A stretch of DNA of 64,000 nt from Marinicella litoralis (GTDB lineage: Bacteria > Pseudomonadota > Gammaproteobacteria > Xanthomonadales > Marinicellaceae), in contig NZ_NIHB01000001.1 in NCBI RefSeq assembly GCF_002591915.1, positions 1,307,590 to 1,371,589 on the forward strand, written 5' to 3'. The translations under genes were made by a program, and so were the position numbers. This document shows positions 1 to 64,000 of this stretch, piece by piece. Numbering within the stretch: the stretch's first letter is position 1; the number at the start of each line of letters is the position of its first letter. The notes below the pieces were generated by a model. That model did no database searches, was not told where the DNA came from, and worked only from the letters and a program-made list of their open reading frames with translations.

Positions 1-9
1 GACACTCAA

Positions 10-30
10 CTAAGGGACTATAATGTCCCA
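10..30. repeat. Short inverted repeat near the left edge
   Basis: GGGAC and GTCCC flank a 6-base centre reading TATAAT. It lies in the non-coding stretch ahead of the SMP-30-like gene. It could be a promoter-associated operator or the end of an element cut by the window edge. I see no convincing coding frame in positions 1-150. Confidence 0.3.
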
Positions 31-161
31 TGAGGTGTACCATGAGTAATTAAACTAATCAAGGACAGTCACTGATTAAGAAATCAAAAGAGATCCATGT
101 GGCTGGAGAAGAAACCACTTGTGGTAACATCGTGGTTGATTAAATAACGGGGAGGGGAGCG

Positions 162-1280
162 GTGTCAGTTAAAAATAATTGTTTCGAATTGCAAGGTGTC
201 ACAAATAAATTGATTAAGCACAACTTAAGTTGGATTATGCTGTTGGTTGGGGTTGTTCTGTTGGCCGGTTGTGCCACCACAAAACGTTCAGCCCCAGAAA
301 TACCAGAATGGTCATTCAGTCCAGATATGATCTTTCCAGCCGACCAATCACTGAACAGACCCGAAGACGGGGTGGTGTTGTCTGATGGTCGCTTGGTGGT
401 CGCTGACCAAGTCGCTGGCTTGCGGTTGGTGCAAATCGATGGCACCAGCCGACCTTTTGGTGCTTTTGCAGCGGCTGGATATGTGCACAAGCCACTGCAG
501 TTGGCGGGTGGCGCTAATGGGGTAACACTCGATCCTTCGGGAAAGCACATCCTGGTCAGTGATGTTTACCGGGGTGGTATCTATCGGGTTGATGTTGCTT
601 CTGAGGTCACGACGAAAATTTATCAACACAACTACGGTGTCAACATGGCCCGGGCAGATCGCCAAGATGGTATCTGGTTCACGCAATCCACCCAGAACCG
701 AGCCGAACACGGACAACAAGAACTGTTTCGAGCGGTGGGGGTTGCCATTCCGGACGGTGCACTGTTCTACTTACCAAGAACAGCGACAGGGCACTTGACA
801 GCAGCCATTAAATTGGTTGATGGATTGAACTTCGCCAATGGTTTGGCCTTGGATGAAAAAGCGGGATATTTGTACCTGGCCGAAACTTTGAAAAGCCGGG
901 TGTTGCGGTTTAACCTGGATGTGGCAGCTGGAAAGGTGTCAAACCAAACAGTGCTGCTGGAGGTCAATGGCCCCGACAACATTGAACTGGATCGCCACAA
1001 CAGGCTTTGGGTAGCTTCACCGGTCAGGAATGAGATCACCGTTTTCAATCTGGATACCCTGGTCGCTGAGACGGTGTTCGAAATCAAGACAAATGAAAGC
1101 AGGGGCTTGGCTGAAATGATTGATGCCCGTATGGAGGCAGGTGTGTCATGGTTGGACCTGCTCACCCCCACATTGTGGGAACCGGGTCCTGGATTCATCA
1201 CCGGCATGATGCTGTCACCCGATGATGGACCGGTTTATGTGACGGGTCTGGGCCAAGCATTGGTTCGTTTGCACCGATAA
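162..1280 (+). CDS. SMP-30/gluconolactonase/LRE-like beta-propeller lipoprotein
   Basis: A 372-residue protein with a hydrophobic segment ending in the lipobox LLAGC (residues about 26-36), so it is predicted to be a lipoprotein. The rest reads as a six-bladed propeller of the SMP-30/strictosidine-synthase-like type: repeated GVxLDPSGKHILVSD and NGLALDEKAGYLYLAE signatures place it there. The family contains lactonases and esterases that use a central divalent metal; the substrate cannot be read from sequence. I chose the GTG start at 162 because a strong Shine-Dalgarno (GGAGGGGAG, 151-159) precedes it. The gene stands alone and faces the convergent NhaC operon. Family is fairly sure, activity unknown. 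Confidence 0.8.
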   Translation: MSVKNNCFELQGVTNKLIKHNLSWIMLLVGVVLLAGCATTKRSAPEIPEWSFSPDMIFPADQSLNRPEDGVVLSDGRLVVADQVAGLRLVQIDGTSRPFGAFAAAGYVHKPLQLAGGANGVTLDPSGKHILVSDVYRGGIYRVDVASEVTTKIYQHNYGVNMARADRQDGIWFTQSTQNRAEHGQQELFRAVGVAIPDGALFYLPRTATGHLTAAIKLVDGLNFANGLALDEKAGYLYLAETLKSRVLRFNLDVAAGKVSNQTVLLEVNGPDNIELDRHNRLWVASPVRNEITVFNLDTLVAETVFEIKTNESRGLAEMIDARMEAGVSWLDLLTPTLWEPGPGFITGMMLSPDDGPVYVTGLGQALVRLHR

Positions 1281-1366
1281 AAACCACAGTGATTCATGCA
1301 AACGGACAATCAATTTAAAGTTAAGGCCTCAGTCCCCTGTTACTCAAGGTCCCTTAAACCAATGGG

Positions 1367-1744
1367 TCACTCTGGATTCTTTTTCCATTGAATTGGGCTG
1401 ACATCATCATGATTTAAAACACGTGATTTGCTTCGCTTGATTTTCATAATAAGACCACATTCAGGATCTGGACAAGTGACATGGGAATCAGTTTCTATCC
1501 AATCAGCAGGGTTGTTTTGTCTTTGTTTCATTGGCAGTAAAGGGATGGTAGATTGCAAGGCATAAAGACAAAAATTGTTATTGTTAGGCAGTGAAATTTT
1601 CCCTCCTTGTAAATAAAAGGCATCTCCAACAGTCATATCACAGGTGCAATTGCCGTTAATTTGTTCTACCACAACCTCGAGGTCATACAATTCAAATTGA
1701 TCTTCACGTAGAGTCTTATTTTTTTCATTGGTTTTATTTGTCAT
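1367..1744 (-). CDS. TIGR04076-like small protein
   Basis: A 125-residue soluble protein resembling the TIGR04076 family: a YDLEVVVEQINGNC start, a GDAFYL centre, a FCLYALQS stretch and a late CPDPECG motif. Cysteines at four to five places could bind metal, but this is inference and the family has no assigned function. The ATG at 1744 is preferred over a TTG at 1762. It overlaps the end of the NhaC-type gene by 11 bases, so it is the last gene of the four-gene operon from 5907. A role with the transporter or reductase is possible but not shown. Confidence 0.7.
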   Translation of the reverse strand: MTNKTNEKNKTLREDQFELYDLEVVVEQINGNCTCDMTVGDAFYLQGGKISLPNNNNFCLYALQSTIPLLPMKQRQNNPADWIETDSHVTCPDPECGLIMKIKRSKSRVLNHDDVSPIQWKKNPE

Positions 1745-3134
1745 TGTTACTATTTTTTCCAAATCTGAAGAATAGGGTCATCAGAGCCATCACTAATAAG
1801 CCCCATGACATAAAATTATACAATCCCACTTCCAATGGGCCTACTTGCGGTATGCCGAATTCTTTGCCGGTAGCGGTCATATTTGACATTAATATCACAG
1901 GAATAAAATAGGGTAAAATAAAAGGAAATACACAAGCCATTAAGCTCAGCAAATTGGCTCGCCTTATTTTAGGAACGCCCAATTTTTCTCCGGTCTTGTT
2001 TGAAAAATCCGCAACCATGAGTATGGCTACAATGCTGTGCGTGGTTAAAAGTACAGCGGTACTCATCACACCCGCAATCCAACTTTCGGCTTGCTTTTTT
2101 GTCTTTGCATGTAAGGCCGCAAAATCCACCAAATTCGTCATAAGGCCACTTGCCTTTAAGGTGGCAACAAGCCCCATGAGTAATAGGGTAAATATACTTA
2201 AGCCAACAGCACGATTGATGCCATCAATGATAAAGCTTTTGGCCACATAATTTTCGAGGTCTAATGAAATCACTTGCTCAAAACTCAATAGTCCGGAGCC
2301 CAAGCCGACAATTGTGCCGAATATTAATCCAAAGAGTAAGCCATGTAATAGGTGCTTGCCTTTTAAAAACAGGAATATGATAAGTGCAGGAACGGTTAGC
2401 ATAATTAAACCTGCAGGTTTGCCCGTTAACATCACTTGATTGGTACTTGACTCCACATTGAGCCATGTTGCGGTTATTGTATAGCCAACCAATGCGAGCA
2501 TTGCAGCAGGTACCACGTATTTAATTCGGCTTTTTACGGTTGCTCCAATTTTTGCTTTTTGGCTGAGTGCACTGGCAATGGTGGTGTCTGAAATAGGTGC
2601 TATAAAATCGCCAAAGGCTGCGCCTCCAATGATTGCCCCCGCAAGCGATGGTAAATGAGCGCCTAACACGCCACCGGTTGGATAGAGTAATGGGCTACAA
2701 ATGAGTATGGTTGCAAAGCTGGATCCTGTAGATAAAGATACGATACAACAAATAATGAAAGTTGCCACCACAAAGCCAACGCCATTAAGACTGAGTTGGT
2801 TAGAAATCCAAATAAGTGCTTCAACAAAACCAGTAAGCGTCATCAGGATTCCAATAATGGAAGCCAACATCCAGGCCATAATCATAATCATGACTATTTT
2901 TTGTGACATGCCAGCAATAAAAACTTCTGAGAAAGCCGTTCGGTCTTTGGCCAGGATGAGCCCTAAACTCATGGCTAATATCAGCACAGGCCAAAATCCC
3001 TTTTCGTCTGGAGCACCTGATAATGCGATAGCAACAACGCCAATAATAAAAACGATAAAAGGAATCAGTGCGCCTAATAATCCGCCATAAAATTTAAGCG
3101 CTATTGTATTGTCATCTTGCAGGTCTAATTTCAT
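1734..3134 (-). CDS. NhaC-family Na+/H+ antiporter-like transporter
   Basis: A 466-residue inner-membrane protein with about eleven to twelve hydrophobic segments. The stretch GGAAFGDFIAPISDTTIASA (about residues 172-191) is the characteristic conserved loop of the NhaC family in the ion-transporter superfamily. Family members exchange Na+ for H+, and some exchange organic anions or amino acids, so the true substrate is open. It starts 4 bases after the reductase stop and overlaps the TIGR04076-like gene, so it belongs to one operon with a DUF885 peptidase-like protein. That context would fit uptake of a product released by that enzyme, but this is inference. Confidence 0.85.
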   Translation of the reverse strand: MKLDLQDDNTIALKFYGGLLGALIPFIVFIIGVVAIALSGAPDEKGFWPVLILAMSLGLILAKDRTAFSEVFIAGMSQKIVMIMIMAWMLASIIGILMTLTGFVEALIWISNQLSLNGVGFVVATFIICCIVSLSTGSSFATILICSPLLYPTGGVLGAHLPSLAGAIIGGAAFGDFIAPISDTTIASALSQKAKIGATVKSRIKYVVPAAMLALVGYTITATWLNVESSTNQVMLTGKPAGLIMLTVPALIIFLFLKGKHLLHGLLFGLIFGTIVGLGSGLLSFEQVISLDLENYVAKSFIIDGINRAVGLSIFTLLLMGLVATLKASGLMTNLVDFAALHAKTKKQAESWIAGVMSTAVLLTTHSIVAILMVADFSNKTGEKLGVPKIRRANLLSLMACVFPFILPYFIPVILMSNMTATGKEFGIPQVGPLEVGLYNFMSWGLLVMALMTLFFRFGKNSNNDK

Positions 3135-3138
3135 GTGT

Positions 3139-4182
3139 TTATGTTTCGTTTAGGTTGTATTTCATGATGGCGCCATGCTTGCCAGTTTTGTCGCGCTCCA
3201 ATTCGTAAAAAGGTCCGTGAGGCCCTTTACTTTGACTTGTTATATTGGCAATGGCTTTTAGGTCGTTGTCATCCAAAGAGAAGCCATCCAGTTTTTTTAG
3301 ACTGTTTAGGTGTTTGCTGTTTCGGGCGCCAACAATGGCAGCTGCAACCATTGGTTTTTGCAGTATATATTGGCAAGCAATTTCTGCAATATCAACATGG
3401 TATTTGTCCGCTATGATTCTCAGTGTTTGAAGCAACTCTTGAAATAAGTCGTAACCGCCAAATTCATCAATTATCAGCCTGTATTTTGTTAAGGAGCGAT
3501 TTTCATGAGGTTGTGTTGGGTCTGGTGCCCCTAAATAACGGTCACTCAGAAACCCGCCAGCAACAGAGCCATAGCATAAATACGGTATGTTATATTTTTC
3601 AGCCAAAGCAGTCATGTCACTTTCAACGCGTCTATCTAGCAGTGAGTACTGCACTTGATTGGTGGTGATTTTTACGCCTGCATCAATCAGTTCTTGAATT
3701 CTTTGTGTATCAAAATTGGTGATACCAATATACCTTATTTTTCCACTTTTCTGTAGCTCAGACAAATGTAACGCTGTATCTATATACCCTGGAAATTGAT
3801 AATCCCACCAGGCAAACTGTACCAGATCCAATTGTTCAACCTTAAGTCGTTTGAGTGATCGATTGATGATTTTTTCGGTGTCTTCTTTTTTTAAGGTTGC
3901 CAAGGCAGCATAGTCAGGAACATATTTCGTGTGAATTTGAATAGGCGGTAAATCGCCTGCTCGAAATTCGTCTTGATACTTATGTCTGAACTTGCCAATG
4001 AGTTCCTCTACTCCAGTATAAATATCTGCACAATCAAATGTGGTGATCCCAGCCTTGACGAATTCGCGCATATCTTCAAGGGCCTTGGTTTCGTCAATTT
4101 TTCCATGGCCTCCAGCAAGGTGCCAACCACCCTTAATGACTTGTGAAATGGAGTATCCTGGTCTTATTTCGATGCGTTTCAT
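3139..4182 (-). CDS. Aldo/keto reductase with altered catalytic tetrad
   Basis: A 347-residue cytosolic TIM-barrel oxidoreductase. Three of the four classical catalytic residues are visible: Asp50 and Tyr55 in FDCADIY and Lys86 in IHTKY. The fourth, normally His in a D-L-V-Q-x-H pattern, is Ala124 here (VQFAWWDY; codon GCC at 3811-3813). The later SNF-like GITNFD, NQVQYSLLDRR and a C-terminal NADP(H)-site-like segment (AAIVGARNSKHL) are present. It lies between the DUF885 gene (3-base gap) and the NhaC-type gene (4-base gap), so it is surely cotranscribed. Either this subfamily naturally lacks the His or activity is changed; substrate unknown. Confidence 0.85.
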   Translation of the reverse strand: MKRIEIRPGYSISQVIKGGWHLAGGHGKIDETKALEDMREFVKAGITTFDCADIYTGVEELIGKFRHKYQDEFRAGDLPPIQIHTKYVPDYAALATLKKEDTEKIINRSLKRLKVEQLDLVQFAWWDYQFPGYIDTALHLSELQKSGKIRYIGITNFDTQRIQELIDAGVKITTNQVQYSLLDRRVESDMTALAEKYNIPYLCYGSVAGGFLSDRYLGAPDPTQPHENRSLTKYRLIIDEFGGYDLFQELLQTLRIIADKYHVDIAEIACQYILQKPMVAAAIVGARNSKHLNSLKKLDGFSLDDNDLKAIANITSQSKGPHGPFYELERDKTGKHGAIMKYNLNET

Positions 4183-4185
4183 GGT

Positions 4186-5907
4186 TTAATTGGGTGTAGT
4201 TAAAGCAAAGATTTTGTAAAATTCATCAATGGGAATAGGGCCAGCTTTCATAATCGTATCCATGAAAAGCTTTAGATTGAATTGACTTCCAAGGCGCTCT
4301 TTTTCAGCCTGTAATAATGTTGTGAATTGGCTTCCTCCTAAAAAGTAGGATGTTAATTGCATGGGCGAACTCATGATTCTTCCCCACAGGCTTTTGGCAA
4401 ATTGTGGTGCCAGTAATGAGGTCTCGGTTGAAAATTTCATGACCTGATCTTGACTCCATCCATTGCAATGAACTTGAACTGAGGTATATGCCCGGTTTGC
4501 ATTTTCAAGGCGTTTGCGTAAATGTGCCAAATAGGTCAAGTGATTCTCTTTTTCCCAGCCAGCATCAAGCAGAACTTTTTCGGTGAATGTCGCCCAACCT
4601 TCGGTGTAGATGCCATAAGGGAATAACAAGCGTATTGGGTGTGCAGTTTCCCTGCTTATTTTAAGCTGCATGTAATGACCCGGAAATAATTCGTGGATGA
4701 CGATCATGCGATTGAATGGTTTATTGAATGATGCCCAAAAATCCAGCTGCTCTTGCTTTGGAAGCGTTTCAGGAATGGAAGGTAAATTCAAAGTGGTGAT
4801 TGGATTGGGGTCAAAAGGTGGCGCACTGGCTACCCATCCAATTCTGGCTGCAGGACCTGCACTTTCTGGAGCCGTGATGATGCGTAAGGTGTTGTTTTTG
4901 GGTAATGTGGCTATTTCATTTTTTTTGATGAATTGAACAGCCGCTTCCGAGAGTTGATTCCAGAATTGAAGATAGTCTTCAGCGTTCAAAGGCGCATCCT
5001 TTTCCATATCAGCAAGTGCTTTTGCAGTCAGCTCGTGGTAATTATCTGGAATGGTTTCATCAGGGTAGGTCGCATTTAAATACGATTTTGCAACGTCGCC
5101 CATCAACGCCCTGACAATTTCTATTTCTTCCAATGCCATTTGAGCAAGTGCTTCAGGAGTCAAGTCGCTGTCTGTGTATAATCTTAACCTTCTGGCATAC
5201 TCATCGTAACCAATGATTTTGTTTGGTTTTGAGGTATTTGTGCTGAGTGTATCTTTGGCAAATGAATGTAACCCATCCAAGTTTTTTATGCTACTTTGTA
5301 GTTTTGAGTCGAAGCCTTGACAACTATTTGTTGAGAATTCTGCTTGAAGAGATTGACTCAAGTCATTTTTGTAAAACGCCAAAGTCGCATTGAGACTTTC
5401 GATACCTCTGGATAAATCATCTTCGGCAACCATTGTGAGGTTGTTTTTTGCAGCTTGACTGAGTGCTGTTACTTGCTGAAGCCGTTGACAAATCAAATTG
5501 ATTTTTTCAGGTGTAATTAAATAATCTGCTTTTAATATTGGATCGATGGCACCGGCAATAAGTCTTGTGTACATCAGCAGAGAACTTTTGTGCAATGACA
5601 ACTTTTTCCATTGATCTATTTCTGATAGCACTTGAACACGCAATAATCGTGCATCAATGGCATCAATATCAACGTCTTTTTTTGAAAGGTCTAATAACAC
5701 TTGTTCATTAAAGCTGAGCCATTTTTCAATGTTGTTTTTGGAAAAATTTTCAAATTGAAATATGGAAGCATGAATTCCTCTTGACAGTGATTTTGATGGA
5801 TAGAACTTCTTCCATTCAGTGATGTATGTCTCATCAAGGCCATGCGACCACGTTGTGGTGTTCAGAAAAAAGAGCAGTGCAAAGAGTATTTTTTTTAAGG
5901 CTTTCAT
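4186..5907 (-). CDS. DUF885 family exported metallopeptidase-like protein
   Basis: A 573-residue protein with an N-terminal signal peptide (about residues 1-21, FALLFFLNTTTWS) and an all-helical DUF885 body. The diagnostic HELFPGH motif sits near residue 404, followed by EGWATFTE about 35 residues later, giving an HExxPGH plus downstream Glu arrangement like a gluzincin zinc site. The family is thought to hydrolyse peptides or related amides, but most members are uncharacterised. It is the first gene of the operon that continues with an aldo/keto reductase, an NhaC-type transporter and a TIGR04076-like protein. Predicted periplasmic. No good Shine-Dalgarno precedes the ATG. Confidence 0.85.
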   Translation of the reverse strand: MKALKKILFALLFFLNTTTWSHGLDETYITEWKKFYPSKSLSRGIHASIFQFENFSKNNIEKWLSFNEQVLLDLSKKDVDIDAIDARLLRVQVLSEIDQWKKLSLHKSSLLMYTRLIAGAIDPILKADYLITPEKINLICQRLQQVTALSQAAKNNLTMVAEDDLSRGIESLNATLAFYKNDLSQSLQAEFSTNSCQGFDSKLQSSIKNLDGLHSFAKDTLSTNTSKPNKIIGYDEYARRLRLYTDSDLTPEALAQMALEEIEIVRALMGDVAKSYLNATYPDETIPDNYHELTAKALADMEKDAPLNAEDYLQFWNQLSEAAVQFIKKNEIATLPKNNTLRIITAPESAGPAARIGWVASAPPFDPNPITTLNLPSIPETLPKQEQLDFWASFNKPFNRMIVIHELFPGHYMQLKISRETAHPIRLLFPYGIYTEGWATFTEKVLLDAGWEKENHLTYLAHLRKRLENANRAYTSVQVHCNGWSQDQVMKFSTETSLLAPQFAKSLWGRIMSSPMQLTSYFLGGSQFTTLLQAEKERLGSQFNLKLFMDTIMKAGPIPIDEFYKIFALTTPN

Positions 5908-5977
5908 TTTTGACAGAATTTCTATTATTTTTAGAGTGGCTTAAGGAGGTCCATAAGTATTTATTTTGATATCAATC

Positions 5978-6204
5978 TTACAACTGCGGCTGAGTAAAAT
6001 CCACATCCATTAATTGAAATGCATCCAAGGGATTAATTTCAGTGGCGCGTTCATAAAAGGCAGTGGCATTTAATTTTGCGATCTATCTCTCAGGTCAATT
6101 GATAATGTGTTTTGAATGAATTGTGAATCTGTGGCTTGCCAATTGGCTGTTTCTGTCTTAATTTGAGGTATATATAGTTTTTTTGAAAGCTTAAAGGGGG
6201 AACC
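5978..6204 (-). pseudogene. Frameshifted 3' remnant of an unknown gene
   Basis: Two adjoining minus-strand frames read like the end of a real protein. The first (about 6204 down to 6073) includes KTETANWQATDSQFIQ and ends at a TAA; the second (6082 down to 5978) continues with NATAFYERATEINPLDAFQ and ends in a TAA. The join would lie near 6080-6095. The second part resembles a tetratricopeptide-type helix pair. No start codon or upstream half is present, so this looks like a decayed gene tail in the 351-base gap between the DUF885 and FG-GAP genes. Nothing else is seen in that gap apart from an isolated AGGAGGT on the plus strand. Confidence 0.4.
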
Positions 6205-6258
6205 TCAATACCCTTTAATCAAAAGCTCCCTTTTAGTTCCTTGCATAAACTAAGCTGT

Positions 6259-8184
6259 TCAAAACTGGTTTTCAAAGCCATCTTTAAAGATGATATCGAC
6301 GATTGTGACCTGAAGGGTGATTAGATTGTCGTCATTGGCAAAGCCACCCAGGGCGTTGATGGCAGAGCTGATATCTACAGCCGCGCCTGCATCACGCCAA
6401 CGGCCATCCCACAATCGAACTGACAAGGTGCCTGTGTCACCAGCAACACTGTCAGGATCTGGTAAAAATCGCAGCAGATCGTCAGGTTGCAAAACCAATG
6501 CGTTCAGGTCACTGGATGAGGCCACATCCTGCCAGCTACCGCCGCCAATTTGGGCCTGCCAGGTTCCACTGTCTGCTGCTGCACCACGTACAGCCACTCC
6601 GGCAAAGGCATCCACATCGTCATAAACTGAGCCAAACAGCTCATTGACTGATTGACCTTGCGGTTGTGGCCCACCAAGATTGGATGCGGGTAATTCAAGC
6701 ATACTGACTGTTGCTTTGGGTGCAGCATTGCCGAAAACCACCCAAGGCTTATCACCTGCGCTGTTATTCTCTCCCAACAACAGGTCGTCGACACCATCGT
6801 TGTTGATATCACCGGCCTTGGCTACGATGTTATATAAGCTGTCAACTCGAGTAGATTGAATGAGAAACCCATCGCTGCCATCTAAATCAGCCACATCCTT
6901 GGTAGCCGTAAAGCCGCTGTTACTGCCGAAAACAACGTAAACGCCTGCTTGTTCCTGAGCGAGTCCCGGGAAAGAGCCAAAGGCCAAATCCGCCAAACCG
7001 TCTCCATTGATATCTCCTACCATAGCCAAGTCCTCACCCAACGCCACAACATTGCCTCCAGTGATTGAAAATCCATCCGAGCCGTTCAAAGTAGTCACAT
7101 CAACATTGGCAGAAAACCCGTTCTGGCGGCCAAAAATCACATCGACAACACCATTGAGCTGGTTGTCTAGTCGGCGTGCTACGCTGACATCAGAAATTCC
7201 ATCGCCATTCATATCTCCGCCACCGGACGCAGTGTTTATGCCTTCATCACTGGTCGCTCCAACAATGGTGAATCCGGCAACGGTGCCATTCAGCGCCGAT
7301 ACATTGAGGTTTGCAAAGCCGATATTGTTACCCAGTAATACGGCAGCCTGACCAGGCGTCGCACCATCCCCACTTCGTGGATTGACCACGATAATATCAT
7401 CAAAATCATCATTGTTAAGATCGCCTGCAGTCGACATCTGAATACCCAGATTATCATCCGCATTGCCATTGAGGTGTAGTCCATTCATGCCATCAATTTG
7501 GCTCAGAGCGAACCCGGATGACCAATCATCGGTGCTGTTGGGAGGGCCGAATACCACTGATGCCCTGCCTTCAAACCCATTCCCAAACCAAGGGTCCGCG
7601 ACCAACAAGTCCCCGAAACCGTCATGATTGAAGTCACCGATTGAGGCGCCGACCAGCCAATCGTATATTTGAAAATGCTCGGCGCATGGAGGTGAGACAT
7701 TTCCTGGTAGGTTACAAGTGAGAGGGTCTGAAATGGGGTCTGTGTTTGTATTGCCCAGAAACAGGAAGTTTGTGCCGCTAGAGAAGTCGTCAAAGCCATC
7801 TAAATCAAAATCGCCAATTGCCGAAATATCTTGGCCGAAAGGTCCGTCAGCACATTGTTGTGGAGTGGAATGATTCGGGGTGGCTTGTATTCGTCGACCA
7901 TTGTTGCCATCAAGGTCCGACACGCTGAGAGGCACAGTCAACAAAGCAGCACTGCCGTAAAAAATTGAAACCTCTGCACAGGAAATTCGGCCACCGAGTG
8001 CGAAATCGGCAATGTTGTCACCGTTGAAATCCCCAATACCACCCATCGAGTAAATTTCATTGGTGGTTTCTATCGACCCGCCTTCAGAGGACGTTAACTG
8101 TTCAAGAACAATTAATTCTTGAGCGAGGATTGAAGTATTTGCTAACACGCATCCAAAAACAATCGCTGAAATTCTGGCTCGCAT
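6259..8184 (-). CDS. Exported FG-GAP (integrin-alpha-like) seven-bladed propeller protein
   Basis: A 641-residue secreted protein. The ATG at 8184 follows AGGAGT by 7 bases and gives a clean signal peptide (MRARISAIVFGCVLANTS). Seven FG-GAP motifs are visible, for example GDFNGDNIADFALGG, GDFDLDGFDDF, GDLNNDDFDDIIV, GDMNGDGISDVSV, GDINGDGLADLAFG and GDINNDGVDDLLLG, each with a calcium-binding-like DxDxDG loop. After the propeller (about residue 500) comes a bacterial cadherin-like module with GTWQAQIGGGSWQDV and LSVRLWDG. The last residues, DIIFKDGFENQF, carry a tail shared with three other exported proteins here. Probably a surface or secreted adhesion-type protein; partner unknown. Confidence 0.85.
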   Translation of the reverse strand: MRARISAIVFGCVLANTSILAQELIVLEQLTSSEGGSIETTNEIYSMGGIGDFNGDNIADFALGGRISCAEVSIFYGSAALLTVPLSVSDLDGNNGRRIQATPNHSTPQQCADGPFGQDISAIGDFDLDGFDDFSSGTNFLFLGNTNTDPISDPLTCNLPGNVSPPCAEHFQIYDWLVGASIGDFNHDGFGDLLVADPWFGNGFEGRASVVFGPPNSTDDWSSGFALSQIDGMNGLHLNGNADDNLGIQMSTAGDLNNDDFDDIIVVNPRSGDGATPGQAAVLLGNNIGFANLNVSALNGTVAGFTIVGATSDEGINTASGGGDMNGDGISDVSVARRLDNQLNGVVDVIFGRQNGFSANVDVTTLNGSDGFSITGGNVVALGEDLAMVGDINGDGLADLAFGSFPGLAQEQAGVYVVFGSNSGFTATKDVADLDGSDGFLIQSTRVDSLYNIVAKAGDINNDGVDDLLLGENNSAGDKPWVVFGNAAPKATVSMLELPASNLGGPQPQGQSVNELFGSVYDDVDAFAGVAVRGAAADSGTWQAQIGGGSWQDVASSSDLNALVLQPDDLLRFLPDPDSVAGDTGTLSVRLWDGRWRDAGAAVDISSAINALGGFANDDNLITLQVTIVDIIFKDGFENQF

Positions 8185-8627
8185 AATCACACTCCTGAGT
8201 CGATAAGACCGTAAGTTTACCAATAAATTATGTCAAACTTACCAGTACAAATCAAGAACATATATGAACCAATAGTGTAATTAATCCAGGAAATTAATTA
8301 GACATCGAATCATTGACAGACTTAAGGATTAAGGGGTTTACTGGAGAAACTCAGGATCCTTTACGTCATAAATTTAACCACATAGTAAATACCCAGCTCA
8401 TCAACACTGTTTTACTCACTGAAAGAAAGCTCAACCACTTCTTGTTTAGCGGAGACCTGTATGGTCATCAAAAGCTGTGATTGATTCACATAGGTAGACT
8501 GAAGTCTACAACCCAAACAAACTATCATTTCTACAATAATGAGGTCAAACCCTTTTGTAAAATTAAGTCAGCTGCTAATAGACAATCGTTCCGTTATAAT
8601 TATCAATTTTTCATTACAGGATTTGTT
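8185..8627. other. 443-base intergenic region between divergent genes
   Basis: This gap separates the FG-GAP gene (leftward) from a small secreted-protein gene (rightward). It contains a perfect 7-bp inverted repeat, GTAGACT/AGTCTAC at 8494-8509, and a TATAAT hexamer at 8595-8600, 28 bases before the rightward ATG, without a convincing -35. A 38-codon minus-strand frame (8412-8528) is open but has no ribosome site and is not called. I see no RNA gene. Confidence 0.4.
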
Positions 8628-9122
8628 ATGCGATTATTTCTATGCGGTGTATTTTTACTTTCTAGCCATGGCATTTCTGCGTTTGAAATAGAAAATTTTA
8701 AATCGGGTTCGGCTTGTACAGATAATCAGACATTTGGTTGGATTTGCCATAACAGCAAAGACATCTACGTCACAGGTCAAAGCAAATGCAAATGGAATGG
8801 TGAGTCAAAACCATGTACTTGGTATGGCTTTGAATTTGATTACAGTGACAATAAAAATGGCACTACCATTGAATGTACTTATCAACAATCCTATTCGGGC
8901 AGCATGGGTAACCCCAGTGAAGTCACTATTAAAGACGCTGATTCAGGTTCATATTCATTTGATTTAAAAGAAGCAAGCGGTCACTTTTATAACCCCCAAT
9001 ATATTATTTTAAACACTCGAAGCAAAGATGAAGCGCTGCTTGAAAGTCATACCATTTGCAAAGTCAACAATGAAAAGGTCTTTGAGTTTGGTTTCAACAT
9101 TCACTTCCCAATTTCAAAGTGA
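8628..9122 (+). CDS. Small secreted protein, unknown family
   Basis: A 164-residue protein. The ATG at 8628 is chosen because it follows ACAGGA and opens directly into a signal peptide (MRLFLCGVFLLSSHGISAF); a frame open further upstream would put a 49-residue polar extension before it. The mature part has six cysteines, including CTDNQTFGWIC and CKWNGESKPC, suggesting disulfides in the periplasm or outside the cell, and is rich in Ser, Asn, Tyr and aromatic residues as in small beta-sandwich proteins. I do not recognise a family. It lacks the IFxxxF tail found on other exported proteins in the window. Monocistronic. Confidence 0.65.
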   Translation: MRLFLCGVFLLSSHGISAFEIENFKSGSACTDNQTFGWICHNSKDIYVTGQSKCKWNGESKPCTWYGFEFDYSDNKNGTTIECTYQQSYSGSMGNPSEVTIKDADSGSYSFDLKEASGHFYNPQYIILNTRSKDEALLESHTICKVNNEKVFEFGFNIHFPISK

Positions 9123-9256
9123 ATCATGCTAAATATTAACTAAGTTCAATAAGGTCTGTATCCTTAGCTTGTGTAACAAGGTGCGCCAAATTCAATGTCA
9201 ACTATAAATTGATGGCCTGATAACACACCCCTCTCCAGCCTACAGTAGGTCCCTTA

Positions 9257-9278
9257 AGGCAGGGGGTCAATCCTGCCT
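9257..9278. repeat. Hairpin in a convergent intergenic gap
   Basis: AGGCAGG (9257-9263) pairs with CCTGCCT (9272-9278) across an 8-base loop, between the ends of two convergent genes. There is no T-run on either side, so it is at best a weak terminator. The 10-mer GGTCCCTTAA just before it (9248-9257) also occurs at 1346 in another convergent gap. Confidence 0.35.
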
Positions 9279-9342
9279 AATAACAACAGTCGTTTTAAGT
9301 CATCATGCTTATATTGGATTCATCCAATCAGTACCTCACCAA

Positions 9343-12300
9343 TCACTCAAAATCCCGCCCTGTGGTATAGGGTGCGCCGGCTGCTGTCAACGCGGCTTCA
9401 TAGTTGGCTAAATTTTTGAAATAAGCCTGCAAATCTGTGCGAAATTGACTGAAATCTGATGTGGCGATTTCAATGTTTCGCTGTTGGGTTTGGGTCGGTG
9501 GTTGTGTGGTGCGCCAATGTCCATACTCAACCAGACCAACCCTTGATCTGATGGATGGCGGGGCACTTTCATCCAAACTTTGGCGTACAGCATCGCCGTA
9601 TAGTCGGCTTTGTAAGGCAGCCAGGTCTTGTTGCAATTGGTTCAAATCAGCAAACATTTTTGGGGTGGCTTTGGGGGTTTCTAACAGCGCTGCTTGCAGG
9701 TGTTTTAACCGTTCACCCGCTTCGCTCAATTTTCTGCCCGCACTTGAGATTTGGCGCGACAGTTCACTGGTTTTGGCTTGAAAGGCCGTGGCGGTCTGAA
9801 AATCAGCAACGGGGGTTGAGTTGGCCACTGGTTTCACTTTGAACGCTTGCGTCGTGCCTTGAGCTTGCAGCGTGCCGTTGTGTGCCACATACAGCGCGAC
9901 ACGGTAGTTACCAGGTGCAGCCATGGGTCCTTCTGGATCGCCAGCCCAGGGTGGTTTGAAGGCGGGTTGGGTTAAACTGATGGGATCGGGTGCCGGTAAT
10001 TTCAAATCCCAACTGGCGCGGTGTAAGCCTGCCTTGGCTGAGCCTTTGATCCAACGCACAGGCTGGCCGTTTTCATGGTTGACCAACAACAACACCTGAG
10101 GCTCGGCTTGGTTGCTTTCTTGTAACAATTGATCCCAGCCAGGAAAGGGGATGTTGGCTTGTTTTTCTGTGAGGGCTTTTTCAGCATCCTCGCGGTGTTG
10201 TTTGGCCGTTTTTGGCACATCGTGCAGGTAGTAGGTAAATACGGCGCCAAAAGGTGGGTTTTCTGACGCGAAACTGGTGGTTCCCTGACCCGGCATACCT
10301 TTGGCTTGCATGGGTACACTGGGGACATACCACCAGGCATCCCTGACCGGAAAAAGGGTGTTGGTTTTGGCGCTGAGGGCGCTGCTGATGTGCCTCAGCG
10401 GAGAATAATCATCCAGCACATAAATACCACGACCAAAGGTGGCGCCAACCAAATCGGCTGCTCTTGGGTGCAATTCTAAATCACGAAAGGCAATGGTGGG
10501 TACGCCGGCGCTTAACTTGATCCAATGGGTGCCTTGATTGGGTGAAAAGTAAATGCCAAATTCAGTGCCAATGAACAACAAGTTCTCATCCACAGGGTCT
10601 TGTTTGATCACCCACACAAGGGTGTCTTTGGGTAAGTCACCGGCTATGGATTGCCAGCTGCGGCCCTGATTTTTACTGATAAACAAGTAGGGTTGGTAAT
10701 CACCCAATTTATGCGCGTCTGCCACTGCAAACACCGTGTCGGCAGCGTGACTGGATGCTTCAACGTCGTTGATAAAGGCGCGGGCTGGCACTTTGGGCAG
10801 GGTACTTTGTCGCCAGTTTTCACCACCATCCGGACTGACATGAATCAGTCCATCATCGGAACCGGTATACAACAAGCCTTCGATCTTGGGCGATTCTGAC
10901 AAAGCAGAAATGGTGGCATATTTTGACATGGCGCCATTGTCATAAAGGTCATCGACAGACCACACACGTTGGTCCATGGTTGTCAGTTCATATCGATTGG
11001 TGTTGGTGGTTAAGTCCCCACTGATGGGTTGCCATGAATGGCCTTGGTCATCACTCTGCCAGACCCGTTGTGAAGCAAAATAAAGGCGTTTGTGGTTGTG
11101 TGGACTGACTTGAATGGGACTGTCCCAATTCCAGCGTTCAGGTGGGTCATTGGGTTCCGGTTGGGGCTGAATGTTGATGACTTCATCGGTGCGTCGATCC
11201 AGCCGGTGTAAGGTGCCTTGTTGGATTTCTACATAAGCCATGTTGGCATCTTGTGGATCAAAAACAGCATCAGAGCCATCGGCACCCAGCGCCACATACC
11301 AATCTTGGTTACGCACACCTTCGGTATTCAGGGTTCTGGAAGGGCCAATTAAGGTGCCTAAATCTTGGGTGCCGCCAACGATGTTATAGAATGGTTCGGC
11401 GTTATCCAGACTGATTTTGTAGAATTGGGCAATCGGCATATTGGGGAAATGCCGCCAAGTGGTGCCCTCATCATAACTTTCATACAAGCCCCCGTCGGTG
11501 CCAGAAATCAGATGTTTCCCATCATCGGGGTCAATCCAAAGGGCGTGGTTATCACTGTGCTTTTCACGACCTGTTCCCAGATAATCAAAGGTTTTACCGC
11601 CATCGCGTGAGACGTGATAGAACACATCCATTTGATAAATCAGCTCGGGATTTTGTGCTGAGGCTTCAATCTCTTGGTAGTAATGTGGACCGGTGCCTCC
11701 AGAGATGTAACTGTTTCGTTTCTCCCAACTTTCTCCTTTGTTCAGTGATCGATAAAAGCCTTTTTCCTGATCAGTGGCCTCAATGGTGGCATACACGATG
11801 TCAGGATTGGCCGGCGTCACAGCCAGTCCAATTTTACCCACATCGCCTTTGGGCAGGCCGGTTTTGACTGGGTGCCATGTGTCTCCATTGTTGGTGGATT
11901 TGTAAATGCCTGAGTTGGGACCGCCGGCTAAAAATGACCAGGTTTTTCTTTGTCTTTGGTAAGCGGCGGCGTAGATGACGTCCGGGTTGGATGGGTCAAA
12001 TTCAATGTCAGTCACACCGGTGTTTTTATCAATGACGAGCACCCCTTGCCAGGTGGTGCCACCATCGGTGGATTTGAACAAGCCACGTTCACCGCCTGAA
12101 GACCACAGTGGACCTTCAGCTGCCACCAACACCACATCGCTGTTGCGTGGATCGATTAAAATTTTTCCAATGTGTTCAGAGGTCTCAAGCCCCATGTGCT
12201 GCCAAGTTTTACCACCATCCTTACTTTTATAAACACCATCGCCCCAAGCCACATGGCGACCACTGACATTTTCCCCAGTGCCCAGCCAAATGACTTCTGC

Positions 12301-12618
12301 GTTGTTGGGATCAATGGTGACGGTGCCAATGGAATATGATTTTTGGCTGTCAAAGATGGGATGCCAAGTGGTGCCTCGGTTGGTGGTTTTCCACAGGCCA
12401 CCTGATCCAACAGCCACGTACCAAGTGCTTTTATCGGTATGACTCACCGCTATGTCAGCAATGCGTCCGCCCATCAATGCTGGACCAATGCTGCGCATGT
12501 GAAGGCCAGAAACCGCTTTGCTTATGGCTTCATGGTTGATCGTTTTTGCCAAAACATGGGATGCGGGTAAAAAAAGGAGGGTGATTAAAAGAGCAAAGGC
12601 AAAGCGATTTTTCAACAT
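9343..12618 (-). CDS. Very large exported BNR/sortilin-type (VPS10-like) propeller protein
   Basis: A 1091-residue protein with a signal peptide (residues 1-24, ending HVLA). Residues about 40-760 hold many BNR/Asp-box units of the S-x-D-x-G-x-T-W type, such as TTNRGTTWHPIF, SKDGGKTWQHM, STDGGTTWQGV and SPDGGENWRQS, forming one or two beta-propellers as in the bacterial WD40/YVTN/BNR-like family often called glycosyl hydrolase. The C-terminal 300 residues include an Ig-like segment (GLHRASWDLKLP, PGNYRVALYV) and a helical hairpin rich in Gln and Leu. Length matches the family (about 1000-1100). No catalytic function is established for such proteins. Likely periplasmic or outer-surface; single-gene unit. 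Confidence 0.85.
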   Translation of the reverse strand: MLKNRFAFALLITLLFLPASHVLAKTINHEAISKAVSGLHMRSIGPALMGGRIADIAVSHTDKSTWYVAVGSGGLWKTTNRGTTWHPIFDSQKSYSIGTVTIDPNNAEVIWLGTGENVSGRHVAWGDGVYKSKDGGKTWQHMGLETSEHIGKILIDPRNSDVVLVAAEGPLWSSGGERGLFKSTDGGTTWQGVLVIDKNTGVTDIEFDPSNPDVIYAAAYQRQRKTWSFLAGGPNSGIYKSTNNGDTWHPVKTGLPKGDVGKIGLAVTPANPDIVYATIEATDQEKGFYRSLNKGESWEKRNSYISGGTGPHYYQEIEASAQNPELIYQMDVFYHVSRDGGKTFDYLGTGREKHSDNHALWIDPDDGKHLISGTDGGLYESYDEGTTWRHFPNMPIAQFYKISLDNAEPFYNIVGGTQDLGTLIGPSRTLNTEGVRNQDWYVALGADGSDAVFDPQDANMAYVEIQQGTLHRLDRRTDEVINIQPQPEPNDPPERWNWDSPIQVSPHNHKRLYFASQRVWQSDDQGHSWQPISGDLTTNTNRYELTTMDQRVWSVDDLYDNGAMSKYATISALSESPKIEGLLYTGSDDGLIHVSPDGGENWRQSTLPKVPARAFINDVEASSHAADTVFAVADAHKLGDYQPYLFISKNQGRSWQSIAGDLPKDTLVWVIKQDPVDENLLFIGTEFGIYFSPNQGTHWIKLSAGVPTIAFRDLELHPRAADLVGATFGRGIYVLDDYSPLRHISSALSAKTNTLFPVRDAWWYVPSVPMQAKGMPGQGTTSFASENPPFGAVFTYYLHDVPKTAKQHREDAEKALTEKQANIPFPGWDQLLQESNQAEPQVLLLVNHENGQPVRWIKGSAKAGLHRASWDLKLPAPDPISLTQPAFKPPWAGDPEGPMAAPGNYRVALYVAHNGTLQAQGTTQAFKVKPVANSTPVADFQTATAFQAKTSELSRQISSAGRKLSEAGERLKHLQAALLETPKATPKMFADLNQLQQDLAALQSRLYGDAVRQSLDESAPPSIRSRVGLVEYGHWRTTQPPTQTQQRNIEIATSDFSQFRTDLQAYFKNLANYEAALTAAGAPYTTGRDFE

Positions 12619-12691
12619 AATAAAATCTCGTTAGTTGGTTGTGAATATAACTTAATTAATCTAAACACAAATAGCAAGCATAAACAGGGCC

Positions 12692-12871
12692 ATGGAAATG
12701 CAATGGAAGGGTGTTGTTCAAAGCAATTATTGGATTGTTGACTTCAGCCTACCGCAATGTAATGCGTCAGGTTTTGGGTTGATTAAAGTGTACAAGCCAC
12801 AAGATGTTTTCCTTATCTATAGTCCTTTGGGAATTCAGAAGAGTCGTATAAATTTTGGTCATATCCAATAA
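12692..12871 (+). CDS. Possible 59-residue protein or gene fragment
   Basis: In the 342-base gap between the divergent BNR and GFA genes, an ATG-started frame encodes 59 residues with a protein-like composition (GVVQSNYWIVDFSLPQCN, then SGFGLIKVYKPQDVFLIY). Aromatic and hydrophobic spacing suggests a small beta domain. The upstream site is weak (CAGGGCC) and no signal or known motif is seen. It could be a real short gene or a decayed fragment. Nothing else is identifiable in the gap except an AGGAGA site before the GFA gene. Confidence 0.3.
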   Translation: MEMQWKGVVQSNYWIVDFSLPQCNASGFGLIKVYKPQDVFLIYSPLGIQKSRINFGHIQ

Positions 12872-12960
12872 AATAATGGTGATAGAATGATATTTTCGCC
12901 CATTGAATTCAGTAGGCACATCAAAATTTTAAAGTTACAAATCATTAATAGGAGAAAGCG

Positions 12961-13467
12961 ATGAACAGTACAGTCGATGGTTGCGAGGGGGGATGTGCAT
13001 GTGGCAAGGTGCGGTATCAATTGAATACAGCACCATTGATAGTTCATTGTTGTCATTGTCGCTATTGCCAACGGCAGACAGGCTCTGCATTTGCGATCAA
13101 TGCCCTGTATGAAACCAGCCAGGTCAAATTGTTGAGTGGGGTGGTTGATAAAATTGTCACCCCTTCGCCAAGTGGCAAGGGACAAACCATTGCACGATGT
13201 GCTGAGTGTCACGTGGCCCTTTGGAGTCATTACTTTATGGGTGGGATCGATAAATTGATCAGCTTTATTCGGGTTGGCAGCTTGGATAACCCTGATTTAT
13301 TACCACCTGATGTTCATATATTTACTGAAAGCAAACAGTCCTGGGTATTGTTACCGCCAGATACATTGGTCGTTCAGGAGTTTTACAATTATGCAACGAC
13401 TTGGAGCGCTGAGAATCAATTGATTCGAAAGCAACTGCTGGAAAAGTCTAAATCACTGGCTAAATAG
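12961..13467 (+). CDS. GFA-family (glutathione-dependent formaldehyde-activating enzyme-like) protein
   Basis: A 168-residue cytosolic zinc protein of the GFA/CENP-V fold. Metal-ligand cysteines are visible in the expected order: CEGGCACGKVRY (residues about 8-19), CCHCRYCQRQTGSAF (about 31-45) and CAECHVALW (about 80-88). The family name comes from an enzyme linked to formaldehyde-glutathione adducts, but most paralogues have no proven reaction. An AGGAGA site lies 6 bases before the ATG. No neighbouring formaldehyde gene is present, so function should be kept at family level. The protein ends with a short lysine-rich helix. Confidence 0.85.
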   Translation: MNSTVDGCEGGCACGKVRYQLNTAPLIVHCCHCRYCQRQTGSAFAINALYETSQVKLLSGVVDKIVTPSPSGKGQTIARCAECHVALWSHYFMGGIDKLISFIRVGSLDNPDLLPPDVHIFTESKQSWVLLPPDTLVVQEFYNYATTWSAENQLIRKQLLEKSKSLAK

Positions 13468-13522
13468 TGAGCCAGTAGGGGCAGTTTGAAGTATGAAAGG
13501 TATCAGAATTATTTAATGGGGC

Positions 13523-13981
13523 TTACTTTTTGGCTTGATCATTGGATAAAGTTAAAATGTAAATCAATACCGCCAAACCACCAATCAAACTGCTTAAAAA
13601 TACGGACTGGGTCCAGTAAATGGTTTTGACCCAAGTTTCTAGTATATTGATTGGTTGATGCATTGAAAAGTACAATAAGCTCAATACAATTAATATAAAA
13701 AGTCCAACAAACAGCACTCTTTTGGCGCGTTGAACCAAAGGAATGTTGGTTTTTGACCCATCCAATTGAGCCGTCAATACAAATGCCAGCAGTGTCAAAA
13801 CCAGAGCAGAAGTTGCCATAATTAGCATGTAATTCAAAAGATAAATCTCATCAAAAACATGTTTGATTAAGGCGTCATTATTGGCATAAGAATAGTCAGT
13901 TAATAAGGCAATAAGGAGCAATGTGATCAAGGCTGTGATCAAACCAATTTGAATGGATGGCGACACAATATTTTTTTTCAT
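13523..13981 (-). CDS. Small four-helix integral membrane protein, unknown
   Basis: A 152-residue protein with four predicted transmembrane segments: about 11-30 (ITALITLLLIALL), 48-70 (LIMATSALVLTLLAFVL), 88-105 (VLFVGLFILIVLSLLYF) and 124-145 (SSLIGGLAVLIYIL). Polar loops are short. I do not recognise a family. It follows the DUF2383 gene on the same strand, but a strong terminator (14037-14066) separates them, so it probably has its own promoter. Confidence 0.55.
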   Translation of the reverse strand: MKKNIVSPSIQIGLITALITLLLIALLTDYSYANNDALIKHVFDEIYLLNYMLIMATSALVLTLLAFVLTAQLDGSKTNIPLVQRAKRVLFVGLFILIVLSLLYFSMHQPINILETWVKTIYWTQSVFLSSLIGGLAVLIYILTLSNDQAKK

Positions 13982-14036
13982 TTCACACTGCGTTAAAGGG
14001 TATTAAATGATAAACCAAAATTGTAAATTTAGACAT

Positions 14037-14066
14037 AAAAAAACCAGATGAATACACATCTGGTTA
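14037..14066 (-). terminator. Rho-independent terminator of the DUF2383 gene
   Basis: A perfect 9-bp stem, AACCAGATG / CATCTGGTT, with a 6-base loop, is followed on the minus strand by a T-run (A-run at 14037-14043 on the plus strand). It lies 29 bases after the DUF2383 stop codon. Confidence 0.85.
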
Positions 14067-14094
14067 TTAAACTTGTGATTTATTGTTCAATCAA

Positions 14095-14532
14095 TCAACC
14101 ATCTAGCAAGTCTGCAAATCGTTCACCGGAGACTGCAGAAGCATGGGCTCTGTTTAATAATAAAGCGGCATCTGTGCTTATTTCTTCTTCTTTGATTTTA
14201 TCAGCAATGTAATTGGCCAAGTGTTCTTCGCCGGTATCAAGTGCATCAATTGCCGCTGCCGAGTCATCTTTAAATACACTGATGAACTTGGTAAATCCTC
14301 GGTGCAATGAACCGCCCATCGTACCAGTATCTTCCACTTCACCACCCAATGATTTTATTTTATTTTGAAATTCATTGACTATGATTTTTCGGTCATTGTG
14401 ACGTTGTAAAAATTGATTTTTTAACAGTAAATTATCTTCTGAAACCTCAGCACACATTTGATATCCTTTGCAGCTGTCGATTAATTTTGCAGTTACGTCG
14501 TTTAATATTTCAATGTTTTTTTGGTTGTTCAT
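14095..14532 (-). CDS. DUF2383 (PA2169-type) four-helix-bundle protein
   Basis: A 145-residue soluble helical protein matching the PA2169/DUF2383 family: LNDVTAKLIDSCKGY at the start, GEVEDTGTMGGSLHRGF in the middle and GEEHLANYIADKI near the end. The fold is ferritin-like, and Pseudomonas members are linked to stress and low oxygen, but the role is not settled. The ATG at 14532 is chosen because GGAG lies 7 bases before it; an upstream ATG at 14544 has no site. It is the gene after the helical-repeat membrane protein on the same strand, separated by a terminator, and both sit by the 41-bp palindrome. Confidence 0.85.
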   Translation of the reverse strand: MNNQKNIEILNDVTAKLIDSCKGYQMCAEVSEDNLLLKNQFLQRHNDRKIIVNEFQNKIKSLGGEVEDTGTMGGSLHRGFTKFISVFKDDSAAAIDALDTGEEHLANYIADKIKEEEISTDAALLLNRAHASAVSGERFADLLDG

Positions 14533-14648
14533 TATTGGCTCCATGTTAATTAAAGTTTAATAGGGTCTTGCCTGAAACAACAGGCTCTATAAATCATAAT
14601 GACAGGCGGTGAAATAAATGTAGAAAAGAAATGAACAAAATGTGATAT

Positions 14649-14679
14649 AAAAAAAGAGCACGTTAAAAGTACTCTTTTC
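14649..14679 (-). terminator. Rho-independent terminator of the helical-repeat membrane protein gene
   Basis: On the minus strand AAAGAGTAC pairs with GTGCTCTTT (one mismatch, 7-base loop) and is followed by a run of Ts. It starts about 26 bases after the stop codon at 14705 and separates that gene from DUF2383. Confidence 0.75.
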
Positions 14680-14704
14680 TATAATTTAATTACTGGATAC
14701 ACAG

Positions 14705-16384
14705 TTAAAATAATCCACCTGCTACAGCAGCGCCTGCTGAAGCAACAGCTGTAATTACCAACCACCAAGCTGCAGATGAAGCCGTTTTGCGCGCATGTTC
14801 TGCTTTTATAACGGCTTTGCGCTGAATGATTTTGTATTGTTGTGCAGACTTCTTTTCAATTCGAGCAATCTTGTTGCTTACAAACTGTTTGGCATCTTCA
14901 AAGCTTTGAGTCACTTTATCAATATGTGTTTCGTCTATGTATGGGTTGTTTGTTATCAGTGCTCTAAACGATTGGTTGTCCATTTGATTGATTCTGGATT
15001 TAATGATTTCCAAACTGTCTTTGGGCTGATCCATCATTTTTACAAAATCATTTTTCAAAGCTTCATACCTGAGTTCAGGACGCCCTGTGTTGTTGAAAAA
15101 GTTTTGCACACTTGATTCCACCTTAGCCAGCATTCTGTCTTCATTTTCTTTGTCAAATTCCGCAGCAATCTGATTAACCACATTTTCAATTTTATCCGCA
15201 TATTCATTGATTTTAGCTTGATCTATTGAAGTGTTGTCATTCAGATAGGAAACAATGGATTGACGATTCAATTTTTTGAATTGATTATTGGCTGCATCGA
15301 CAAGGACTTTTGGGTCATTGATGACTGTTGCTAGTTTCTGCTTGAGGTCTTTTTTGTCAAAATCTTCAGGCAACATTTTGCCTAGTTGGGTTTTGAATTC
15401 AGTCATCCTATTGTCAATGTCTGCTTTGTCCAATGCAGAAAAATTGCTGACAATATTTTTTACACCATCCACCGAATCATCACCCTTGTTATAAGCCTCT
15501 TTCATCTGAGCCAACACCAATTTAGCTTGTTTGACTTTTTCCTTGGCCTGGGCAGAGTTTAATTTTGAGTTTTTCTCAATGGCTTTTGATAACACCTTTT
15601 CTATGGCCATCCATTTAACTGGATTGGGCTTAGCGTTTGAGGATTTTGATATGTTTTCAAGATCTGCTTTTAGATCTGAATAATCAGGTATTTTTTGGTC
15701 CACTTTTTTTACAAAGGCATTGATGGTATCTTCAATGGCTGTTGTATCCATTCCATTGACTTCTGTGCGAATGCGGTCCATTGTCGTTTTAATTACTTTG
15801 TCTAACTGCTTTTGCTTGGAAGGTGTGAATAGCGTTTTTACAGCAGAACCTGAAGCTTTAAACCCTGCTGTTGCGGTGCTGATCAAGCCTCCCAATAATG
15901 TGCCAGCAATTTTAGTTTCAAAATAAAACAAAATGATAAAGAACAAGGCCCATATCACCAATGAATTAGCAATCACAGCATCTTTTGTCATAATGCCATT
16001 TAAGTTGAGGGCAATCATCGTGGCCAGGAACAATGCAATAGATGTGGTCAGGACACTCCAGATGCCAAAGCCGCCAGTTACTTTAACGCCAACAGGTGTA
16101 TCAACTTCTGTTAAATGTGTTTCTGTGCTATTTGGTTCACCTGACATAGATAGGCTTTGCGTGGTTTCTGCATATTTCTGTTTGAGATTTCCTAATGTGC
16201 TGACACCAAGTGCAACCGATAAAGCGGTCAATACAAATTGAAAAGCCAGGGATAAAATAACACCTGCAATGACCGTTGGAAAAAAGTTGGCATCAAATAA
16301 ATGGTCGCTGACCACCAGATCTTGTGAGGCCACTCCAAAGCTTAAAGACAATAGAGTGATGCTTGATAAAATAGACTTTTTCAT
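14705..16384 (-). CDS. Membrane protein with a tandem helical-repeat domain, unknown
   Basis: A 559-residue protein. The start at 16384 follows AGGAG and gives a signal-like N-terminus. Hydrophobic segments occur near residues 30-55, 104-125 and 130-152, and the last 25 residues (WWLVITAVASAGAAVAGGLF) form another. Between about 180 and 520 lies a highly charged, Lys/Asp-rich helical region with a loosely repeated unit: FSALDKADIDNRMTEF, DNTSIDQAKINEYADKIE, NNPYIDETHIDKVTQSFED. Each has a short turn then an acidic helix. Similar repeats occur in large bacterial membrane proteins of unknown function. It reads leftward from the 41-bp palindrome, with DUF2383 next and DUF502 divergent. Function unknown; an envelope or stress role is inference. 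Confidence 0.6.
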   Translation of the reverse strand: MKKSILSSITLLSLSFGVASQDLVVSDHLFDANFFPTVIAGVILSLAFQFVLTALSVALGVSTLGNLKQKYAETTQSLSMSGEPNSTETHLTEVDTPVGVKVTGGFGIWSVLTTSIALFLATMIALNLNGIMTKDAVIANSLVIWALFFIILFYFETKIAGTLLGGLISTATAGFKASGSAVKTLFTPSKQKQLDKVIKTTMDRIRTEVNGMDTTAIEDTINAFVKKVDQKIPDYSDLKADLENISKSSNAKPNPVKWMAIEKVLSKAIEKNSKLNSAQAKEKVKQAKLVLAQMKEAYNKGDDSVDGVKNIVSNFSALDKADIDNRMTEFKTQLGKMLPEDFDKKDLKQKLATVINDPKVLVDAANNQFKKLNRQSIVSYLNDNTSIDQAKINEYADKIENVVNQIAAEFDKENEDRMLAKVESSVQNFFNNTGRPELRYEALKNDFVKMMDQPKDSLEIIKSRINQMDNQSFRALITNNPYIDETHIDKVTQSFEDAKQFVSNKIARIEKKSAQQYKIIQRKAVIKAEHARKTASSAAWWLVITAVASAGAAVAGGLF

Positions 16385-16425
16385 AAACGACTCCTGTTGA
16401 TTAAGAGCCATTTAATTTAATGATT

Positions 16426-16466
16426 TGACGTGATCATCATGTGAATTTCACATGATGATCACGTCA
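16426..16466. repeat. Perfect 41-bp palindrome (probable operator)
   Basis: The left arm TGACGTGATCATCATGTGAA (16426-16445) is exactly repeated in reverse complement at 16447-16466 around a single central T. It lies 41 bases before the start of the helical-repeat protein gene and about 110 bases before DUF502, in their shared divergent promoter region. The inner TGTGA/TCACA halves are only 3 bases apart, so it is not a normal CRP site. A dimeric or tetrameric regulator site is the likeliest reading; a cruciform is possible. Confidence 0.75.
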
Positions 16467-16577
16467 TTTTACGAAAAATTTAAAACAAAATGTGAATGTT
16501 GAAAACGGTCACAGATACCACTTGTCTCAGATGTGGCTGAATTTCATGCGGTGTAAATTTTTTAAGCAACGGATTCA

Positions 16578-17183
16578 ATGATGAAAAATGAAATATTAAA
16601 ACCAGTTATCAAAGGAGCGCTTTTGCTGTTTCCAATCATCATTACTGTTTGGTTGGTTTGGACCTTGGTTATATGGATTGATGATTTAGGACGCAAAACA
16701 TTGAAACCCTTTTTATTGGATCATTTGATATTTCCAGGAAGTGGTTTAATCATCGTTTTTCTTATTTTGTTTTTAATCGGATTGCTGTTTCAATTCAGTA
16801 TTTTTAAATTATTTTTTACCCAGGTGGAGAAAAATTTTCTTAAATTTCCGTTGGTCAACACTTTATACAGCAGCATCAAAGACCTGGCAAACATGTTTGA
16901 AAACAAGAATGACCAAGATAAACAAGTGGTCTTGGTGAATCTAGAATCAATGGGGTTGGGCAATGTAATTGGCATTATTACCAATCAAAAAATGCAGGCC
17001 TTTGATCAATCCATTCAATCAAATGATGATCATTTGATGGCTGTTTATTTACCAATGAGCTACATGGTTGGGGGGTTCACCATAGTGATTGAAAAAAGTA
17101 AATTAATCGAAGTTGAGATGACCTTTGAGGAAGCCATGCGCTTTGCATTAACTGCAGGCGTCTCACAAAGTACAAGCAATTAA
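16578..17183 (+). CDS. DUF502 family inner-membrane protein
   Basis: A 201-residue protein with two transmembrane segments (about 13-33 and 55-77) and a C-terminal cytosolic or periplasmic domain. The signatures GALLLFPIIITVWLVW, FPLVNTLYSSIKDL and the late VYLPMSYMVGGFTIVI are typical of DUF502. Family members are widespread in bacteria and related plant proteins act in membrane trafficking; the bacterial role is unknown. It is divergent from the helical-repeat membrane protein and shares the 41-bp palindrome upstream. It starts with two consecutive ATG codons; the first is used here. Confidence 0.85.
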   Translation: MMKNEILKPVIKGALLLFPIIITVWLVWTLVIWIDDLGRKTLKPFLLDHLIFPGSGLIIVFLILFLIGLLFQFSIFKLFFTQVEKNFLKFPLVNTLYSSIKDLANMFENKNDQDKQVVLVNLESMGLGNVIGIITNQKMQAFDQSIQSNDDHLMAVYLPMSYMVGGFTIVIEKSKLIEVEMTFEEAMRFALTAGVSQSTSN

Positions 17184-17326
17184 GCCAAAGATTAAGAAAC
17201 ATATAGTCAATAGGTTTTTTTATTCTTTATTCAGAACAACCCAGCTGTGGGTTTAGACAAAAGCAGGTGATTCATTGGATTTATTGATGTGCGTTGCTTA
17301 CTTTACAATAAATAAGCAGCAAATAA

Positions 17327-17346
17327 GGGCCATAGATCTATGGCCC
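17327..17346. terminator. Palindromic hairpin between convergent genes (probable terminator)
   Basis: GGGCCATAGATCTATGGCCC is a perfect 20-base palindrome. It lies 12 bases beyond the stop of the DUF2812 gene on the minus strand, where it is followed by TTATTT, and on the plus strand a T-run begins 8 bases later. It probably ends transcription from both sides. Confidence 0.65.
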
Positions 17347-17358
17347 CCATTGTATTTT

Positions 17359-17889
17359 TTACTGTTTTGCTTGCGCTTTGAATTTATATGACAAATAAGG
17401 CATAAAGCAAAAAATAAAGGCCATTGAACTGATCAATGTCAATGCAAACAATGGGTAATACATAAAGGCATAATATGATTTGCTCAGGTACATCAGTAAC
17501 ATAAAAACAAGCATAATCAAGAATGAATACAAGGCGCCTTTGCCTAAATTGACTGTGAAGTCTTGGTACTTACCTTCTTCAATTTCATTACCCGAATATA
17601 TTGGAGGCGTTCCTTTGGGCGCAGCAAAAATATGAATTTGTTGGCCTGAGGAAGTAATGTGTCGCCAACCTGCTGATTTAAAAATGTCAAAATAATCACT
17701 GTCTGGAGTGGCTTGAAAGTCAATGGTATAGATGAGGTCTTGAGCAGGGCCTTGTACCAATTTGTAACAAAATCCGCCCCAAGCCAACCCTTCCAGCAAC
17801 CATCCTTCTGCAGCCAGTTTTTCCAGTTTCTTGATGTCTTTTTTTTCTGAAAAAGCCAGTCCGCCGTTCATTATGTATTTAGTTTTCAT
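17359..17889 (-). CDS. DUF2812 domain membrane protein
   Basis: A 176-residue protein. The first 100 residues (AEGWLLEGLAWGGFCYKL, DYFDIFKSAGWRHI) match DUF2812, and two transmembrane segments follow (about 119-137 and 142-163). Such proteins usually sit beside PadR-type regulators, as here: the gene overlaps the PadR gene by 11 bases, with AGGAGAT before its ATG. The pair is probably regulated by PadR at the operator array at 18256-18317. A sensing or envelope role is likely but the function is not known. Confidence 0.85.
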   Translation of the reverse strand: MKTKYIMNGGLAFSEKKDIKKLEKLAAEGWLLEGLAWGGFCYKLVQGPAQDLIYTIDFQATPDSDYFDIFKSAGWRHITSSGQQIHIFAAPKGTPPIYSGNEIEEGKYQDFTVNLGKGALYSFLIMLVFMLLMYLSKSYYAFMYYPLFALTLISSMAFIFCFMPYLSYKFKAQAKQ

Positions 17890-18226
17890 GCTTATCTCCT
17901 GTGGATTGTTTTATTTGATTTTCTGCAAATGCAATCATTCGTTGTTTTCTGTTGATGTCTTGTTGAAGGATGTTTTTACCTTTTTTTGTAATTAGATAGA
18001 TTTTGGTGGTTTCATCATCGGTTTTGCTTCTTTGAATTAACCCTGAATCGAGCAATTTTTTCAGTGTTGTATAAAGCGAAGCAGGTCCAATTATTGCAGA
18101 TCCATCAGTCGCCTCCTCTATGGTTTTCATAATAAGATACCCATGCATTTCTTCAAGCAAAGTGGATAAAATATAAAATGCCGAATCATTCAAAATACCG
18201 GTTTCTAATGCACTTTTTCTGGCCAT
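17879..18226 (-). CDS. PadR-family transcriptional regulator
   Basis: A 115-residue winged-helix protein: SAFYILSTLLEEMHGYLIMK, GPASLYTTLKKLLDSGLIQ and YLITKKGKNILQQD are classical PadR features (helix 1, recognition helix, wing), with a C-terminal dimerisation helix. PadR proteins are mostly repressors that respond to small molecules or envelope stress. AAGGA precedes the ATG. It is the first gene of the pair with DUF2812 and its promoter holds three 17-bp sites, so autorepression is strongly suggested. Confidence 0.9.
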   Translation of the reverse strand: MARKSALETGILNDSAFYILSTLLEEMHGYLIMKTIEEATDGSAIIGPASLYTTLKKLLDSGLIQRSKTDDETTKIYLITKKGKNILQQDINRKQRMIAFAENQIKQSTGDKHEN

Positions 18227-18255
18227 AAATTTTCCTTCTTGATATTAAGTAAAAA

Positions 18256-18317
18256 GTATCATTCAATAATATATCATTTAACGATATAAGTAAAGCTAAT
18301 ATATCATTGAATGATAT
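18256..18317. promoter_or_regulatory. Three PadR-type operator sites
   Basis: Three 17-base sites fit the consensus ATATCATTNAATGATAT: site A GTATCATTCAATAATAT (18256-18272), site B ATATCATTTAACGATAT (18271-18287) and site C ATATCATTGAATGATAT (18301-18317), which is a perfect palindrome. Their starts are spaced 15 and 30 bases apart. A covers the -10, B fills the promoter spacer and C lies just upstream of the -35. Assignment to the adjacent PadR is by position. Confidence 0.75.
18266..18294 (-). promoter_or_regulatory. Promoter of the PadR-DUF2812 operon
   Basis: On the minus strand TTTACT (-35, 18289-18294) and TATTAT (-10, 18266-18271) are separated by exactly 17 bases, 40 bases upstream of the PadR ATG. 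It is embedded in the PadR operator array. Confidence 0.7.
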
Positions 18318-18353
18318 GGGTGGCAATTAAATGTTTAAAATAAGGTCACTATA

Positions 18354-18373
18354 TGACGCATATCAATGCGTCA
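18354..18373. repeat. 8-bp inverted repeat in the PadR/ATP-grasp intergenic region
   Basis: TGACGCAT and ATGCGTCA flank a 4-base centre. It lies in the 428-base gap between the PadR and ATP-grasp genes. The outer TGACG/CGTCA matches the ends of the 41-bp palindrome at 16426-16466. No T-run follows, so an operator is more likely than a terminator. No coding sequence is seen in the rest of the gap. Confidence 0.4.
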
Positions 18374-18654
18374 AACTGCGTACCTTGGGAGCAAAATTAA
18401 GCCCATAAGTTGGCACCAAAAAGGATAATGTAGTAAGAGAATGAACCCGCTTTGTTAATACAACAAATCAGCATATAAATAATTCATTAGACATAGACTT
18501 GACCAACAACAGTGATCAGGCCGCAGCTGTCCGGAATAATTGTCACCAGTTAAATCTTTTTATTTTCTTTTTTTGAATCTTAGGATTAAATAGGTCTTCA
18601 AGCAGACCATAATTGTGGTCCTCATATATGACAACACTTATCGGGAGGCCGTCT

Positions 18655-19824
18655 GTGTCACACTATATTTTGATTACTGGCTATCGCCAACAATTGGCCA
18701 AGGCGATCTGTGAATTGGGCATCCCATATGCTGTGGTTACTGAAAAGCCCCTAAAAAACACACCGACTGGTGTTGATGAAGTCATTGTTGCACCCTTTTC
18801 CGAGATCAGCAAAGCTCAGGACGAGGCTGGTTTGAAGGCCATGGGTGTGAGTTTGAAGCAAACACCCACACATGTGATTGCAGGCACTGAGGCTGGGGTG
18901 TTTCCGGCTGCAGTACTCAGGCGTATTTATCTTGCAAGGCGTTCGACGAAATCGTTGCTGATTCGATGTACCGATAAAATGGCAATGAAAAAATACTTGC
19001 GCAGCCACCAGATTCCGATGGCTGGTTTCGTCACCCACAGTAAGGAGCTGACAGCAGACGAATTGGTCATAGAACTGGGTTTGCCAGTGGTGGTCAAAGA
19101 CCGCAAAAATTCTGGCGGGCGGAATGTGGTGATCGCAAAAACTGTCGATGAATTACAAACACTGTTGGCACCGCAACGTTTGTATGAACAATTTGTGGAT
19201 GCCGCTGAAGGCAGCATTGAATCCTTTGTTGTCGGCGGTGAAATTATCTTCAGCAACCTCACTGAATACCACACCAACAAGGTGTCTAACATTGTTCCGG
19301 CTGGATACACGTCCACAGAAAAAGCACGGATTGAGGCTTTGAATGTCCAAGTCATCAAAGCATTGAACATCAAATGGGGTTTGACTCACCTCGAATACTA
19401 CCGCAACAAAGGACAACTTCAAGCCAAGGGCGATTTGTTTGGTGAGGTGGCCCTTAGACCGCCGGGTGGTTACATCATGGAGTTAATCAAGCGTGCTTAT
19501 GATTTCGATCCATGGGCGGTTTTTGTCAAAGTTGAATTGGGCTTGCCTGTAGCCGAGCTTCCGGCTGTGGCAAAACGGGTGTGTGGCACGGTGTTGTTAC
19601 ACCCTGGAGCAGGCATTGTAAGTAAAGTGAGCCTGCCGACCACTGAAGATTTTCCCACCTTGGCCAAAGTCACCATCAAAGTCAAGCAAGGCGATCACAT
19701 AGAACCGCGCCAAGGAGTGGGAGAGGACGTCGGCTATTGTATTTTCAGTGCTGAAAAATATACCGAAGTAAGACAAGACATCGACAAAATGTGTCAAGCC
19801 ACACCGGTACAAATTGACCACTGA
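18655..19824 (+). CDS. ATP-grasp domain ligase
   Basis: A 389-residue cytosolic protein. The N-terminus (SHYILITGYRQQLAKAICEL) is a pre-ATP-grasp Rossmann-like domain. The ATP-grasp core follows: CTDKMAMKKYLRSHQIPM, the ATP-binding PVVVKDRKNSGGRN at about residues 147-160, YEQFVDAAEGSIE, and the metal-site GEVALRPPGGYI. Family members join a carboxylate to an amine or thiol using ATP; the substrate here is not predictable. I chose the GTG at 18655 because GGGAGG (18643-18648) lies 6 bases before it and the encoded start fits the fold; earlier frame starts lack this. No related biosynthetic genes are nearby. Confidence 0.8.
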   Translation: MSHYILITGYRQQLAKAICELGIPYAVVTEKPLKNTPTGVDEVIVAPFSEISKAQDEAGLKAMGVSLKQTPTHVIAGTEAGVFPAAVLRRIYLARRSTKSLLIRCTDKMAMKKYLRSHQIPMAGFVTHSKELTADELVIELGLPVVVKDRKNSGGRNVVIAKTVDELQTLLAPQRLYEQFVDAAEGSIESFVVGGEIIFSNLTEYHTNKVSNIVPAGYTSTEKARIEALNVQVIKALNIKWGLTHLEYYRNKGQLQAKGDLFGEVALRPPGGYIMELIKRAYDFDPWAVFVKVELGLPVAELPAVAKRVCGTVLLHPGAGIVSKVSLPTTEDFPTLAKVTIKVKQGDHIEPRQGVGEDVGYCIFSAEKYTEVRQDIDKMCQATPVQIDH

Positions 19825-19920
19825 ATGGCAGCAGCATCGGCAGCAAGAGAAGAAAGATTAAAGTCATCAGCCAGTTCTTAATGGTTTAAACTGATAGACC
19901 AGCCTAAACAATGATGCGCC

Positions 19921-20304
19921 ATGCCGATTCGATACATGACCACCCTGAAGTACCTCTTATTGATTTTGATGGGTTTCGCATGGGCCAAGCCGACAAGTGC
20001 GGCAGAATCAAATCAATCAACGATGAGCCATCCCCAAAGCGTATCAACCTTGTGGTCCGATAAAAAAGACTGTATGGAAGCGGGTGCTTTGATCATTGCG
20101 ATAGAAAATTATGCCGGAACCTTTAAAGTGGCTGCCTGTGTTAAATATGGTTGTAGAATCGCAGTACCAGAGTTTGGGAAAACCTCACATCAGCTCAATT
20201 ACCGCGATGATCCAAGGTTTAAATGGCAGTCTGACGCTGAATTTGAAGCGGTGATTTATGGAAAAAATACACGTTTCTACGCCTGTGATATCGAACAGAA
20301 ATAA
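19921..20304 (+). CDS. Small exported protein, unknown
   Basis: A 127-residue protein with a signal peptide (about residues 6-27, LLLILMGFAWAKPTSAA). Mature part has four cysteines (positions about 51, 77, 82, 122) that could form two disulfides. No family recognised. It lies 96 bases after the ATP-grasp gene and is followed by its own terminator, so it may be read with that gene or alone. The start could be the ATG at 19921 or 19936; neither has a clear ribosome site. Confidence 0.55.
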   Translation: MPIRYMTTLKYLLLILMGFAWAKPTSAAESNQSTMSHPQSVSTLWSDKKDCMEAGALIIAIENYAGTFKVAACVKYGCRIAVPEFGKTSHQLNYRDDPRFKWQSDAEFEAVIYGKNTRFYACDIEQK

Positions 20305-20338
20305 ACCCCAAATAATCTTTAAAACTTGAGTTTTATTA

Positions 20339-20358
20339 CAAGACGATGACGTCTTTTT
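20339..20358 (+). terminator. Rho-independent terminator
   Basis: AAGACG pairs with CGTCTT across the 4-base loop ATGA and a T-run follows (20354-20358). It lies 35 bases after the stop of the small exported protein gene and 46 bases before yaeQ. Confidence 0.8.
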
Positions 20359-20404
20359 GTTGTCTTGTTGATATGATGCAAGGCCAGCTTAATGAGGATA
20401 TTTT

Positions 20405-20938
20405 ATGGCGATCAAGCCGACCATTTATAAATTGCGCATTGCGATTTCTGACTTAAACCGAGAATTCTATGATTCGGTTCAACTCACTGTTGCTTTGCAT
20501 CCCTCAGAAAACTTGGAGCGGATGATGGCACGTATTGTGGCTTATTGTCTCAATGTTCAGGAGAACATCTCATTCACCAAAGGCTTGTCACAGGTCGATG
20601 AGCCCGATATATGGGTAAAGACGCTGGATGATCAGATCAGCTTGTGGATTGACATGGGAGAACCGGCACCAGATCGGGTGAAAAAATCCAGTCGCTTGGC
20701 CCCAGAGGTTAAAGTGTACAGTTTTAACAGCAAATCAGACACCTGGTGGGAACAAAGTAAAGTCAAAGTGCAACCGTTCACCCATGTGAAGTTCTACCAA
20801 TTCGATTGGCAACAAATCAAAAACCTGGCGACCTATGCTCAGCGCAACATGGATTGGTCATTGAGCATCAGCGGTGACACGGTTTACCTTGCAACTGAAA
20901 CGGGTGATTGTGAGTTGCTGATTAAAGAACTTGTTTAG
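20405..20938 (+). CDS. yaeQ: YaeQ family protein
   Basis: A 177-residue protein with the full-length YaeQ pattern: IYKLRIAISDLNREFY, the family's HPSENLERMMARIVAYCL near residues 32-49, the LWIDMGEPAPDRVKKSSR core (about 80-97), and a C-terminal beta segment. YaeQ has a PD-(D/E)XK nuclease-like fold, with Glu, Asp and Glu around the pocket, but its substrate is not known; older reports of RfaH-like activity were not upheld. GAGGA precedes the ATG. It is expressed from just before pyrC but a promoter for pyrC intervenes. Confidence 0.9.
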   Translation: MAIKPTIYKLRIAISDLNREFYDSVQLTVALHPSENLERMMARIVAYCLNVQENISFTKGLSQVDEPDIWVKTLDDQISLWIDMGEPAPDRVKKSSRLAPEVKVYSFNSKSDTWWEQSKVKVQPFTHVKFYQFDWQQIKNLATYAQRNMDWSLSISGDTVYLATETGDCELLIKELV

Positions 20939-20974
20939 CTCAATAGATAAGTCACATTCTTTGGCTGTGTTTGG

Positions 20975-21002
20975 TTTACCTGGCCACTTGATTCGGTATA
21001 AT
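20975..21002 (+). promoter_or_regulatory. Probable pyrC promoter
   Basis: TTTACC (20975-20980) and a perfect TATAAT (20997-21002) are 16 bases apart, ending 30 bases before the pyrC ATG. Confidence 0.5.
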
Positions 21003-21032
21003 TAGCCCACTTTATAAGTATCAAACAAAACC

Positions 21033-22070
21033 ATGGCTGTGGAATCAATAACCATCAGGCAACCAGACGATTGGCATGTTCACCTAAGAGATGGTGAGAT
21101 GTTAAAGCAAGTCGCCGCTTACACCGCACGACAGTTTGGCCGTGCCATCATCATGCCCAACCTCCCCACACCGGTAACCACTGTGGCCTTGGCTGCGGCC
21201 TATCAAAATCGAATCTTGGAAGCGACCCAAGACCATCCAGACTTTAAACCGCTGATGACTGCTTACCTGACTGACACCATTGACCCGCAGGAATTGGTGA
21301 CTGGGCATGACATTGGGGTGTTCACTGCGGCGAAATTGTATCCAGCCAATGCCACCACCAATTCGACCTTTGGGGTCAGCGACATCAAAAAAATCTATCC
21401 GGTATTGGAAGCCATGCAAAGAATTGGTATGCCTTTATTGGTTCATGGTGAAGTGGTCAGCTCTGAGATTGATATTTTCGACCGGGAAGCGGTGTTCATT
21501 GAGCAAGTGATGCAACCACTGCTGAATGACATGCCGGAATTAAAAGTGGTGTTTGAACACATCACCACCAAAGATGCTGCTGATTTTGTTGAGTCTCAAG
21601 GTGACAACATGGCTGCCACCATCACAGCCCATCATTTACAAATCAATCGCAATGACATGTTGGTTGGTGGTATCAAGCCTCATTTGTATTGTTTGCCCGT
21701 AGCCAAACGCGAATTGCACCGAATGGCACTGCGCAAAGCAGCCACGTCAGGCAGTAACAAATTCTTTCTGGGGACCGATACCGCGCCTCATGCCATCGGC
21801 GACAAAGAAAGCGCTTGTGGTTGTGCCGGTATTTTCAGTGCACCACATGCACTTGAAGTTTATACGCAGGTGTTTGAGGAAGAAATGGCCTTGGATCAAT
21901 TGGAAGCTTTTGCAGCCTTGAATGGGCCGGCCTTTTATGATTTGCCCGTTAACCAAGGAAAAGTCAGTTTGGTGAAAAGCAATCAACAAGTGCCAATGAC
22001 CATTGGGCAAAATGCTATGGCGGTTTCTCCTTACAGGGCTGGTGAAACGTTGATATGGCAATTGGTCTGA
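21033..22070 (+). CDS. pyrC: Dihydroorotase
   Basis: A 345-residue class II dihydroorotase that catalyses the reversible ring closure of carbamoyl-aspartate to dihydroorotate in pyrimidine synthesis. Zinc ligands are visible: His15 and His17 in DWHVHLRD, the carbamylated Lys101 in AAKLYPANATTNS, later HGE and FEHITT histidines, and the catalytic Asp in GTDTAPH (about residue 250). Length matches E. coli PyrC. Start ATG 21033 keeps the normal N-terminus; the ribosome site is weak. It has its own promoter. Confidence 0.97.
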   Translation: MAVESITIRQPDDWHVHLRDGEMLKQVAAYTARQFGRAIIMPNLPTPVTTVALAAAYQNRILEATQDHPDFKPLMTAYLTDTIDPQELVTGHDIGVFTAAKLYPANATTNSTFGVSDIKKIYPVLEAMQRIGMPLLVHGEVVSSEIDIFDREAVFIEQVMQPLLNDMPELKVVFEHITTKDAADFVESQGDNMAATITAHHLQINRNDMLVGGIKPHLYCLPVAKRELHRMALRKAATSGSNKFFLGTDTAPHAIGDKESACGCAGIFSAPHALEVYTQVFEEEMALDQLEAFAALNGPAFYDLPVNQGKVSLVKSNQQVPMTIGQNAMAVSPYRAGETLIWQLV

Positions 22071-22171
22071 GGCAAAGACTGTTACACAGACTCCAGCTTG
22101 AGAATAATGAAGGCTCTCATTTTATTAACAACAAATACAACTGTTAAGCAGTTCAAGATTGAGGAACATCA

Positions 22172-22732
22172 ATGAAATTTGAAGACGCACAAAAAGACAT
22201 GAATTTTTCGTACTATGGTGGTGGAACCGGGGTTTTGGTTTCTGGAATAGTTTGGTCTCTGGCGGGGCTTGTTGCGCTGCTGCACACCGAAGTTGCCAGC
22301 ATGTTAACGCTGTTCATTGGTGGTATGTTTATCTTTCCTGCGGGCATGTTGATTGCAAAAATGCTCAAGCGCCCGGGCAAGCACCTTCCGCAAAATCCAT
22401 TGGGTAAACTGGCCATAGAAAGCACCCTTATTTTATTCGTTGGTTTGTTCTTGGCTTATTGTGTGGCCAGATTAAAAATAGAATGGTTTTATCCCATCAT
22501 GTTATTAACCATCGGTGTGCGGTATTTGGTTTTTAACACGCTTTATCAGCTCAAAACTTATTGGCTTCTGGGTGTGATTCTTATGGTTTCTGGGATGTTA
22601 TGCATTCTATTGGACGCTGATTTTATGCTGGGTGCATTCATCGGTGGCATCACGGAAATTATCTTTTCATTCATCATACTGCAACAATCAAAAGCATCGG
22701 TCTCAACGCCAATCAGCCACCCTGATAGCTAG
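22172..22732 (+). CDS. DUF7010-like integral membrane protein
   Basis: A 186-residue protein with about six transmembrane segments. The N-terminus (DAQKDMNFSYYGGGTGVLVS) and the GGMFIFPAGMLIAKML stretch resemble the DUF7010 family, whose function is not known. GAGGA lies 8 bases before the ATG. It follows pyrC by 101 bases and ends 20 bases from the convergent sulfotransferase gene. Confidence 0.65.
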   Translation: MKFEDAQKDMNFSYYGGGTGVLVSGIVWSLAGLVALLHTEVASMLTLFIGGMFIFPAGMLIAKMLKRPGKHLPQNPLGKLAIESTLILFVGLFLAYCVARLKIEWFYPIMLLTIGVRYLVFNTLYQLKTYWLLGVILMVSGMLCILLDADFMLGAFIGGITEIIFSFIILQQSKASVSTPISHPDS

Positions 22733-22752
22733 GTAGTTGAATGGATAAAATC

Positions 22753-23382
22753 TCAATCGGCATAATCAAAAAACTTCCTGCGTTCTGAACCCACTGCGTT
22801 GGAATTGACTTTGTTGGGGTGTTTGATGTCCTTCCAAGTGGTCACCATCCTGCCGGCATTGACATGGGGAAAGTCCAAGCCTTCATGGCAGTCAATACCA
22901 AGGAATTGCAACAAGGTACTTAGGCTTCCTTGGCAGCTGACATCTAGGTTCAAAAAATCATCGCGTGCTGAAAAATAATTAAACACCTGTTGTTGGTGTC
23001 CTTGATAACAATGCTTCAGATGCGCACCATGCAAAGGCTGATCGGTGGTCAGTAATTCAAAAGTCTGATTGAAACAACGTTTCATGATCGGGTTGAAGTG
23101 GCCCTTGTCACTGAGGTTTTTTTGCATTTTACCCAACAACATTTGAATGGAAGGTATCCATGACTCAACTGCACGATCTAAATAGATAAATTTTGAATTT
23201 GGAAACAAGGTATCCAATTGTTGATAGTCGCAATAACATGGCGTATCTGAGAACACGTCAGCCAATTCAAAGGTGCGCTTGGTGAATGCGGTGTGTGCCA
23301 CTTTGAAATGGTGATCCAGCAGTGCCAAGCTGACACTGGTGGTGCCGGTCCTTGGAAGGCCAATGATGAACAATTTATTCAT
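22753..23382 (-). CDS. Sulfotransferase family protein
   Basis: A 209-residue protein. The N-terminal IIGLPRTGTTSVSLAL (residues 5-20) is the PAPS 5'-phosphosulfate loop of the sulfotransferase family, and SKFIYLDRAVESWIPS (about 63-78) is the 3'-phosphate-binding segment. It is small for the family but complete at both ends. Acceptor unknown. Monocistronic; converges on the DUF7010-like gene. Confidence 0.8.
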   Translation of the reverse strand: MNKLFIIGLPRTGTTSVSLALLDHHFKVAHTAFTKRTFELADVFSDTPCYCDYQQLDTLFPNSKFIYLDRAVESWIPSIQMLLGKMQKNLSDKGHFNPIMKRCFNQTFELLTTDQPLHGAHLKHCYQGHQQQVFNYFSARDDFLNLDVSCQGSLSTLLQFLGIDCHEGLDFPHVNAGRMVTTWKDIKHPNKVNSNAVGSERRKFFDYAD

Positions 23383-23526
23383 GGTTAAAGGTTAAGGAAA
23401 CAGGTAGTGGCAGCTTAATCGCATTGAGGGATATTGAGTAGACTGTTCTCATAAAGGTGAAGCCGTCAAATGTACTGGTCATAATCGTTCAATTTATATA
23501 ACAATGACGGAAGCAAAATCCAATGG

Positions 23527-23592
23527 CAGAATTGTAAAGAGGCTATTTGTGCCAAAAGCAAAATTAAGCACCTCATGCCTCTTTAAATTCTG
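23527..23592. repeat. Long imperfect hairpin downstream of the amidohydrolase
   Basis: CAGAATTGTAAAGAGGC (23527-23543) pairs with GCCTCTTTAAATTCTG (23577-23592), 16 pairs with one bulged base. The loop contains a second nested GTGC/GCAC pairing. It starts 16 bases after the amidohydrolase stop on the minus strand and has no T-run, so it may be a 3' mRNA structure, a small RNA or a degenerate repeat element. Confidence 0.5.
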
Positions 23593-23607
23593 TCTATGAG
23601 TGGTTGT

Positions 23608-25686
23608 TTATTGTTTGATTTTGGGCGATTCTACAAAGGGTTTGATACCAAACTCTGGGTATATTTCACTGGGAAAATACAGCACACCGCCACGAGACAC
23701 CATTGATATGGTTTTAATGGCTTTCAAGTCTTTGGTTGGGTCATTGGGAATCAAAAAGAAATCAGCCAAATGGCCAGGCTCGATGGCACCACGGTCTTTA
23801 TGCCCCAAGTATTGAGCCATGTCATAACTCGCCAATTTCAACAATTCAGCAGGTGTGTACCCCAATTGTTGATACAGTTCCAATTCTCTGTGCATGGTAA
23901 ATGCGCCACCCAAGTCTGTGCCGGCCACCAAAAAGATGCCGCGTTCTTTCATTAATTTTAAAGTGGCAATGATTTTGTCATAAGCCAGTCGATAGGCCAG
24001 GTCTTCTTGATCGTTGGCGATGCTGGCCCATGCCACTTTGGCGTTACGTTGAACATTGGCTGGCATGTGCTCAATATAGTCCAAAACCCCTTCGCTGGTA
24101 GATCCATTGCGAGACAGTAACAAGGCTTCATGGATGGCGAGGGTTGGGTCAATTGCGGTGTTGTTTTTTACCATTAAATCCAAGGTTTCTTGAACTGCTG
24201 TACTGTTTAAGTCTAACTCAGGCAATCGTTGTAAAGCCGTTAATCTTAAAAGGGTGCGGGTGTCTTCTTCAGGTTCCAATACCCAACCCAACATCACTTG
24301 ATTGATGTGGGTCATTTCATCATAACCGGCTTTGATCATGGCGTTTGCATTGGAGAATGCAGGCACGTGGCCTGCCACATGTAAGTTGAGCTCATGGGCT
24401 TTTTTCACAATGGCTGGTGCCCAGTCACCATTCATGCTGTTATACAGTTTAACGCCATAAAAGCCTTGGTCAGCATACGCTTGAACGGCTTCAAGTGCTT
24501 GTGCTTCATTTTCCACCAAATAGCCGTTGTTGTTATTGAATGGGCTTTTGCCTTCAATCATGCCTAATCGAGTAATTCGGGGTCCAGCCAACACACCTGA
24601 CTCAATGTCATCAATCAGGTTTGCCAAGACATCATTGCTGTTGCCCATGTCACGCACTGAGGTGACTCCAGCAATGACATTCAGCAAGGCTGAATTGACG
24701 CCCATATGCCCATGCATTTCATACAGTCCCGCGACCAAGGTGCCACCATCACCATCAATCTCAATTTCATTGTTTGCTGAAACCACATCGGGTGAATCAA
24801 TGCTTTTGATTTTGCCATCAGCCACCAGTACAGAAACCAATTCAGTTAATGCCAAGCTTTTGGGGTCAAAAATTTTCACATTGCGAATGCGCCAATCCTG
24901 CGAGTATTTATGGGCAAATTTGGCTTGTAAGTTTTCGAATCTTTGGGCGGAATAGGTCTCTGCCAATTGGCGCAACCTGGCTTCTTCGTCCTCATGTCCA
25001 GAGCGGATCACAATAAACCGCGGAGTCATAAAAGCAAAGAACGCATTGGCTTCGTCCAAAATAAAATAAGTGGGGTTAAGTCCGGCGCCAGACAATGCAT
25101 AGGATTTCAATGTAATGGTTTCATTGGCAGCACTGGATTCAAGGGATTCCATTTCAGTCAGTTGTAAATGACCCGCTGGCAGGGCTGGAACGGTGTGGTC
25201 TTCAGCTTTGAGTAAAACCTGGGCTGCCAGAAAGATTGAATATGGTGTGCCTGATTGGTCAATATAAAAAGCATCGTCGCTGATTGTTGTGGCGCCATTC
25301 CCCGTGGCGTCTTGCCAAGTGGCCTGCTGGCCTTCAAGTTGAAAGTACTCATCAATTTTGTTACCAAAAGTGGTGTTGCCATTGATTTCCCATTGAATGG
25401 GATAGCCCGCTGAATTGAGGCGGATAGATTCGTTGATGGTCGGCCCACGGCCATTGTTTTTATAATCATAATCGGTGACCAACTGGTCACCAGTACGTGT
25501 CACATTCAAATGACCGACTTTTGTCCCGCCTACTATGACACTGTAAAATTCTTTGATCGTATCATGGGAGGTCGCAGTCGCTTTTTTGTAAGTTGTACAC
25601 GCCAGTAGGCCAATGCATATAAAGCTTAATAACAGGCATTGAATGAACCATTTAATGGACTTTGCAGTTTGAATTGAATTTATCAT
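23608..25686 (-). CDS. Exported amidohydrolase (lipoprotein)
   Basis: A 692-residue protein with a lipobox (IGLLACT, residues about 24-30), so it is anchored to a membrane. Residues about 40-290 form a beta-rich N-terminal domain. The C-terminal metal-dependent TIM-barrel has the HxH pair in LYEMHGHMG, Lys in GVKLYNSMNGDW, His in HVAGHVP and DEMTHINQ, and Asp in GTDLGGAF. The ligands fit the binuclear amidohydrolase set, so hydrolysis of an amide or peptide-like bond in the periplasm is expected; substrate unknown. A second exported amidohydrolase lies at 47198-48493. Confidence 0.85.
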   Translation of the reverse strand: MINSIQTAKSIKWFIQCLLLSFICIGLLACTTYKKATATSHDTIKEFYSVIVGGTKVGHLNVTRTGDQLVTDYDYKNNGRGPTINESIRLNSAGYPIQWEINGNTTFGNKIDEYFQLEGQQATWQDATGNGATTISDDAFYIDQSGTPYSIFLAAQVLLKAEDHTVPALPAGHLQLTEMESLESSAANETITLKSYALSGAGLNPTYFILDEANAFFAFMTPRFIVIRSGHEDEEARLRQLAETYSAQRFENLQAKFAHKYSQDWRIRNVKIFDPKSLALTELVSVLVADGKIKSIDSPDVVSANNEIEIDGDGGTLVAGLYEMHGHMGVNSALLNVIAGVTSVRDMGNSNDVLANLIDDIESGVLAGPRITRLGMIEGKSPFNNNNGYLVENEAQALEAVQAYADQGFYGVKLYNSMNGDWAPAIVKKAHELNLHVAGHVPAFSNANAMIKAGYDEMTHINQVMLGWVLEPEEDTRTLLRLTALQRLPELDLNSTAVQETLDLMVKNNTAIDPTLAIHEALLLSRNGSTSEGVLDYIEHMPANVQRNAKVAWASIANDQEDLAYRLAYDKIIATLKLMKERGIFLVAGTDLGGAFTMHRELELYQQLGYTPAELLKLASYDMAQYLGHKDRGAIEPGHLADFFLIPNDPTKDLKAIKTISMVSRGGVLYFPSEIYPEFGIKPFVESPKIKQ

Positions 25687-25789
25687 AAGGTGATGAGGTA
25701 TTTATCTTGATGGATAAATAAAGGTATAAGCTTACCGATAAAAAAGCAAGCAGTTAATGGGTATATCAGCTTTGTCAGTGCTTAATGAT

Positions 25790-27025
25790 TCAATCAAACC
25801 CACTGCCAAAGATGACATCCTGGTTCACTTCCACCGAACCTGCGTCACAGGAAATGCCATTGGGCCTAGAGTCGCCACGTTGATCGATTAACAAGAGATT
25901 ACCGTAAGCATTCAGGCAAGCGGCATTGGGTACCAGGTCAATGGCAGGGCTGCCTGTTAATGGTAAAAATGTGTCGGTGGGACCGCCATGGTTGGATAAA
26001 CCTGACAGCATGGCATCGGTATTCTCAGCATCTCCAACTGCACTGAATTCACAACTGACGTCATTGACAATGTTATATCCTGCTGAGGTGGGTTTATCAC
26101 CGCTTTGACAATTATCGATAAAGGCAGCAGGGTCTGTGTATAAAATCGAATGACCTATGTTCATGAATTGGCTGTCATCAAAACTGAAGTGTGAGAGGTT
26201 TTGTGCCGTATCTGAAACGAAGGTACTGAATCTGATGACGGCATCGGAGTTAGTGGTTCTGATGCCTCCTCCACTGTTGTCGGTCATGGTGCTGTTGGTC
26301 ATGAATAAACTGCCGCCATCGAGTTCTATGGCTTTGCCACCCAAGTTGTTGCGCTGGAAAGTTGAACTGTCAATGCCTAAGTCACAAGATGAACAATAAA
26401 TCGCAGGGCCAAAAATATTGGTAAACCCCAGATTTTCGGTGAAATTGTCAACAAATTGGGCGTTTGTTATAAAGACTTCTGCCAAACTGATGAATAAGCC
26501 CCCGCCAATGTTGGCACTGTTAGAAACCACTTTGACGTTGTCGATATTGACCTGGGTCATGTTACCAGAAATGAGCATGGCACCACCCACGTTTGCACTG
26601 ACAGTGCCCGCCCTGCCAGCTGTCAATGTCAGGTTTAAGATATTGAACATGCCATTGTTGGCCACATTGAAAATTCGAAAGTTTTGATTGCCGTCAATCA
26701 CCGTGGCATCCACCCCTTGGCCAATGACAGTGATGTCAGCATTGTTGACGTTTAAATCTCCAGCAAAGGCATCGTTTTCTTCACCCATGATGGTTAATTC
26801 ATGCACGCCCGCGGCCAATTCAATGGTGTGGCTACCTCCCAGGGCATTGGCTTCTATAATGGCAGCGCGCAGACTACAAAAACCAAAACCAATTGGAATT
26901 TCACATACACCATCACCTGGGTTATTATCAATGTCATCTCCCAATGCAATGACTTGGAAAGTCAATGCATGAGCCTGTCCAAAAAAGAAAATCAAAGCGA
27001 TCATAAGCAGTTTTTTGATATTCAT
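25790..27025 (-). CDS. Exported right-handed beta-helix protein with choice-of-anchor Q domain
   Basis: A 411-residue protein with a signal peptide (about 1-20, ALIFFFGQAHA) and AGGAG before the ATG. The CSLRAAIIEANALGG opening and parallel beta-helix body (IDNVKVVSNSANIGGGLF, TMTDNSGGGI) are typical of polymorphic-outer-membrane-like or CSLREA-type surface proteins, and PLTGSPAIDL to DQRGDSRPNG is the choice-of-anchor Q segment. The last residues DVIFGSGFD carry the IFxxxF tail shared by four proteins here. Likely a secreted or outer-surface protein. It sits upstream of the amidohydrolase on the same strand with a 103-base gap. Confidence 0.85.
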   Translation of the reverse strand: MNIKKLLMIALIFFFGQAHALTFQVIALGDDIDNNPGDGVCEIPIGFGFCSLRAAIIEANALGGSHTIELAAGVHELTIMGEENDAFAGDLNVNNADITVIGQGVDATVIDGNQNFRIFNVANNGMFNILNLTLTAGRAGTVSANVGGAMLISGNMTQVNIDNVKVVSNSANIGGGLFISLAEVFITNAQFVDNFTENLGFTNIFGPAIYCSSCDLGIDSSTFQRNNLGGKAIELDGGSLFMTNSTMTDNSGGGIRTTNSDAVIRFSTFVSDTAQNLSHFSFDDSQFMNIGHSILYTDPAAFIDNCQSGDKPTSAGYNIVNDVSCEFSAVGDAENTDAMLSGLSNHGGPTDTFLPLTGSPAIDLVPNAACLNAYGNLLLIDQRGDSRPNGISCDAGSVEVNQDVIFGSGFD

Positions 27026-27112
27026 GGTTAACTCCTGGTATTGTCAGATATATAGAGATACGTCATTAATGATATATTCCTGACACGCACAGGACAAATC
27101 TTTTTTAAACAC

Positions 27113-27145
27113 AAAAAAATGGCTTAATCAAAAATTAAGCCATTT
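27113..27145 (-). terminator. Rho-independent terminator of the mre-lip operon
   Basis: A perfect 12-bp stem, AAATGGCTTAAT / ATTAAGCCATTT, with a 5-base loop, is followed on the minus strand by T7. It lies 37 bases after the lipA stop, at the end of the 11-gene run. Confidence 0.9.
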
Positions 27146-27181
27146 GAGGATCAGACTGAGTCAGTGGATGAGGTTGCTTGA

Positions 27182-28192
27182 TCAAATCCCAGCTTCGTGT
27201 GCTTGGACATCCGCATGATAGGATGATCGGACCAATGGACCGGCAGCAATGTGTTTGAAACCCAGGGTGTAGCCGTATGTTTCAATTGCCTTAAACTCAT
27301 CGGGTGTCCAGTAGTTCAAGACCGGGTGGTGTCCTTGAGTGGGTTGTAGGTATTGACCAATGGTGATCATTTCTACATCATGGTCTGCCAAATGTCGTAA
27401 GGTTTCTTGGACTTGCTCAAAGGTTTCGCCCAAGCCAACCATGATACCTGATTTGGTTGGGATGTTCGGGTGTTGTGCTTTGAATTTTTTAAGTAAATCC
27501 AATGACCATTGATAATCAGCACCGGGTCGCACGTCTTTGTACAAGGCATAGGCGGTTTCCAGATTGTGGTTGAACACATCCGGTGGGCTGATGGCCAAGA
27601 TGTCCAGTGCTTTGTCCATGCGGCCTTTGCCGCGGAAATCTGGGGTTAAAATTTCAATTTTGATGTCGGGGCATCGAGCCCTGATGGCAGCAATACAGTC
27701 AACAAAATGTTGTGCGCCACCGTCTTTCAAATCATCGCGATCAACCGATGTGATGACCACATATTTCAAGCCCATGTCAGAGATGGTTTGAGCCAAATTT
27801 TCAGCTTCTTTGTTGTCTGGAGGTAAGGGTCGACCATGAGCCACATCACAAAATGAACAACGGCGAGTACATACTTCGCCCAGAATCATAAAGGTGGCGG
27901 TGCCTTTGCCAAAACATTCATGAATGTTCGGGCATGAGGCTTCCTCACAAACAGTAACCAAGGAATTTGAACGCAACTTGCTTTTTAATTTCTGTACCGC
28001 ATTGCCAGTTGGGATGCGAACCCTGATCCAATCAGGTTTTCTTAAACGCGGCGCATTGGGATCAAAACCAGCGCGGTTGCGATTGGTTTTATTGGCGCCC
28101 AATTCTTTGGCACCTTCAACTTTGCGAGCCAGTTGATTTTTACCTGCGTCAGTTTTGATGGGTTCAATGTTCAGTGGAATCTTATTATTCAT
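27182..28192 (-). CDS. lipA: Lipoyl synthase
   Basis: A 336-residue radical-SAM enzyme that inserts two sulfurs into octanoyl groups on lipoyl domains. The auxiliary [4Fe-4S] cysteines are in [12 protein letters not shown] (about residues 81-92) and the radical-SAM CxxxCxxC in CTRRCSFCD (about 107-115). The C-terminal [12 protein letters not shown] supplies the conserved RSSYHA serine. It is the last gene of the operon, 27 bases after lipB, which makes its octanoylated substrate. Confidence 0.97.
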
Positions 28193-28219
28193 GGTGTTTC
28201 GACTGTTTTCAGCAGCAAA

Positions 28220-28855
28220 TTAATTCGCTGCAGTAAAGTTCAATTGCTGACAAAAAGCAGCAATCAGTTGTTGTTCAACGGTGGCTAGATTGACATCGCT
28301 GGCCATGTCGGCCAATTGTATGACTTCCAAACCAGAAAAGCCACAAGGATTGATTCTTTGAAAAGGTTCTAAGTCCATGTTGATGTTAAATGCCAGCCCA
28401 TGGAATGAGCAGGCTTTGCGAATTCTTAAGCCCAATGATGCCATTTTAGCACCATTGACGTAGACCCCAGGTGCGTTATCTAAGCGCTTGGCCGTGATGC
28501 CATAAAGACCAATGGTATCGATGATGGCTTGTTCTATGCCATAAACCAATGACTTGACACCGATGCCATGTCTGCGCAAATTTATCAGTGGGTAAGCGAC
28601 AATTTGACCGGGACCATGGTAGGTGACTTGGCCGCCGCGATCGACTTGTATCACCGGGATGTCACCAGCAGCCAATATGTGTTCTGCTTTGCCTGCCAAC
28701 CCCTGGGTAAAAACCGGCGGATGTTCCACCAACCACAATTCATCTGGGGTTTGGTCATCGCGTTCATCGGTGAATTTTTGCATGGCATGCCAAACAGGCT
28801 CATAGGTTTGATGCCCCAGGTGTTTGACGACCAGTGGCTGATTTACAGCGTCCAT
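28220..28855 (-). CDS. lipB: Octanoyltransferase
   Basis: A 211-residue cytosolic enzyme that moves octanoate from acyl carrier protein to lipoyl domains. Visible features are [18 protein letters not shown] (about residues 72-89), the catalytic Lys in [11 protein letters not shown] (about 136) and the catalytic Cys in INPCGFSG (about 170). It overlaps DUF493 by 13 bases and precedes lipA. Confidence 0.96.
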
Positions 28856-29127
28856 ACCACTTCTTTATCAGCCCTGAGGTCTTGGTAAATATTGATTAAA
28901 TGGTTTCTTGAATGGGCATAAACCAATACTGTCACCGAAATGTATTTACCGGTTGAGCTGACTCTACTGTGAACTGAGTTACTGGATACTTCTGGTGCAT
29001 GTTGTCTGACCAATTCGGTGATTTTTTTGACAAATTCGTCGGTATTGGGTCCCATGGCTTTGACCGGGTATTCACAAGGAAACTCAAAACCATTGGGTTC
29101 TTTGATGTCATCGGTCATTTCAATCAT
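28843..29127 (-). CDS. DUF493 (YbeD-like) protein
   Basis: A 94-residue protein: [18 protein letters not shown] and [17 protein letters not shown] are the YbeD signatures. The fold is a ferredoxin-like ACT-type domain, possibly regulatory. In many proteobacteria it lies between dacA and lipB exactly as here. ATG at 29127 follows GGAGA and overlaps the dacA stop by 3 bases (ATGA). Confidence 0.9.
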
Positions 29128-30284
29128 TCGTCGTCTCCAAACGATTTAAACCACAAACCAATACCGTCCATGCTGCGACTCCACCAACCAGCTTGTTCAG
29201 CCGTTGCTAAAGCAACCAATGGTTTTTGTACCAAGACTTGGCCATTCAATTGGATGTTCAAAGTGCCCAATTGCGTGCCTTGTTGAATCGGTGCCGTCAT
29301 GATGTTGGGTAAATCTACATTGGCCTCTAATTGTTCATAGCTGCCTTTGGGGATGGTGATGAATAAATCTTCTGCCAAACCAATCGACAGCGTTTCTTCT
29401 TCGCCTTTCCAAATTTCAGACTGGATGCGTTCATCACCCGCATTGTATAACTTATGGGTTTCATAAAACCTGAAACCATAGTTCAACAGTTTTTGTGATT
29501 CATCGGCTCGGGCTTTTTCAGATTCCGTTCCCATGACCACATTAATCAACCTCATGCCATTGCGCATGGCTGATGTGGCCAAACAATAGCCGGCGGCTTC
29601 GGTGTGTCCAGTTTTGAATCCATCCACGGTTGGGTCACGATAAAGCAGGGTGTTGCGATTGTGTTGTTTGATTTTATTGAAGGTAAATTCCTTCTCTGCA
29701 TAGAAATGATATAAATCAGGAAATTCAGCTATCAATGCTTTGCCCAGAGTGGCCACATCATGGGCACTGACCAAATGGCCCTCTGCCGGTAAACCGGTGG
29801 CATTTCTGAAAGAGGAATCCTTCATGCCCAATTTATTGGCATGCTGATTCATCATGTTGGCAAAAACCTCTTCACTGCCAGCGATGTGTTCTGCCAAGGC
29901 CACACAAGCGTCATTGCCTGACTGAATGATCATGCCACGAATCAGGTCTTCGACTCGCACCTGTTTGTCGACTTCAATAAACATTTTAGAACCGCCGGTG
30001 CGCCATGCTTTTTCACTGATGGTGATCATGTCATCCAAGGCCAAGTTGCCAGATTTGATTTCTGAGAACACCACATAGGCGGTCATCATTTTAGTGATAC
30101 TGGCTGGTTCCACTTGTAAATGTGGGTTATCAGCAGCCAAAACGCGGCCACTGTGATAGTCAATCAGCAGGTAGCTGCTGGCATTGATCTTAGGTGGTTC
30201 TGGTGTGGAATCAAGTTGTGCCCATGTGGTAAAAGACAGCATCAAGGATGCCATTAAGGTTATTAATTGGGTGTTTTTTATCAT
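29124..30284 (-). CDS. dacA: D-alanyl-D-alanine carboxypeptidase (PBP5/6 type)
   Basis: A 386-residue exported penicillin-binding protein (signal peptide 1-22). The active site is ASITK (Ser62, Lys65), the second motif is SGN (122-124) and the third KTGH is near residue 222. It removes terminal D-Ala from stem peptides. The late amphipathic stretch (AGWWSRSMDGIGLWFKSFG) is the usual membrane-peripheral anchor. It follows rlpA by 8 bases and overlaps DUF493. Confidence 0.95.
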   Translation of the reverse strand: MIKNTQLITLMASLMLSFTTWAQLDSTPEPPKINASSYLLIDYHSGRVLAADNPHLQVEPASITKMMTAYVVFSEIKSGNLALDDMITISEKAWRTGGSKMFIEVDKQVRVEDLIRGMIIQSGNDACVALAEHIAGSEEVFANMMNQHANKLGMKDSSFRNATGLPAEGHLVSAHDVATLGKALIAEFPDLYHFYAEKEFTFNKIKQHNRNTLLYRDPTVDGFKTGHTEAAGYCLATSAMRNGMRLINVVMGTESEKARADESQKLLNYGFRFYETHKLYNAGDERIQSEIWKGEEETLSIGLAEDLFITIPKGSYEQLEANVDLPNIMTAPIQQGTQLGTLNIQLNGQVLVQKPLVALATAEQAGWWSRSMDGIGLWFKSFGDDE

Positions 30285-30292
30285 AATGAGTT

Positions 30293-31048
30293 TTATTCTG
30301 TAATGACTTTGGCATCGGGTATACCACTGGCCATGATTTTATTTAACAAGCTGTTTACTTTGTTTTCAGAGTCTATCGGGCCAATACGCACTCGATGTAG
30401 CGCTCCGTTGTGAGTCGATAATATGGTGACAAAAGTTTCAATTCCAAGTAATTCGCTGGTTTTTTTTGCCAAGTTATAAGCCGCATTTTTGTCTGAATAG
30501 GCACCCAATTGTAGGTAGGTCAATCCTTGTTTGATGGGGTTTTTGACCAAGTCTTTTGGTGAGTTGACCACCCTGATATGGACATCGGCAATGCCATCGT
30601 TGATATAATCCAATGCTTTGGCCGCTGCATAGGACAGGTCGATGATGCGATCACCAATGAATGGACCGCGGTCATTGACTCGCACCACCACTTTTTTGTT
30701 GTTTTTCAAATTGGTGACTTCTACATAACTGGGTAAGGGTAAAGTTTTGTGGGCCGCTGTTAATTTATACATGTCGTAGACTTCTTGGTTTGAAGTTTGT
30801 CGACCATGAAATTTCTTACCATACCAAGATGCTTTGCCAGTTTCTGTATAGCCAGCGGGGTTGTTGTTGACTTGATAAACCTTGCCATGGACTCGGTAAG
30901 GGCTGTGATTTCCATACCTGCTGAGCGCTTCAGCTTTAGGCTTCCACGGTTTGATCTTGTCGGTGTCGATGTCCTTGTAATTGTCCTTGCGCCCACAGCC
31001 ACTGATGGCCAGGCTCAATATCAATAGCAGTACCGTTGTTGCTTTCAT
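30293..31048 (-). CDS. rlpA: RlpA-family septal-ring lytic transglycosylase lipoprotein
   Basis: A 251-residue lipoprotein (lipobox SLAISGC, residues 12-18). The double-psi beta-barrel carries GKASWYGKKFHGRQTSN (about residues 71-87) and the conserved RVNDRGPF (about 122-129). A C-terminal SPOR domain (LTYLQLGAYSDKNAAYNLAK) binds denuded glycan at the division site. RlpA cleaves glycan strands lacking stem peptides, which matches its place next to dacA. It overlaps mltB by 4 bases. Confidence 0.93.
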   Translation of the reverse strand: MKATTVLLLILSLAISGCGRKDNYKDIDTDKIKPWKPKAEALSRYGNHSPYRVHGKVYQVNNNPAGYTETGKASWYGKKFHGRQTSNQEVYDMYKLTAAHKTLPLPSYVEVTNLKNNKKVVVRVNDRGPFIGDRIIDLSYAAAKALDYINDGIADVHIRVVNSPKDLVKNPIKQGLTYLQLGAYSDKNAAYNLAKKTSELLGIETFVTILSTHNGALHRVRIGPIDSENKVNSLLNKIMASGIPDAKVITE

Positions 31049-31980
31049 TGCGCCGATCCTTCAGCGCGCAGTGCTTTGATGTTTTGTGATAATTCATAGA
31101 CGGCACTGACGTACATATGAGAATGGTTGTATCTGGAGATGACATAAAAGTTTTGAAAACCTTGCCAGTATTGTTTTTCACCATTTTCCAAGTCAAGTTC
31201 AAGCACCGTATAATGTTCTTGGGTCTTGTGGTCTTTCATGTGCGGTTTCAATTGATTGAACTTCATGGCGACGGATGGTTTTTCTGTGGTCGAAAGGACT
31301 TGACCACCGGGTTGCCATTTGTGTTTGTTCAAGTAATTGGCCACGCTGGCAATGGCATCTTGTGGGTTGTTGATTAAATCGATGACTTGATCGGATTCAT
31401 AATCGACTGCATAGGCTCGATAGCTCGATGGCATAAATTGGCCGAATCCCATTGCCCCGGCATAGGAACCCTTGGCACTCAATGGGTCAATGTGGTTTTC
31501 TTGTGCCAATTGTAAAAAGTGCTTTAATTCGCTGGTGAAAAATGGCGACCTTTTTGGGTAATCAAAGGCCAGGGTATATAAGGCATCTAATACTTTGTGG
31601 TTGCCTTTGATGCGGCCATAAAAAGTTTCAACACCAATGATGGCGACAATGATCTCTGCCGGTACGCCTGATTGGGCAGAGACTTCATTGAGTACTGCTT
31701 CATGTTGTTCCCAAAATTCAACCCCTTCTTGAGCCCTTTTGTCGGTGATGAATATTTTGCGATATTCAAACCATTTCAACGTTTTTTCAGCCGGTCGATT
31801 CATGGCATCGATGATGCTTTGTTGGTGATTGGCTTGAGCCAAGATGTTTCTGATCCATTGTGGCTCAACTTCTATTTCTGCCGCAACAGATTGAATAAAT
31901 TGATCCACTTTTTTGAGGTCAACTTTAGCCCACGCCAAAGGATTGAAGAAAATAATAAGTAAGAATATGGTTTTTTTCAT
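31045..31980 (-). CDS. mltB: Membrane-bound lytic murein transglycosylase B-like
   Basis: A 311-residue exported enzyme (signal peptide 1-18, LLIIFFNPLAWA). The catalytic Glu lies in IIGVETFYGRIKGNHKVLDA (about residue 117), and MGFGQFMPSSYRAYAVDYE (about 177-195) is the MltB core. No lipobox cysteine is present, so it may be soluble in the periplasm unlike the E. coli lipoprotein. It cleaves glycan strands to anhydro-muropeptides. Overlaps rodA and rlpA by 4 bases each. Confidence 0.93.
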   Translation of the reverse strand: MKKTIFLLIIFFNPLAWAKVDLKKVDQFIQSVAAEIEVEPQWIRNILAQANHQQSIIDAMNRPAEKTLKWFEYRKIFITDKRAQEGVEFWEQHEAVLNEVSAQSGVPAEIIVAIIGVETFYGRIKGNHKVLDALYTLAFDYPKRSPFFTSELKHFLQLAQENHIDPLSAKGSYAGAMGFGQFMPSSYRAYAVDYESDQVIDLINNPQDAIASVANYLNKHKWQPGGQVLSTTEKPSVAMKFNQLKPHMKDHKTQEHYTVLELDLENGEKQYWQGFQNFYVISRYNHSHMYVSAVYELSQNIKALRAEGSAQ

Positions 31981-33053
31981 TGTTGAATTAATTTTTTATG
32001 TGAGTGAACAGCTGTAATGATACCAAATGATGCTAATAAAGTAAGCACAGAAGTACCGCCATAGCTGACGAGGGGTAATGGAACGCCCACAACAGGCAAA
32101 ACACCTGAAATCATGCCAGCATTGATGATTATGTAGACAAAAAATATCAGGGTTAGTGCCCCACAAAGCAGTCGATTGTAGGTATTTTTTGCTTGTTGGG
32201 CGATGAACAGACAACGCAGGATGATTGAAAGGTACAAAGTGAACAGCATCAGCACGCCAAAGAAACCAAATTCTTCAGACATCACTGATAAGATAAAGTC
32301 GGTTGAATGTTCAGGTAAAAAGTCCAGTTGTGTCTGGGTTCCTTGGGTCCAGCCCTTGCCCCAAAAGCCGCCAGAACCAATGGCAATTTTTGATTGGATG
32401 ATGTTCCAACCATAATTTAAGGGGTCGGCTTCAGGGTTCAAAAACATCAATACCCGTTGCTTTTGGTATTCATGCATAAAGTGCCAAATGACCGGTGTAC
32501 TTAACAAGCCCAGCAGCGTGGCTCCGCCAATCAACTTCCATGAAATGCCGGCAAAATAAATCACAAACAAACCACTGGTGGCGATCAATATGGAAGTGCC
32601 CAGGTCAGGCTGCTTGTATATCAATCCGGTACACAGCCCAATGACAATCAATGCTGCGAAGATGTGTTTCCAACTGGGAGGCAAACTGGCATGTCTGAAA
32701 ATCCAAGCGACCATCATGGGCAAAGTTATTTTACATAATTCAGAGGGTTGGATGGTGATGCCGAGATCGAGCCAACGCTGTGCGCCTTTGACTTTGACAC
32801 CAATCAATAGCACGGCGACCAATAGAATGATCGAACCGACGAAAATCAATGGGGTGAATTGTTCGAAACGTTCTGGTCTGATCTGAGTGATGAGGTAAAG
32901 CCCGATTAAGCCGAGTGCAATCCGCACGGCCTGTCTTTCAACCAAAACCATGCCACCTGCACTGTACAAAACCACCAAGCCATATGCCAACAACAACCCA
33001 ATCAGAAACAGCAAGATGGGATCAGGCATATAAGTGAACAATCTTTTATTCAT
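31977..33053 (-). CDS. rodA: Rod-shape SEDS glycan polymerase
   Basis: A 358-residue membrane protein with about ten transmembrane segments, typical of SEDS proteins. Conserved pieces include GAQRWLDLGITIQPSELCK (about 89-107), QPDLGTSILI (about 147-156) and a loop with FLPEHSTDFILSVMSEEFGF (about 242-261). It polymerises lipid II with PBP2 during elongation. It overlaps mrdA by 8 bases. Confidence 0.97.
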   Translation of the reverse strand: MNKRLFTYMPDPILLFLIGLLLAYGLVVLYSAGGMVLVERQAVRIALGLIGLYLITQIRPERFEQFTPLIFVGSIILLVAVLLIGVKVKGAQRWLDLGITIQPSELCKITLPMMVAWIFRHASLPPSWKHIFAALIVIGLCTGLIYKQPDLGTSILIATSGLFVIYFAGISWKLIGGATLLGLLSTPVIWHFMHEYQKQRVLMFLNPEADPLNYGWNIIQSKIAIGSGGFWGKGWTQGTQTQLDFLPEHSTDFILSVMSEEFGFFGVLMLFTLYLSIILRCLFIAQQAKNTYNRLLCGALTLIFFVYIIINAGMISGVLPVVGVPLPLVSYGGTSVLTLLASFGIITAVHSHKKLIQQ

Positions 33054-34854
33054 CGGCTTGACTCATGTAGGCATCAATGATTTTTTTAGCGATGGGCGCG
33101 GCTGCTTTGGTGCCACTGGCACCATGTTCCGCCACCACCACTACGGCAATTTGTGGATCGTCAGCAGGTGCAAATGCTATGAACAGGGCATGATTTCTGA
33201 GGTGTTTAGGTAGTTCTTCAACCTTTTTGTAAATGTCTTCTTCACTCTTGCCATAAACTTGTGAGGTGCCACTTTTACCCGCGATTAAGTACTGGTCTGA
33301 TTTGATTGCTCTGGCGGTTCCATTGGGGGCATTGATGACATTGGTCATGCCTTGATGAACCGTATTCCAATCGCTGTCGCTGATGTTCATAGGTAGTTGA
33401 CTGACAGTGATGTCATTTTTAATCAAATGGATGGCAGCCACTCGACCTTTTGAGGCCAGTATTGACAAGGCTTGAGCCATTTGTACCGGAGTCAAAACGA
33501 AATAACCTTGTCCGATTCCAGTAATGACAGTTTCGCCAGGGAACCAAATCATGTCGCGATTTTTTTCTTTCCATTCACGAGAGGGTAGAATGCCTTGTTT
33601 TTCACCCGCGGTGTCAATGCCGGTTAATTGTCCAAATTTGAATGGCTTTAAAAAGTCATGAATTTTGTCTATACCCAGGCGGTAAGCCAAATCATAAAAA
33701 AACACGTTGACTGATTCGGTCAATGAGTCAATGACATCGACTTTGCCATGTCCGCCTTGTTTCCAGTCATGGTATTTACGCTCTTGATTGGGGATTTGAT
33801 ACACCCCGGAGGAAAACATGGTGTCATCTTTGTCAATGATGTCGTGGTATAAGCCGGCCAAAGCGATGTAAGGTTTAATGGTAGATCCGGGTTCATAGCC
33901 GCCTTTTAGACTGCGATCAAAAAGTGGCTTGTCTGCTGATTCAGCCAGTGCTTTGAATTTTAAATGTGAGATGCCATTGATGAAGTCATTGGTGTCGTAT
34001 CCGGGTTTTGAAACCATGGCCAATACTTCACCAGTGGCAATGTCAACAGTGATGGCAGATCCAGTTTCCTCACCAAATGCTTGGTAACTGGATTGCTGTA
34101 GAGCGATGTCGATGGTCAGTTCGAGGTTGTTGCCATTGACCGGCGGTTTTTTGACTTTTTGTGAAAGCTGTTTGCCTTGGGCATTGATTTCTGTCACCAA
34201 TTGGCCTGGGTAACCATGCAGGTCGTTCTCATGGTATTTTTCCAAGCCGGTTTTACCAAAATAATCGTTGGCTGAATAGACATTGACGTCTTGTGCTTTG
34301 AATTCTTTGGGGCTGATCTTGCCTACATAGCCAATCAAATGAGACAACTCATTAGGGTATATGTATTTCCGAATTAAGTAGGGTTCTATTTCAAAGCCAG
34401 CCATCCGGTGTCTTTTTACGGCAAACATGGCCACTTCGGATTCTGTCAGTTTTTCTTTGATGGTCAACGGTTTAAACACAGGATTGAACTTGAGTTTTTC
34501 TTTGATGTCAGCAATTTCTTCAGCTGAAAATTGAATGGTGCTTTGAATATCGATTAAGTTTTGTTCGAGGTTTCGGGTTTTTTCTTGAATGATGTTCAAT
34601 CGATAAGCCGTTATGTTGTCTGCCAATAACACGCCATTTCTGTCATATATAAGGCCCCTGGTTGGATTAATACGACTGTATTTGATGCGATTTTGGTCGG
34701 CTTGAATTTGATAATCCTGGTGGCTGATAACCTGTAAATAAAAATAGCGACTCAATAACAACAAAAAGGCAATCATCACAATGATGACTGCAATGATGAC
34801 TCGCTCGGTAAACAAGCGACGTTCTAAAAATGGTTGTTTGAGTTGTTGACCCAT
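33046..34854 (-). CDS. mrdA: Penicillin-binding protein 2
   Basis: A 602-residue class B transpeptidase. The start at 34854 (MGQQLKQPFLERRLFTERV) is preferred because it matches the PBP2 N-terminus and lies 2 bases after the mreD stop; a longer frame would overlap mreD by 127 bases. One transmembrane anchor (about 20-44), a pedestal domain, and the transpeptidase with PGSTIKP (Ser near residue 321), SVN (about 376) and KSGT (about 530). The PBP2-specific triad with rodA and mreBCD is complete. Confidence 0.96.
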   Translation of the reverse strand: MGQQLKQPFLERRLFTERVIIAVIIVMIAFLLLLSRYFYLQVISHQDYQIQADQNRIKYSRINPTRGLIYDRNGVLLADNITAYRLNIIQEKTRNLEQNLIDIQSTIQFSAEEIADIKEKLKFNPVFKPLTIKEKLTESEVAMFAVKRHRMAGFEIEPYLIRKYIYPNELSHLIGYVGKISPKEFKAQDVNVYSANDYFGKTGLEKYHENDLHGYPGQLVTEINAQGKQLSQKVKKPPVNGNNLELTIDIALQQSSYQAFGEETGSAITVDIATGEVLAMVSKPGYDTNDFINGISHLKFKALAESADKPLFDRSLKGGYEPGSTIKPYIALAGLYHDIIDKDDTMFSSGVYQIPNQERKYHDWKQGGHGKVDVIDSLTESVNVFFYDLAYRLGIDKIHDFLKPFKFGQLTGIDTAGEKQGILPSREWKEKNRDMIWFPGETVITGIGQGYFVLTPVQMAQALSILASKGRVAAIHLIKNDITVSQLPMNISDSDWNTVHQGMTNVINAPNGTARAIKSDQYLIAGKSGTSQVYGKSEEDIYKKVEELPKHLRNHALFIAFAPADDPQIAVVVVAEHGASGTKAAAPIAKKIIDAYMSQADE

Positions 34855-34856
34855 GG

Positions 34857-35351
34857 TTAGGATGAATTTCGGTATGAAACTTGAATCCGGTCTAACAAGT
34901 ATTTGATCCACGGCCAAGTTAATGCGGCGGTGATCAGCGGTAACATGTCGACAACAGCGGGTTTGTAGCCAAAGCTCAGCCAATCTATGATGGCTCTGAT
35001 GATGATGTCATTGAATAACAAGACGATCACCATGGCCATGAGTTGACCCATAGATGTCATGCGCAGTTGTTTGGCTGATTTGGTCACCAGAAATGACAAA
35101 GCCACCAATGACATGCCATGCTTGCCTAATAAGCTGCCCATCAAGATGTCTAGCAACAAGCCATAACAAAAAGCGACCAGCATGACTCGATTGCTTGCGG
35201 TATTGAAAGACCAATAAGCAACCAGTAAAGCCACCCAATGTGGTTGGTATTTGATGATTGCATCTGGCCACGGAATCAACATTAACAACAAGGCGCACAA
35301 GATCGATAAGTGCATGATGTAAGGTACGCCTTGTTTATGCTTTTTATTCAT
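34857..35351 (-). CDS. mreD: Rod shape-determining protein MreD
   Basis: A 164-residue inner-membrane protein with five to six transmembrane segments. The GLLLDILMGSLLGKHGMSL pattern (about 65-83) is the recognisable MreD motif. It links the MreBC complex to the membrane. It overlaps mreC by 8 bases. Confidence 0.93.
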   Translation of the reverse strand: MNKKHKQGVPYIMHLSILCALLLMLIPWPDAIIKYQPHWVALLVAYWSFNTASNRVMLVAFCYGLLLDILMGSLLGKHGMSLVALSFLVTKSAKQLRMTSMGQLMAMVIVLLFNDIIIRAIIDWLSFGYKPAVVDMLPLITAALTWPWIKYLLDRIQVSYRNSS

Positions 35352-36186
35352 TGGGCGTATTGGTGTTGAATGGCCAGACCATGAAGACTTCAGTCAGTCG
35401 TTCAAAATGTGCATAAGGTTTGGCCACTGACGTTTGAAAGGTTCGATCTGGACTGACGGTGATTGATTCAATTTCAGCCACTTTCAAGCCACGTGGAAAT
35501 CGGTTGCCAAACCCTGAGGTTACCACCACGTCACCGATTTGGATGTCGGCACTGGTAGGCACTTCATTCAAAGATATGGACTCGCCATTGCCATAAGCTA
35601 TGGTTCTCATTCCAGTTCTTAAAATTTCAACAGGCAGGGCATGGGCCGTGTCAGTGATCAGGATGACATGTGAAAAATGTTGTCCCAGGACATCCACTTG
35701 ACCAATGACGCCTTCTAAATTCAGTACCGCTTGTCCGACGTGAATTCCTTGAGCCGTGCCTTGATCGATGATGATGTGTTGTTTCTTTTGATGTTGGTTG
35801 ATATTGGAAACAAAGGCAACACTGGTGGTCAATGGGCTGACCGTGGTGGCATTCAACATGTTTCTTAAACGTTCATTTTCCGCCGCCAGCGACACGTTTT
35901 GTTGGACTTTAAGCTGGGTATCAATCAACTGCTCTTTGAGTTGGGTGTTTTCTTCAATCAACTGTGCTTGTCGGGACAAGGCCACTTGAATGATTTGGTA
36001 CATGTCTTGTGGCCATTCAATGATTTTTATCAGTGGAATGGCCGCCAAGGACAGGGTGTTTCTGACAGGTTGTGCCAGTTGATGGTTTTTATCTGCAATC
36101 ATTAAGGACAGGCAGATAAACTCCAGTATCAAAAATTTAAACAGTGGTGACTTGGTTACTTTTTGATTGCTGGTAAGTGATTCCAT
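35344..36186 (-). CDS. mreC: Rod shape-determining protein MreC
   Basis: A 280-residue bitopic protein: a transmembrane segment near residues 18-33, a coiled coil (LIEENTQLKEQLIDTQLKVQ, about 73-92), then two beta-barrel domains with GVIGQVDVLGQHFSHVILIT and DVVVTSGFGNRFPRGLKVAE. MreC activates PBP2 and links it to MreB. The ATG at 36186 is used; an adjacent TTG is an unlikely start. Confidence 0.95.
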   Translation of the reverse strand: MESLTSNQKVTKSPLFKFLILEFICLSLMIADKNHQLAQPVRNTLSLAAIPLIKIIEWPQDMYQIIQVALSRQAQLIEENTQLKEQLIDTQLKVQQNVSLAAENERLRNMLNATTVSPLTTSVAFVSNINQHQKKQHIIIDQGTAQGIHVGQAVLNLEGVIGQVDVLGQHFSHVILITDTAHALPVEILRTGMRTIAYGNGESISLNEVPTSADIQIGDVVVTSGFGNRFPRGLKVAEIESITVSPDRTFQTSVAKPYAHFERLTEVFMVWPFNTNTPNE

Positions 36187-36213
36187 CAAAAATTAATTGT
36201 TAACTCAATGGCT

Positions 36214-37320
<1,107 letters not shown>

Positions 37321-37368
37321 CTATGTTGCAGGCCAATCTGCGAATTATATATGAATCCTACTAGTTAA

Positions 37369-37656
37369 ATGTCAATTAATCGTAAAGAATTAGAAGAAAT
37401 TGCTGCCTTGGCTCAGTTAAATATACCTGAGACGCAAGTCAGCCACATAACTGAGTCGTTGAACCAGGTAATGGCCATGATTGAGCACATCAATGATGCC
37501 AACACACTTGAGGTTACACCGATGGCTCACCCCAATGATGCTTGGCAATTGGTGCGCCAAGATGAGGTCACAGATTCATCACACAAAAATGAACTGTTGG
37601 CATTGGCAGCGCATGCCGATGAAGATCATTATTTGGTGCCAAAGGTGATCGAATGA
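37369..37656 (+). CDS. gatC: Asp/Glu-tRNA amidotransferase subunit C
   Basis: A 95-residue subunit with the GatC pattern: LEEIAALAQLNIPE, LNQVMAMIEHINDANT and TPMAHPND. It stabilises the GatA-GatB complex that converts misacylated Glu-tRNA(Gln) or Asp-tRNA(Asn). Overlaps gatA by 4 bases (ATGA). No clear Shine-Dalgarno is present. Confidence 0.95.
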   Translation: MSINRKELEEIAALAQLNIPETQVSHITESLNQVMAMIEHINDANTLEVTPMAHPNDAWQLVRQDEVTDSSHKNELLALAAHADEDHYLVPKVIE

Positions 37657-39101
37657 TTAACTTAAGTGTCAGAGCCATGTCAGCCATGCTGGAAAGCAAA
37701 CAAATCAGTGTGCAAGAATTGTGTGGGGTTTACAGTGACCGCACCCAAGCTTTTAATGCCGATACCAATGCTTTGATCACCATCCATGCTGAATTGAATG
37801 CGGCAGAGCTTTTACAAGCCCAAGCTTTATTGAAGCAAGGTGGGCATCCATTGGCTGGTATTCCTTTGGTACACAAGGATTTGTTTTGTACCCATGGCGT
37901 AAAAACCACCTGTGGCTCCAACATGTTGGCTGAGTTTGTACCACCCTACAATGCCACTGTGGTGCAAAAATTATCTGATCAGGGCATGGTTTCAATAGGT
38001 AAAGCCAATATGGATGAATTTGCCATGGGATCATCCAATGAACATTCTGCTTTTGGTTTGGTTTCTAATCCATGGGATTTAAGTCGAGTGCCTGGTGGCT
38101 CATCGGGTGGTTCAGCGGCGGCAGTGGCAGCGAGGATGGTGCCGATAGCCACAGGAACTGACACCGGTGGTTCAATCAGACAGCCCGCTGCCTTTTGTGG
38201 TATCACCGGGATCAAACCCAGTTATGGTCGGGTGTCTCGCTATGGCATGGTGGCTTTTGCTTCGTCACTAGACCAAGGTGGCGTCATGGCGCCCAGTGCA
38301 GATGATTGTGGTTTGGTGTTGTCAGCCATGTCTGGGCATGATCCATTGGATTCGACTTCAGCGCAACAACCTCAATTTGATTGGCAGAAACCCAAGACAC
38401 CGGACTCAAAGGGTTTAAAAGTTGGTGTGGTCAGTGCTTGGATTGAAGATTTGCAAGATGAAGGCATCAAACAAAGGACTTTGGAAGCCATTGCTCAGTT
38501 GCAGGCCAATGGGGCAGAGCTGGTGGAGATTGACTTGCCTCATGCTGATTTGGCGATATCGGCCTATTATGTTTTGGCGCCGGCAGAATGTTCTTCGAAT
38601 TTGTCTCGATTTGATGGTGTGCGTTTTGGTCACCAAACTGAACATGTCACAGATTTAGAATCATTGTATCGACAAAGTCGCAGTGAAGGTTTTGGCCAAG
38701 AAGTTCAAAAACGCATCATGATTGGAGCTTGGGCCTTGTCTTCAGGTTATTACGATGCTTATTATTTAAAAGCTCAGAAAGTCAGGCGACTGATCAGTGA
38801 TGACTTCAAGCAGGCATTTTCACAAGTTGATGTGATTGCTTGTCCAGTGTCACCCGAAGTGGCCTTTAAGCACGGTGATAAGTCAGAAGGTGTCAGCATG
38901 TACCAGGCTGATAAATTCACCATTCCGGCTTCGTTGGCCGGATTGCCTTGCTTGTCGATGCCGATTGGCTTTACCCAAGGGTTGCCAGTGGGTTTACAGT
39001 TGATTGGTAATTATTTTGCCGAACAATCCATTTTGAGTTTGGCCGATCAATACCAACAACAAACCAATTTCCACCTACAGTTTCCGGAGGCTTTCGCATG
39101 A
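37653..39101 (+). CDS. gatA: Asp/Glu-tRNA amidotransferase subunit A
   Basis: A 482-residue amidase-signature enzyme that releases ammonia from glutamine. Catalytic Lys75 (VHKDLF), Ser150 (PGGSSGGSA) and Ser174 (TGGSIRQPAA) are spaced as in known GatA. Overlaps gatB by 4 bases. Confidence 0.98.
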   Translation: MINLSVRAMSAMLESKQISVQELCGVYSDRTQAFNADTNALITIHAELNAAELLQAQALLKQGGHPLAGIPLVHKDLFCTHGVKTTCGSNMLAEFVPPYNATVVQKLSDQGMVSIGKANMDEFAMGSSNEHSAFGLVSNPWDLSRVPGGSSGGSAAAVAARMVPIATGTDTGGSIRQPAAFCGITGIKPSYGRVSRYGMVAFASSLDQGGVMAPSADDCGLVLSAMSGHDPLDSTSAQQPQFDWQKPKTPDSKGLKVGVVSAWIEDLQDEGIKQRTLEAIAQLQANGAELVEIDLPHADLAISAYYVLAPAECSSNLSRFDGVRFGHQTEHVTDLESLYRQSRSEGFGQEVQKRIMIGAWALSSGYYDAYYLKAQKVRRLISDDFKQAFSQVDVIACPVSPEVAFKHGDKSEGVSMYQADKFTIPASLAGLPCLSMPIGFTQGLPVGLQLIGNYFAEQSILSLADQYQQQTNFHLQFPEAFA

Positions 39102-40555
39102 GCCAAAGCACAAACAGTATCGACTGGGAAATGGTGATAGGTCTAGAAATCCATGTTCGCTTGGATACCATGAGCAAACTGTTTTCCGGCATGAAAGCCA
39201 GCTATGGTGCATCACCCAACAGTCAGGTCAGTTTTTTGGATGCCGGCTTGCCTGGCACTTTACCTGTGATTAATCACAAAGCCATCGAATATGCGTTGCG
39301 TTTCGGTCTTTCTGTTGATGCAGAAATTCCATCGGTTACTGTGTTTGCCAGAAAAAATTATTTCTATCCGGATTTACCCAAAGGTTACCAAATCAGTCAA
39401 ATGGACGATCCGATAGTTGGCAAAGGACATATTGTGATTAACACCGATGACGGTGAAAAAACGGTAGAAATCACCCGTGCCCACTTAGAAGAAGATGCGG
39501 GTAAATCGATTCATGATAAATACGACCAGTATTCAGCCATTGATTTGAACCGTGCCGGTACCCCTTTGATAGAAGTGGTTTCCGAACCACAAATGTCAAA
39601 TGCCAAAGAGGCAGTTGCTTATATGCGAGCGATATATACTCGAGTGACGCATTTAGGTATTTGTGATGGCAACCTGCAAGAAGGCTCATTCAGGTGTGAT
39701 GCCAATGTGTCCGTGCGGCCCAAAGGACAAACCACATTAGGTACGCGGGCTGAGATTAAAAATTTGAATTCGTTCAGGTTTATTGAAAAAGCCATTAATC
39801 ATGAAGCCAAACGCCAAATCAAAATATTGGAGTCTGGCGGCAGAATCGTTCAAGAGACTCGACTTTATGATGCGGAAAATGACCAAACAAGATCAATGCG
39901 CAGCAAAGAGAATGCCAACGATTACCGTTATTTCCCAGACCCAGACCAATTGCCCATTCAGATCACCACAGCGATGATTGACGCCCAACGGGCTCATTTA
40001 CCAGAGTTTCCTGAAGCAAAAATCAAACGTTATGTGGCCGATTTGGGTTTGAAATTGGAAGACGCCGACACCATTGCCAATGATCTGAACCTGTCTCGCT
40101 TTTATGAACAAAGCTTGGCACAATCAACAGCCGCAGCAGATTTCAATGCAAAATTTCTGCTGGGCGAATTCAATGCATTGTTAAACACACATGGCACTGC
40201 CATAGCAGAGAGTCGAATCAGTGCTGATCATTACGCCGGTTTACTCGATGAGTTGCATGCAGGCACCGTCTCGCGTAAAGTGGCCAAACAAATCTTGGAT
40301 GACATGTGGGAAAGTGGCCAAGATGCCAAGGGAATCATTGCCGATCAAGGCTTGGGTCAAATATCAGATTCATCTGAGTTGACAGTGTTGATTGACCAAT
40401 TGATTAAAGATCACCCAGAACAAGTTGCCAGCTACCGCAGTGGCAATGAAAAAATGTTCAACTTTTTTGTTGGGCAAATCATGAAACAAACCAAAGGACA
40501 GGCCAACCCTGTGCAAACCAAACAAATTTTAGAGGATAAATTAAACAATGAGTAG
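39098..40555 (+). CDS. gatB: Asp/Glu-tRNA amidotransferase subunit B
   Basis: A 485-residue subunit with GLEIHVRLDTMSKLFSG (residues 14-30), GLPGTLPVIN, KNYFYPDLPKGYQISQ (about 87-102) and FRCDANVSVRPKGQ, plus a C-terminal YqeY-like tail that binds tRNA. It phosphorylates and amidates the misacylated tRNA. The gatCAB set implies that Gln-tRNA, Asn-tRNA or both are made indirectly here. Overlaps the PfkB gene by 8 bases. Confidence 0.98.
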   Translation: MSQSTNSIDWEMVIGLEIHVRLDTMSKLFSGMKASYGASPNSQVSFLDAGLPGTLPVINHKAIEYALRFGLSVDAEIPSVTVFARKNYFYPDLPKGYQISQMDDPIVGKGHIVINTDDGEKTVEITRAHLEEDAGKSIHDKYDQYSAIDLNRAGTPLIEVVSEPQMSNAKEAVAYMRAIYTRVTHLGICDGNLQEGSFRCDANVSVRPKGQTTLGTRAEIKNLNSFRFIEKAINHEAKRQIKILESGGRIVQETRLYDAENDQTRSMRSKENANDYRYFPDPDQLPIQITTAMIDAQRAHLPEFPEAKIKRYVADLGLKLEDADTIANDLNLSRFYEQSLAQSTAAADFNAKFLLGEFNALLNTHGTAIAESRISADHYAGLLDELHAGTVSRKVAKQILDDMWESGQDAKGIIADQGLGQISDSSELTVLIDQLIKDHPEQVASYRSGNEKMFNFFVGQIMKQTKGQANPVQTKQILEDKLNNE

Positions 40556-41483
40556 AGCACTAATCTGTGGGTCTTTGGCCTTTGATAACATCATGGTATT
40601 TGAAGATGAATTTGCCAATCACATATTGCCAGATCAAATACATAAACTGAACATTTCTTTTATGGTTCCTACCTTGAGTCGAGTTTTTGGTGGCGTGGCA
40701 GGGAACATTGCATATAACCTCAAAATGATTGGTGGTAAACCCGTACCCATGGGTGTGGTTGGTAGTGATTTTGATGTTTACGGTCAGCGATTGAAAAGCT
40801 TGGGTATTTCATTGGAAGCGGTGAAAACCAAAGAAGGGCATTTTACGCCTCAGGCTTACATCACCACTGATTTAAAAAACAATCAAATCACGGCATTCCA
40901 TCCTGGAGCAATGAATTTTTCACATGAAAACCATGTCAAAGATTATGAGAACATAGACATCGGTATTGTGGGTCCAGATGGCCGTGATGGCATGATTCAA
41001 CATGCGCAAGAGTTTGCCGATTCAGGCATTCCATTTATTTTTGACCCAGGTCAAGCCATGCCTTTGTTTGATGGAGACGACCTGAAACAATTTATAGAAC
41101 AGGCCACGTGGATGGCTGTGAATGATTATGAATATGAACTGGTTCATGATCGAACAGGTATGGATGCTCGAGCCATTGCGGCTCAATTGGATGCTTTGAT
41201 TGTGACCCGTGGTGAGAAAGGATCCGAAATTTATGCCGATGGCACCATGTACCACATCCCAGTGGTTAAAGCCAATAAAGTGGTCGATCCAACGGGTTGT
41301 GGCGATGCTTATCGCGCCGGCTTGTTGTATGGTTTGACCAATGAGTTGGATTACCAAACCACAGGGCGCATTGCCAGTTTGTTGGGCAGCATCAAAATTG
41401 CCAGCGCAGGTACGCAGAATCACTACATTTCAAAAAAGGATTTCCGTCAAAGATTCAACGAAGAGTTTGGTTATAATTTCTGA
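40548..41483 (+). CDS. PfkB-family carbohydrate or nucleoside kinase
   Basis: A 311-residue kinase. FGGVAGNIAYNLKMIGG (about 47-63) is the substrate-binding GG motif and DPTGCGDAYRAGLLYG (about 246-261) is the PfkB signature with the catalytic Asp and anion hole. The short size and the SFMVP near residue 38 resemble adenosine kinase-like members, but ribokinase-type sugar specificity cannot be excluded. It overlaps gatB, so it is read from the gatCAB promoter, and is followed by a terminator. Confidence 0.9.
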   Translation: MSRALICGSLAFDNIMVFEDEFANHILPDQIHKLNISFMVPTLSRVFGGVAGNIAYNLKMIGGKPVPMGVVGSDFDVYGQRLKSLGISLEAVKTKEGHFTPQAYITTDLKNNQITAFHPGAMNFSHENHVKDYENIDIGIVGPDGRDGMIQHAQEFADSGIPFIFDPGQAMPLFDGDDLKQFIEQATWMAVNDYEYELVHDRTGMDARAIAAQLDALIVTRGEKGSEIYADGTMYHIPVVKANKVVDPTGCGDAYRAGLLYGLTNELDYQTTGRIASLLGSIKIASAGTQNHYISKKDFRQRFNEEFGYNF

Positions 41484-41507
41484 CTGAGTTTATCATTCAG
41501 ATTCAAA

Positions 41508-41540
41508 GCCTTGGCACTGTTGTGGTCAGGGCTTTTTTTA
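41508..41540 (+). terminator. Rho-independent terminator of gatCAB-pfkB
   Basis: AAAGCC...GGCTTT forms a long, slightly imperfect stem (arms about 41509-41522 and 41525-41535) with a T7 run at 41533-41539. It overlaps the end of a small minus-strand gene, so it may serve both strands. Confidence 0.75.
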
Positions 41541-41714
41541 TGGCTTGGGCTTGAGGCTTGTCTTGCTTTTTGTTTTGGCTTTGATCAGGCAATTTTTCGA
41601 TGGGAAGAACTGCAGGTCATCGGCCTCATCTGATGTTTGACCCACCAATAAATCCAACTGAAACTCAGTGGGCTTGAATGGGATTTCTGCTTGTTTGGAA
41701 TCTTTTGATTTCAT
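41538..41714 (-). CDS. Possible 58-residue small protein, leaderless
   Basis: An ATG-started frame in the 386-base gap between the PfkB and rppH genes. It encodes 58 residues: an acidic middle (VGQTSDEADDLQFFPS) and a basic tail of repeated Lys (IKAKTKSKTSLKPKP). There is no Shine-Dalgarno, but TATAAT lies 6 bases before the ATG, as in leaderless messages; the -35 is weak. It ends in the PfkB terminator. No family recognised; a real small protein is possible but unproven. The rest of the gap (41715-41869) has no other feature. Confidence 0.4.
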   Translation of the reverse strand: MKSKDSKQAEIPFKPTEFQLDLLVGQTSDEADDLQFFPSKNCLIKAKTKSKTSLKPKP

Positions 41715-41869
41715 GCTGGAATTATATCAATGACTTGAACGGTTCGAAAAGTAAAATTTTTTGGCGTTAGCGGTATTTTGATGGAACATAGGAATCAAGA
41801 TAGCTAAATATCTTGCTCAAATTTCATTTTTTTGAAACAATGGTGGCAGTTTAAAAATTTTATATCATC

Positions 41870-42346
41870 ATGATTGATCGAGATGGTTTTAGGCCCAATG
41901 TGGGCATCATCTTGCTCGACAATGCAGGTCAAGTGTTTTGGGCCAAGCGAACCAGAGGCAATGGTTGGCAGTTTCCACAAGGGGGTATCAATACCGATGA
42001 ATCCCCGGAAGAGGCCATGTTTAGAGAGTTATATGAAGAAGTGGGGTTGAAACCTCACCATGTGGATGTTTTGGGATCGACCCCCGGTTGGTTAAAATAC
42101 CAGTTACCTAAAAAATTCCACAAACGCGACTCTGACCCGTCATTTGTAGGGCAAAAACAAGTGTATTACTTGCTTAAGTTGCTAGAAGACGAATCCAAAG
42201 TGGACTTCAACACAACTCAAAAGCCAGAATTTGAAGATTATCGCTGGGTTAATTTCTGGTATCCGGCTGAAAATGTCATCCACTTCAAAAAAGGGGTCTA
42301 TAAACGTGCCCTGAAACATTTGGAATTCCTGACCAAACAAATATGA
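41870..42346 (+). CDS. rppH: RNA pyrophosphohydrolase
   Basis: A 158-residue Nudix hydrolase that removes the 5' pyrophosphate from mRNA to begin its decay. The Nudix box is GGINTDESPEEAMFRELYEE followed by VGL (about residues 38-60), and the N-terminal MIDRDGFRPNVGIILLDN plus the W-x-P-Q-G segment are RppH-type. It shares an ATGA overlap with the next gene. Confidence 0.95.
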   Translation: MIDRDGFRPNVGIILLDNAGQVFWAKRTRGNGWQFPQGGINTDESPEEAMFRELYEEVGLKPHHVDVLGSTPGWLKYQLPKKFHKRDSDPSFVGQKQVYYLLKLLEDESKVDFNTTQKPEFEDYRWVNFWYPAENVIHFKKGVYKRALKHLEFLTKQI

Positions 42347-43227
42347 GTATTGCGGTCATCATCACTGACCGCAATACCGATGAATTGTGTACACAATTGG
42401 CTGCACAGTTACCACATGTAAAAATCCAACAGTGGCCTGATATTCCCGATCCAGAGTCGGTTCAATTGGCGGTGCTGTGGAATCACCCTGAAGGCATTAC
42501 CCAACCCATGCGTCACTTAAAAATGGTGGTTTCAATGGGAGCTGGGATGGACCACATTGATGCCGATCCATTCTTGGCTGCTGATGTCATTCGCCAAAGG
42601 ATTGTGACCTTGGCCTTGAAGCAAAATATGGCTCAATATGTGTTACAACCCATATTGGCAGTACACAGGCAGCACAAAGCCTACCAGGTCCAACAGGCTA
42701 AGCAACAATGGCAGGTTTTAGAAACTGCAGAAAAAACCCCGCTCATCGGTTTTTTGGGTTTGGGTGAATTGGGTCAGTTTTTGGCTGACCAATGTGCAGC
42801 ATTGGGGTTTGCAACGATGGCCTGGACCCGTTCTCAAAATAACCGAAACCACCGATGTTTTCATGGTGATTTGGGGTTACAACAAGTTTGTAGTGCCAGT
42901 GATTTTTTGGTGGTTTTGTTGCCGTTAACCACAGCAACCCATGGCATCATAAATTTAAAAACATTGTCTTGGTGCAAACCAACGGCCCGTTTAATCAATG
43001 TGGCTCGCGGTGGTCATGTTATTGAGCCTGAATTGATAACAGCCTTGGATAAAGGCCTGATCAATCATGCTGTGTTGGATGTTTTTCAACAAGAACCACT
43101 GCCACCCAAGCATCCATTTTGGACCCACCCCAAAATCACCATAACACCTCACAGTTCAGCCCGTTCTGATGTCAAGCAAACCGCAGAACACATTGTGGCT
43201 TATTACCAGCAAATCCAGGCTTATTGA
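42343..43227 (+). CDS. GhrA-like 2-hydroxyacid dehydrogenase
   Basis: A 294-residue NAD(P)-dependent oxidoreductase. IGFLGLGELGQFLADQCAAL (about 133-152) is the dinucleotide-binding GxGxxG, NVARGGHVIE (about 225-234) carries the catalytic Arg, DVFQQEPLP the Glu region and PHSSA the His. Layout matches glyoxylate/hydroxypyruvate reductase A. Overlaps rppH by 4 bases (ATGA), so cotranscribed. Substrate is by analogy. Confidence 0.88.
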   Translation: MSIAVIITDRNTDELCTQLAAQLPHVKIQQWPDIPDPESVQLAVLWNHPEGITQPMRHLKMVVSMGAGMDHIDADPFLAADVIRQRIVTLALKQNMAQYVLQPILAVHRQHKAYQVQQAKQQWQVLETAEKTPLIGFLGLGELGQFLADQCAALGFATMAWTRSQNNRNHRCFHGDLGLQQVCSASDFLVVLLPLTTATHGIINLKTLSWCKPTARLINVARGGHVIEPELITALDKGLINHAVLDVFQQEPLPPKHPFWTHPKITITPHSSARSDVKQTAEHIVAYYQQIQAY

Positions 43228-43328
43228 CCAACAGGTCATTGCCTGAACCAATTAATCAAAAAATAATGTCCTCTCTACCCTGAAAACCTCGTAAAGCCAA
43301 GTAACGTTCAATTATTTAGGAAAAAGTG

Positions 43329-45182
43329 ATGAGGAATTTAATTGTATTTATTTGTTTACTGTTGGGCTTGTCTGAAGTCAGTTATGCTGGCAATAATTAT
43401 GTGGTCGTGGGGCCTGCCAGTGATCCTGATTGCGATTTCAGTACGATTCAAGCTGCCATCAATGGCATTGCCCAAACACAAGGCTCGATTTTAGTTTCTT
43501 CTGAGAATGGCGCCGCTTCATACAATGAAAACATAGTGATTGATGGCAAAGCTTTGGTAATCAGAGGTGGGTATGCCAGTTGTACAAATGCGCAGAACGA
43601 TCTATATATTCAAGGTGATCCAAATACTTATGTTGATGGTGGTGGCAATGGCCCTACCTTCAAGCTATTCAATGATGCTCGGGTAGACTTGTATAATTTT
43701 GAAATCACCGGAGGTAATGGTTCTTTGGGTGGTGGAATTGAATCCATCAATTCAATCATCAGAGTCTTGCGCTCAGAAGTTCACAGCAATTCGGGCGGTT
43801 ATGGTGGTGGCATTTATGTTCATCATGACAACATCCCAAGTGCTGGGTCAACATTTGAAGTCAGAGATTCTGTGGTGGCCGGCAACAACGCTGTATTTGC
43901 CGGAGGTGGGGTCTATTGCAGCAATGGTCGTGGTTTGATTGATGAAAACTCCGGCATTTCTGCCAACCAAGCCAGCGGAGTCAATGGGGACGGTGGCGGC
44001 ATGTTTTTGTCTTTTTGTGACATCGATTTTTATGGTGGTACCACCAAAGCTGCGTTCCCATCTGACTGGAGCAGTTACAATGGCATCAAACAAAATTCAG
44101 CCAACCGCAATGGTGGTGGTATTTTCGCGGTTTCTTCCCTGGTTAATTTATTTGGCGCTGAACATGACTTTGGACAATTGGGCATTTATGGTACGAACAG
44201 CACACCGATGAATATACAAGACAATGTAGCGGATGCTGACAATGACTTGAACGGTTCTGGTGGTGGGATTTACTTGTTGGGCCAAATGCTGTCACCGGCC
44301 AGTGTCATCATTGAGAACGGCTTGATTGAGAACAACCGAGCCTATAACGGGGGCGTGATTTACCAAGGTTTTAATTCAATCGCAAAGATATGGAATTTCG
44401 TCAACGTCACTGATAATAACCCCTGTTGGAGTGAGGAATGCAGTGTGATCAAAAACAACACAGCCACCAATTCAGGCGGTGTTATTCATGCCGAAGGTGG
44501 CAGCAGCTTATCAATCAGACAAAGCCACCTTTCAGATAACAGGGCAGATTATGGTTCTGTGATTTCATTGGATGGTACGCTTGGTGAAATCAATGCCAGC
44601 TTAAGTCAAAATTTAATCGTTCACAATGGACGAGATGGTGTTGGTGAATACAGTGATTTAAGCAGCTTTAATTTATACAACAATTCGGCTGTCATTGAAC
44701 AAATTCAAACCAATATAACCATGAGTCACAATACCATAGCTGATAACCACAACACCCAAGGTGTCATTGTAACCAATGGTGTACATATCAATTTAGGGGT
44801 GTTCAGCAGTATTTTGAGCGATCATGACACACCGAAAATAGGCGACTTCTTTAGTATTGCCAGTGACTATGACTTTGATTGTGTCAACACCAACAATTCA
44901 AGTTCATTAGACAGTGCCTATACCACTCGGACTCGAATGGATTCTAGCTTTCCAGGTTTTGTGTCAAGAAATTACGACTATCGTATAAAACAAGCCGCGG
45001 CTACTGAAGATTTTTGTGATGACAGTTTATTACCTATGGGTGAGCCGACCAGAGACCTTGAAAACAAGTATCGACCACATGATAATCTGAATTACATTGA
45101 CTTATATGGCAGCTGGGATTTGGGTGCTTATGAAGTCATTGAAGCCAGTGATGTGATTTTTATCGATAAATTTGATTGGTAA
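43329..45182 (+). CDS. Exported parallel beta-helix protein
   Basis: A 617-residue protein. The ATG at 43329 follows AGGA and gives a signal peptide (MRNLIVFICLLLGLSEVSYA). A right-handed beta-helix follows, with turns marked by GGGIYVHHDN, GGGVYCSNG, GGGMFLSFC, GGGIFAVSS, GGGIYLLGQ and GGVIHAEGG, a polymorphic-outer-membrane-like pattern. The C-terminus DVIFIDKFDW carries the shared IFxxxF tail. Likely secreted or displayed at the surface. A terminator follows at 45207-45232, so the LRR gene has separate initiation. Confidence 0.8.
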   Translation: MRNLIVFICLLLGLSEVSYAGNNYVVVGPASDPDCDFSTIQAAINGIAQTQGSILVSSENGAASYNENIVIDGKALVIRGGYASCTNAQNDLYIQGDPNTYVDGGGNGPTFKLFNDARVDLYNFEITGGNGSLGGGIESINSIIRVLRSEVHSNSGGYGGGIYVHHDNIPSAGSTFEVRDSVVAGNNAVFAGGGVYCSNGRGLIDENSGISANQASGVNGDGGGMFLSFCDIDFYGGTTKAAFPSDWSSYNGIKQNSANRNGGGIFAVSSLVNLFGAEHDFGQLGIYGTNSTPMNIQDNVADADNDLNGSGGGIYLLGQMLSPASVIIENGLIENNRAYNGGVIYQGFNSIAKIWNFVNVTDNNPCWSEECSVIKNNTATNSGGVIHAEGGSSLSIRQSHLSDNRADYGSVISLDGTLGEINASLSQNLIVHNGRDGVGEYSDLSSFNLYNNSAVIEQIQTNITMSHNTIADNHNTQGVIVTNGVHINLGVFSSILSDHDTPKIGDFFSIASDYDFDCVNTNNSSSLDSAYTTRTRMDSSFPGFVSRNYDYRIKQAAATEDFCDDSLLPMGEPTRDLENKYRPHDNLNYIDLYGSWDLGAYEVIEASDVIFIDKFDW

Positions 45183-45206
45183 TTAACTGCTGGTTTTAGC
45201 TTTACA

Positions 45207-45232
45207 GCCGCCGCTGTTCAGAGGCGGTTTTT
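45207..45232 (+). terminator. Rho-independent terminator
   Basis: GCCGCC pairs with GGCGGT-type arms (CCGCC at 45208-45212, GGCGG at 45223-45227, 10-base loop), followed by a T-run (45228-45232). It ends the beta-helix gene. Confidence 0.75.
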
Positions 45233-45282
45233 ACTGATGAAAACAGCCGAGAAGCTTTATTGTTGAACCTGTTTCATTGATA

Positions 45283-46425
45283 ATGTTTGGCATGAACGTT
45301 TTACTTTCTCGATGTATATTGTTGGTACTTTGTTGGTATTTGACGATGAATGTGGCTCGAGCTGATTTGGATTTCAATACTGTGTGCTTTCAACCAGGGA
45401 TGAATGCGCCTACATTGGAATGTAATGCATTGGTCAATTTATACAACATCACAGGTGGTGATCATTGGTTCAACAACAGCAATTGGGGCAGCGCCGATGT
45501 TAACAGTTGGTATGGGGTCAGTGCATTTGGCCCTGTTGAGTTGAACGTATGGTTTTTGGAGTTGGCCGGTAATAATTTAAATGGAATCATTCCATCGAAT
45601 TTGAGCGCTTTGACCGAGTTGCGGCGGATGGATTTGGGTCAGAACGACTTGTACAGTTTCATCCCCAGTGAATTTGGTCAATTGCTTAATCTTGAAGTTT
45701 TACTTTTAGGGGATAACCACCTTGATGGGGTGGTTCCAGCCAGTTTATCTGCTTTGTCTCAGCTGCGTATTTTACAACTCCAAAACAACCAATTGACAGG
45801 ACAGATCATGCCACAAGTGGTTGGGTTAAGTGCGCTGGCGACGCTGTGGATTGATAACAATGAATTCATAGAAACCATTCCTGCTGCGATTGGACAAATG
45901 TCATCTTTGGCCTATTTTTCAGCTTGGAACGTTGGTTTTTATGGGCAATTGCCCAATGCCCTGACCACACTGGACCAATTGGAGTATTTGTTTCTACTGG
46001 GAAATGAAATCAGTGGTAAATTACCAGAATGTATGGGCTTGATGTCTTCGCTGCGACAAGTTGATTTGAGTGGCAACCAACTCACAGGACAGTTGCCTGA
46101 ATCATTGGGCTTTTTAACCAATTTTAATTTTATCAGCTTAAATGACAACCAATTGTCAGGTTCAATCCCAGCGTCTTGGAGTCAAATGACTTTGCTACAA
46201 GGGTTTTACTTGAACAACAACCGTTTAACCGGCTTGGTACCCATTGGTTTTGGTGAAATGAGTCTGATGAATCAGTTTTTCCTCAATGGCAATGACTTTG
46301 ATAACCCGGTAATTCCTCCGGAAATTGATGCTTGGTATCAACAAATACCGAACAAGAGCATCACACCACAGGGCATGAGTGAAACCCTCTTTTATGCTGA
46401 TTTTGATGGCAGTTGTGGATTTTAA
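45283..46425 (+). CDS. Exported plant-type leucine-rich repeat protein
   Basis: A 380-residue protein with a signal peptide (LLSRCILLVLCWYLTMNVARA). An N-terminal cap (ALVNLYNITGGDHWFNNSNW) is followed by about ten 24-residue plant-type LRRs: LELAGNNLNGIIPSNLSALT, LLLGDNHLDGVVPASLSALS, LQLQNNQLTGQIMPQ and VDLSGNQLTGQLPESLGFL. The tail SETLFYADFDGSCGF includes the IFxxxF-like motif found on other exported proteins. Surface recognition is likely; ligand unknown. Start may be the ATG at 45283 or 45292. Its stop overlaps the end of the convergent lipoprotein gene. Confidence 0.82.
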   Translation: MFGMNVLLSRCILLVLCWYLTMNVARADLDFNTVCFQPGMNAPTLECNALVNLYNITGGDHWFNNSNWGSADVNSWYGVSAFGPVELNVWFLELAGNNLNGIIPSNLSALTELRRMDLGQNDLYSFIPSEFGQLLNLEVLLLGDNHLDGVVPASLSALSQLRILQLQNNQLTGQIMPQVVGLSALATLWIDNNEFIETIPAAIGQMSSLAYFSAWNVGFYGQLPNALTTLDQLEYLFLLGNEISGKLPECMGLMSSLRQVDLSGNQLTGQLPESLGFLTNFNFISLNDNQLSGSIPASWSQMTLLQGFYLNNNRLTGLVPIGFGEMSLMNQFFLNGNDFDNPVIPPEIDAWYQQIPNKSITPQGMSETLFYADFDGSCGF

Positions 46426-47201
46426 AACTGTTCAGGAAAGCGGTTTAATAACTGATTGATGGGTTGATCAGTTGACCATGTATTGGAATGATTTTTCCAT
46501 AAAATTTGTCCACTGCTGTGGATAAAGAAAGCACTGGCATGCCTTTGTGTGTTGAGACCTAAACTCACATGACCGTAATCGGCTTGGGAGGCGAGGGCGC
46601 CTGAGATGAGAAAAGTGCCCATTTGTTTCAATATGCCAGGAGCAGATTGATCAATATGAATATAGAGGATGGCTGTATTGGCCGGCATCTGCATGGCTTC
46701 AAAATGATAACCCATTTGCATCCCCCGGTGTGTCAATTCATCATTCAGCTGGTGCCTTCTTGGGGCAATGTACTTCACCATTATGGTTAAGATTTCTTGG
46801 TGTTTATCGATTTGTTCTGTGGCAATATTTTCGGCCGCCAAGATGAAAGGAGGGTAAAGCAGTTCATCCTGTATTTGATCTTCAATATAGTGTTCCACCG
46901 CAAATGTATCCTTGATCAACAGTCCACTTGAAAGCAGGTATTTATTGATTTTTGGGTATCCCGATTGATGCAATTGTCGATCTACATCCGCCAATAGTTT
47001 ATTCAAAATTTGTTGGTGGTAATAACTGTCAAAATCCCAAAGTTTGCCAATGTCATCTTTTAAATTTAAATAATCAATGACCACCATGACCTGATCGACG
47101 GCATAATTTTGAGGTTCTGGAAACTGATACATCAAACTGCCTTTGGGCTGACAAGCAATCAGCCCAAAAAGTAACATTGTCAATAAGGCAGGCAGTTTCA
47201 T
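46422..47201 (-). CDS. Lipoprotein of unknown function
   Basis: A 259-residue protein with the lipobox FGLIAC (residues 12-17), then a mixed alpha/beta body without a family I recognise. Last 70 residues contain a beta-rich part (SQADYGHVSLGLN, ASAFFIHSSGQILW). It overlaps the exported amidohydrolase by 4 bases and follows it in one operon, so a shared periplasmic role is possible. No metal motif is seen. Confidence 0.6.
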   Translation of the reverse strand: MKLPALLTMLLFGLIACQPKGSLMYQFPEPQNYAVDQVMVVIDYLNLKDDIGKLWDFDSYYHQQILNKLLADVDRQLHQSGYPKINKYLLSSGLLIKDTFAVEHYIEDQIQDELLYPPFILAAENIATEQIDKHQEILTIMVKYIAPRRHQLNDELTHRGMQMGYHFEAMQMPANTAILYIHIDQSAPGILKQMGTFLISGALASQADYGHVSLGLNTQRHASAFFIHSSGQILWKNHSNTWSTDQPINQLLNRFPEQF

Positions 47202-48493
47202 TTTTCACTGGTGTTTTTATAAACTTTGCCGCCTTTCATCACAAATTCGACGTTTAACAAGGCTTTGATGTCTTCAATCGGTGAGGTGGCTGTGGCTATG
47301 ATGTCGGCCTGTTTGCCCACTTCGATGGTACCAATTTGATCATTCATGCCGATTAAATCAGCGGCATTGACAGTGGCACTGACCAAGACGTCTGCATTGG
47401 GCATGCCAGCTTCACTCATTAACACGGCTTCATCGGCGTTGGTGCCGTGTTTGGATATCGCGCTGTCAGTCCCATAGGCAATTTTTACCCCGCCGCGAAA
47501 GGATTTAATAAAATTTCCTTGCATGTCGGTACCGACTTTGATGGCTTTGGCGGCAACGGCTGGAGGTAATATATCGGTATTTTCTGCCATGTTTTTCACC
47601 GTAGCGCCTGCCAATAAGGTGGGAACCAAATAGGCACCGGTTTTTTTGAATAATTTAATCGCTTCCGGCCCAGTGTAAGTACCATGCTCGATGCTGTGAA
47701 CGCCTGCTTGCAAAGCCGCAATGATGCCGTCCTCATGGTGGGCATGTGAAGCCACTTTCTTGCCCATGCGTTTGGCTGCCAACACCACTTCTTTCAATTC
47801 ATCCATTTCCATTTGTTGACCGGTCCCTGTGGCCCGATCGGTCATTACACCACCGGTAGAAGTGATTTTGATTAAATCAGCACCATATTTAATGGCATCA
47901 CGCGCCGCACGACGACAATCATAAGGGCCATCACAAATCGATTTGTCGGTATAAAACTCCATCAGATCAGGCTTCATGCCACTGACATCGGCATGGCCAC
48001 CGGTGATGCCCACACCGCCGGCAGCGATCACTCGTGGACCATCAATCCAACCTTTTTCAACCGCATCTCGGTAGGCATACATGTATTGAGCGTTAGAACC
48101 CACATCACGAACCGTAGTGAACCCAGCCATCAATGTTTTCATGCCATGATGCACGGTGCGCATACCAACCATTTGATCAGACATTTTCAAGGCTTCACGG
48201 TCATTCTGTGGTCCTAATTCACCTTGTAAGTGCACATGCATGTCCATCAACCCAGGCAACACGAAAGAGTCCTTCAATTGCAACAATCGCACACCTTCGC
48301 TTGGTTCAATGTCTTTGAACCCATCTTCAACTTGGGTGATGATGCCATCTTCAATGGTGATGGTTTGGTTTTTTAATGGTGCCTGGCCGGGAACCGCTAA
48401 CAGTTCGCCTGCATAGATGATGGTGGTTTCAGCTTGGCTATGAAATGTGGCCGCAAAAAGCATGGCCAAGAAATGGATTTTCAGTGATTTCAT
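47198..48493 (-). CDS. Exported metal-dependent amidohydrolase (Xaa-Pro dipeptidase-like branch)
   Basis: A 431-residue protein. ATG at 48493 gives a signal peptide (MKSLKIHFLAMLFAATFHSQ). TIM-barrel ligands are seen: HxH in MDMHVHLQGE (about 68-77), Lys in LIKITSTGGVMTD, His in SHAHHEDGI and SIEHGTYTG, Asp in YGTDSA. This set fits the periplasmic amidohydrolase branch that includes dipeptidase-like enzymes. First gene of a pair with the lipoprotein gene. Substrate not predictable. Confidence 0.87.
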   Translation of the reverse strand: MKSLKIHFLAMLFAATFHSQAETTIIYAGELLAVPGQAPLKNQTITIEDGIITQVEDGFKDIEPSEGVRLLQLKDSFVLPGLMDMHVHLQGELGPQNDREALKMSDQMVGMRTVHHGMKTLMAGFTTVRDVGSNAQYMYAYRDAVEKGWIDGPRVIAAGGVGITGGHADVSGMKPDLMEFYTDKSICDGPYDCRRAARDAIKYGADLIKITSTGGVMTDRATGTGQQMEMDELKEVVLAAKRMGKKVASHAHHEDGIIAALQAGVHSIEHGTYTGPEAIKLFKKTGAYLVPTLLAGATVKNMAENTDILPPAVAAKAIKVGTDMQGNFIKSFRGGVKIAYGTDSAISKHGTNADEAVLMSEAGMPNADVLVSATVNAADLIGMNDQIGTIEVGKQADIIATATSPIEDIKALLNVEFVMKGGKVYKNTSEK

Positions 48494-48618
48494 TGTTTGT
48501 ATGTCATGTTCAAGGAGCAATTATCATAGCAGAATCATCGGACTAAGCGTTGAAAATGATAAAAATTTGGCTGGTCAGTGATAAGATGAATGTTGTTTTA
48601 TTATTCTAAGCAAAGTAC

Positions 48619-49569
48619 ATGAATAACACTTTAAAAGTCGGATTAATCCAAATCGCACCGGTGTGGCTTGACCGGGTAAAAACCACAGATAAAATCATCG
48701 ACTACCTACATCAGGCGGGCAAGCAGGGTTGTCAGTTGGTTGCTATGGGCGAGGGTTTGTTACCAGGTTATCCCTTCTGGATTGAACTGACCCATGGCGC
48801 GCGGTTCAATGCTCAGGACCAAAAAGAATTCCATGCCCATTACTGCCAGCAAGCGGTACAAATTGAGCGCGGTGATTTGGATGGTATTTGTAAAGTCCTT
48901 AAACAACACAACATGGCCTGTTATCTGGGTATCATTGAGAGGCCGCTGGATCGAGGTGGGCACAGTTTGTATTGTTCGATTGTATACATCAGCGAACAGG
49001 GTGTCATTAAATCGGTACACCGTAAACTGCAACCCACCTATGAAGAACGACTGACTTGGTCACCAGGCGATGGGCATGGTTTGGTGACTCATTCATTGGG
49101 TGCATTTACGGTGGGTGGTTTGAATTGTTGGGAAAATTGGATGCCCTTGGCCCGTACTGCTTTGTATGCACAAGGTGAAGACTTGCATGTGGCCAATTGG
49201 CCTGGTAGTGTTCGCAATACCCATGACATCACGCCGATGATGGCCAAAGAAGGCCGGTCATTTGTGATCTCGGTTGGTGGTTTGATGAGACCAGAAGATT
49301 TCCCAAAAAACAGCCCACATTTTGATGCTTTAATGAAAGATTGTCCCCCAGACTTTTTGACCGATGGCGGATCCTGTTTGTGCGCGCCTGATGGCTCTTT
49401 TATGATAGAACCGCAGGTGGGTGAAGAAGGGATTTATACCGCAACCATTGACCATACCAGGGTGTTTGAAGAACGGCAAAACTTTGATCCTGTGGGTCAT
49501 TACTCGAGACCTGATGTGTTACAACTTTCGCTTGATCAATCTCGCTTGAGTAACCTTAAAATCAAATGA
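48619..49569 (+). CDS. Nitrilase-family carbon-nitrogen hydrolase
   Basis: A 316-residue cytosolic enzyme with the Glu-Lys-Cys triad: Glu45 (MGEGLLPGYPFW), Lys136 (HRKLQPTYEERL) and Cys170 (GGLNCWENWMPL). The CWENWMPLARTALYAQG stretch is typical of true nitrilases (branch 1), which hydrolyse organic nitriles to acids. Substrate unknown. The 28 codons after the stop stay open in the same frame (see findings). It is divergent from the amidohydrolase operon. Confidence 0.88.
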   Translation: MNNTLKVGLIQIAPVWLDRVKTTDKIIDYLHQAGKQGCQLVAMGEGLLPGYPFWIELTHGARFNAQDQKEFHAHYCQQAVQIERGDLDGICKVLKQHNMACYLGIIERPLDRGGHSLYCSIVYISEQGVIKSVHRKLQPTYEERLTWSPGDGHGLVTHSLGAFTVGGLNCWENWMPLARTALYAQGEDLHVANWPGSVRNTHDITPMMAKEGRSFVISVGGLMRPEDFPKNSPHFDALMKDCPPDFLTDGGSCLCAPDGSFMIEPQVGEEGIYTATIDHTRVFEERQNFDPVGHYSRPDVLQLSLDQSRLSNLKIK

Positions 49570-49680
49570 ATTGAAAGCAGTTTGGGTGGTTATTACAAGC
49601 CAGAAGGCGATACTGAAATCAAAACTCAAGTTAAATTGGTCCAATGTCGATGTTGAATTTTTCAATCACAAGGCCTTGGT

Positions 49681-50211
49681 ATGAATGGTATGATTGCAAA
49701 GATGAAAAATTTATTAATTATTTGTGGTTTTATTGTTTTGAATGCTTGCACTGGCTACCCGGAAAACATCAAACCTGTAGAAAATTTTCAATTGGACAAT
49801 TACTTAGGCACTTGGTATGAGGTTGCTCGGCTAGACCATTCTTTTGAACGGGGTTTACAACAAGTGTCTGCCACCTATTCAATGCGTGAAGATGGTGGCA
49901 TTAAAGTTATCAACAGAGGATTTAATACCGATGAGGAGGCGTGGAGCGAAGCAACGGGTAAAGCTTATTTTGTGCAAGATGAAAAGACGGCCCATCTGAA
50001 AGTTTCTTTTTTTGGTCCCTTTTATGGTTCCTATGTGATTTTCTATCTCGACCCAGATTACCAAACAGCTTTCGTGGTTGGCAATGACCTGTCTTATTTG
50101 TGGTTGTTGTCCAGAACACCCACAGTCAATGTCGCCATTAAAAACCAATTTTTACAGTTGGCTGCGGAAAAAGGATTTGCCGTGGATGAATTGATTTGGG
50201 TCAGTCATTAA
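49681..50211 (+). CDS. Lipocalin (Blc-type lipoprotein)
   Basis: A 176-residue lipoprotein (lipobox VLNAC, residues about 19-23). The GTWYEVARLDHSFERGLQQV stretch (about 45-64) is the lipocalin GxW signature, followed by the eight-strand barrel (ATYSMREDGGIKVINRGF, YVIFYLD, LWLLSRTPT). Blc-type lipocalins bind fatty acids or lysophospholipids at the outer membrane. The start could be 49681 or a later in-frame ATG (49690, 49702). Converges on the transglutaminase operon. Confidence 0.9.
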   Translation: MNGMIAKMKNLLIICGFIVLNACTGYPENIKPVENFQLDNYLGTWYEVARLDHSFERGLQQVSATYSMREDGGIKVINRGFNTDEEAWSEATGKAYFVQDEKTAHLKVSFFGPFYGSYVIFYLDPDYQTAFVVGNDLSYLWLLSRTPTVNVAIKNQFLQLAAEKGFAVDELIWVSH

Positions 50212-50252
50212 CACCAGAAAAAATGAATTTGTTGAGGTAGTGGCTGTGACTT

Positions 50253-52238
50253 TCAAAGTGCATGTTGTTCTTTCAAAAGGCTTTTGATTTTTTGCAGGCT
50301 GTTGTTGAGTTGTGCCAAAGTCTGTTGATTGTGACTCGGATTGACACTGTAACGGGCATTCAAGTAAAGTTTAAGAAAATGATTGGCCTGAACCTCAATA
50401 TTGGGGTACAGCGTGATTAATTTGTGCACAAATTTTTCAATGCCTTGAGTTCTGTAGCCATACAACACTTCTTGTTTTCTAAACAAGTGAATCAATTGCA
50501 GATAGATTTTCTGTAAATCATGGTATTTTTTGCGTTTAATCCACCATATTGGAATTAAGCTGAGCAAAATAGTCATCATCAAAATACCAGCCAACATCAA
50601 CGCCAAAGTTTTGCCGTCACGGTGATCGATACCAATGGCTCGGAACAGCGCCTCTTGTTTGCTGACATTGAAATCCCTGACCCACTGATTCCACTGATAG
50701 CGGTATTTATCCATAGATTCTTTGAAATTAATCAACCACTCATAATCAATGATGTTGCGTTTTTGGTCCATGATTTGCCGAGAACCCATTTCAACCCTTT
50801 CAGGTGCAACCATTGAAGTGGGATCAACCCGCAGCCAATAGCCACTGTCTTCTTCTTGGATGTATACTTCAGACCAAGCATGTGCGTCTGATTGTTTGAC
50901 CAATAAATAATCACCATTGTCTACGCCACCTTGATAGCCTGTAACCACCCTGGCAGGTATGCCAGCCATTCGCATCATGATGGTGAATGTCGAAGCATAG
51001 TGTTCGCAAAACCCGCGTTTTGATTCGAATAAAAAGGCATCAATCACATCACCTTCTAAGGCAGGAGGGGTGTAGGAATAGAAAAATGGCTCTTGGTTAA
51101 AATGGTTCAATGCTCGATTCACGATATCAATCGGGTCGGCTGAATCTTGTTGCCAAGTTTCGATCAATGCTTGGGTTTTGAGGTTTTGTTGTTCCGGAAA
51201 GTTCAATAGGAGGGTTTCGTTTTTATCACTCAATGGGCTGTAAAATCTGTCCAGCAATAAGGATTGCAGTTCATAATGTCGCAGTTGGTTGATTTTAACC
51301 GGTGCGTACAACATTGAATCCGGTAGTAAAAAGGCTCCTTTGGGCGCATCAACAATATAGTCCAAGCCAAACATGTAGTTTTGGCCAGTACTTTCCAGCT
51401 CAATTTGATAGTCAATCACCTGTTCTGGTTGGTACTGTCTGATGGTTTTCCTGGTGGAATTTTGTTTTTCCCGACTCCAAGTGCGACCATCAAAATTCCA
51501 CAAAACCGGCCCGCGCCAATAGAGTTGGTTGTTGGTGGGTTTTTTGTCATTTTTGAAAGTGACCCGGAACGCTGGCGAGTCATCCATAAAGAGTTCAATG
51601 ATAGAGCCAGGGCTCATGCTGTCGCTGATGCCTGTCTTGCCTTCGCCGAAAATATCTGGTGAGCCCCAAATGGGAGAGCCAAGTCGAGGAAAGACCAGAA
51701 AAAACAGCACAGCAAAAGGGATCGCCAAAGCCAAGGAGCCTGCCGTAGAATTGATTTGTTTTCGATCAAACCATTTTTCATTTCTTTGAAAGTTCAAAAC
51801 GGCCAGGGCATGGGTGGTGACAAAAGCTGAGCCAAACAAATACAGTACCAACAATAAGTCTTGAGAATATAAAAAGCGGGTCATGGTGACAAAGTAGCAA
51901 AGCATCACCACCAGCAAGGCATCTCGCATGGCGTATGTTTCTAATAATTTAAGCACTGTCATGGTGATTAAAATAGTCACACTGATTTCTCTGGACAGAC
52001 CGAAACCTTGGCTGTAAATGATCATGATCAAAGCCACAATGGCGACCATAATTAAAATTCTGTTGTAGGCTCTTTTAAGTTGATTGATTTGGGCATAAAA
52101 ACGGTAGCCCACCACCAGTGCTGTCATCGGTAAAAACCACATGGGCAACCTGTAAGCTTGTGGCAACACCGCCAGCAACACCGCAAAGGTAATCCAAAAC
52201 AATTGTTTTAAACTCAATTGTGATTTAATGCGAGTCAT
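50253..52238 (-). CDS. TgpA-type transmembrane transglutaminase-like protein
   Basis: A 661-residue membrane protein. An N-terminal DUF3488 region has about six transmembrane segments, then a periplasmic transglutaminase-like domain with Cys in FCEHYASTFTIMMRMAGIP (about residue 410), His in DAHAWSEVYI (about 450) and Asp in WLRVDPTSMV (about 466). A seventh transmembrane segment (about 555) and a cytosolic DUF4129-like tail follow. In Pseudomonas TgpA is essential. It overlaps DUF58 by 4 bases; MoxR-DUF58-TgpA is a common triple. Confidence 0.92.
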   Translation of the reverse strand: MTRIKSQLSLKQLFWITFAVLLAVLPQAYRLPMWFLPMTALVVGYRFYAQINQLKRAYNRILIMVAIVALIMIIYSQGFGLSREISVTILITMTVLKLLETYAMRDALLVVMLCYFVTMTRFLYSQDLLLVLYLFGSAFVTTHALAVLNFQRNEKWFDRKQINSTAGSLALAIPFAVLFFLVFPRLGSPIWGSPDIFGEGKTGISDSMSPGSIIELFMDDSPAFRVTFKNDKKPTNNQLYWRGPVLWNFDGRTWSREKQNSTRKTIRQYQPEQVIDYQIELESTGQNYMFGLDYIVDAPKGAFLLPDSMLYAPVKINQLRHYELQSLLLDRFYSPLSDKNETLLLNFPEQQNLKTQALIETWQQDSADPIDIVNRALNHFNQEPFFYSYTPPALEGDVIDAFLFESKRGFCEHYASTFTIMMRMAGIPARVVTGYQGGVDNGDYLLVKQSDAHAWSEVYIQEEDSGYWLRVDPTSMVAPERVEMGSRQIMDQKRNIIDYEWLINFKESMDKYRYQWNQWVRDFNVSKQEALFRAIGIDHRDGKTLALMLAGILMMTILLSLIPIWWIKRKKYHDLQKIYLQLIHLFRKQEVLYGYRTQGIEKFVHKLITLYPNIEVQANHFLKLYLNARYSVNPSHNQQTLAQLNNSLQKIKSLLKEQHAL

Positions 52239-53182
52239 GGTTTATCGCCTGATTGGTACTCGGCCAAGGCTGTTAAACAGTGGTGTTTATGGGCCTCACC
52301 CGCAGCCATGCCAGAATCAAATTCCGGCAACAAGATTTGGTACTCATTTTGTTGTTGTTCAGCAGCCAATACCCATGCGGTCATACGAGAAACTTTAAAC
52401 TCAGTGCTTCCATGGCTGAGTTGCGAGTAATCAAACAACAAGTTTTTGCCTTGAGATTGATTGAATTCTTTGACCCATATTTGGTTGCCTTGTGCCGACT
52501 TTTTCCATGCAATGTCACGGATAGGGTCACCTTGGCGATAATCCCTGACGCCACTGATTTCATCGCCTCTTTTGAGGTTTGGTTTTTCACCCTCGCGCCC
52601 GCCATGATGTGGAAAGTCAGGACATGGAGACTCCGGTTTTGGGTAGATTAAAATGAATTCATCAGGAGTACAGTAAACCCAAACTGTGAACAAACCTAAG
52701 GGGTATCGGGTATAAAACTTGATTCTTTCTACCGGCTGCCACCCCCGTTTATGACTGGGTACCAACAACTTGAGCTGTGCTGTTTGTTGGGTAATGTTAT
52801 TCACATCGCTGCTGAGTTCGTTGTCAGTGCGGATTTGCCATTTCTCATCATCAGCACCGATTTGAATGTTTAAAGTGACGGGTTCGCCCAAAAACACCGG
52901 TTTGGCTTTGACCTGTTCAAGACGCAAGTTTTTGAGATTGAAAAACGTTCGGTGCAATACCACTTGTGCCAAACCAAATAACAGGAACACCAACATCAGA
53001 CTCATGTTGTTGTTGAAATTGAGTCCTGCCATCATCATCAAAAACCAGATGATTGAGAAAAATATGCCTGGTTTGCTGGGTAACACATAAATGCGTCGCC
53101 AATCGAAGCTTATGGGCACGGTCTCTCGGCCACGCCGATTGATGAATTGATTGAATTTACGTTTAAATAATTGGCGTATCAT
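52235..53182 (-). CDS. DUF58 family protein
   Basis: A 315-residue protein with two transmembrane segments near residues 36-75, then a cytosolic von Willebrand-like DUF58 domain with GVRDYRQGDPIRDIAWKKSA (about 198-217). The ATG at 53182 is preferred because it starts at the conserved MIRQLFKRKF and limits overlap with moxR to 20 bases. Works with MoxR ATPases, perhaps as a chaperone partner; the exact role is not known. Confidence 0.9.
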   Translation of the reverse strand: MIRQLFKRKFNQFINRRGRETVPISFDWRRIYVLPSKPGIFFSIIWFLMMMAGLNFNNNMSLMLVFLLFGLAQVVLHRTFFNLKNLRLEQVKAKPVFLGEPVTLNIQIGADDEKWQIRTDNELSSDVNNITQQTAQLKLLVPSHKRGWQPVERIKFYTRYPLGLFTVWVYCTPDEFILIYPKPESPCPDFPHHGGREGEKPNLKRGDEISGVRDYRQGDPIRDIAWKKSAQGNQIWVKEFNQSQGKNLLFDYSQLSHGSTEFKVSRMTAWVLAAEQQQNEYQILLPEFDSGMAAGEAHKHHCLTALAEYQSGDKP

Positions 53183-54116
53183 GAATGATTGATTCAATGA
53201 TGTCACCAGCTGAACTGCCATCAACGGTTGTTAATCGGTGACGAGATACAGGGAAGAAAGCCCTCTGTATATCAGCCGGTGTGATGAACGTTCTGTCAGC
53301 AATGAAGGCCAAACCTTGCGCCAACTTAAACAATGATAAGCCAGCTCGTGGCGACAATCCGTGTTGGATTTGACTGTGGTTTCTGGTCTTTTGAATGAGT
53401 AATTGTAAATAATCCAATACCTCGTCATTGGCATGAATCAATTTGGCCTTACTTTGCCATTGTGACAGTTGTTCCGGTGAGGCCAATGCCTGCAAGGGTT
53501 TGTTGAAAGTTTGTAGGTACTCCGATCCATACAATTTTCGTTCACTGGCATGGTCGGGATAGCCCAATGATAAGCTGACTAAAAATCGATCCAATTGCGA
53601 CTGGGGCAAAGAATATGTCCCAGCTTCATCGATTGGATTTTGAGTGGCCATTACAAAGAAAATTGCATCCAAGGGATAGGTCTCTCCGTCCATGCTGATT
53701 TGGTTCTCAGCCATGGCTTCAAGCAGGGCACTTTGGGTTTTTGGGGTGGCACGATTCAATTCATCCGCCAACAGAAACTGAGTGAATATGGGACCTTTGT
53801 GGTAGCTGAAGGTTTGACTGGGTGCATCATAGATGCTTACACCCAAGACATCACTGGGCATCATGTCTGATGTCAATTGGATGCGGTTGTAGTCCATACC
53901 GAAGGTTTGGGCAATGGCAGTGGCCAATGTGGTTTTACCCAGGCCCGGCAAATCCTCAACCAACACATGGCCGCCAGCAATCAGTGCCGCCAAAATAATG
54001 GTTATCTGTTGTTCTTTGTCTAAAATTTTGTGACCAATGTGATCAATGATATTCTGGATCATTGCTGTGTCACTGAGTGGGTGATTTGTTTTTTTGTCGG
54101 TTTGATTGTTTAACAT
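53163..54116 (-). CDS. MoxR-family AAA+ ATPase
   Basis: A 317-residue cytosolic ATPase: Walker A GLGKTTLA (about residues 59-66), Walker B LLADELNRATPKTQSALLEA (about 112-131), sensor 1 FFVMATQNPIDEAGTY and a C-terminal GLSPRAG sensor 2. MoxR proteins remodel or mature partner proteins; the partners here are likely DUF58 and the TgpA-type protein in the same operon. Confidence 0.93.
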   Translation of the reverse strand: MLNNQTDKKTNHPLSDTAMIQNIIDHIGHKILDKEQQITIILAALIAGGHVLVEDLPGLGKTTLATAIAQTFGMDYNRIQLTSDMMPSDVLGVSIYDAPSQTFSYHKGPIFTQFLLADELNRATPKTQSALLEAMAENQISMDGETYPLDAIFFVMATQNPIDEAGTYSLPQSQLDRFLVSLSLGYPDHASERKLYGSEYLQTFNKPLQALASPEQLSQWQSKAKLIHANDEVLDYLQLLIQKTRNHSQIQHGLSPRAGLSLFKLAQGLAFIADRTFITPADIQRAFFPVSRHRLTTVDGSSAGDIIESIIHDTPII

Positions 54117-54199
54117 GAATTAACTGCAAGTTATGATGGTTTATTTTCGTAAGGTCTATATTATCATTGTTAACCTGTGGATGAATGTGAAAATAGCCG

Positions 54200-54316
54200 A
54201 TGAATAGTGAATTGTGGCAACAAGCAACTGAGCTGTATGGTCATTTACTTGAGTCTTCTGAAAGCATCAACAGCAATTGGTTCAATTTAATTGAACTGAC
54301 GATCAAAAACAAATGA
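54200..54316 (+). CDS. Possible 38-residue peptide or truncated gene start
   Basis: An ATG-started frame encodes 38 residues beginning MNSELWQQATELYGHLLES. Its spacing resembles the N-terminus of TPR-linked serine/threonine kinases of related bacteria (W-x-x-A-x-x-L), so it may be the stump of a lost gene. There is no strong ribosome site. It lies between the divergently read-away moxR start and the end of pyk. Confidence 0.25.
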   Translation: MNSELWQQATELYGHLLESSESINSNWFNLIELTIKNK

Positions 54317-54335
54317 ATGGTCAAAAGGTCTGTTT

Positions 54336-55757
54336 TTACTTCAGTGTCTCGACCCTGATTAAATTGGTGGTGCCTGAATAACCGAATGGCACGCCAGCAG
54401 TGATCACAAATTGATCACCAGACTGTGCCATTTTATTGTCAATAATGACTTGATTGGCAATATCCACCATCTCATCGGTGCTGGTGGCATCATCACTGAG
54501 TACGGGATTGATGCCCCATGAAACGGTTAATTGATGACAAGATTTGCTAGATGGTGATATGGCAATCACATCAGTATGAATTCGATTTCTGGCCACCCTC
54601 AAGGCAGTTGCTCCTGAACTGGAAAAACAACACATCACTTCTGCTGCCAGCGTGGTTGCTATGTGACAGGCTGCATAGGAAACGGCATCTGGGGTGTTTT
54701 TTTCGGCTTTGAATTTTCGATCTTGCATCCTTTTTTTGTAATCTGAATCTGCTTCAACTGTTCTGGCTATACGATCCATGGTTTCAACGGCGATGACTGG
54801 GTATTTACCCGTTGCTGTTTCAGCCGACAACATCACAGCATCAGTGCCATCAAATATGGCATTGGCCACGTCATTGGCTTCTGCCCTGGTTGGTATGGCA
54901 TTTTCAGTCATGGTTTCTAGCATTTGAGTGGCGGTCACCACGGGTTTGCCTTTCTCTCGTGCTTTCCTGATCAGTCGTTTTTGTAACATGGGCACTTTTT
55001 CAGGTGATAACTCAACCCCTAAATCACCACGAGCAACCATGATGCCGTCAGCCGTATTCAGGATTTCTTTGTAATTTTTTATCGCGCCTGGTTTTTCAAT
55101 TTTTGCCATCAATTTGGCGTTCGACTTATTTTGATTTAAATATTTTTTAGCCAATAACAAGTCGTCGCGGTTACGCACAAAACTCAATGCGACCCAATCA
55201 ACATCCAGTTGGGCACCCACAGCGATGTCTTCAATGTCCTTTTCTGTGACCGCCGCTATGCTTAAATCCGCACCGGGTACATTGATGCCTTTCATGTTGC
55301 TGAGCAGACCGCCACGATACACTTGGGTATGAATGATGTCATCAGCAATTTTGGTCACCTTTAACTCCAATTTGCCATCGTCTAATAACAAGGAGTCGCC
55401 AATGGCCAAATCTTTATATAGGTCTTTATAACTGATGCCAACACCAGCATCGTCACCCATTTTGTTGTTATCGGGGTAGAGTGCAAAAGGCTGTCCTTCA
55501 GCCAGCAAAATTGATTGATTGATGAATGCACCAACGCGAATTTTGGGTCCTTGTAAATCTTGTAAAATACCAACCAGTACATTCAGTTTTGCAGCCACAG
55601 CTCGGATGTTGGCCACATTGGTTTTGTGATTATCGGCAGTACCATGAGAAAAGTTCAAGCGAAACACGTTGACCCCAGCTTTGATTAAAGCTTCGATTTG
55701 TTCAGGTGCTTGGCTGGCTGGCCCTAAAGTGGCAACAATTTTGGTTTTTCTTTTCAT
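54336..55757 (-). CDS. pyk: Pyruvate kinase
   Basis: A 473-residue glycolytic enzyme that makes ATP and pyruvate from phosphoenolpyruvate. Substrate motifs: RLNFSHG (about 33-39), MAKIEKPGAI (about 216-225) with the catalytic Lys, GIMVARGDLGVEL (about 238-250), and TATQMLETM with the metal-binding site. The C-terminal domain is intact (FSSSGATALRVARN). Monocistronic. Confidence 0.97.
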   Translation of the reverse strand: MKRKTKIVATLGPASQAPEQIEALIKAGVNVFRLNFSHGTADNHKTNVANIRAVAAKLNVLVGILQDLQGPKIRVGAFINQSILLAEGQPFALYPDNNKMGDDAGVGISYKDLYKDLAIGDSLLLDDGKLELKVTKIADDIIHTQVYRGGLLSNMKGINVPGADLSIAAVTEKDIEDIAVGAQLDVDWVALSFVRNRDDLLLAKKYLNQNKSNAKLMAKIEKPGAIKNYKEILNTADGIMVARGDLGVELSPEKVPMLQKRLIRKAREKGKPVVTATQMLETMTENAIPTRAEANDVANAIFDGTDAVMLSAETATGKYPVIAVETMDRIARTVEADSDYKKRMQDRKFKAEKNTPDAVSYAACHIATTLAAEVMCCFSSSGATALRVARNRIHTDVIAISPSSKSCHQLTVSWGINPVLSDDATSTDEMVDIANQVIIDNKMAQSGDQFVITAGVPFGYSGTTNLIRVETLK

Positions 55758-55832
55758 ACTGAATGGTTTGATACAAGTGGCATTTGAATCTGCTTATGAT
55801 AGACGTTTTTGATTAATCTTTCATGTCAGAAT

Positions 55833-55841
55833 TGTTATAAT
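55833..55841 (+). promoter_or_regulatory. Extended -10 promoter of the zinc-ribbon gene
   Basis: TGTTATAAT is a perfect extended -10 (TGnTATAAT); a weak -35, TTAATC, lies 17 bases earlier at 55813-55818. It ends 28 bases before the ATG at 55870. Confidence 0.55.
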
Positions 55842-55869
55842 CTTGTTTTTTAAGCTTTCAGGAGTCGTT

Positions 55870-56244
55870 ATGGCATTGGTCAATTGTCCAGCTTGTAGAA
55901 CCAAAATGTCCTCAGTGGCAAAAGTTTGCCCTCAATGTGGATTCAGCAGAGATGCTGATGCTGAAATTGATCCTGAACAGGTGAGGTTGTTTCAAAAACG
56001 CTTATTCCGTGATCGCATGTATAAATTGCGTATGTTCAGTTATGTGGCCATGACCATCACCATGGTGGGTGCTCTGCCTATGTTGTGGGATTATATTCAA
56101 GGACTGGAAAATGGCGAGACTGTTATTCTGCTGAATCATTGGGGTGTTTATGTGATTGCAGTGGGTTTCTTTATGTATTTGGTGATTCGCATTTTTATGC
56201 TGATGATCAGAAAGAGTTACCGGGCTAACTTACCGGTTGAATAA
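55870..56244 (+). CDS. Zinc-ribbon membrane protein
   Basis: A 124-residue protein. AGGAG precedes the ATG at 55870. A zinc ribbon (NCPACRTKMSSVAKVCPQCG, residues 5-24) is followed by two transmembrane segments (about 60-76 and 90-115) with a short loop. Similar small proteins are common and uncharacterised. Divergent from pyk. Confidence 0.7.
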   Translation: MALVNCPACRTKMSSVAKVCPQCGFSRDADAEIDPEQVRLFQKRLFRDRMYKLRMFSYVAMTITMVGALPMLWDYIQGLENGETVILLNHWGVYVIAVGFFMYLVIRIFMLMIRKSYRANLPVE

Positions 56245-56325
56245 AGGCTGCCATACAATGCTGTTGTAAATATGTGAGTAATGGCACAATGCAAATGAGT
56301 TTTAATGTGCTATTCTGTTTAATTT

Positions 56326-57480
56326 ATGGATAAATTGATGAAAGCCATGACAGCCATTGTGTTAATCCTACTTTTGAGCATCTCCTCGGTTGAATCAAAA
56401 GATCACAACCCTATAAGTCAAAACTCTATAACTGATGAATTGAGTATTGAAGCATATGATGCCAATGCCGAAAGGCGTTGGATGATTGAATTATCGATGC
56501 ATTTGTTACAGCACCAAGACATCAACTTCAATGTGATGGGCTTAAATCACTTGAACCATAGTATTTTACACCAAGCAAAACATGAAAATGATAATGAAAA
56601 TTTCAACGCTGAACTGAAGTTATCAATTTTGAACCGAGTCTTGGAAAGTCAATCAATCACCACTTCAGCACTTTTGGCGGCGAGAATGATGTGTCAACAA
56701 GCCGACATGGCAGGCCGGTGTGACGTTGAAAACTTCAATCAGCAACTATTCAAACAGGCTCCTGAAAACATCAATGTCTATTTCACTGAATTAAGCCATG
56801 CAGTGCAACACTCAGATACTGCCATGATTGACCTCATATTAAGGCAGATGAGTCAGGCAGAATACAGTCAATTCATGGTTCCCATTACTGTAGAATTTGA
56901 AACAGAGATTGATGAGTATATGAATGATCATCCATGGGTGGATGCGTTTTCAAAGGATTTTATAGAAGCCGAGTTCAGGGACCTGAGTGAATCAGCTGTG
57001 GCCACATTGGTAAAACAATCAATCTTACAATACTATTACATCATGAATATTTCCAATGTGCCGGTATTGAGACCGCTGATGACTGCTTGTGAACAATTTC
57101 AAGCCACCGCTACGCATTGTCAATCCATTGCCAGTATTTTAATGGATCACAGTGACTCCATGATTATGACCACAATTGGCTATGATTTGAATCAGAAGAT
57201 GAGTCAAATATTTGGTGATGCCCAATCTCAGATGGAAAGTGAAAGGAGATACCAGGAATTTGTTGATTATCAGTCTTGCCTACTGAAAAATCATTCATTG
57301 ATGGATGATCCCATGTATCAATTTGAAGAAGGGTTTATGGCTATTATGCTTCAGGGTGCACATGAAGGCAGGCAAATGGAGTCAGCGGCTTGGTACTTAT
57401 ACCAGCAATTGAAAGATTCAGGCCGGGAAGGCTTGGTTGACCCAAGAAACTGTGGCTTGCGGTTTATTGAGCCCGATTGA
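56326..57480 (+). CDS. Exported protein of unknown function
   Basis: A 384-residue protein with a signal peptide (MTAIVLILLLSISSVES, about residues 8-24). The rest is mainly alpha-helical and rich in Met, Gln, Ser and His, with three to four cysteines. I do not recognise a family. ATG 56326 or 56338 may start it; neither has a clear ribosome site. It faces the convergent sbcB gene. Confidence 0.5.
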   Translation: MDKLMKAMTAIVLILLLSISSVESKDHNPISQNSITDELSIEAYDANAERRWMIELSMHLLQHQDINFNVMGLNHLNHSILHQAKHENDNENFNAELKLSILNRVLESQSITTSALLAARMMCQQADMAGRCDVENFNQQLFKQAPENINVYFTELSHAVQHSDTAMIDLILRQMSQAEYSQFMVPITVEFETEIDEYMNDHPWVDAFSKDFIEAEFRDLSESAVATLVKQSILQYYYIMNISNVPVLRPLMTACEQFQATATHCQSIASILMDHSDSMIMTTIGYDLNQKMSQIFGDAQSQMESERRYQEFVDYQSCLLKNHSLMDDPMYQFEEGFMAIMLQGAHEGRQMESAAWYLYQQLKDSGREGLVDPRNCGLRFIEPD

Positions 57481-57511
57481 AGGGAATTACGGTTTTTTTA
57501 GACGCTGTGTA

Positions 57512-58927
57512 CTAGAAGTTTTTACTCAATACAAATTGTTCCACTTGATCTAGAATCTCGTGATCTTTTTCAGCTTCAGTTTGTTCACGCAAACTATTGA
57601 GGTGATCAAACCATTCTGAGAATTCATCGCCATAACGTTGTTCTAAACGCTGAAGCGCATCAATCTTCCACAAGATTTGCTGTTCTTCGCTGAGTGATTC
57701 GGGAAAGTTTCTGGCTTTATACCTTTGGATCAATGTCGCCGCTCTTGGATCGGAAAAATCGCTGACTTCGAAAGGGATTTGCTCTGCGGGTAATTGTCTG
57801 ATTGATTCTAAACGAGCCTTTTCTTTGAAACTGAAGAAACCTGAGTAAATCATTTCATCCACATCATCGACATTGGTCTCAAACGGCTGATCGAACACAG
57901 CAGCCGCTTTTTTCTCAATGCCAGCAAAATTTTTGATTTTTGCCAAATGAGTTTGGCAGCGGGCATAATCCAAACCAATCCGTTCCAAATCCACACCTTT
58001 CAATACTGATATGGGTGAAACGAAGGGTGCTTTATTTAAATGTATGGTTTTTAAGTGAACCCTTTCAACACCCTCCGGTAAGTCTGCTTTGGGTGTGTAC
58101 AAACGGTCCTGAATGTCTTGGATATCCAGTTCAAGTAAGTCTGTTGGATCATGATGTAAATCATAACAAATGATGCCATTTTTGTTGCTGGGGTGAATGG
58201 CCAATGGCAGCATCAAGGCCAAGCATCCACGCTCAGCAGGTATCTTGTTAGAAACATGTACGACAGGTTTTAACAATTGCCAATTCAATAAACTTCTGAC
58301 ACTGTCTTTGCTTCTTAGATTTAGCGCAAATTCGAACAGTTTTGGTTGGTTTTTCTGCACCAGTTTAGCCATCTGTATGGTGGCTTCTACATCTGAAAGT
58401 GCATCATGCGCGGCTTCATGGATCAGCCCGTTGGCTTTGGCCAAGTCTTCTAATCTGAAGCTGGGCTTGCCGGGTTCATGCATTGGCCATTCAATGTTTT
58501 CAGGACGCAAGGCATAAGTTGCCCGCACAATATCAATCAAATCCCAACGTGAATTGCCATTCAGGTATTCACGTTGGTAAGGATCATATAAATTGCGGTA
58601 AAATAAAGATCGCACACATTCATCATCAAATCGGATGCTGTTGTATCCGACGCCACAGGTGCCATCCTGGCTCAATATACTGTGGATTTTAGCAGCAAAA
58701 TCATTTTCAGCCATGCCTTTGCTGGCACACAATTGTGGTGTGATGCCAGTCACCATACAACTGGATGGGTCTGGTAAATAATCATAAGTGGGCTGGCAGT
58801 AAAACATGTCAGGTTCACCCACAGGATTCAGGTGCTCATCAGTACGGATACCAGCAAACTGAGCAATGCGGTCATAACGGGTATTGATGCCAAACGTTTC
58901 TAAGTCGTACCAATAAAATGTTTTCAC
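57512..58927 (-). CDS. sbcB: Exodeoxyribonuclease I
   Basis: A 471-residue 3'-5' single-strand DNA exonuclease. The start is a GTG at 58927. DEDDh residues are visible: Asp8 and Glu10 in YWYDLETFG, an Asp in YNSIRFDDE (about 100) and HDALSDVEATI (His/Asp near 168-173). Downstream come the SH3-like and helical ExoI domains (IPFEVSDFSDPRAATLIQRY). Used in recombination and repair; restricted mostly to Gammaproteobacteria. No Shine-Dalgarno is obvious. Confidence 0.96.
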   Translation of the reverse strand: MKTFYWYDLETFGINTRYDRIAQFAGIRTDEHLNPVGEPDMFYCQPTYDYLPDPSSCMVTGITPQLCASKGMAENDFAAKIHSILSQDGTCGVGYNSIRFDDECVRSLFYRNLYDPYQREYLNGNSRWDLIDIVRATYALRPENIEWPMHEPGKPSFRLEDLAKANGLIHEAAHDALSDVEATIQMAKLVQKNQPKLFEFALNLRSKDSVRSLLNWQLLKPVVHVSNKIPAERGCLALMLPLAIHPSNKNGIICYDLHHDPTDLLELDIQDIQDRLYTPKADLPEGVERVHLKTIHLNKAPFVSPISVLKGVDLERIGLDYARCQTHLAKIKNFAGIEKKAAAVFDQPFETNVDDVDEMIYSGFFSFKEKARLESIRQLPAEQIPFEVSDFSDPRAATLIQRYKARNFPESLSEEQQILWKIDALQRLEQRYGDEFSEWFDHLNSLREQTEAEKDHEILDQVEQFVLSKNF

Positions 58928-59168
58928 AATATAAAACAGCTGGTTAAAAGCTCATTATAAATCATCGCATTGGGCTTGGTTGGCTTTTATCCTCCATTAA
59001 TAAGTTGTGAGTTGATGAGGTATTCGCTTTAAACGTGGAAAGAATTGCAGTAGAATTAAATAAAATGTGATGTTGATAAGTGTGGCAGGATGTTAATGCT
59101 GAAATTATCTTCGATATCAGTTATTTATGTGTATAATGTGTTCTAGATTATTAAAATTGAGATTAGCT

Positions 59169-59834
59169 ATGAAAAATTTTGCTTTGTGTATATTGATGAT
59201 CGGAGCTTCAGCTGTCCATGCTGCGCCGATTCGCTTTGATTTTATTTTTGAAGATTCCGGTAATGGAGCCAGAGCGGAAGGTTATGTGGTTTTTGAAGAA
59301 AACTTGCTGGTCAATCCCACGCCAGCAGACGGTGGTGCTGGTGCAACTACACCCGAAGGTGTTCCAGACGGCAGTTACCAAATTCCTGGGCCAGCTGTTT
59401 TGGATCTGGAGTTCACGGTAACGGGCTCGCAAACGTCTAATGGCGTTTATGGATTGGCTGATTATGAAGAAATCATTTTATTCACCAATGGTGGCACCCT
59501 TAATTTCAATGGCGAACTGGTCGGCCAACCGACAGATGATGATCCTTGGGGTACGGTACAAGGTGGCAGTGCTGGTGATTTTAATTTGTTTGCCAATGAC
59601 GTGATTGGCCCACCACAAAGCAACAATTACTCTGATGCCGTTCAAGGTGGAAGTGTGGTTCCTAGCGGTTGTTTCTTTTTTGAACTGTGTACTCCTGGAG
59701 ACAACATGATATTGGTTTCTATGAGAGGTACACCTTCTGTAGTGCCTGCTGTTCCAGCCACATCAAATTTATCTGTTTTGCTGCTGTTGTTATCAAGCAT
59801 GTTGGTTGGGTTTTGGTATTTCAGAAAGTCATAA
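59169..59834 (+). CDS. Exported protein with a CTERM-type sorting tail
   Basis: A 221-residue protein. The ATG at 59169 opens a signal peptide (MKNFALCILMIGASAVHA). The mature part is a Gly-, Asn- and Asp-rich beta domain (IRFDFIFEDSGNGARAEGYV, VLDLEFTVTGSQT) like PEP-CTERM-linked domains. The end has the three-part pattern of sorting signals: a short motif (VPAVPATSN), a hydrophobic helix and a basic FRKS tail, nearest to IPTL-CTERM. No sortase or exosortase gene is in this window. Followed by a terminator. Confidence 0.7.
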   Translation: MKNFALCILMIGASAVHAAPIRFDFIFEDSGNGARAEGYVVFEENLLVNPTPADGGAGATTPEGVPDGSYQIPGPAVLDLEFTVTGSQTSNGVYGLADYEEIILFTNGGTLNFNGELVGQPTDDDPWGTVQGGSAGDFNLFANDVIGPPQSNNYSDAVQGGSVVPSGCFFFELCTPGDNMILVSMRGTPSVVPAVPATSNLSVLLLLLSSMLVGFWYFRKS

Positions 59835-59865
59835 ACAGAACATTAAGAACATTAAAGTCGAATTT

Positions 59866-59894
59866 AAAAGCCTGAATTGATTCAGGCTTTTTTT
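59866..59894. terminator. Bidirectional terminator
   Basis: AAAGCCTGAAT pairs perfectly with ATTCAGGCTTT (11 bp) and is followed by a T-run on the plus strand (T7) and an A-run ahead on the plus strand that reads as T on the minus strand. It serves the CTERM-tail protein and the DUF368 gene. Confidence 0.88.
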
Positions 59895-59905
59895 GTTTGA
59901 AACAT

Positions 59906-60754
59906 TTACTTTTTTACCCGTGAAATGATATAGACAAACACAGTCGCCATAATCATCAAACACATGGCATAAATCAACTGAGGTTGTGCATGGTCAAAGG
60001 GTGATACATTGCCAGTGGCTGATTTCCACGGCCAAACTTTAAACAAGGTTCCCAGCATCAAGCCGGCCAAGGCATAAATGGTTGCTTGGTAGAAATGAGC
60101 CAATAGCCATTTAAGTAGTCTTGAAAAAACCATCAAACCAATCAGACATCCTGCAGCAAAAACCAATAAAATCGTCCATTCTCTGTTTTCAACCGCACCG
60201 AGTATGCTTTGGTATTTACCCAGCAGAATTAAGATCAATGAACCAGAAATGCCTGGTAAAATCATGGCGCTGATGGCGATCATACCGGCAATTAAAATGC
60301 CCAATAAACCTTCAGGCATGCCACCGATGCTTTGGGTGCTGAGGATATAACCAACAACAACGCCCAAAACCAAAAGCAGCCAATTCAAGCCATTTTTGGT
60401 GAGGTTGTTGCCGATCAGCAACACTGCAGAACTGACGATCAGGCCAAAGAAAAATGACCATGTCAGTATCGAGTGGTTGGTCAATAAGTATTTAATGAGA
60501 CTGGCAAATAAGAAGATTGAGCTGATCATGCCGAGGAAAACGGCCAATAAGAACCAGCCATCAATTTGTCGCCATGCATGGTTGATTTGACCTATTAAAA
60601 CCAACTTGAAAGCCTTGATGTTGATCGCTGCGATGGCATTGATTAATCGTTGATAAATACCGGTAATCAAAGCCATGGTGCCACCTGATACGCCAGGCAC
60701 CAAATCAGCAAAGCCCATCAGCATGCCTTTTAGATAAATCATCAAATAATTCAT
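59906..60754 (-). CDS. DUF368 membrane protein
   Basis: A 282-residue protein with about eight transmembrane segments. The FADLVPGVSGGTMALITGIY stretch (about residues 16-35) and the repeated ISAMILPGISGSLILILLG (about 160-178) form the internal duplication typical of DUF368; such proteins were recently linked to undecaprenyl-phosphate flipping. That link is to the family, not proven here. It follows the kinase gene by 30 bases. Confidence 0.93.
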   Translation of the reverse strand: MNYLMIYLKGMLMGFADLVPGVSGGTMALITGIYQRLINAIAAINIKAFKLVLIGQINHAWRQIDGWFLLAVFLGMISSIFLFASLIKYLLTNHSILTWSFFFGLIVSSAVLLIGNNLTKNGLNWLLLVLGVVVGYILSTQSIGGMPEGLLGILIAGMIAISAMILPGISGSLILILLGKYQSILGAVENREWTILLVFAAGCLIGLMVFSRLLKWLLAHFYQATIYALAGLMLGTLFKVWPWKSATGNVSPFDHAQPQLIYAMCLMIMATVFVYIISRVKK

Positions 60755-60784
60755 TTCAATCTATTCCTGTTTTGGTTGGGATAA

Positions 60785-61420
60785 TCAATTTCTTTCCAAT
60801 CCTTTGGGTAACAATGCTTCAATACTTTGCATCAATTCAATTTGATCAATCAAATCATTCACATAATCCAAACGATCGGTTTCTATCACCAGCACCTTAC
60901 TTTTGTTGTAATTGGCAATCCAGCTTTGATACAGTTTTTCCAATCGCTTCAAATAACTTAAAGGCATGTCTTGTTCCATCTTGCGCCCGCGCAACCTGAT
61001 TCGTTTGCGGGTGGTGCGGATGGAGCATTTAAGGTATATCATCAAGTCAGGTGGTTTGATGGCTTGTTGGATGCTTTCATAAAAGCTCAAATAGGTAAGC
61101 CAATCACGCTTGTTGATTTTGCGGATTTGGTGTAAGGCGGTGGCAAATATTTCAACGTCTTCAAAAATGGTGCGATCTTGAATCACCACACCAGGAGTTT
61201 GTTCGACTTGTTGGTGGATTTTGAATTTGGAACTCAGGAAGTACAGCTGTGAATGGAAAGCCCACCGTTTCATGTCCTGATAAAAATCTGCCAAATATGG
61301 GTTGTTGTCATTCGGTTCATAAAAGGGAGTTATTTGGTAAGTACTGGTTAAAAACTCAACCAGTGAAGTTTTTCCTGCGCCTATATTGCCAGCTATGCCT
61401 ATGATTTTTTGTTCGCCCAT
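60785..61420 (-). CDS. Deoxynucleoside kinase family protein
   Basis: A 211-residue enzyme: P-loop GNIGAGKTS (residues 11-19), the FYEPNDNNPYLADFY substrate segment, DRTIFEDVEIFA (about 81-92) with the catalytic Glu-Arg pair, and the RIRLRGRKME lid. Phosphorylates a deoxynucleoside to its monophosphate for salvage; specificity (dG, dA or dC) cannot be fixed. Divergent from the START gene by 41 bases, upstream of DUF368. Confidence 0.9.
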   Translation of the reverse strand: MGEQKIIGIAGNIGAGKTSLVEFLTSTYQITPFYEPNDNNPYLADFYQDMKRWAFHSQLYFLSSKFKIHQQVEQTPGVVIQDRTIFEDVEIFATALHQIRKINKRDWLTYLSFYESIQQAIKPPDLMIYLKCSIRTTRKRIRLRGRKMEQDMPLSYLKRLEKLYQSWIANYNKSKVLVIETDRLDYVNDLIDQIELMQSIEALLPKGLERN

Positions 61421-61461
61421 GAGGGTATTTTATGCTTAAAAGTAGGCTAAGATGAAGTCAA

Positions 61462-62109
61462 ATGAAACAACTTATTAAAACAATGGTATTGGGTGGCTGT
61501 ATTCTGCTCAGCAATGCCTTGTTGGCAGAAAATTGGCAGTTGAAAATAGATGACGAAGGGATTCAAGTTTTCCAACAACAAAAGCATGATCAATATCATT
61601 TACTTCACACCAAGGGAGAATTTCAGGTGACTGCTCAGCCTGCCACAGTGTTTGCTCTGTTACGTGATTTAACAGTTTGTCAACAATGGATATATGGTTG
61701 TTTGGAGGCCAAACGAGAAAATGAATGGGTACACATGGTTTTTAAGGGCCCCTTGTGGTTCAGTGATCGTGATGTGGTTTTTGACATTGAAGTGACGTTT
61801 TTATCAGAGCAACAACAATGGCTGATTCAACTGACAGGACAACCACAGTTTAAACCCAATGATGATTATGTCCGGATTGATGATTTCAATGCCAGTTGGT
61901 TGTTAACGCCAATTGATCAGAATCAGTTGTTGGTGACTTATGAATTGTATATGGACCCAGGGATTAAATTAAAATCAGGGGTCAATAAATACAACCGAGA
62001 TGTCACTTTCCGCACCTTGAAAAACATGCGAGAGATGCTCAATCAATCGCCATATATAGAACAAAAAGTGTTGCCTGAAAAGTATCAAAAGATGTCAACT
62101 GAAGAATGA
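61462..62109 (+). CDS. START/polyketide-cyclase-like exported protein
   Basis: A 215-residue protein with a signal peptide (LIKTMVLGGCILLSNALLA). The hydrophobic-ligand START fold has the pattern VFALLRDLTVCQQWIYGCLEA, PLWFSDRDVVFDIE and YELYMDPG. Cys inside the signal segment could be a lipobox but is not followed by a clear motif. Ligand unknown, perhaps a lipid. It converges on the M61 peptidase gene. Confidence 0.8.
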   Translation: MKQLIKTMVLGGCILLSNALLAENWQLKIDDEGIQVFQQQKHDQYHLLHTKGEFQVTAQPATVFALLRDLTVCQQWIYGCLEAKRENEWVHMVFKGPLWFSDRDVVFDIEVTFLSEQQQWLIQLTGQPQFKPNDDYVRIDDFNASWLLTPIDQNQLLVTYELYMDPGIKLKSGVNKYNRDVTFRTLKNMREMLNQSPYIEQKVLPEKYQKMSTEE

Positions 62110-62140
62110 TTATCTACTGATTAGATTCATCTATTGAGGC

Positions 62141-63934
62141 TCATTTTTTACGCGGCACTAAATCCTGTCCTGCCCATGACTTGAACCTGGCTTTTTGTTG
62201 GCGATCTGGTTTGTCTACCGGCTCAATGAAAAAATCAGGATTGGGGGTGTCAACAGGTGTAATGGTGGTGGTGCGCAAGCGTCCGGCACTGAAATAATGA
62301 ATTTCATACGAGGTGCCAATGGTTAATTGTTTCAGACGAATTTTGACATTGTCTGGACTTAATTTAATGCCATTGATCGATAACAATTGGTCTCCCATGG
62401 TTAAACCTGCATGCCAAGCAGGGCTGTCAGAATCTACAGTTTTGATGCCAACAAATTCACCTTCAATATTTAAATTCGCGCCTATCCAAGCAGCGTCTGC
62501 TGACGGCTCCTTGGGTGTTTTTTGTAAGCCATAAAAAAACAGCAGCTGATCAAAATCTATGGCTTGAGTCCCTTCAACATAGGCCTGCCAGAATGCGTTC
62601 ATATTGTGACCAGTTATTTCTTCCAGCAAATTCAGTACATCTTGTTTGTGATAACCTTGGTTGGTATTGTGATGGCGTTGATAAAGTAATTTTTGTAATT
62701 GATCAAGGCCATATTGATTGTCAGTGAGTGAGCGAATTTCTTGATCCAGTCGCCACGCAACCATGTTGCCTTCGAGGTATATACTGACTGCTGCATTGTG
62801 GCTTTGTTGGGCATCGTCTTTCAGCCAGGTATCGAAGCTGGATTGGGCCAATGATTCCACTTTTCGACCAGGATTGTCTAAGTGATTTTTCATGTGTTCT
62901 GCCATTTGAGCGAAGTATTCTTTGGGTTTGAAAATACCGGCACGCAACAAAAACAAGTCATCGTAGTAACTGGTGATGCCTTCAGCCATCCAAAACAAGT
63001 CAGAATAGTTTTCTTTTGAATAATCATAGGGTGCTATGCCAGCTGGTCTGTAGGCTTTAACATTCCAAGTATGAATCAATTCATGTGCAGTCGTTGACAA
63101 TACTTTTAAATAGGGCTTTCGAGGTTTAAAGTTGAACCGATTTTGTTGGATGATGGTTGAATTGACGTGTTCAGTAGCCCCCCTTAATTGATCACCTGCA
63201 TGAAAGATATAGACATAACGTTTATATGGAAAAGTTTCCCATATCTTTTTGGCTTCGTGATGTAACAATGATACCTTTGTTTTGATATCGGCAATGTCGT
63301 GATTGCCTTCTCCCCAGATTACGATTTCATAGTTTTGCTGATCAAGTTGAAATGACAAAAATTCATGAACCCCAGTTTCAATCGGAGAATCCACCAATTG
63401 GTCATAGTTGTCAGCAACAAACTGGTGACTTGAGGATTTTTCCATACCGGATCTTGATTGCCAATGATTGGGTACATCTAATGACACTGTCAAAGGATGG
63501 TCACGGAAGGCTGGTGAGAACATAAATACACCACTGGCATCTAAAAAGGCATGGGTCGAGTCGATGTGTATCACCCGCTGTTTTAATGTATTCGCATAGA
63601 TTTGATAACCAATGGTGACAGGCCCTGGGTGATTCAAAAACAATTTCCAGCTGTTTTTGTCTGATTTTTCCCATTGAATGGCTTGGCCATGCAGGTCTTG
63701 CGCGTAGAAAGAGCTGACGGCTTTACTTAAATCTAAAATCTCATAACGACCAGAGCGCCAAACAGGCAACTTAACTTGAAAAGTTTTACTGGTTACGTTT
63801 GGAAAAGTTATCGACACATGGGCCAAGTGGTGTGCAGCATCGGTGGGAGTGAAATGGTATTGTATGGGTGTCGTGGTTGAAGCTATGGAAAGGTTGGTTG
63901 CTAATAATAACAGCCATAAAAGTAAAAATCGCAT
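62141..63934 (-). CDS. M61 family glycyl aminopeptidase-like metallopeptidase
   Basis: A 597-residue exported enzyme (signal peptide 1-18). The zinc site is HELIHTWNVKAYRP (about residues 285-298) with a downstream Glu in WMAEGITSYYDD, and a PDZ domain (about 475-560, GDQLLSINGIKLS) follows. Length matches the family. M61 enzymes prefer N-terminal glycine or alanine. Its C-terminus is basic (KSWAGQDLVPRKK). Monocistronic. Confidence 0.92.
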   Translation of the reverse strand: MRFLLLWLLLLATNLSIASTTTPIQYHFTPTDAAHHLAHVSITFPNVTSKTFQVKLPVWRSGRYEILDLSKAVSSFYAQDLHGQAIQWEKSDKNSWKLFLNHPGPVTIGYQIYANTLKQRVIHIDSTHAFLDASGVFMFSPAFRDHPLTVSLDVPNHWQSRSGMEKSSSHQFVADNYDQLVDSPIETGVHEFLSFQLDQQNYEIVIWGEGNHDIADIKTKVSLLHHEAKKIWETFPYKRYVYIFHAGDQLRGATEHVNSTIIQQNRFNFKPRKPYLKVLSTTAHELIHTWNVKAYRPAGIAPYDYSKENYSDLFWMAEGITSYYDDLFLLRAGIFKPKEYFAQMAEHMKNHLDNPGRKVESLAQSSFDTWLKDDAQQSHNAAVSIYLEGNMVAWRLDQEIRSLTDNQYGLDQLQKLLYQRHHNTNQGYHKQDVLNLLEEITGHNMNAFWQAYVEGTQAIDFDQLLFFYGLQKTPKEPSADAAWIGANLNIEGEFVGIKTVDSDSPAWHAGLTMGDQLLSINGIKLSPDNVKIRLKQLTIGTSYEIHYFSAGRLRTTTITPVDTPNPDFFIEPVDKPDRQQKARFKSWAGQDLVPRKK

Positions 63935-64000
63935 GTGATGAAAGGATTAAAAAAAACTGATTCTAACCAATGAACCTTGGTTTGAATAGCGTTTTCGGCT

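What the first reader, a model, noticed from the sequence alone, without database searches (positions are those of the whole stretch)
6259..46425. Shared C-terminal [IL]-F-x-x-x-F-[DE] tail on four unrelated exported proteins
Four signal-peptide proteins of different folds end with nearly the same short tail: the FG-GAP propeller (DIIFKDGFENQF, gene 6259-8184), the choice-of-anchor Q beta-helix (DVIFGSGFD, 25790-27025), the second beta-helix (DVIFIDKFDW, 43329-45182) and the LRR protein (SETLFYADFDGSCGF, 45283-46425). Consensus: aliphatic-[IL]-F-x-[DSA]-x-F-[DE], within the last 15 residues. It follows the last structured element in each case. I recall similar DGFE-type ends on exported proteins of related bacteria, but I know of no described machine. 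It suggests a sorting or processing signal acting outside the inner membrane.
Basis: partly seen in the sequence, partly recalled or inferred. Interest (0 to 1): 0.78.

Follow-up and report, generated by a model that had tools for sequence, protein, structure and literature searches.

The report
Terminal tag on exported bacterial proteins
In one order of bacteria, dozens of unrelated exported proteins per genome end in almost the same nine-residue tag, and genomes rich in the tag also carry a second type II secretion machine, so the tag may be the address label that machine reads.

Summary
The window's genome (order Lysobacterales, probably near Marinicella) has 95 DNA matches to the core F-x-x-G-F-[DE] against 11 for the reversed control; sixty lie at the C-terminal end of an ORF. 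Own-genome consensus is D-[LVI]-I-F-x-[DNH]-G-F-[DE], 0-5 residues before the stop in 50 of 54. Bearers are Sec- or Tat-exported proteins of unrelated folds. Between homologues the core is 90% identical, the preceding linker 24%. Copies in tandem and right after signal peptides argue against C-terminal cleavage. It has no membrane helix or basic cluster, unlike known CTERM signals.

In genomes at least 95% complete outside genus g282, all 40 tail-rich ones carry a second type II secretin, whose GspC has a PDZ domain. Genus g282 has that system but seemed tag-less; a sample of one member showed an Arg variant. I infer a periplasmic address or retention label for type II secretion. Two genomes bear tags without this system, independent co-changes are few, and function is untested.

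The parts
6259..8184 (-). FG-GAP repeat exported protein carrying the tag
   Evidence: PF01839 E 2.1e-16
6262..6297 (-). tag DIIFKDGFENQF (typical; 3 residues after the core)
25790..27025 (-). exported protein with choice-of-anchor Q domain (NF041518) carrying the tag
   Evidence: the domain match ends at residue 401, the tag is 403-411
25793..25819 (-). tag DVIFGSGFD at the extreme C-terminus
   Evidence: block pLDDT 32 and 27 in the AlphaFold model, though residues 304-369 of that model are also poor
43329..45182 (+). exported repeat protein (weak match to POMP repeat, TIGR01376) carrying a variant tag
45150..45179 (+). tag DVIFIDKFDW (Lys in place of Gly)
45283..46425 (+). exported leucine-rich-repeat protein carrying the least typical tag
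   Evidence: PF00560 E 1.1e-23
46378..46422 (+). tag SETLFYADFDGSCGF (core LFYADFD)

Best explanation
The tail is a portable recognition tag, D-[LVI]-I-F-x-[DNH]-G-F-[DE] (Arg for Gly in one genus), on proteins that reach the periplasm by Sec or Tat. SHOWN: it is nearly confined to exported proteins, conserved apart from the residues before it, can be tandem or sit at either terminus, and its abundance tracks a second type II secretion system (T2SS-B: a gspC-gspD-gspE-gspF cluster whose GspC ends in a PDZ domain) across the order, with exceptions. INFERRED: after the cargo has folded, the flexible tag is bound, probably as an added beta-strand, by T2SS-B (candidate receptors: the PDZ domain of GspC or the N-domains of GspD), which recruits the cargo for export and may hold it at the cell surface. 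The tag takes the place that GlyGly-CTERM, MYXO-CTERM or PEP-CTERM tails take in other lineages, but works without a membrane helix or cleavage.
For: (1) Own genome: 95 matches vs 11 control, 60 C-terminal. (2) Of 53 closed tail ORFs a script finds a signal peptide in 42, and by eye 9 of the other 11 have one; the rest are L115 (cytosolic) and L131 (fragment). The script finds one in 141 of 282 untagged ORFs, membrane proteins included. Two tagged DUF1501 proteins carry Tat-type RR signals. Tat cargo folds before export, and T2SS exports folded Sec and Tat cargo (recalled). (3) Unrelated folds: subtilase, M14, M28, FG-GAP, lactonase, reprolysin, endonuclease I, choice-of-anchor Q/D. (4) 147 homologous pairs: core 90% identical, linker 24%, last 78 aa before the tag 45%. 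(5) 250 genomes of the order and a type-B GspD search: at >=95% completeness (176), >=10 tags: 45 with B, 5 without; <10: 16 and 110; Fisher p about 1e-22, treating genomes as independent. After mending search misses, outside genus g282 40 of 40 tail-rich genomes (net >=20) have B, against 11 of 124 others. (6) g282 has B in 27 of 30 genomes (the three without are 73-84% complete) but seemed tag-less. A 400-kb sample of one member, G401, has 10 of 346 ORFs ending in F-x-[DS]-R-F-E (6 with a scripted signal peptide, 2 cut at the 5' end) vs 0 of 447 in G384, p = 0.0002. (7) PDZ match in 6 of 6 type-B GspC tested, one of them the Xcs-like copy of G425, 4 of them over Pfam's cut-off; 0 of 5 type-A GspC. 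(8) PMC12369372 (abstract, passages): GspC PDZ selects a subset of T2SS cargo. PMC7949064 (abstract): flexible loops act as T2SS signals.
Against: G461 and G427 (family f189, 98% and 97% complete) have about 12 and 9 real tags but only a type-A GspD; other f189 genomes with 6-9 matches also have only type A (their matches not inspected). G593 has T2SS-B with a PDZ-ended GspC and 0 matches; G382, G373, G446, G491 and G540 have B and 0-4 matches (variants not tested there). G425 has an Xcs-like PDZ GspC system and no tags. Scoring g282 as tagged is post hoc and rests on one sampled genome. Independent co-changes are few: with g282 scored tagged, 5.5 same way and 0 opposite, p 0.03-0.06, for all 56 rows at >=20 tags; p = 0.25 with complete genomes only; 2.8 vs 0.2 at >=10; without that scoring 5.1 vs 0, 3.0 vs 0.7 and 2.0 vs 0.8 at >=20, >=10, >=6. 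Tag genes are not enriched at T2SS-B loci: 4 in 387 kb, about 7 expected at the own genome's density. The relaxed pattern gave 3 vs 0 control in G384, which lacks T2SS, though its 380-kb sample has no tailed ORF. Only gspC-F were seen in the B cluster; its gspG-M genes were not located. Other genes sharing this distribution were not screened. A variable C-terminal residue fits poorly with a classical PDZ-carboxylate contact.
Confidence: 0.45

Rival explanations
1. Surface-retention ligand: cargo is exported by T2SS on other features, and the tag then binds a surface receptor (outer-membrane protein or LPS) to keep it on the cell, a non-covalent counterpart of GlyGly-CTERM or MYXO-CTERM. T2SS-B correlates because it is the exporter of surface proteins.
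For: Relatives of the tagged proteins carry other anchors elsewhere: choice-of-anchor domains; matches to rhombosortase- and myxosortase-dependent families (cut-offs not shown, probably through shared domains such as the InhA-like MAM). Tandem copies would raise avidity. It would allow f189 to keep tags with T2SS-A alone.
Against: No receptor gene found; it does not by itself explain why tag-rich genomes are those with T2SS-B.
Confidence: 0.3
2. C-terminal processing signal: a protease or transpeptidase cleaves at the tag and attaches the protein to the envelope, as sortases, exosortases or T9SS do.
For: Position at the C-terminus in most bearers.
Against: No membrane helix or basic cluster; the chain often ends exactly at the last core residue (28 of 54); five proteins carry it just after the signal peptide.
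Confidence: 0.08
3. Quality-control tag read by periplasmic PDZ proteases (DegS/DegP type).
For: The GspC-B PDZ region matches DegP and DegS PDZ domains in sequence, so such peptides could bind them too.
Against: Those proteases are near-universal (recalled), whereas the tag was found mainly in Lysobacterales; distance to the C-terminus varies.
Confidence: 0.05
4. No present function: an ancestral exported-protein ending kept by descent and lost in crown families together with other genes, T2SS-B among them.
For: Few independent co-changes on the tree.
Against: Core 89% identical between homologues that are only 25-40% identical overall, with the linker at 16% (pairs were selected for having a tail); distinct nucleotide sequences in 53 of 54; found on many unrelated folds.
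Confidence: 0.05

Closest known systems
GlyGly-CTERM / rhombosortase (PMC3237569 and PMC6219818, search listing with start of abstract)
   Same: C-terminal homology region on many exported proteins; VesB, which carries it, is T2SS cargo (PMC12369372)
   Different: Known tag is a Gly/Ser-rich motif + hydrophobic region + positively charged residues, processed by an intramembrane protease; this one is a nine-residue soluble motif with none of these, and can sit at the mature N-terminus
MYXO-CTERM / myxosortase (PMC11980579, search listing with start of abstract)
   Same: Dozens of tagged proteins per genome within one taxon
   Different: MYXO-CTERM has an invariant Cys and a tripartite architecture; no such Cys or helix here
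T2SS GspC PDZ-dependent cargo selection, VesB of Vibrio cholerae (PMC12369372, abstract and passages)
   Same: A GspC PDZ domain is needed for a subset of cargo, and secretion information can be grafted onto another protein
   Different: There the information lies in an Ig fold; the paper speaks of the lack of a linear universal T2SS signal. Here a linear tag is shared by dozens of exported proteins
Type I secretion C-terminal signals and T9SS CTDs (recalled)
   Same: C-terminal, sequence-encoded secretion information
   Different: T1SS cargo lacks Sec signals; T9SS CTDs are folded domains of about 70-80 residues. These proteins have Sec or Tat signals and a nine-residue tag

Membership tests
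CTERM sorting signals with exosortase / rhombosortase / myxosortase | Membrane helix between signature motif and C-terminus | tested here: not met
   0-5 residues follow the core in 50 of 54 own tails, 15 at most; tails as printed
CTERM sorting signals with exosortase / rhombosortase / myxosortase | Basic cluster at the extreme C-terminus | tested here: not met
   28 of 54 end with the acidic residue of the core
CTERM sorting signals with exosortase / rhombosortase / myxosortase | Dedicated sorting enzyme in the same genomes | not tested
NCBIfam / Pfam families in general | A curated model covering the tail | tested here: inconclusive
   For the four window proteins no NCBIfam or Pfam match listed reaches the tail; the 54-protein scans print coordinates for the first member only and show 25 families each; HMMER filters may drop a 9-residue model
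T2SS cargo | Sec or Tat signal peptide | tested here: met
   42 of 53 by script, 9 more by eye, 2 Tat-type RR signals among them
T2SS cargo | Export abolished without the T2SS | not testable with these tools
   needs mutants
T2SS (the B cluster) | GspD, GspE and GspF over curated cut-offs; GspC with PDZ | tested here: met
   GspD 491 bits (cut-off 351), GspE 632 (630), GspF 442 (424); GspC best 70 bits, below its cut-offs, with T2SSC and PDZ over Pfam's cut-offs
T2SS (the B cluster) | Own pseudopilins GspG-K and GspL, GspM | tested here: inconclusive
   not recognised in the own cluster by Pfam nor among families shared by B loci; elsewhere not searched
Classical PDZ ligand | Fixed hydrophobic C-terminal residue with free carboxylate | tested here: not met
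   last core residue is Asp or Glu, 0-15 residues follow; mature-N-terminal copies

The most novel reading that the evidence does not exclude
The tag is a linear, portable, position-tolerant address for type II secretion, read directly by the PDZ-bearing GspC (or secretin N-domains) of a dedicated second T2SS in Lysobacterales. It would be the first shared linear T2SS signal, with tag and receptor co-evolving (Gly-type tag in most genera, Arg-type in genus g282).
Probability: 0.3. Interest if true: 0.92.

Novelty: new variant of a known kind. Interest (0 to 1): 0.78.

Why it matters
How type II secretion selects its cargo is an open question; PMC12369372 (passages) speaks of the lack of a linear universal signal. 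A nine-residue tag that is easy to delete or graft and marks dozens of proteins per genome would make it directly testable. Even if the tag acts in surface retention instead, it predicts much of the exoproteome of a bacterial order from sequence and gives the choice-of-anchor proteins there an anchor that I found in no library or paper searched.

Tried and rejected
Neighbouring genes as partner: apart from the tagged families, clusters recurring beside tag genes included an ECF sigma factor and a Ser/Thr kinase (6-7 loci), a family at 7 loci that I did not identify, and ordinary genes; no sorting enzyme was recognised by eye, and I did not annotate these clusters further. Physical linkage of tags to T2SS-B: present in G000, G400 and G474, but 4 in 387 kb is not above the genome-wide density, so not used. 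C-terminal PDZ-carboxylate binding and cleavage: disfavoured by N-terminal copies and variable ends. Genus g282 as a counter-example: first accepted (matches in G376, G401 and G458 are internal, antisense or in short frames), then overturned by the sample of G401; the other g282 genomes were scored tagged by extension, and the relaxed stop-adjacent pattern gave 27 vs 6 control in ten g282 genomes. A note of mine that G593 lacks gspC was wrong: a PDZ-ended GspC is there. AlphaFold models: tails very low pLDDT, but large parts of the same C-terminal regions are poor too, so only weakly in favour of a flexible tail. Literature: four searches showed nothing on this tag (no paper; one unrelated; 15 of 18 listed, unrelated titles; 10 of 14 listed); only the listings were seen. 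Rows dropped: L115 (cytosolic chance match) and L130 (masked stretch) from the consensus and scans; L094 and L112 (open at the 5' end) and L130 from the signal-peptide count. One search pairs share members and were chosen for having a tail, so its tail identity is inflated to some degree. In the automatic table G459 counts as tag-bearing without B, but its matches show no clear tail.
Full report
OBSERVATION. The four genes and tails are as described, with the first two on the minus strand. Four of 58 window ORFs of at least 90 aa end in F-x3-F-[DE] within 10 residues of the stop, all with a signal-peptide-like start.

SCALE. The DNA pattern for [ILVF]-F-x-x-G-F-[DE] has 95 matches in the own genome (3.35 Mb) against 11 for the reversed pattern. 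I fetched the stretches round these places (two lie in the window). Sixty fall within 32 residues of the stop of an ORF of at least 80 aa, one sits right after a signal peptide (L077), and most of the remainder are in short frames. A regex on non-overlapping ORFs lists 56 tailed proteins. For 54 of these, leaving out L115 and L130, the counts are D 44, [LVI] 43, I 53, F 54, x, [DNH] 45, G 54, F 53, [ED] 54; F, G, F and [DE] are largely fixed by the search, while D, [LVI] and [DNH] are not. The chain stops 0-5 residues later in 50 of 54, and 53 of 54 cores differ in nucleotide sequence. Tandem copies occur in L061, L078 and L089.

BEARERS. They are exported. Of 53 closed ORFs a crude script sees a signal peptide in 42; by eye 9 of the other 11 also have one; the two left are L115 (cytosolic, match 21 residues from the end) and L131 (fragment). 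The same script finds such a segment in 141 of 282 untagged ORFs from the same stretches, membrane proteins included. Two tagged DUF1501 proteins have Tat-type RR signals. Domains include subtilase, M14, M28, reprolysin, FG-GAP, lactonase, endonuclease I, ExeM/NucH nuclease, LapA-type aminopeptidase and choice-of-anchor Q and D. LapA and ExeM relatives are T2SS cargo elsewhere (recalled).

INDEPENDENT CONSERVATION. In 147 pairs of homologous tailed proteins, mean identity is 45% overall, 90% at the five core positions, 36% at the two variable tail positions and 24% in the eight residues before the tail; for the 78 pairs 25-40% identical overall, core and linker are 89% and 16%. Pairs overlap and were selected for having a tail. 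The tail is therefore unlikely to be just the last strand of a common domain.

EITHER TERMINUS. Five exported proteins carry the motif directly after the signal peptide (L077, L227, L312, L319, L334). The ORF of L227 is complete and has no C-terminal copy; the other four run off the stretch held. This disfavours C-terminal cleavage or transpeptidation and a strict need for a free carboxylate.

DISTRIBUTION. That the window's own genome is near Marinicella is inferred from these names. In 369 genomes of the class the own genome (60 matches) and G367 (23), both of this order, stand out; the others have 13 or fewer (not inspected). In 250 genomes of the order, counts run from 0 to 94: high in most of the own family and several others, median 1 in f2 and f3 with seven genomes at 23-84.

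PARTNER. A search with the T2SS secretin model in 40 hand-picked genomes showed two secretins over the cut-off in the 21 tail-rich genomes; of the 19 tail-poor ones 14 had one, 2 none and 3 two (one of the three is of g282). The extra one (type B) is distinct from the Xps-like type A and lies in a gspC-gspD-gspE-gspF cluster, often followed by ftsE/ftsX-like genes. PDZ domains match in 6 of 6 type-B GspC tested, one of them the Xcs-like copy of G425; 4 of the 6 pass Pfam's cut-off. None match in 5 type-A GspC. In the order sample, genomes with >=20 tags have B in 57 of 62, in 39 of 41 at >=95% completeness. Of those two misses G514 has a full copy and G482 a fragment at a contig edge; G526, G477 and G575 hold fragments too. 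Outside g282 this leaves one tail-rich genome without B, G541, 81% complete.

THE RISKY CASE. Genus g282 has B in 27 of 30 members but no G-type tags: matches in G376, G401 and G458 are internal, antisense or in short frames. If the association is functional, g282 should have a variant. Twenty evenly spaced 20-kb stretches of G401 contain 10 of 346 ORFs ending in F-x-[DS]-R-F-E (e.g. DIVFSDRFEQ, AVIFLDRFEETQD), 6 with a scripted signal peptide and 2 more cut at the 5' end. Nineteen stretches of G384, same family as the window but without any T2SS secretin match, contain 0 of 447; Fisher p = 0.0002. Across ten g282 genomes the relaxed stop-adjacent pattern gives 27 vs 6 in the control; in G384 it gives 3 vs 0. 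At >=95% completeness and outside g282, 40 of 40 tail-rich (net >=20) genomes have B and 11 of 124 others do; several of those 11 have 11-21 matches. Scoring g282 as tail-rich, a post hoc step resting on one sampled genome, gives 52 tail-rich with B, 0 without, 11 not tail-rich with B and 113 with neither (net >=20), or 59, 3, 4 and 110 at net >=10.

AGAINST. G461 (11 C-terminal tags, 1 after a signal peptide) and G427 (7 and 2) have only type A. G593, G382, G446 and others have B and few or no matches; more letters could not be fetched there. On a GspD-A tree of 56 genomes, independent pairs give, with g282 scored tagged, 5.5 co-changes in the same direction and none opposite at >=20 tags (p 0.03-0.06), but p = 0.25 with complete genomes only; without that scoring 5.1 vs 0 at >=20, 3.0 vs 0.7 at >=10 and 2.0 vs 0.8 at >=6. 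Tag genes are not concentrated at T2SS-B loci. Pseudopilins of system B were not located. I could not screen other gene families.

MECHANISM. Bearers enter by Sec and by Tat; Tat cargo is folded in the periplasm (recalled), which fits T2SS and argues against machines needing unfolded cargo. The tail is short, hydrophobic-acidic, and of very low confidence in both models. The simplest reading is a flexible peptide bound by the trans-periplasmic part of T2SS-B. A GspC PDZ domain is known to select a subset of cargo (PMC12369372, abstract and passages), and flexible segments can act as T2SS determinants (PMC7949064, abstract). A surface-retention role is nearly as good and would better suit f189.

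VERDICT. A real terminal tag on exported proteins across much of an order, undescribed as far as four paper searches show; the T2SS link is well supported by genome counts, weakly by independent events, and untested by experiment.

Noticed in passing
L268:13594-16990 (own genome C12, beside the T2SS-B cluster); also L072, L161, L205, L232, L236, L243: An ECF sigma factor (PF07638) followed by a Ser/Thr kinase with TPR repeats lies beside the T2SS-B cluster; families that look like the same pair recur beside tag genes in other loci. A possible regulator of the exported set.
   Followed up: partly
G384 (same family as the window, 4.7 Mb, 100% complete): No T2SS secretin match at all and no tailed ORF in a 380-kb sample (0 of 447 ORFs): both traits appear to be missing together.
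   Followed up: partly
L061, L078, L089 (own genome): Tandem tags at the C-terminus, e.g. DLIFEDGFDPFIDLIFIDGFE.
   Followed up: no
L099:3809-5059, L229:4787-7675: Tags followed by a short Ser/Trp-containing extension (GFESGDVSSWSMTCP, GFDSATGWSCAP), recalling starts of jelly-roll domains (from memory); may hint at the tag's origin.
   Followed up: no
L228 (Planctomycetales MAG): A 412-aa ORF ends DLIFTNGFE in a MAG named Planctomycetales; misbinning or transfer not resolved.
   Followed up: no
L258 (G593): A divergent type-B secretin and a PDZ-ended GspC in a 2.5-Mb genome with no tag matches.
   Followed up: partly

Follow-up and report, generated by a model that had tools for sequence, protein, structure and literature searches.

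A perfect 41-bp palindrome lies between two divergent membrane protein genes in the stretch of 64,000 nucleotides from Marinicella litoralis analyzed here (the window). It is most suitably classed as an orphan, operator-like element, ordinary in kind and unusual only for its perfection. Our tentative reading is an operator that is local and specific to this lineage, placed over the leftward promoter and perhaps occupied by an oligomeric regulator on one helix face. Since the palindrome has a single copy in the genome and none in known relatives, it is most likely either a young local control site or the product of a recent copying accident.

Sequence, position and rarity of the palindrome

The palindrome, TGACGTGATCATCATGTGAA-T-TTCACATGATGATCACGTCA, occupies positions 16426–16466 (no strand assigned). 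Its arms (16426–16445 and 16447–16466) match at 20 of 20 positions around a single central T at 16446, exactly as the initial annotation had claimed. The setting described there was borne out as well: the palindrome is located between outward-facing genes for membrane proteins, a leftward gene for a 559-aa protein, whose start at 16384 is 41 bp away, and a rightward DUF502 gene at a distance of 111 bp. The symmetry ends abruptly, with T/T in each of the next two flanking pairs.

For the composition of the window, 3.8e-5 inverted repeats with perfect 20-bp arms and a loop of 0–8 bases are expected per 3.35-Mb genome, and the palindrome is therefore far too perfect for a chance occurrence. In a census of inverted repeats covering 1.31 of the 3.35 Mb of the genome, it was the longest perfect one and the only one with arms above 18 bp and a loop of at most 8. 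The runners-up had perfect arms of 13–18 bp and were mostly terminator-like, with A/T runs at their ends. When 20-bp arms with a loop of at most 4 were counted by mismatches in the same 1.31 Mb, the palindrome was the only repeat without mismatch. The counts at one, two, three and four mismatches were 0, 1, 4 and 19, respectively, with many terminator-like repeats among them.

An internal order, which is absent from the initial annotation, appears when the palindrome is read as TGACGTGA-tca-TCATGTGA-att-TCACATGA-tga-TCACGTCA. Judged by sequence and 11-bp self-similarity, this gives four 8-bp near-dyads at an exact 11-bp step, again with no strand assigned: box 1 (TGACGTGA, 16426–16433), box 2 (TCATGTGA, 16437–16444), box 3 (TCACATGA, 16448–16455) and box 4 (TCACGTCA, 16459–16466). 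Compared with itself shifted by 11, the palindrome is identical at 18 of 30 bases. Random palindromes built from the window sequence equal this similarity in 0.26% of cases at shift 11 (p = 0.0026) and in 2.4% over shifts 6–15 (p = 0.024). As a post hoc observation, marginal after correction, the 11-bp internal repeat is suggestive and no proof.

Adjacent boxes without mismatch have no further occurrence anywhere in the genome. Allowing one mismatch yielded six additional two-box sites, which look like chance: three fall within clear genes, one lies in an open frame of great length, one spans a start codon and one is located in the gap of a divergent gene pair. Genus-wide, the three-box pattern gave four further matches at three mismatches (two genic, a third intergenic and the fourth at a start codon); these have no gene in common and were taken as chance rather than as related sites. 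A distant look-alike of the outer half of the palindrome, TGATGTGATGATCATATCC, was observed between divergent genes at locus L110 (G000:C1:1211698-1211716).

Flanking genes and the leader of the leftward gene

The leftward gene (14705–16384, minus strand) encodes a 559-aa membrane protein of unknown family, for which neither a Pfam family nor a credible NCBIfam match was found. Its start was re-set from the listed position 16411 to 16384, because an AGGAG followed by an ATG is present there and three relatives match from that start. Among 300 genomes of the order, the protein was found in only four, each of which belongs to the genus. In G001, G002 and G012 the gene has another location, two genes from a uppP-like gene. 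A promoter-like element, GTTAAGGTTTGTTTTACATCATATTAACC, stands upstream of the orthologues (L091, L095, L093) in G001, slightly changed in G002 and in a looser form in G012; it was not seen before the 559-aa gene of the window.

The rightward gene (16578–17183, plus strand) encodes a DUF502 membrane protein and is a second copy in this genome. The other copy (G000:C1:856218-856817) is found near ettA, its usual place in most relatives. The DUF502 of the window scores up to 62% against the ettA-side copies of several relatives, compared with 49% against its own paralogue. Pairing of the 559-aa gene with DUF502 was seen in one of 18 genus genomes, the window's own. Since most relatives keep DUF502 near ettA, and G001, G002 and G012 carry the 559-aa gene elsewhere, the divergent pair is private to this genome among those compared. 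According to the initial annotation, no regulator lies beside the palindrome. This is correct for the immediate neighbors, but a PadR-family gene is located 1.4 kb off, at 17879–18226.

Two candidate promoters, both weak consensus matches with a long spacing, point leftward (minus strand). The first, TTCACA-N19-TTAAAT (16415–16445), has its first hexamer within the palindrome, while the second, TTCACA-N19-TAAAAT (16466–16496), is situated directly upstream of it. No leftward promoter with a 16–18 bp spacing was found at 16415–16445, and consensus matches with a 19-bp spacer were the best that the region offered. Besides these elements, the leader of the 559-aa gene can form a 12-pair hairpin (16384–16414, minus strand), not mentioned in the initial annotation, which encloses the ribosome-binding site. 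The hairpin pairs the AGGAG and has a predicted energy of −11.7 kcal/mol (z −4.7); hairpins of equal strength occur in 7 of 207 leaders from this genome. Some stem of different sequence occupies the same place before the start in two of the three orthologues (G002 and G012).

Known kinds of sites and search for counterparts

The initial annotation had also excluded a CRP site, and its description of the center as TGTGA-N3-TCACA was correct. Since this is not TGTGA-N6-TCACA, a CRP-type operator was rejected; the spacing is wrong both at 16440 (N3) and at 16491 (N13). Long palindromic operators serve dimeric or tetrameric repressors of the TetR type and similar proteins. Like these operators, the palindrome is an intergenic inverted repeat at the promoter of divergent genes; in contrast to them, its perfect arms are longer, no regulator gene adjoins it, and no further site was found in the genome. 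Tandem operators are the targets of ribbon-helix-helix repressors (Arc and MetJ, for example), with contiguous 8-bp boxes in the case of MetJ. The palindrome may resemble such operators through its regularly repeated short near-dyads (boxes of 8 bp, one every 11 bp), but both the sequence of the boxes and their step differ from those of MetJ. A literature search for tandem 11-bp operators or for counts of long bacterial palindromes yielded nothing useful.

In PadR-type operators, ATGT and ACAT form an inverted repeat around a linker of 8 nt, although the spacing can vary from one PadR protein to another (PMC5050560). The center of the palindrome, ATGT-N7-ACAT, is similar and a PadR gene lies 1.4 kb off, but the spacing is one base short of the consensus ATGT-N8-ACAT and the dyads in the nearby PadR promoter represent another motif. 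Thus, a PadR target was rejected, although binding of a PadR protein is conceivable given the variable spacing. Those dyads, TATCATTNAATGATA, are found in the promoter of the PadR/DUF2812 genes (18257–18316) with starts at 18257, 18272 and 18302, two of them with one mismatch. Elsewhere in the genome, TATCATTNAATGATA has two sites only at one mismatch or less, and judging by sequence the three dyads are likely PadR autoregulatory operators.

Further categories were discarded on simpler grounds. No terminator-like site was found, and the plus strand continues with TTTT only, which speaks against an intrinsic terminator. A REP/MITE sequence or the end of a mobile element was rejected as the palindrome is single-copy. 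A MerR-type promoter, in which a long spacer holds the dyad, does not fit either, as the center of the palindrome lies outside the 19-bp spacer by inspection. No Rfam family was found for the palindrome region.

The search for the arm sequence in this genome and in relatives, which the initial annotation had proposed as a check, found no second copy of either arm at up to three mismatches in the genome and no counterpart of the palindrome in the 17 other genomes of the genus. The 19-bp center has only three-mismatch matches in the genus outside the palindrome site. Upstream of three orthologues of the 559-aa gene and 13 DUF502 relatives (own paralogue included), no comparable inverted repeat was found; the best inverted-repeat scores in these regions were 5–10, compared with 20 for the palindrome. 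A scan of GTDB genomes for the 20 innermost bases returned 13 matches with flanks unlike those of the palindrome, several of which (Bacillus group) are mutual copies. Plasmids, phages and viral contigs (IMG/VR) contained no relatives beyond chance; in these scans, as in that of GTDB, records of the window's own genome were possibly excluded. An operator with a regulon is therefore not supported, since no further site was found at up to three mismatches per arm and the single-mismatch two-box sites are mostly genic. A conserved cis-regulatory site is not supported either, because nothing comparable was found upstream of the orthologues and the gene order is absent from the other genomes compared.

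Operator, copying accident or RNA element

The perfect symmetry, its abrupt end and its restriction to one lineage indicate a recent origin, irrespective of whether the palindrome is an operator, a neutral product or an RNA element. The position of the palindrome and the 11-bp step tip the balance towards an operator. The palindrome would overlap or adjoin the promoter of the 559-aa gene and may contain its −35 hexamer. The 8-bp boxes, which at every 11 bp would face one side of the helix, may be bound by a symmetric protein, probably an oligomer, whose gene lies elsewhere; once bound to the DNA, this protein would block or set the leftward promoter. The exact symmetry probably goes back to one arm-copying (template-switch) event, compatible with operator function.

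The regulator site in a divergent promoter implied by the initial annotation is thus retained in part. The perfection, the 11-bp repeat and the location in the intergenic region of a divergent gene pair, at 41 bp from where the leftward gene starts, fit an operator. On the other hand, there is one copy without a second site, no counterpart upstream of the relatives of either gene, no dedicated regulator gene adjoining and only weak consensus promoters. In addition, perfect arms of 20 bp exceed what a single dimer requires, which counts against an operator. A more elaborate version, in which an exactly symmetric four-box operator of 11-bp pitch binds a cooperative oligomeric regulator serving this one promoter genome-wide and is coupled to the leader hairpin hiding the ribosome-binding site, appears improbable to us.

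A real, if lesser, possibility is a young neutral palindrome: during replication, the growing strand would have changed template or turned back on itself and copied one 20-nt arm into its reverse complement, leaving an as yet functionless sequence that will decay. That a single template switch can generate a perfect stem is documented, and the palindrome resembles such quasi-palindrome mutations in its perfectly reverse-complementary arms, its single copy and its occurrence in one lineage (PMC8794818). The abrupt end of the symmetry agrees with this explanation, and intergenic DNA tolerates such an event. However, frequent events would be expected to leave a series of slightly decayed palindromes, whereas the 1.31 Mb contain 0, 1 and 4 at one, two and three mismatches, the majority of which look like terminators. 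Since few decayed palindromes of comparable size other than terminators occur there, a steady neutral supply is mildly disfavored, though a single case cannot fix the rate. The 11-bp internal order would also have to be a coincidence. The explanations overlap, as a template-switch origin does not exclude a present function.

It is rather unlikely that the palindrome acts as an RNA element, forming a 19-pair hairpin at the 5′ end of the leftward mRNA, beside the hairpin that hides the ribosome-binding site, and either protecting the message or being cut by a double-strand RNase. The RNA of the palindrome is very stable (−31 to −33 kcal/mol), as is true of any perfect palindrome. The unusually strong 12-pair hairpin (z −4.7, equalled in 7 of 207 leaders) and some stem at its place in two of three orthologues are consistent with such a role. 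However, there is no Rfam family and no terminator T-run, the palindrome is missing from the leaders of the orthologues, and 19 pairs without a G-U pair or mismatch are unlike most evolved RNA stems. An assembly artefact is highly improbable, as the palindrome is far shorter than a usual read and the contig around it spans 1.49 Mb in a genome that is 99.7% complete.

Neither an operator nor a template-switch product would greatly surprise a specialist. If the palindrome is an operator, it offers a handle on the control of an uncharacterized membrane protein so far seen only in this genus. If it is instead a young product of template switching, it would illustrate cleanly how a promoter can gain a perfectly symmetric site in one step, as raw material for regulation.
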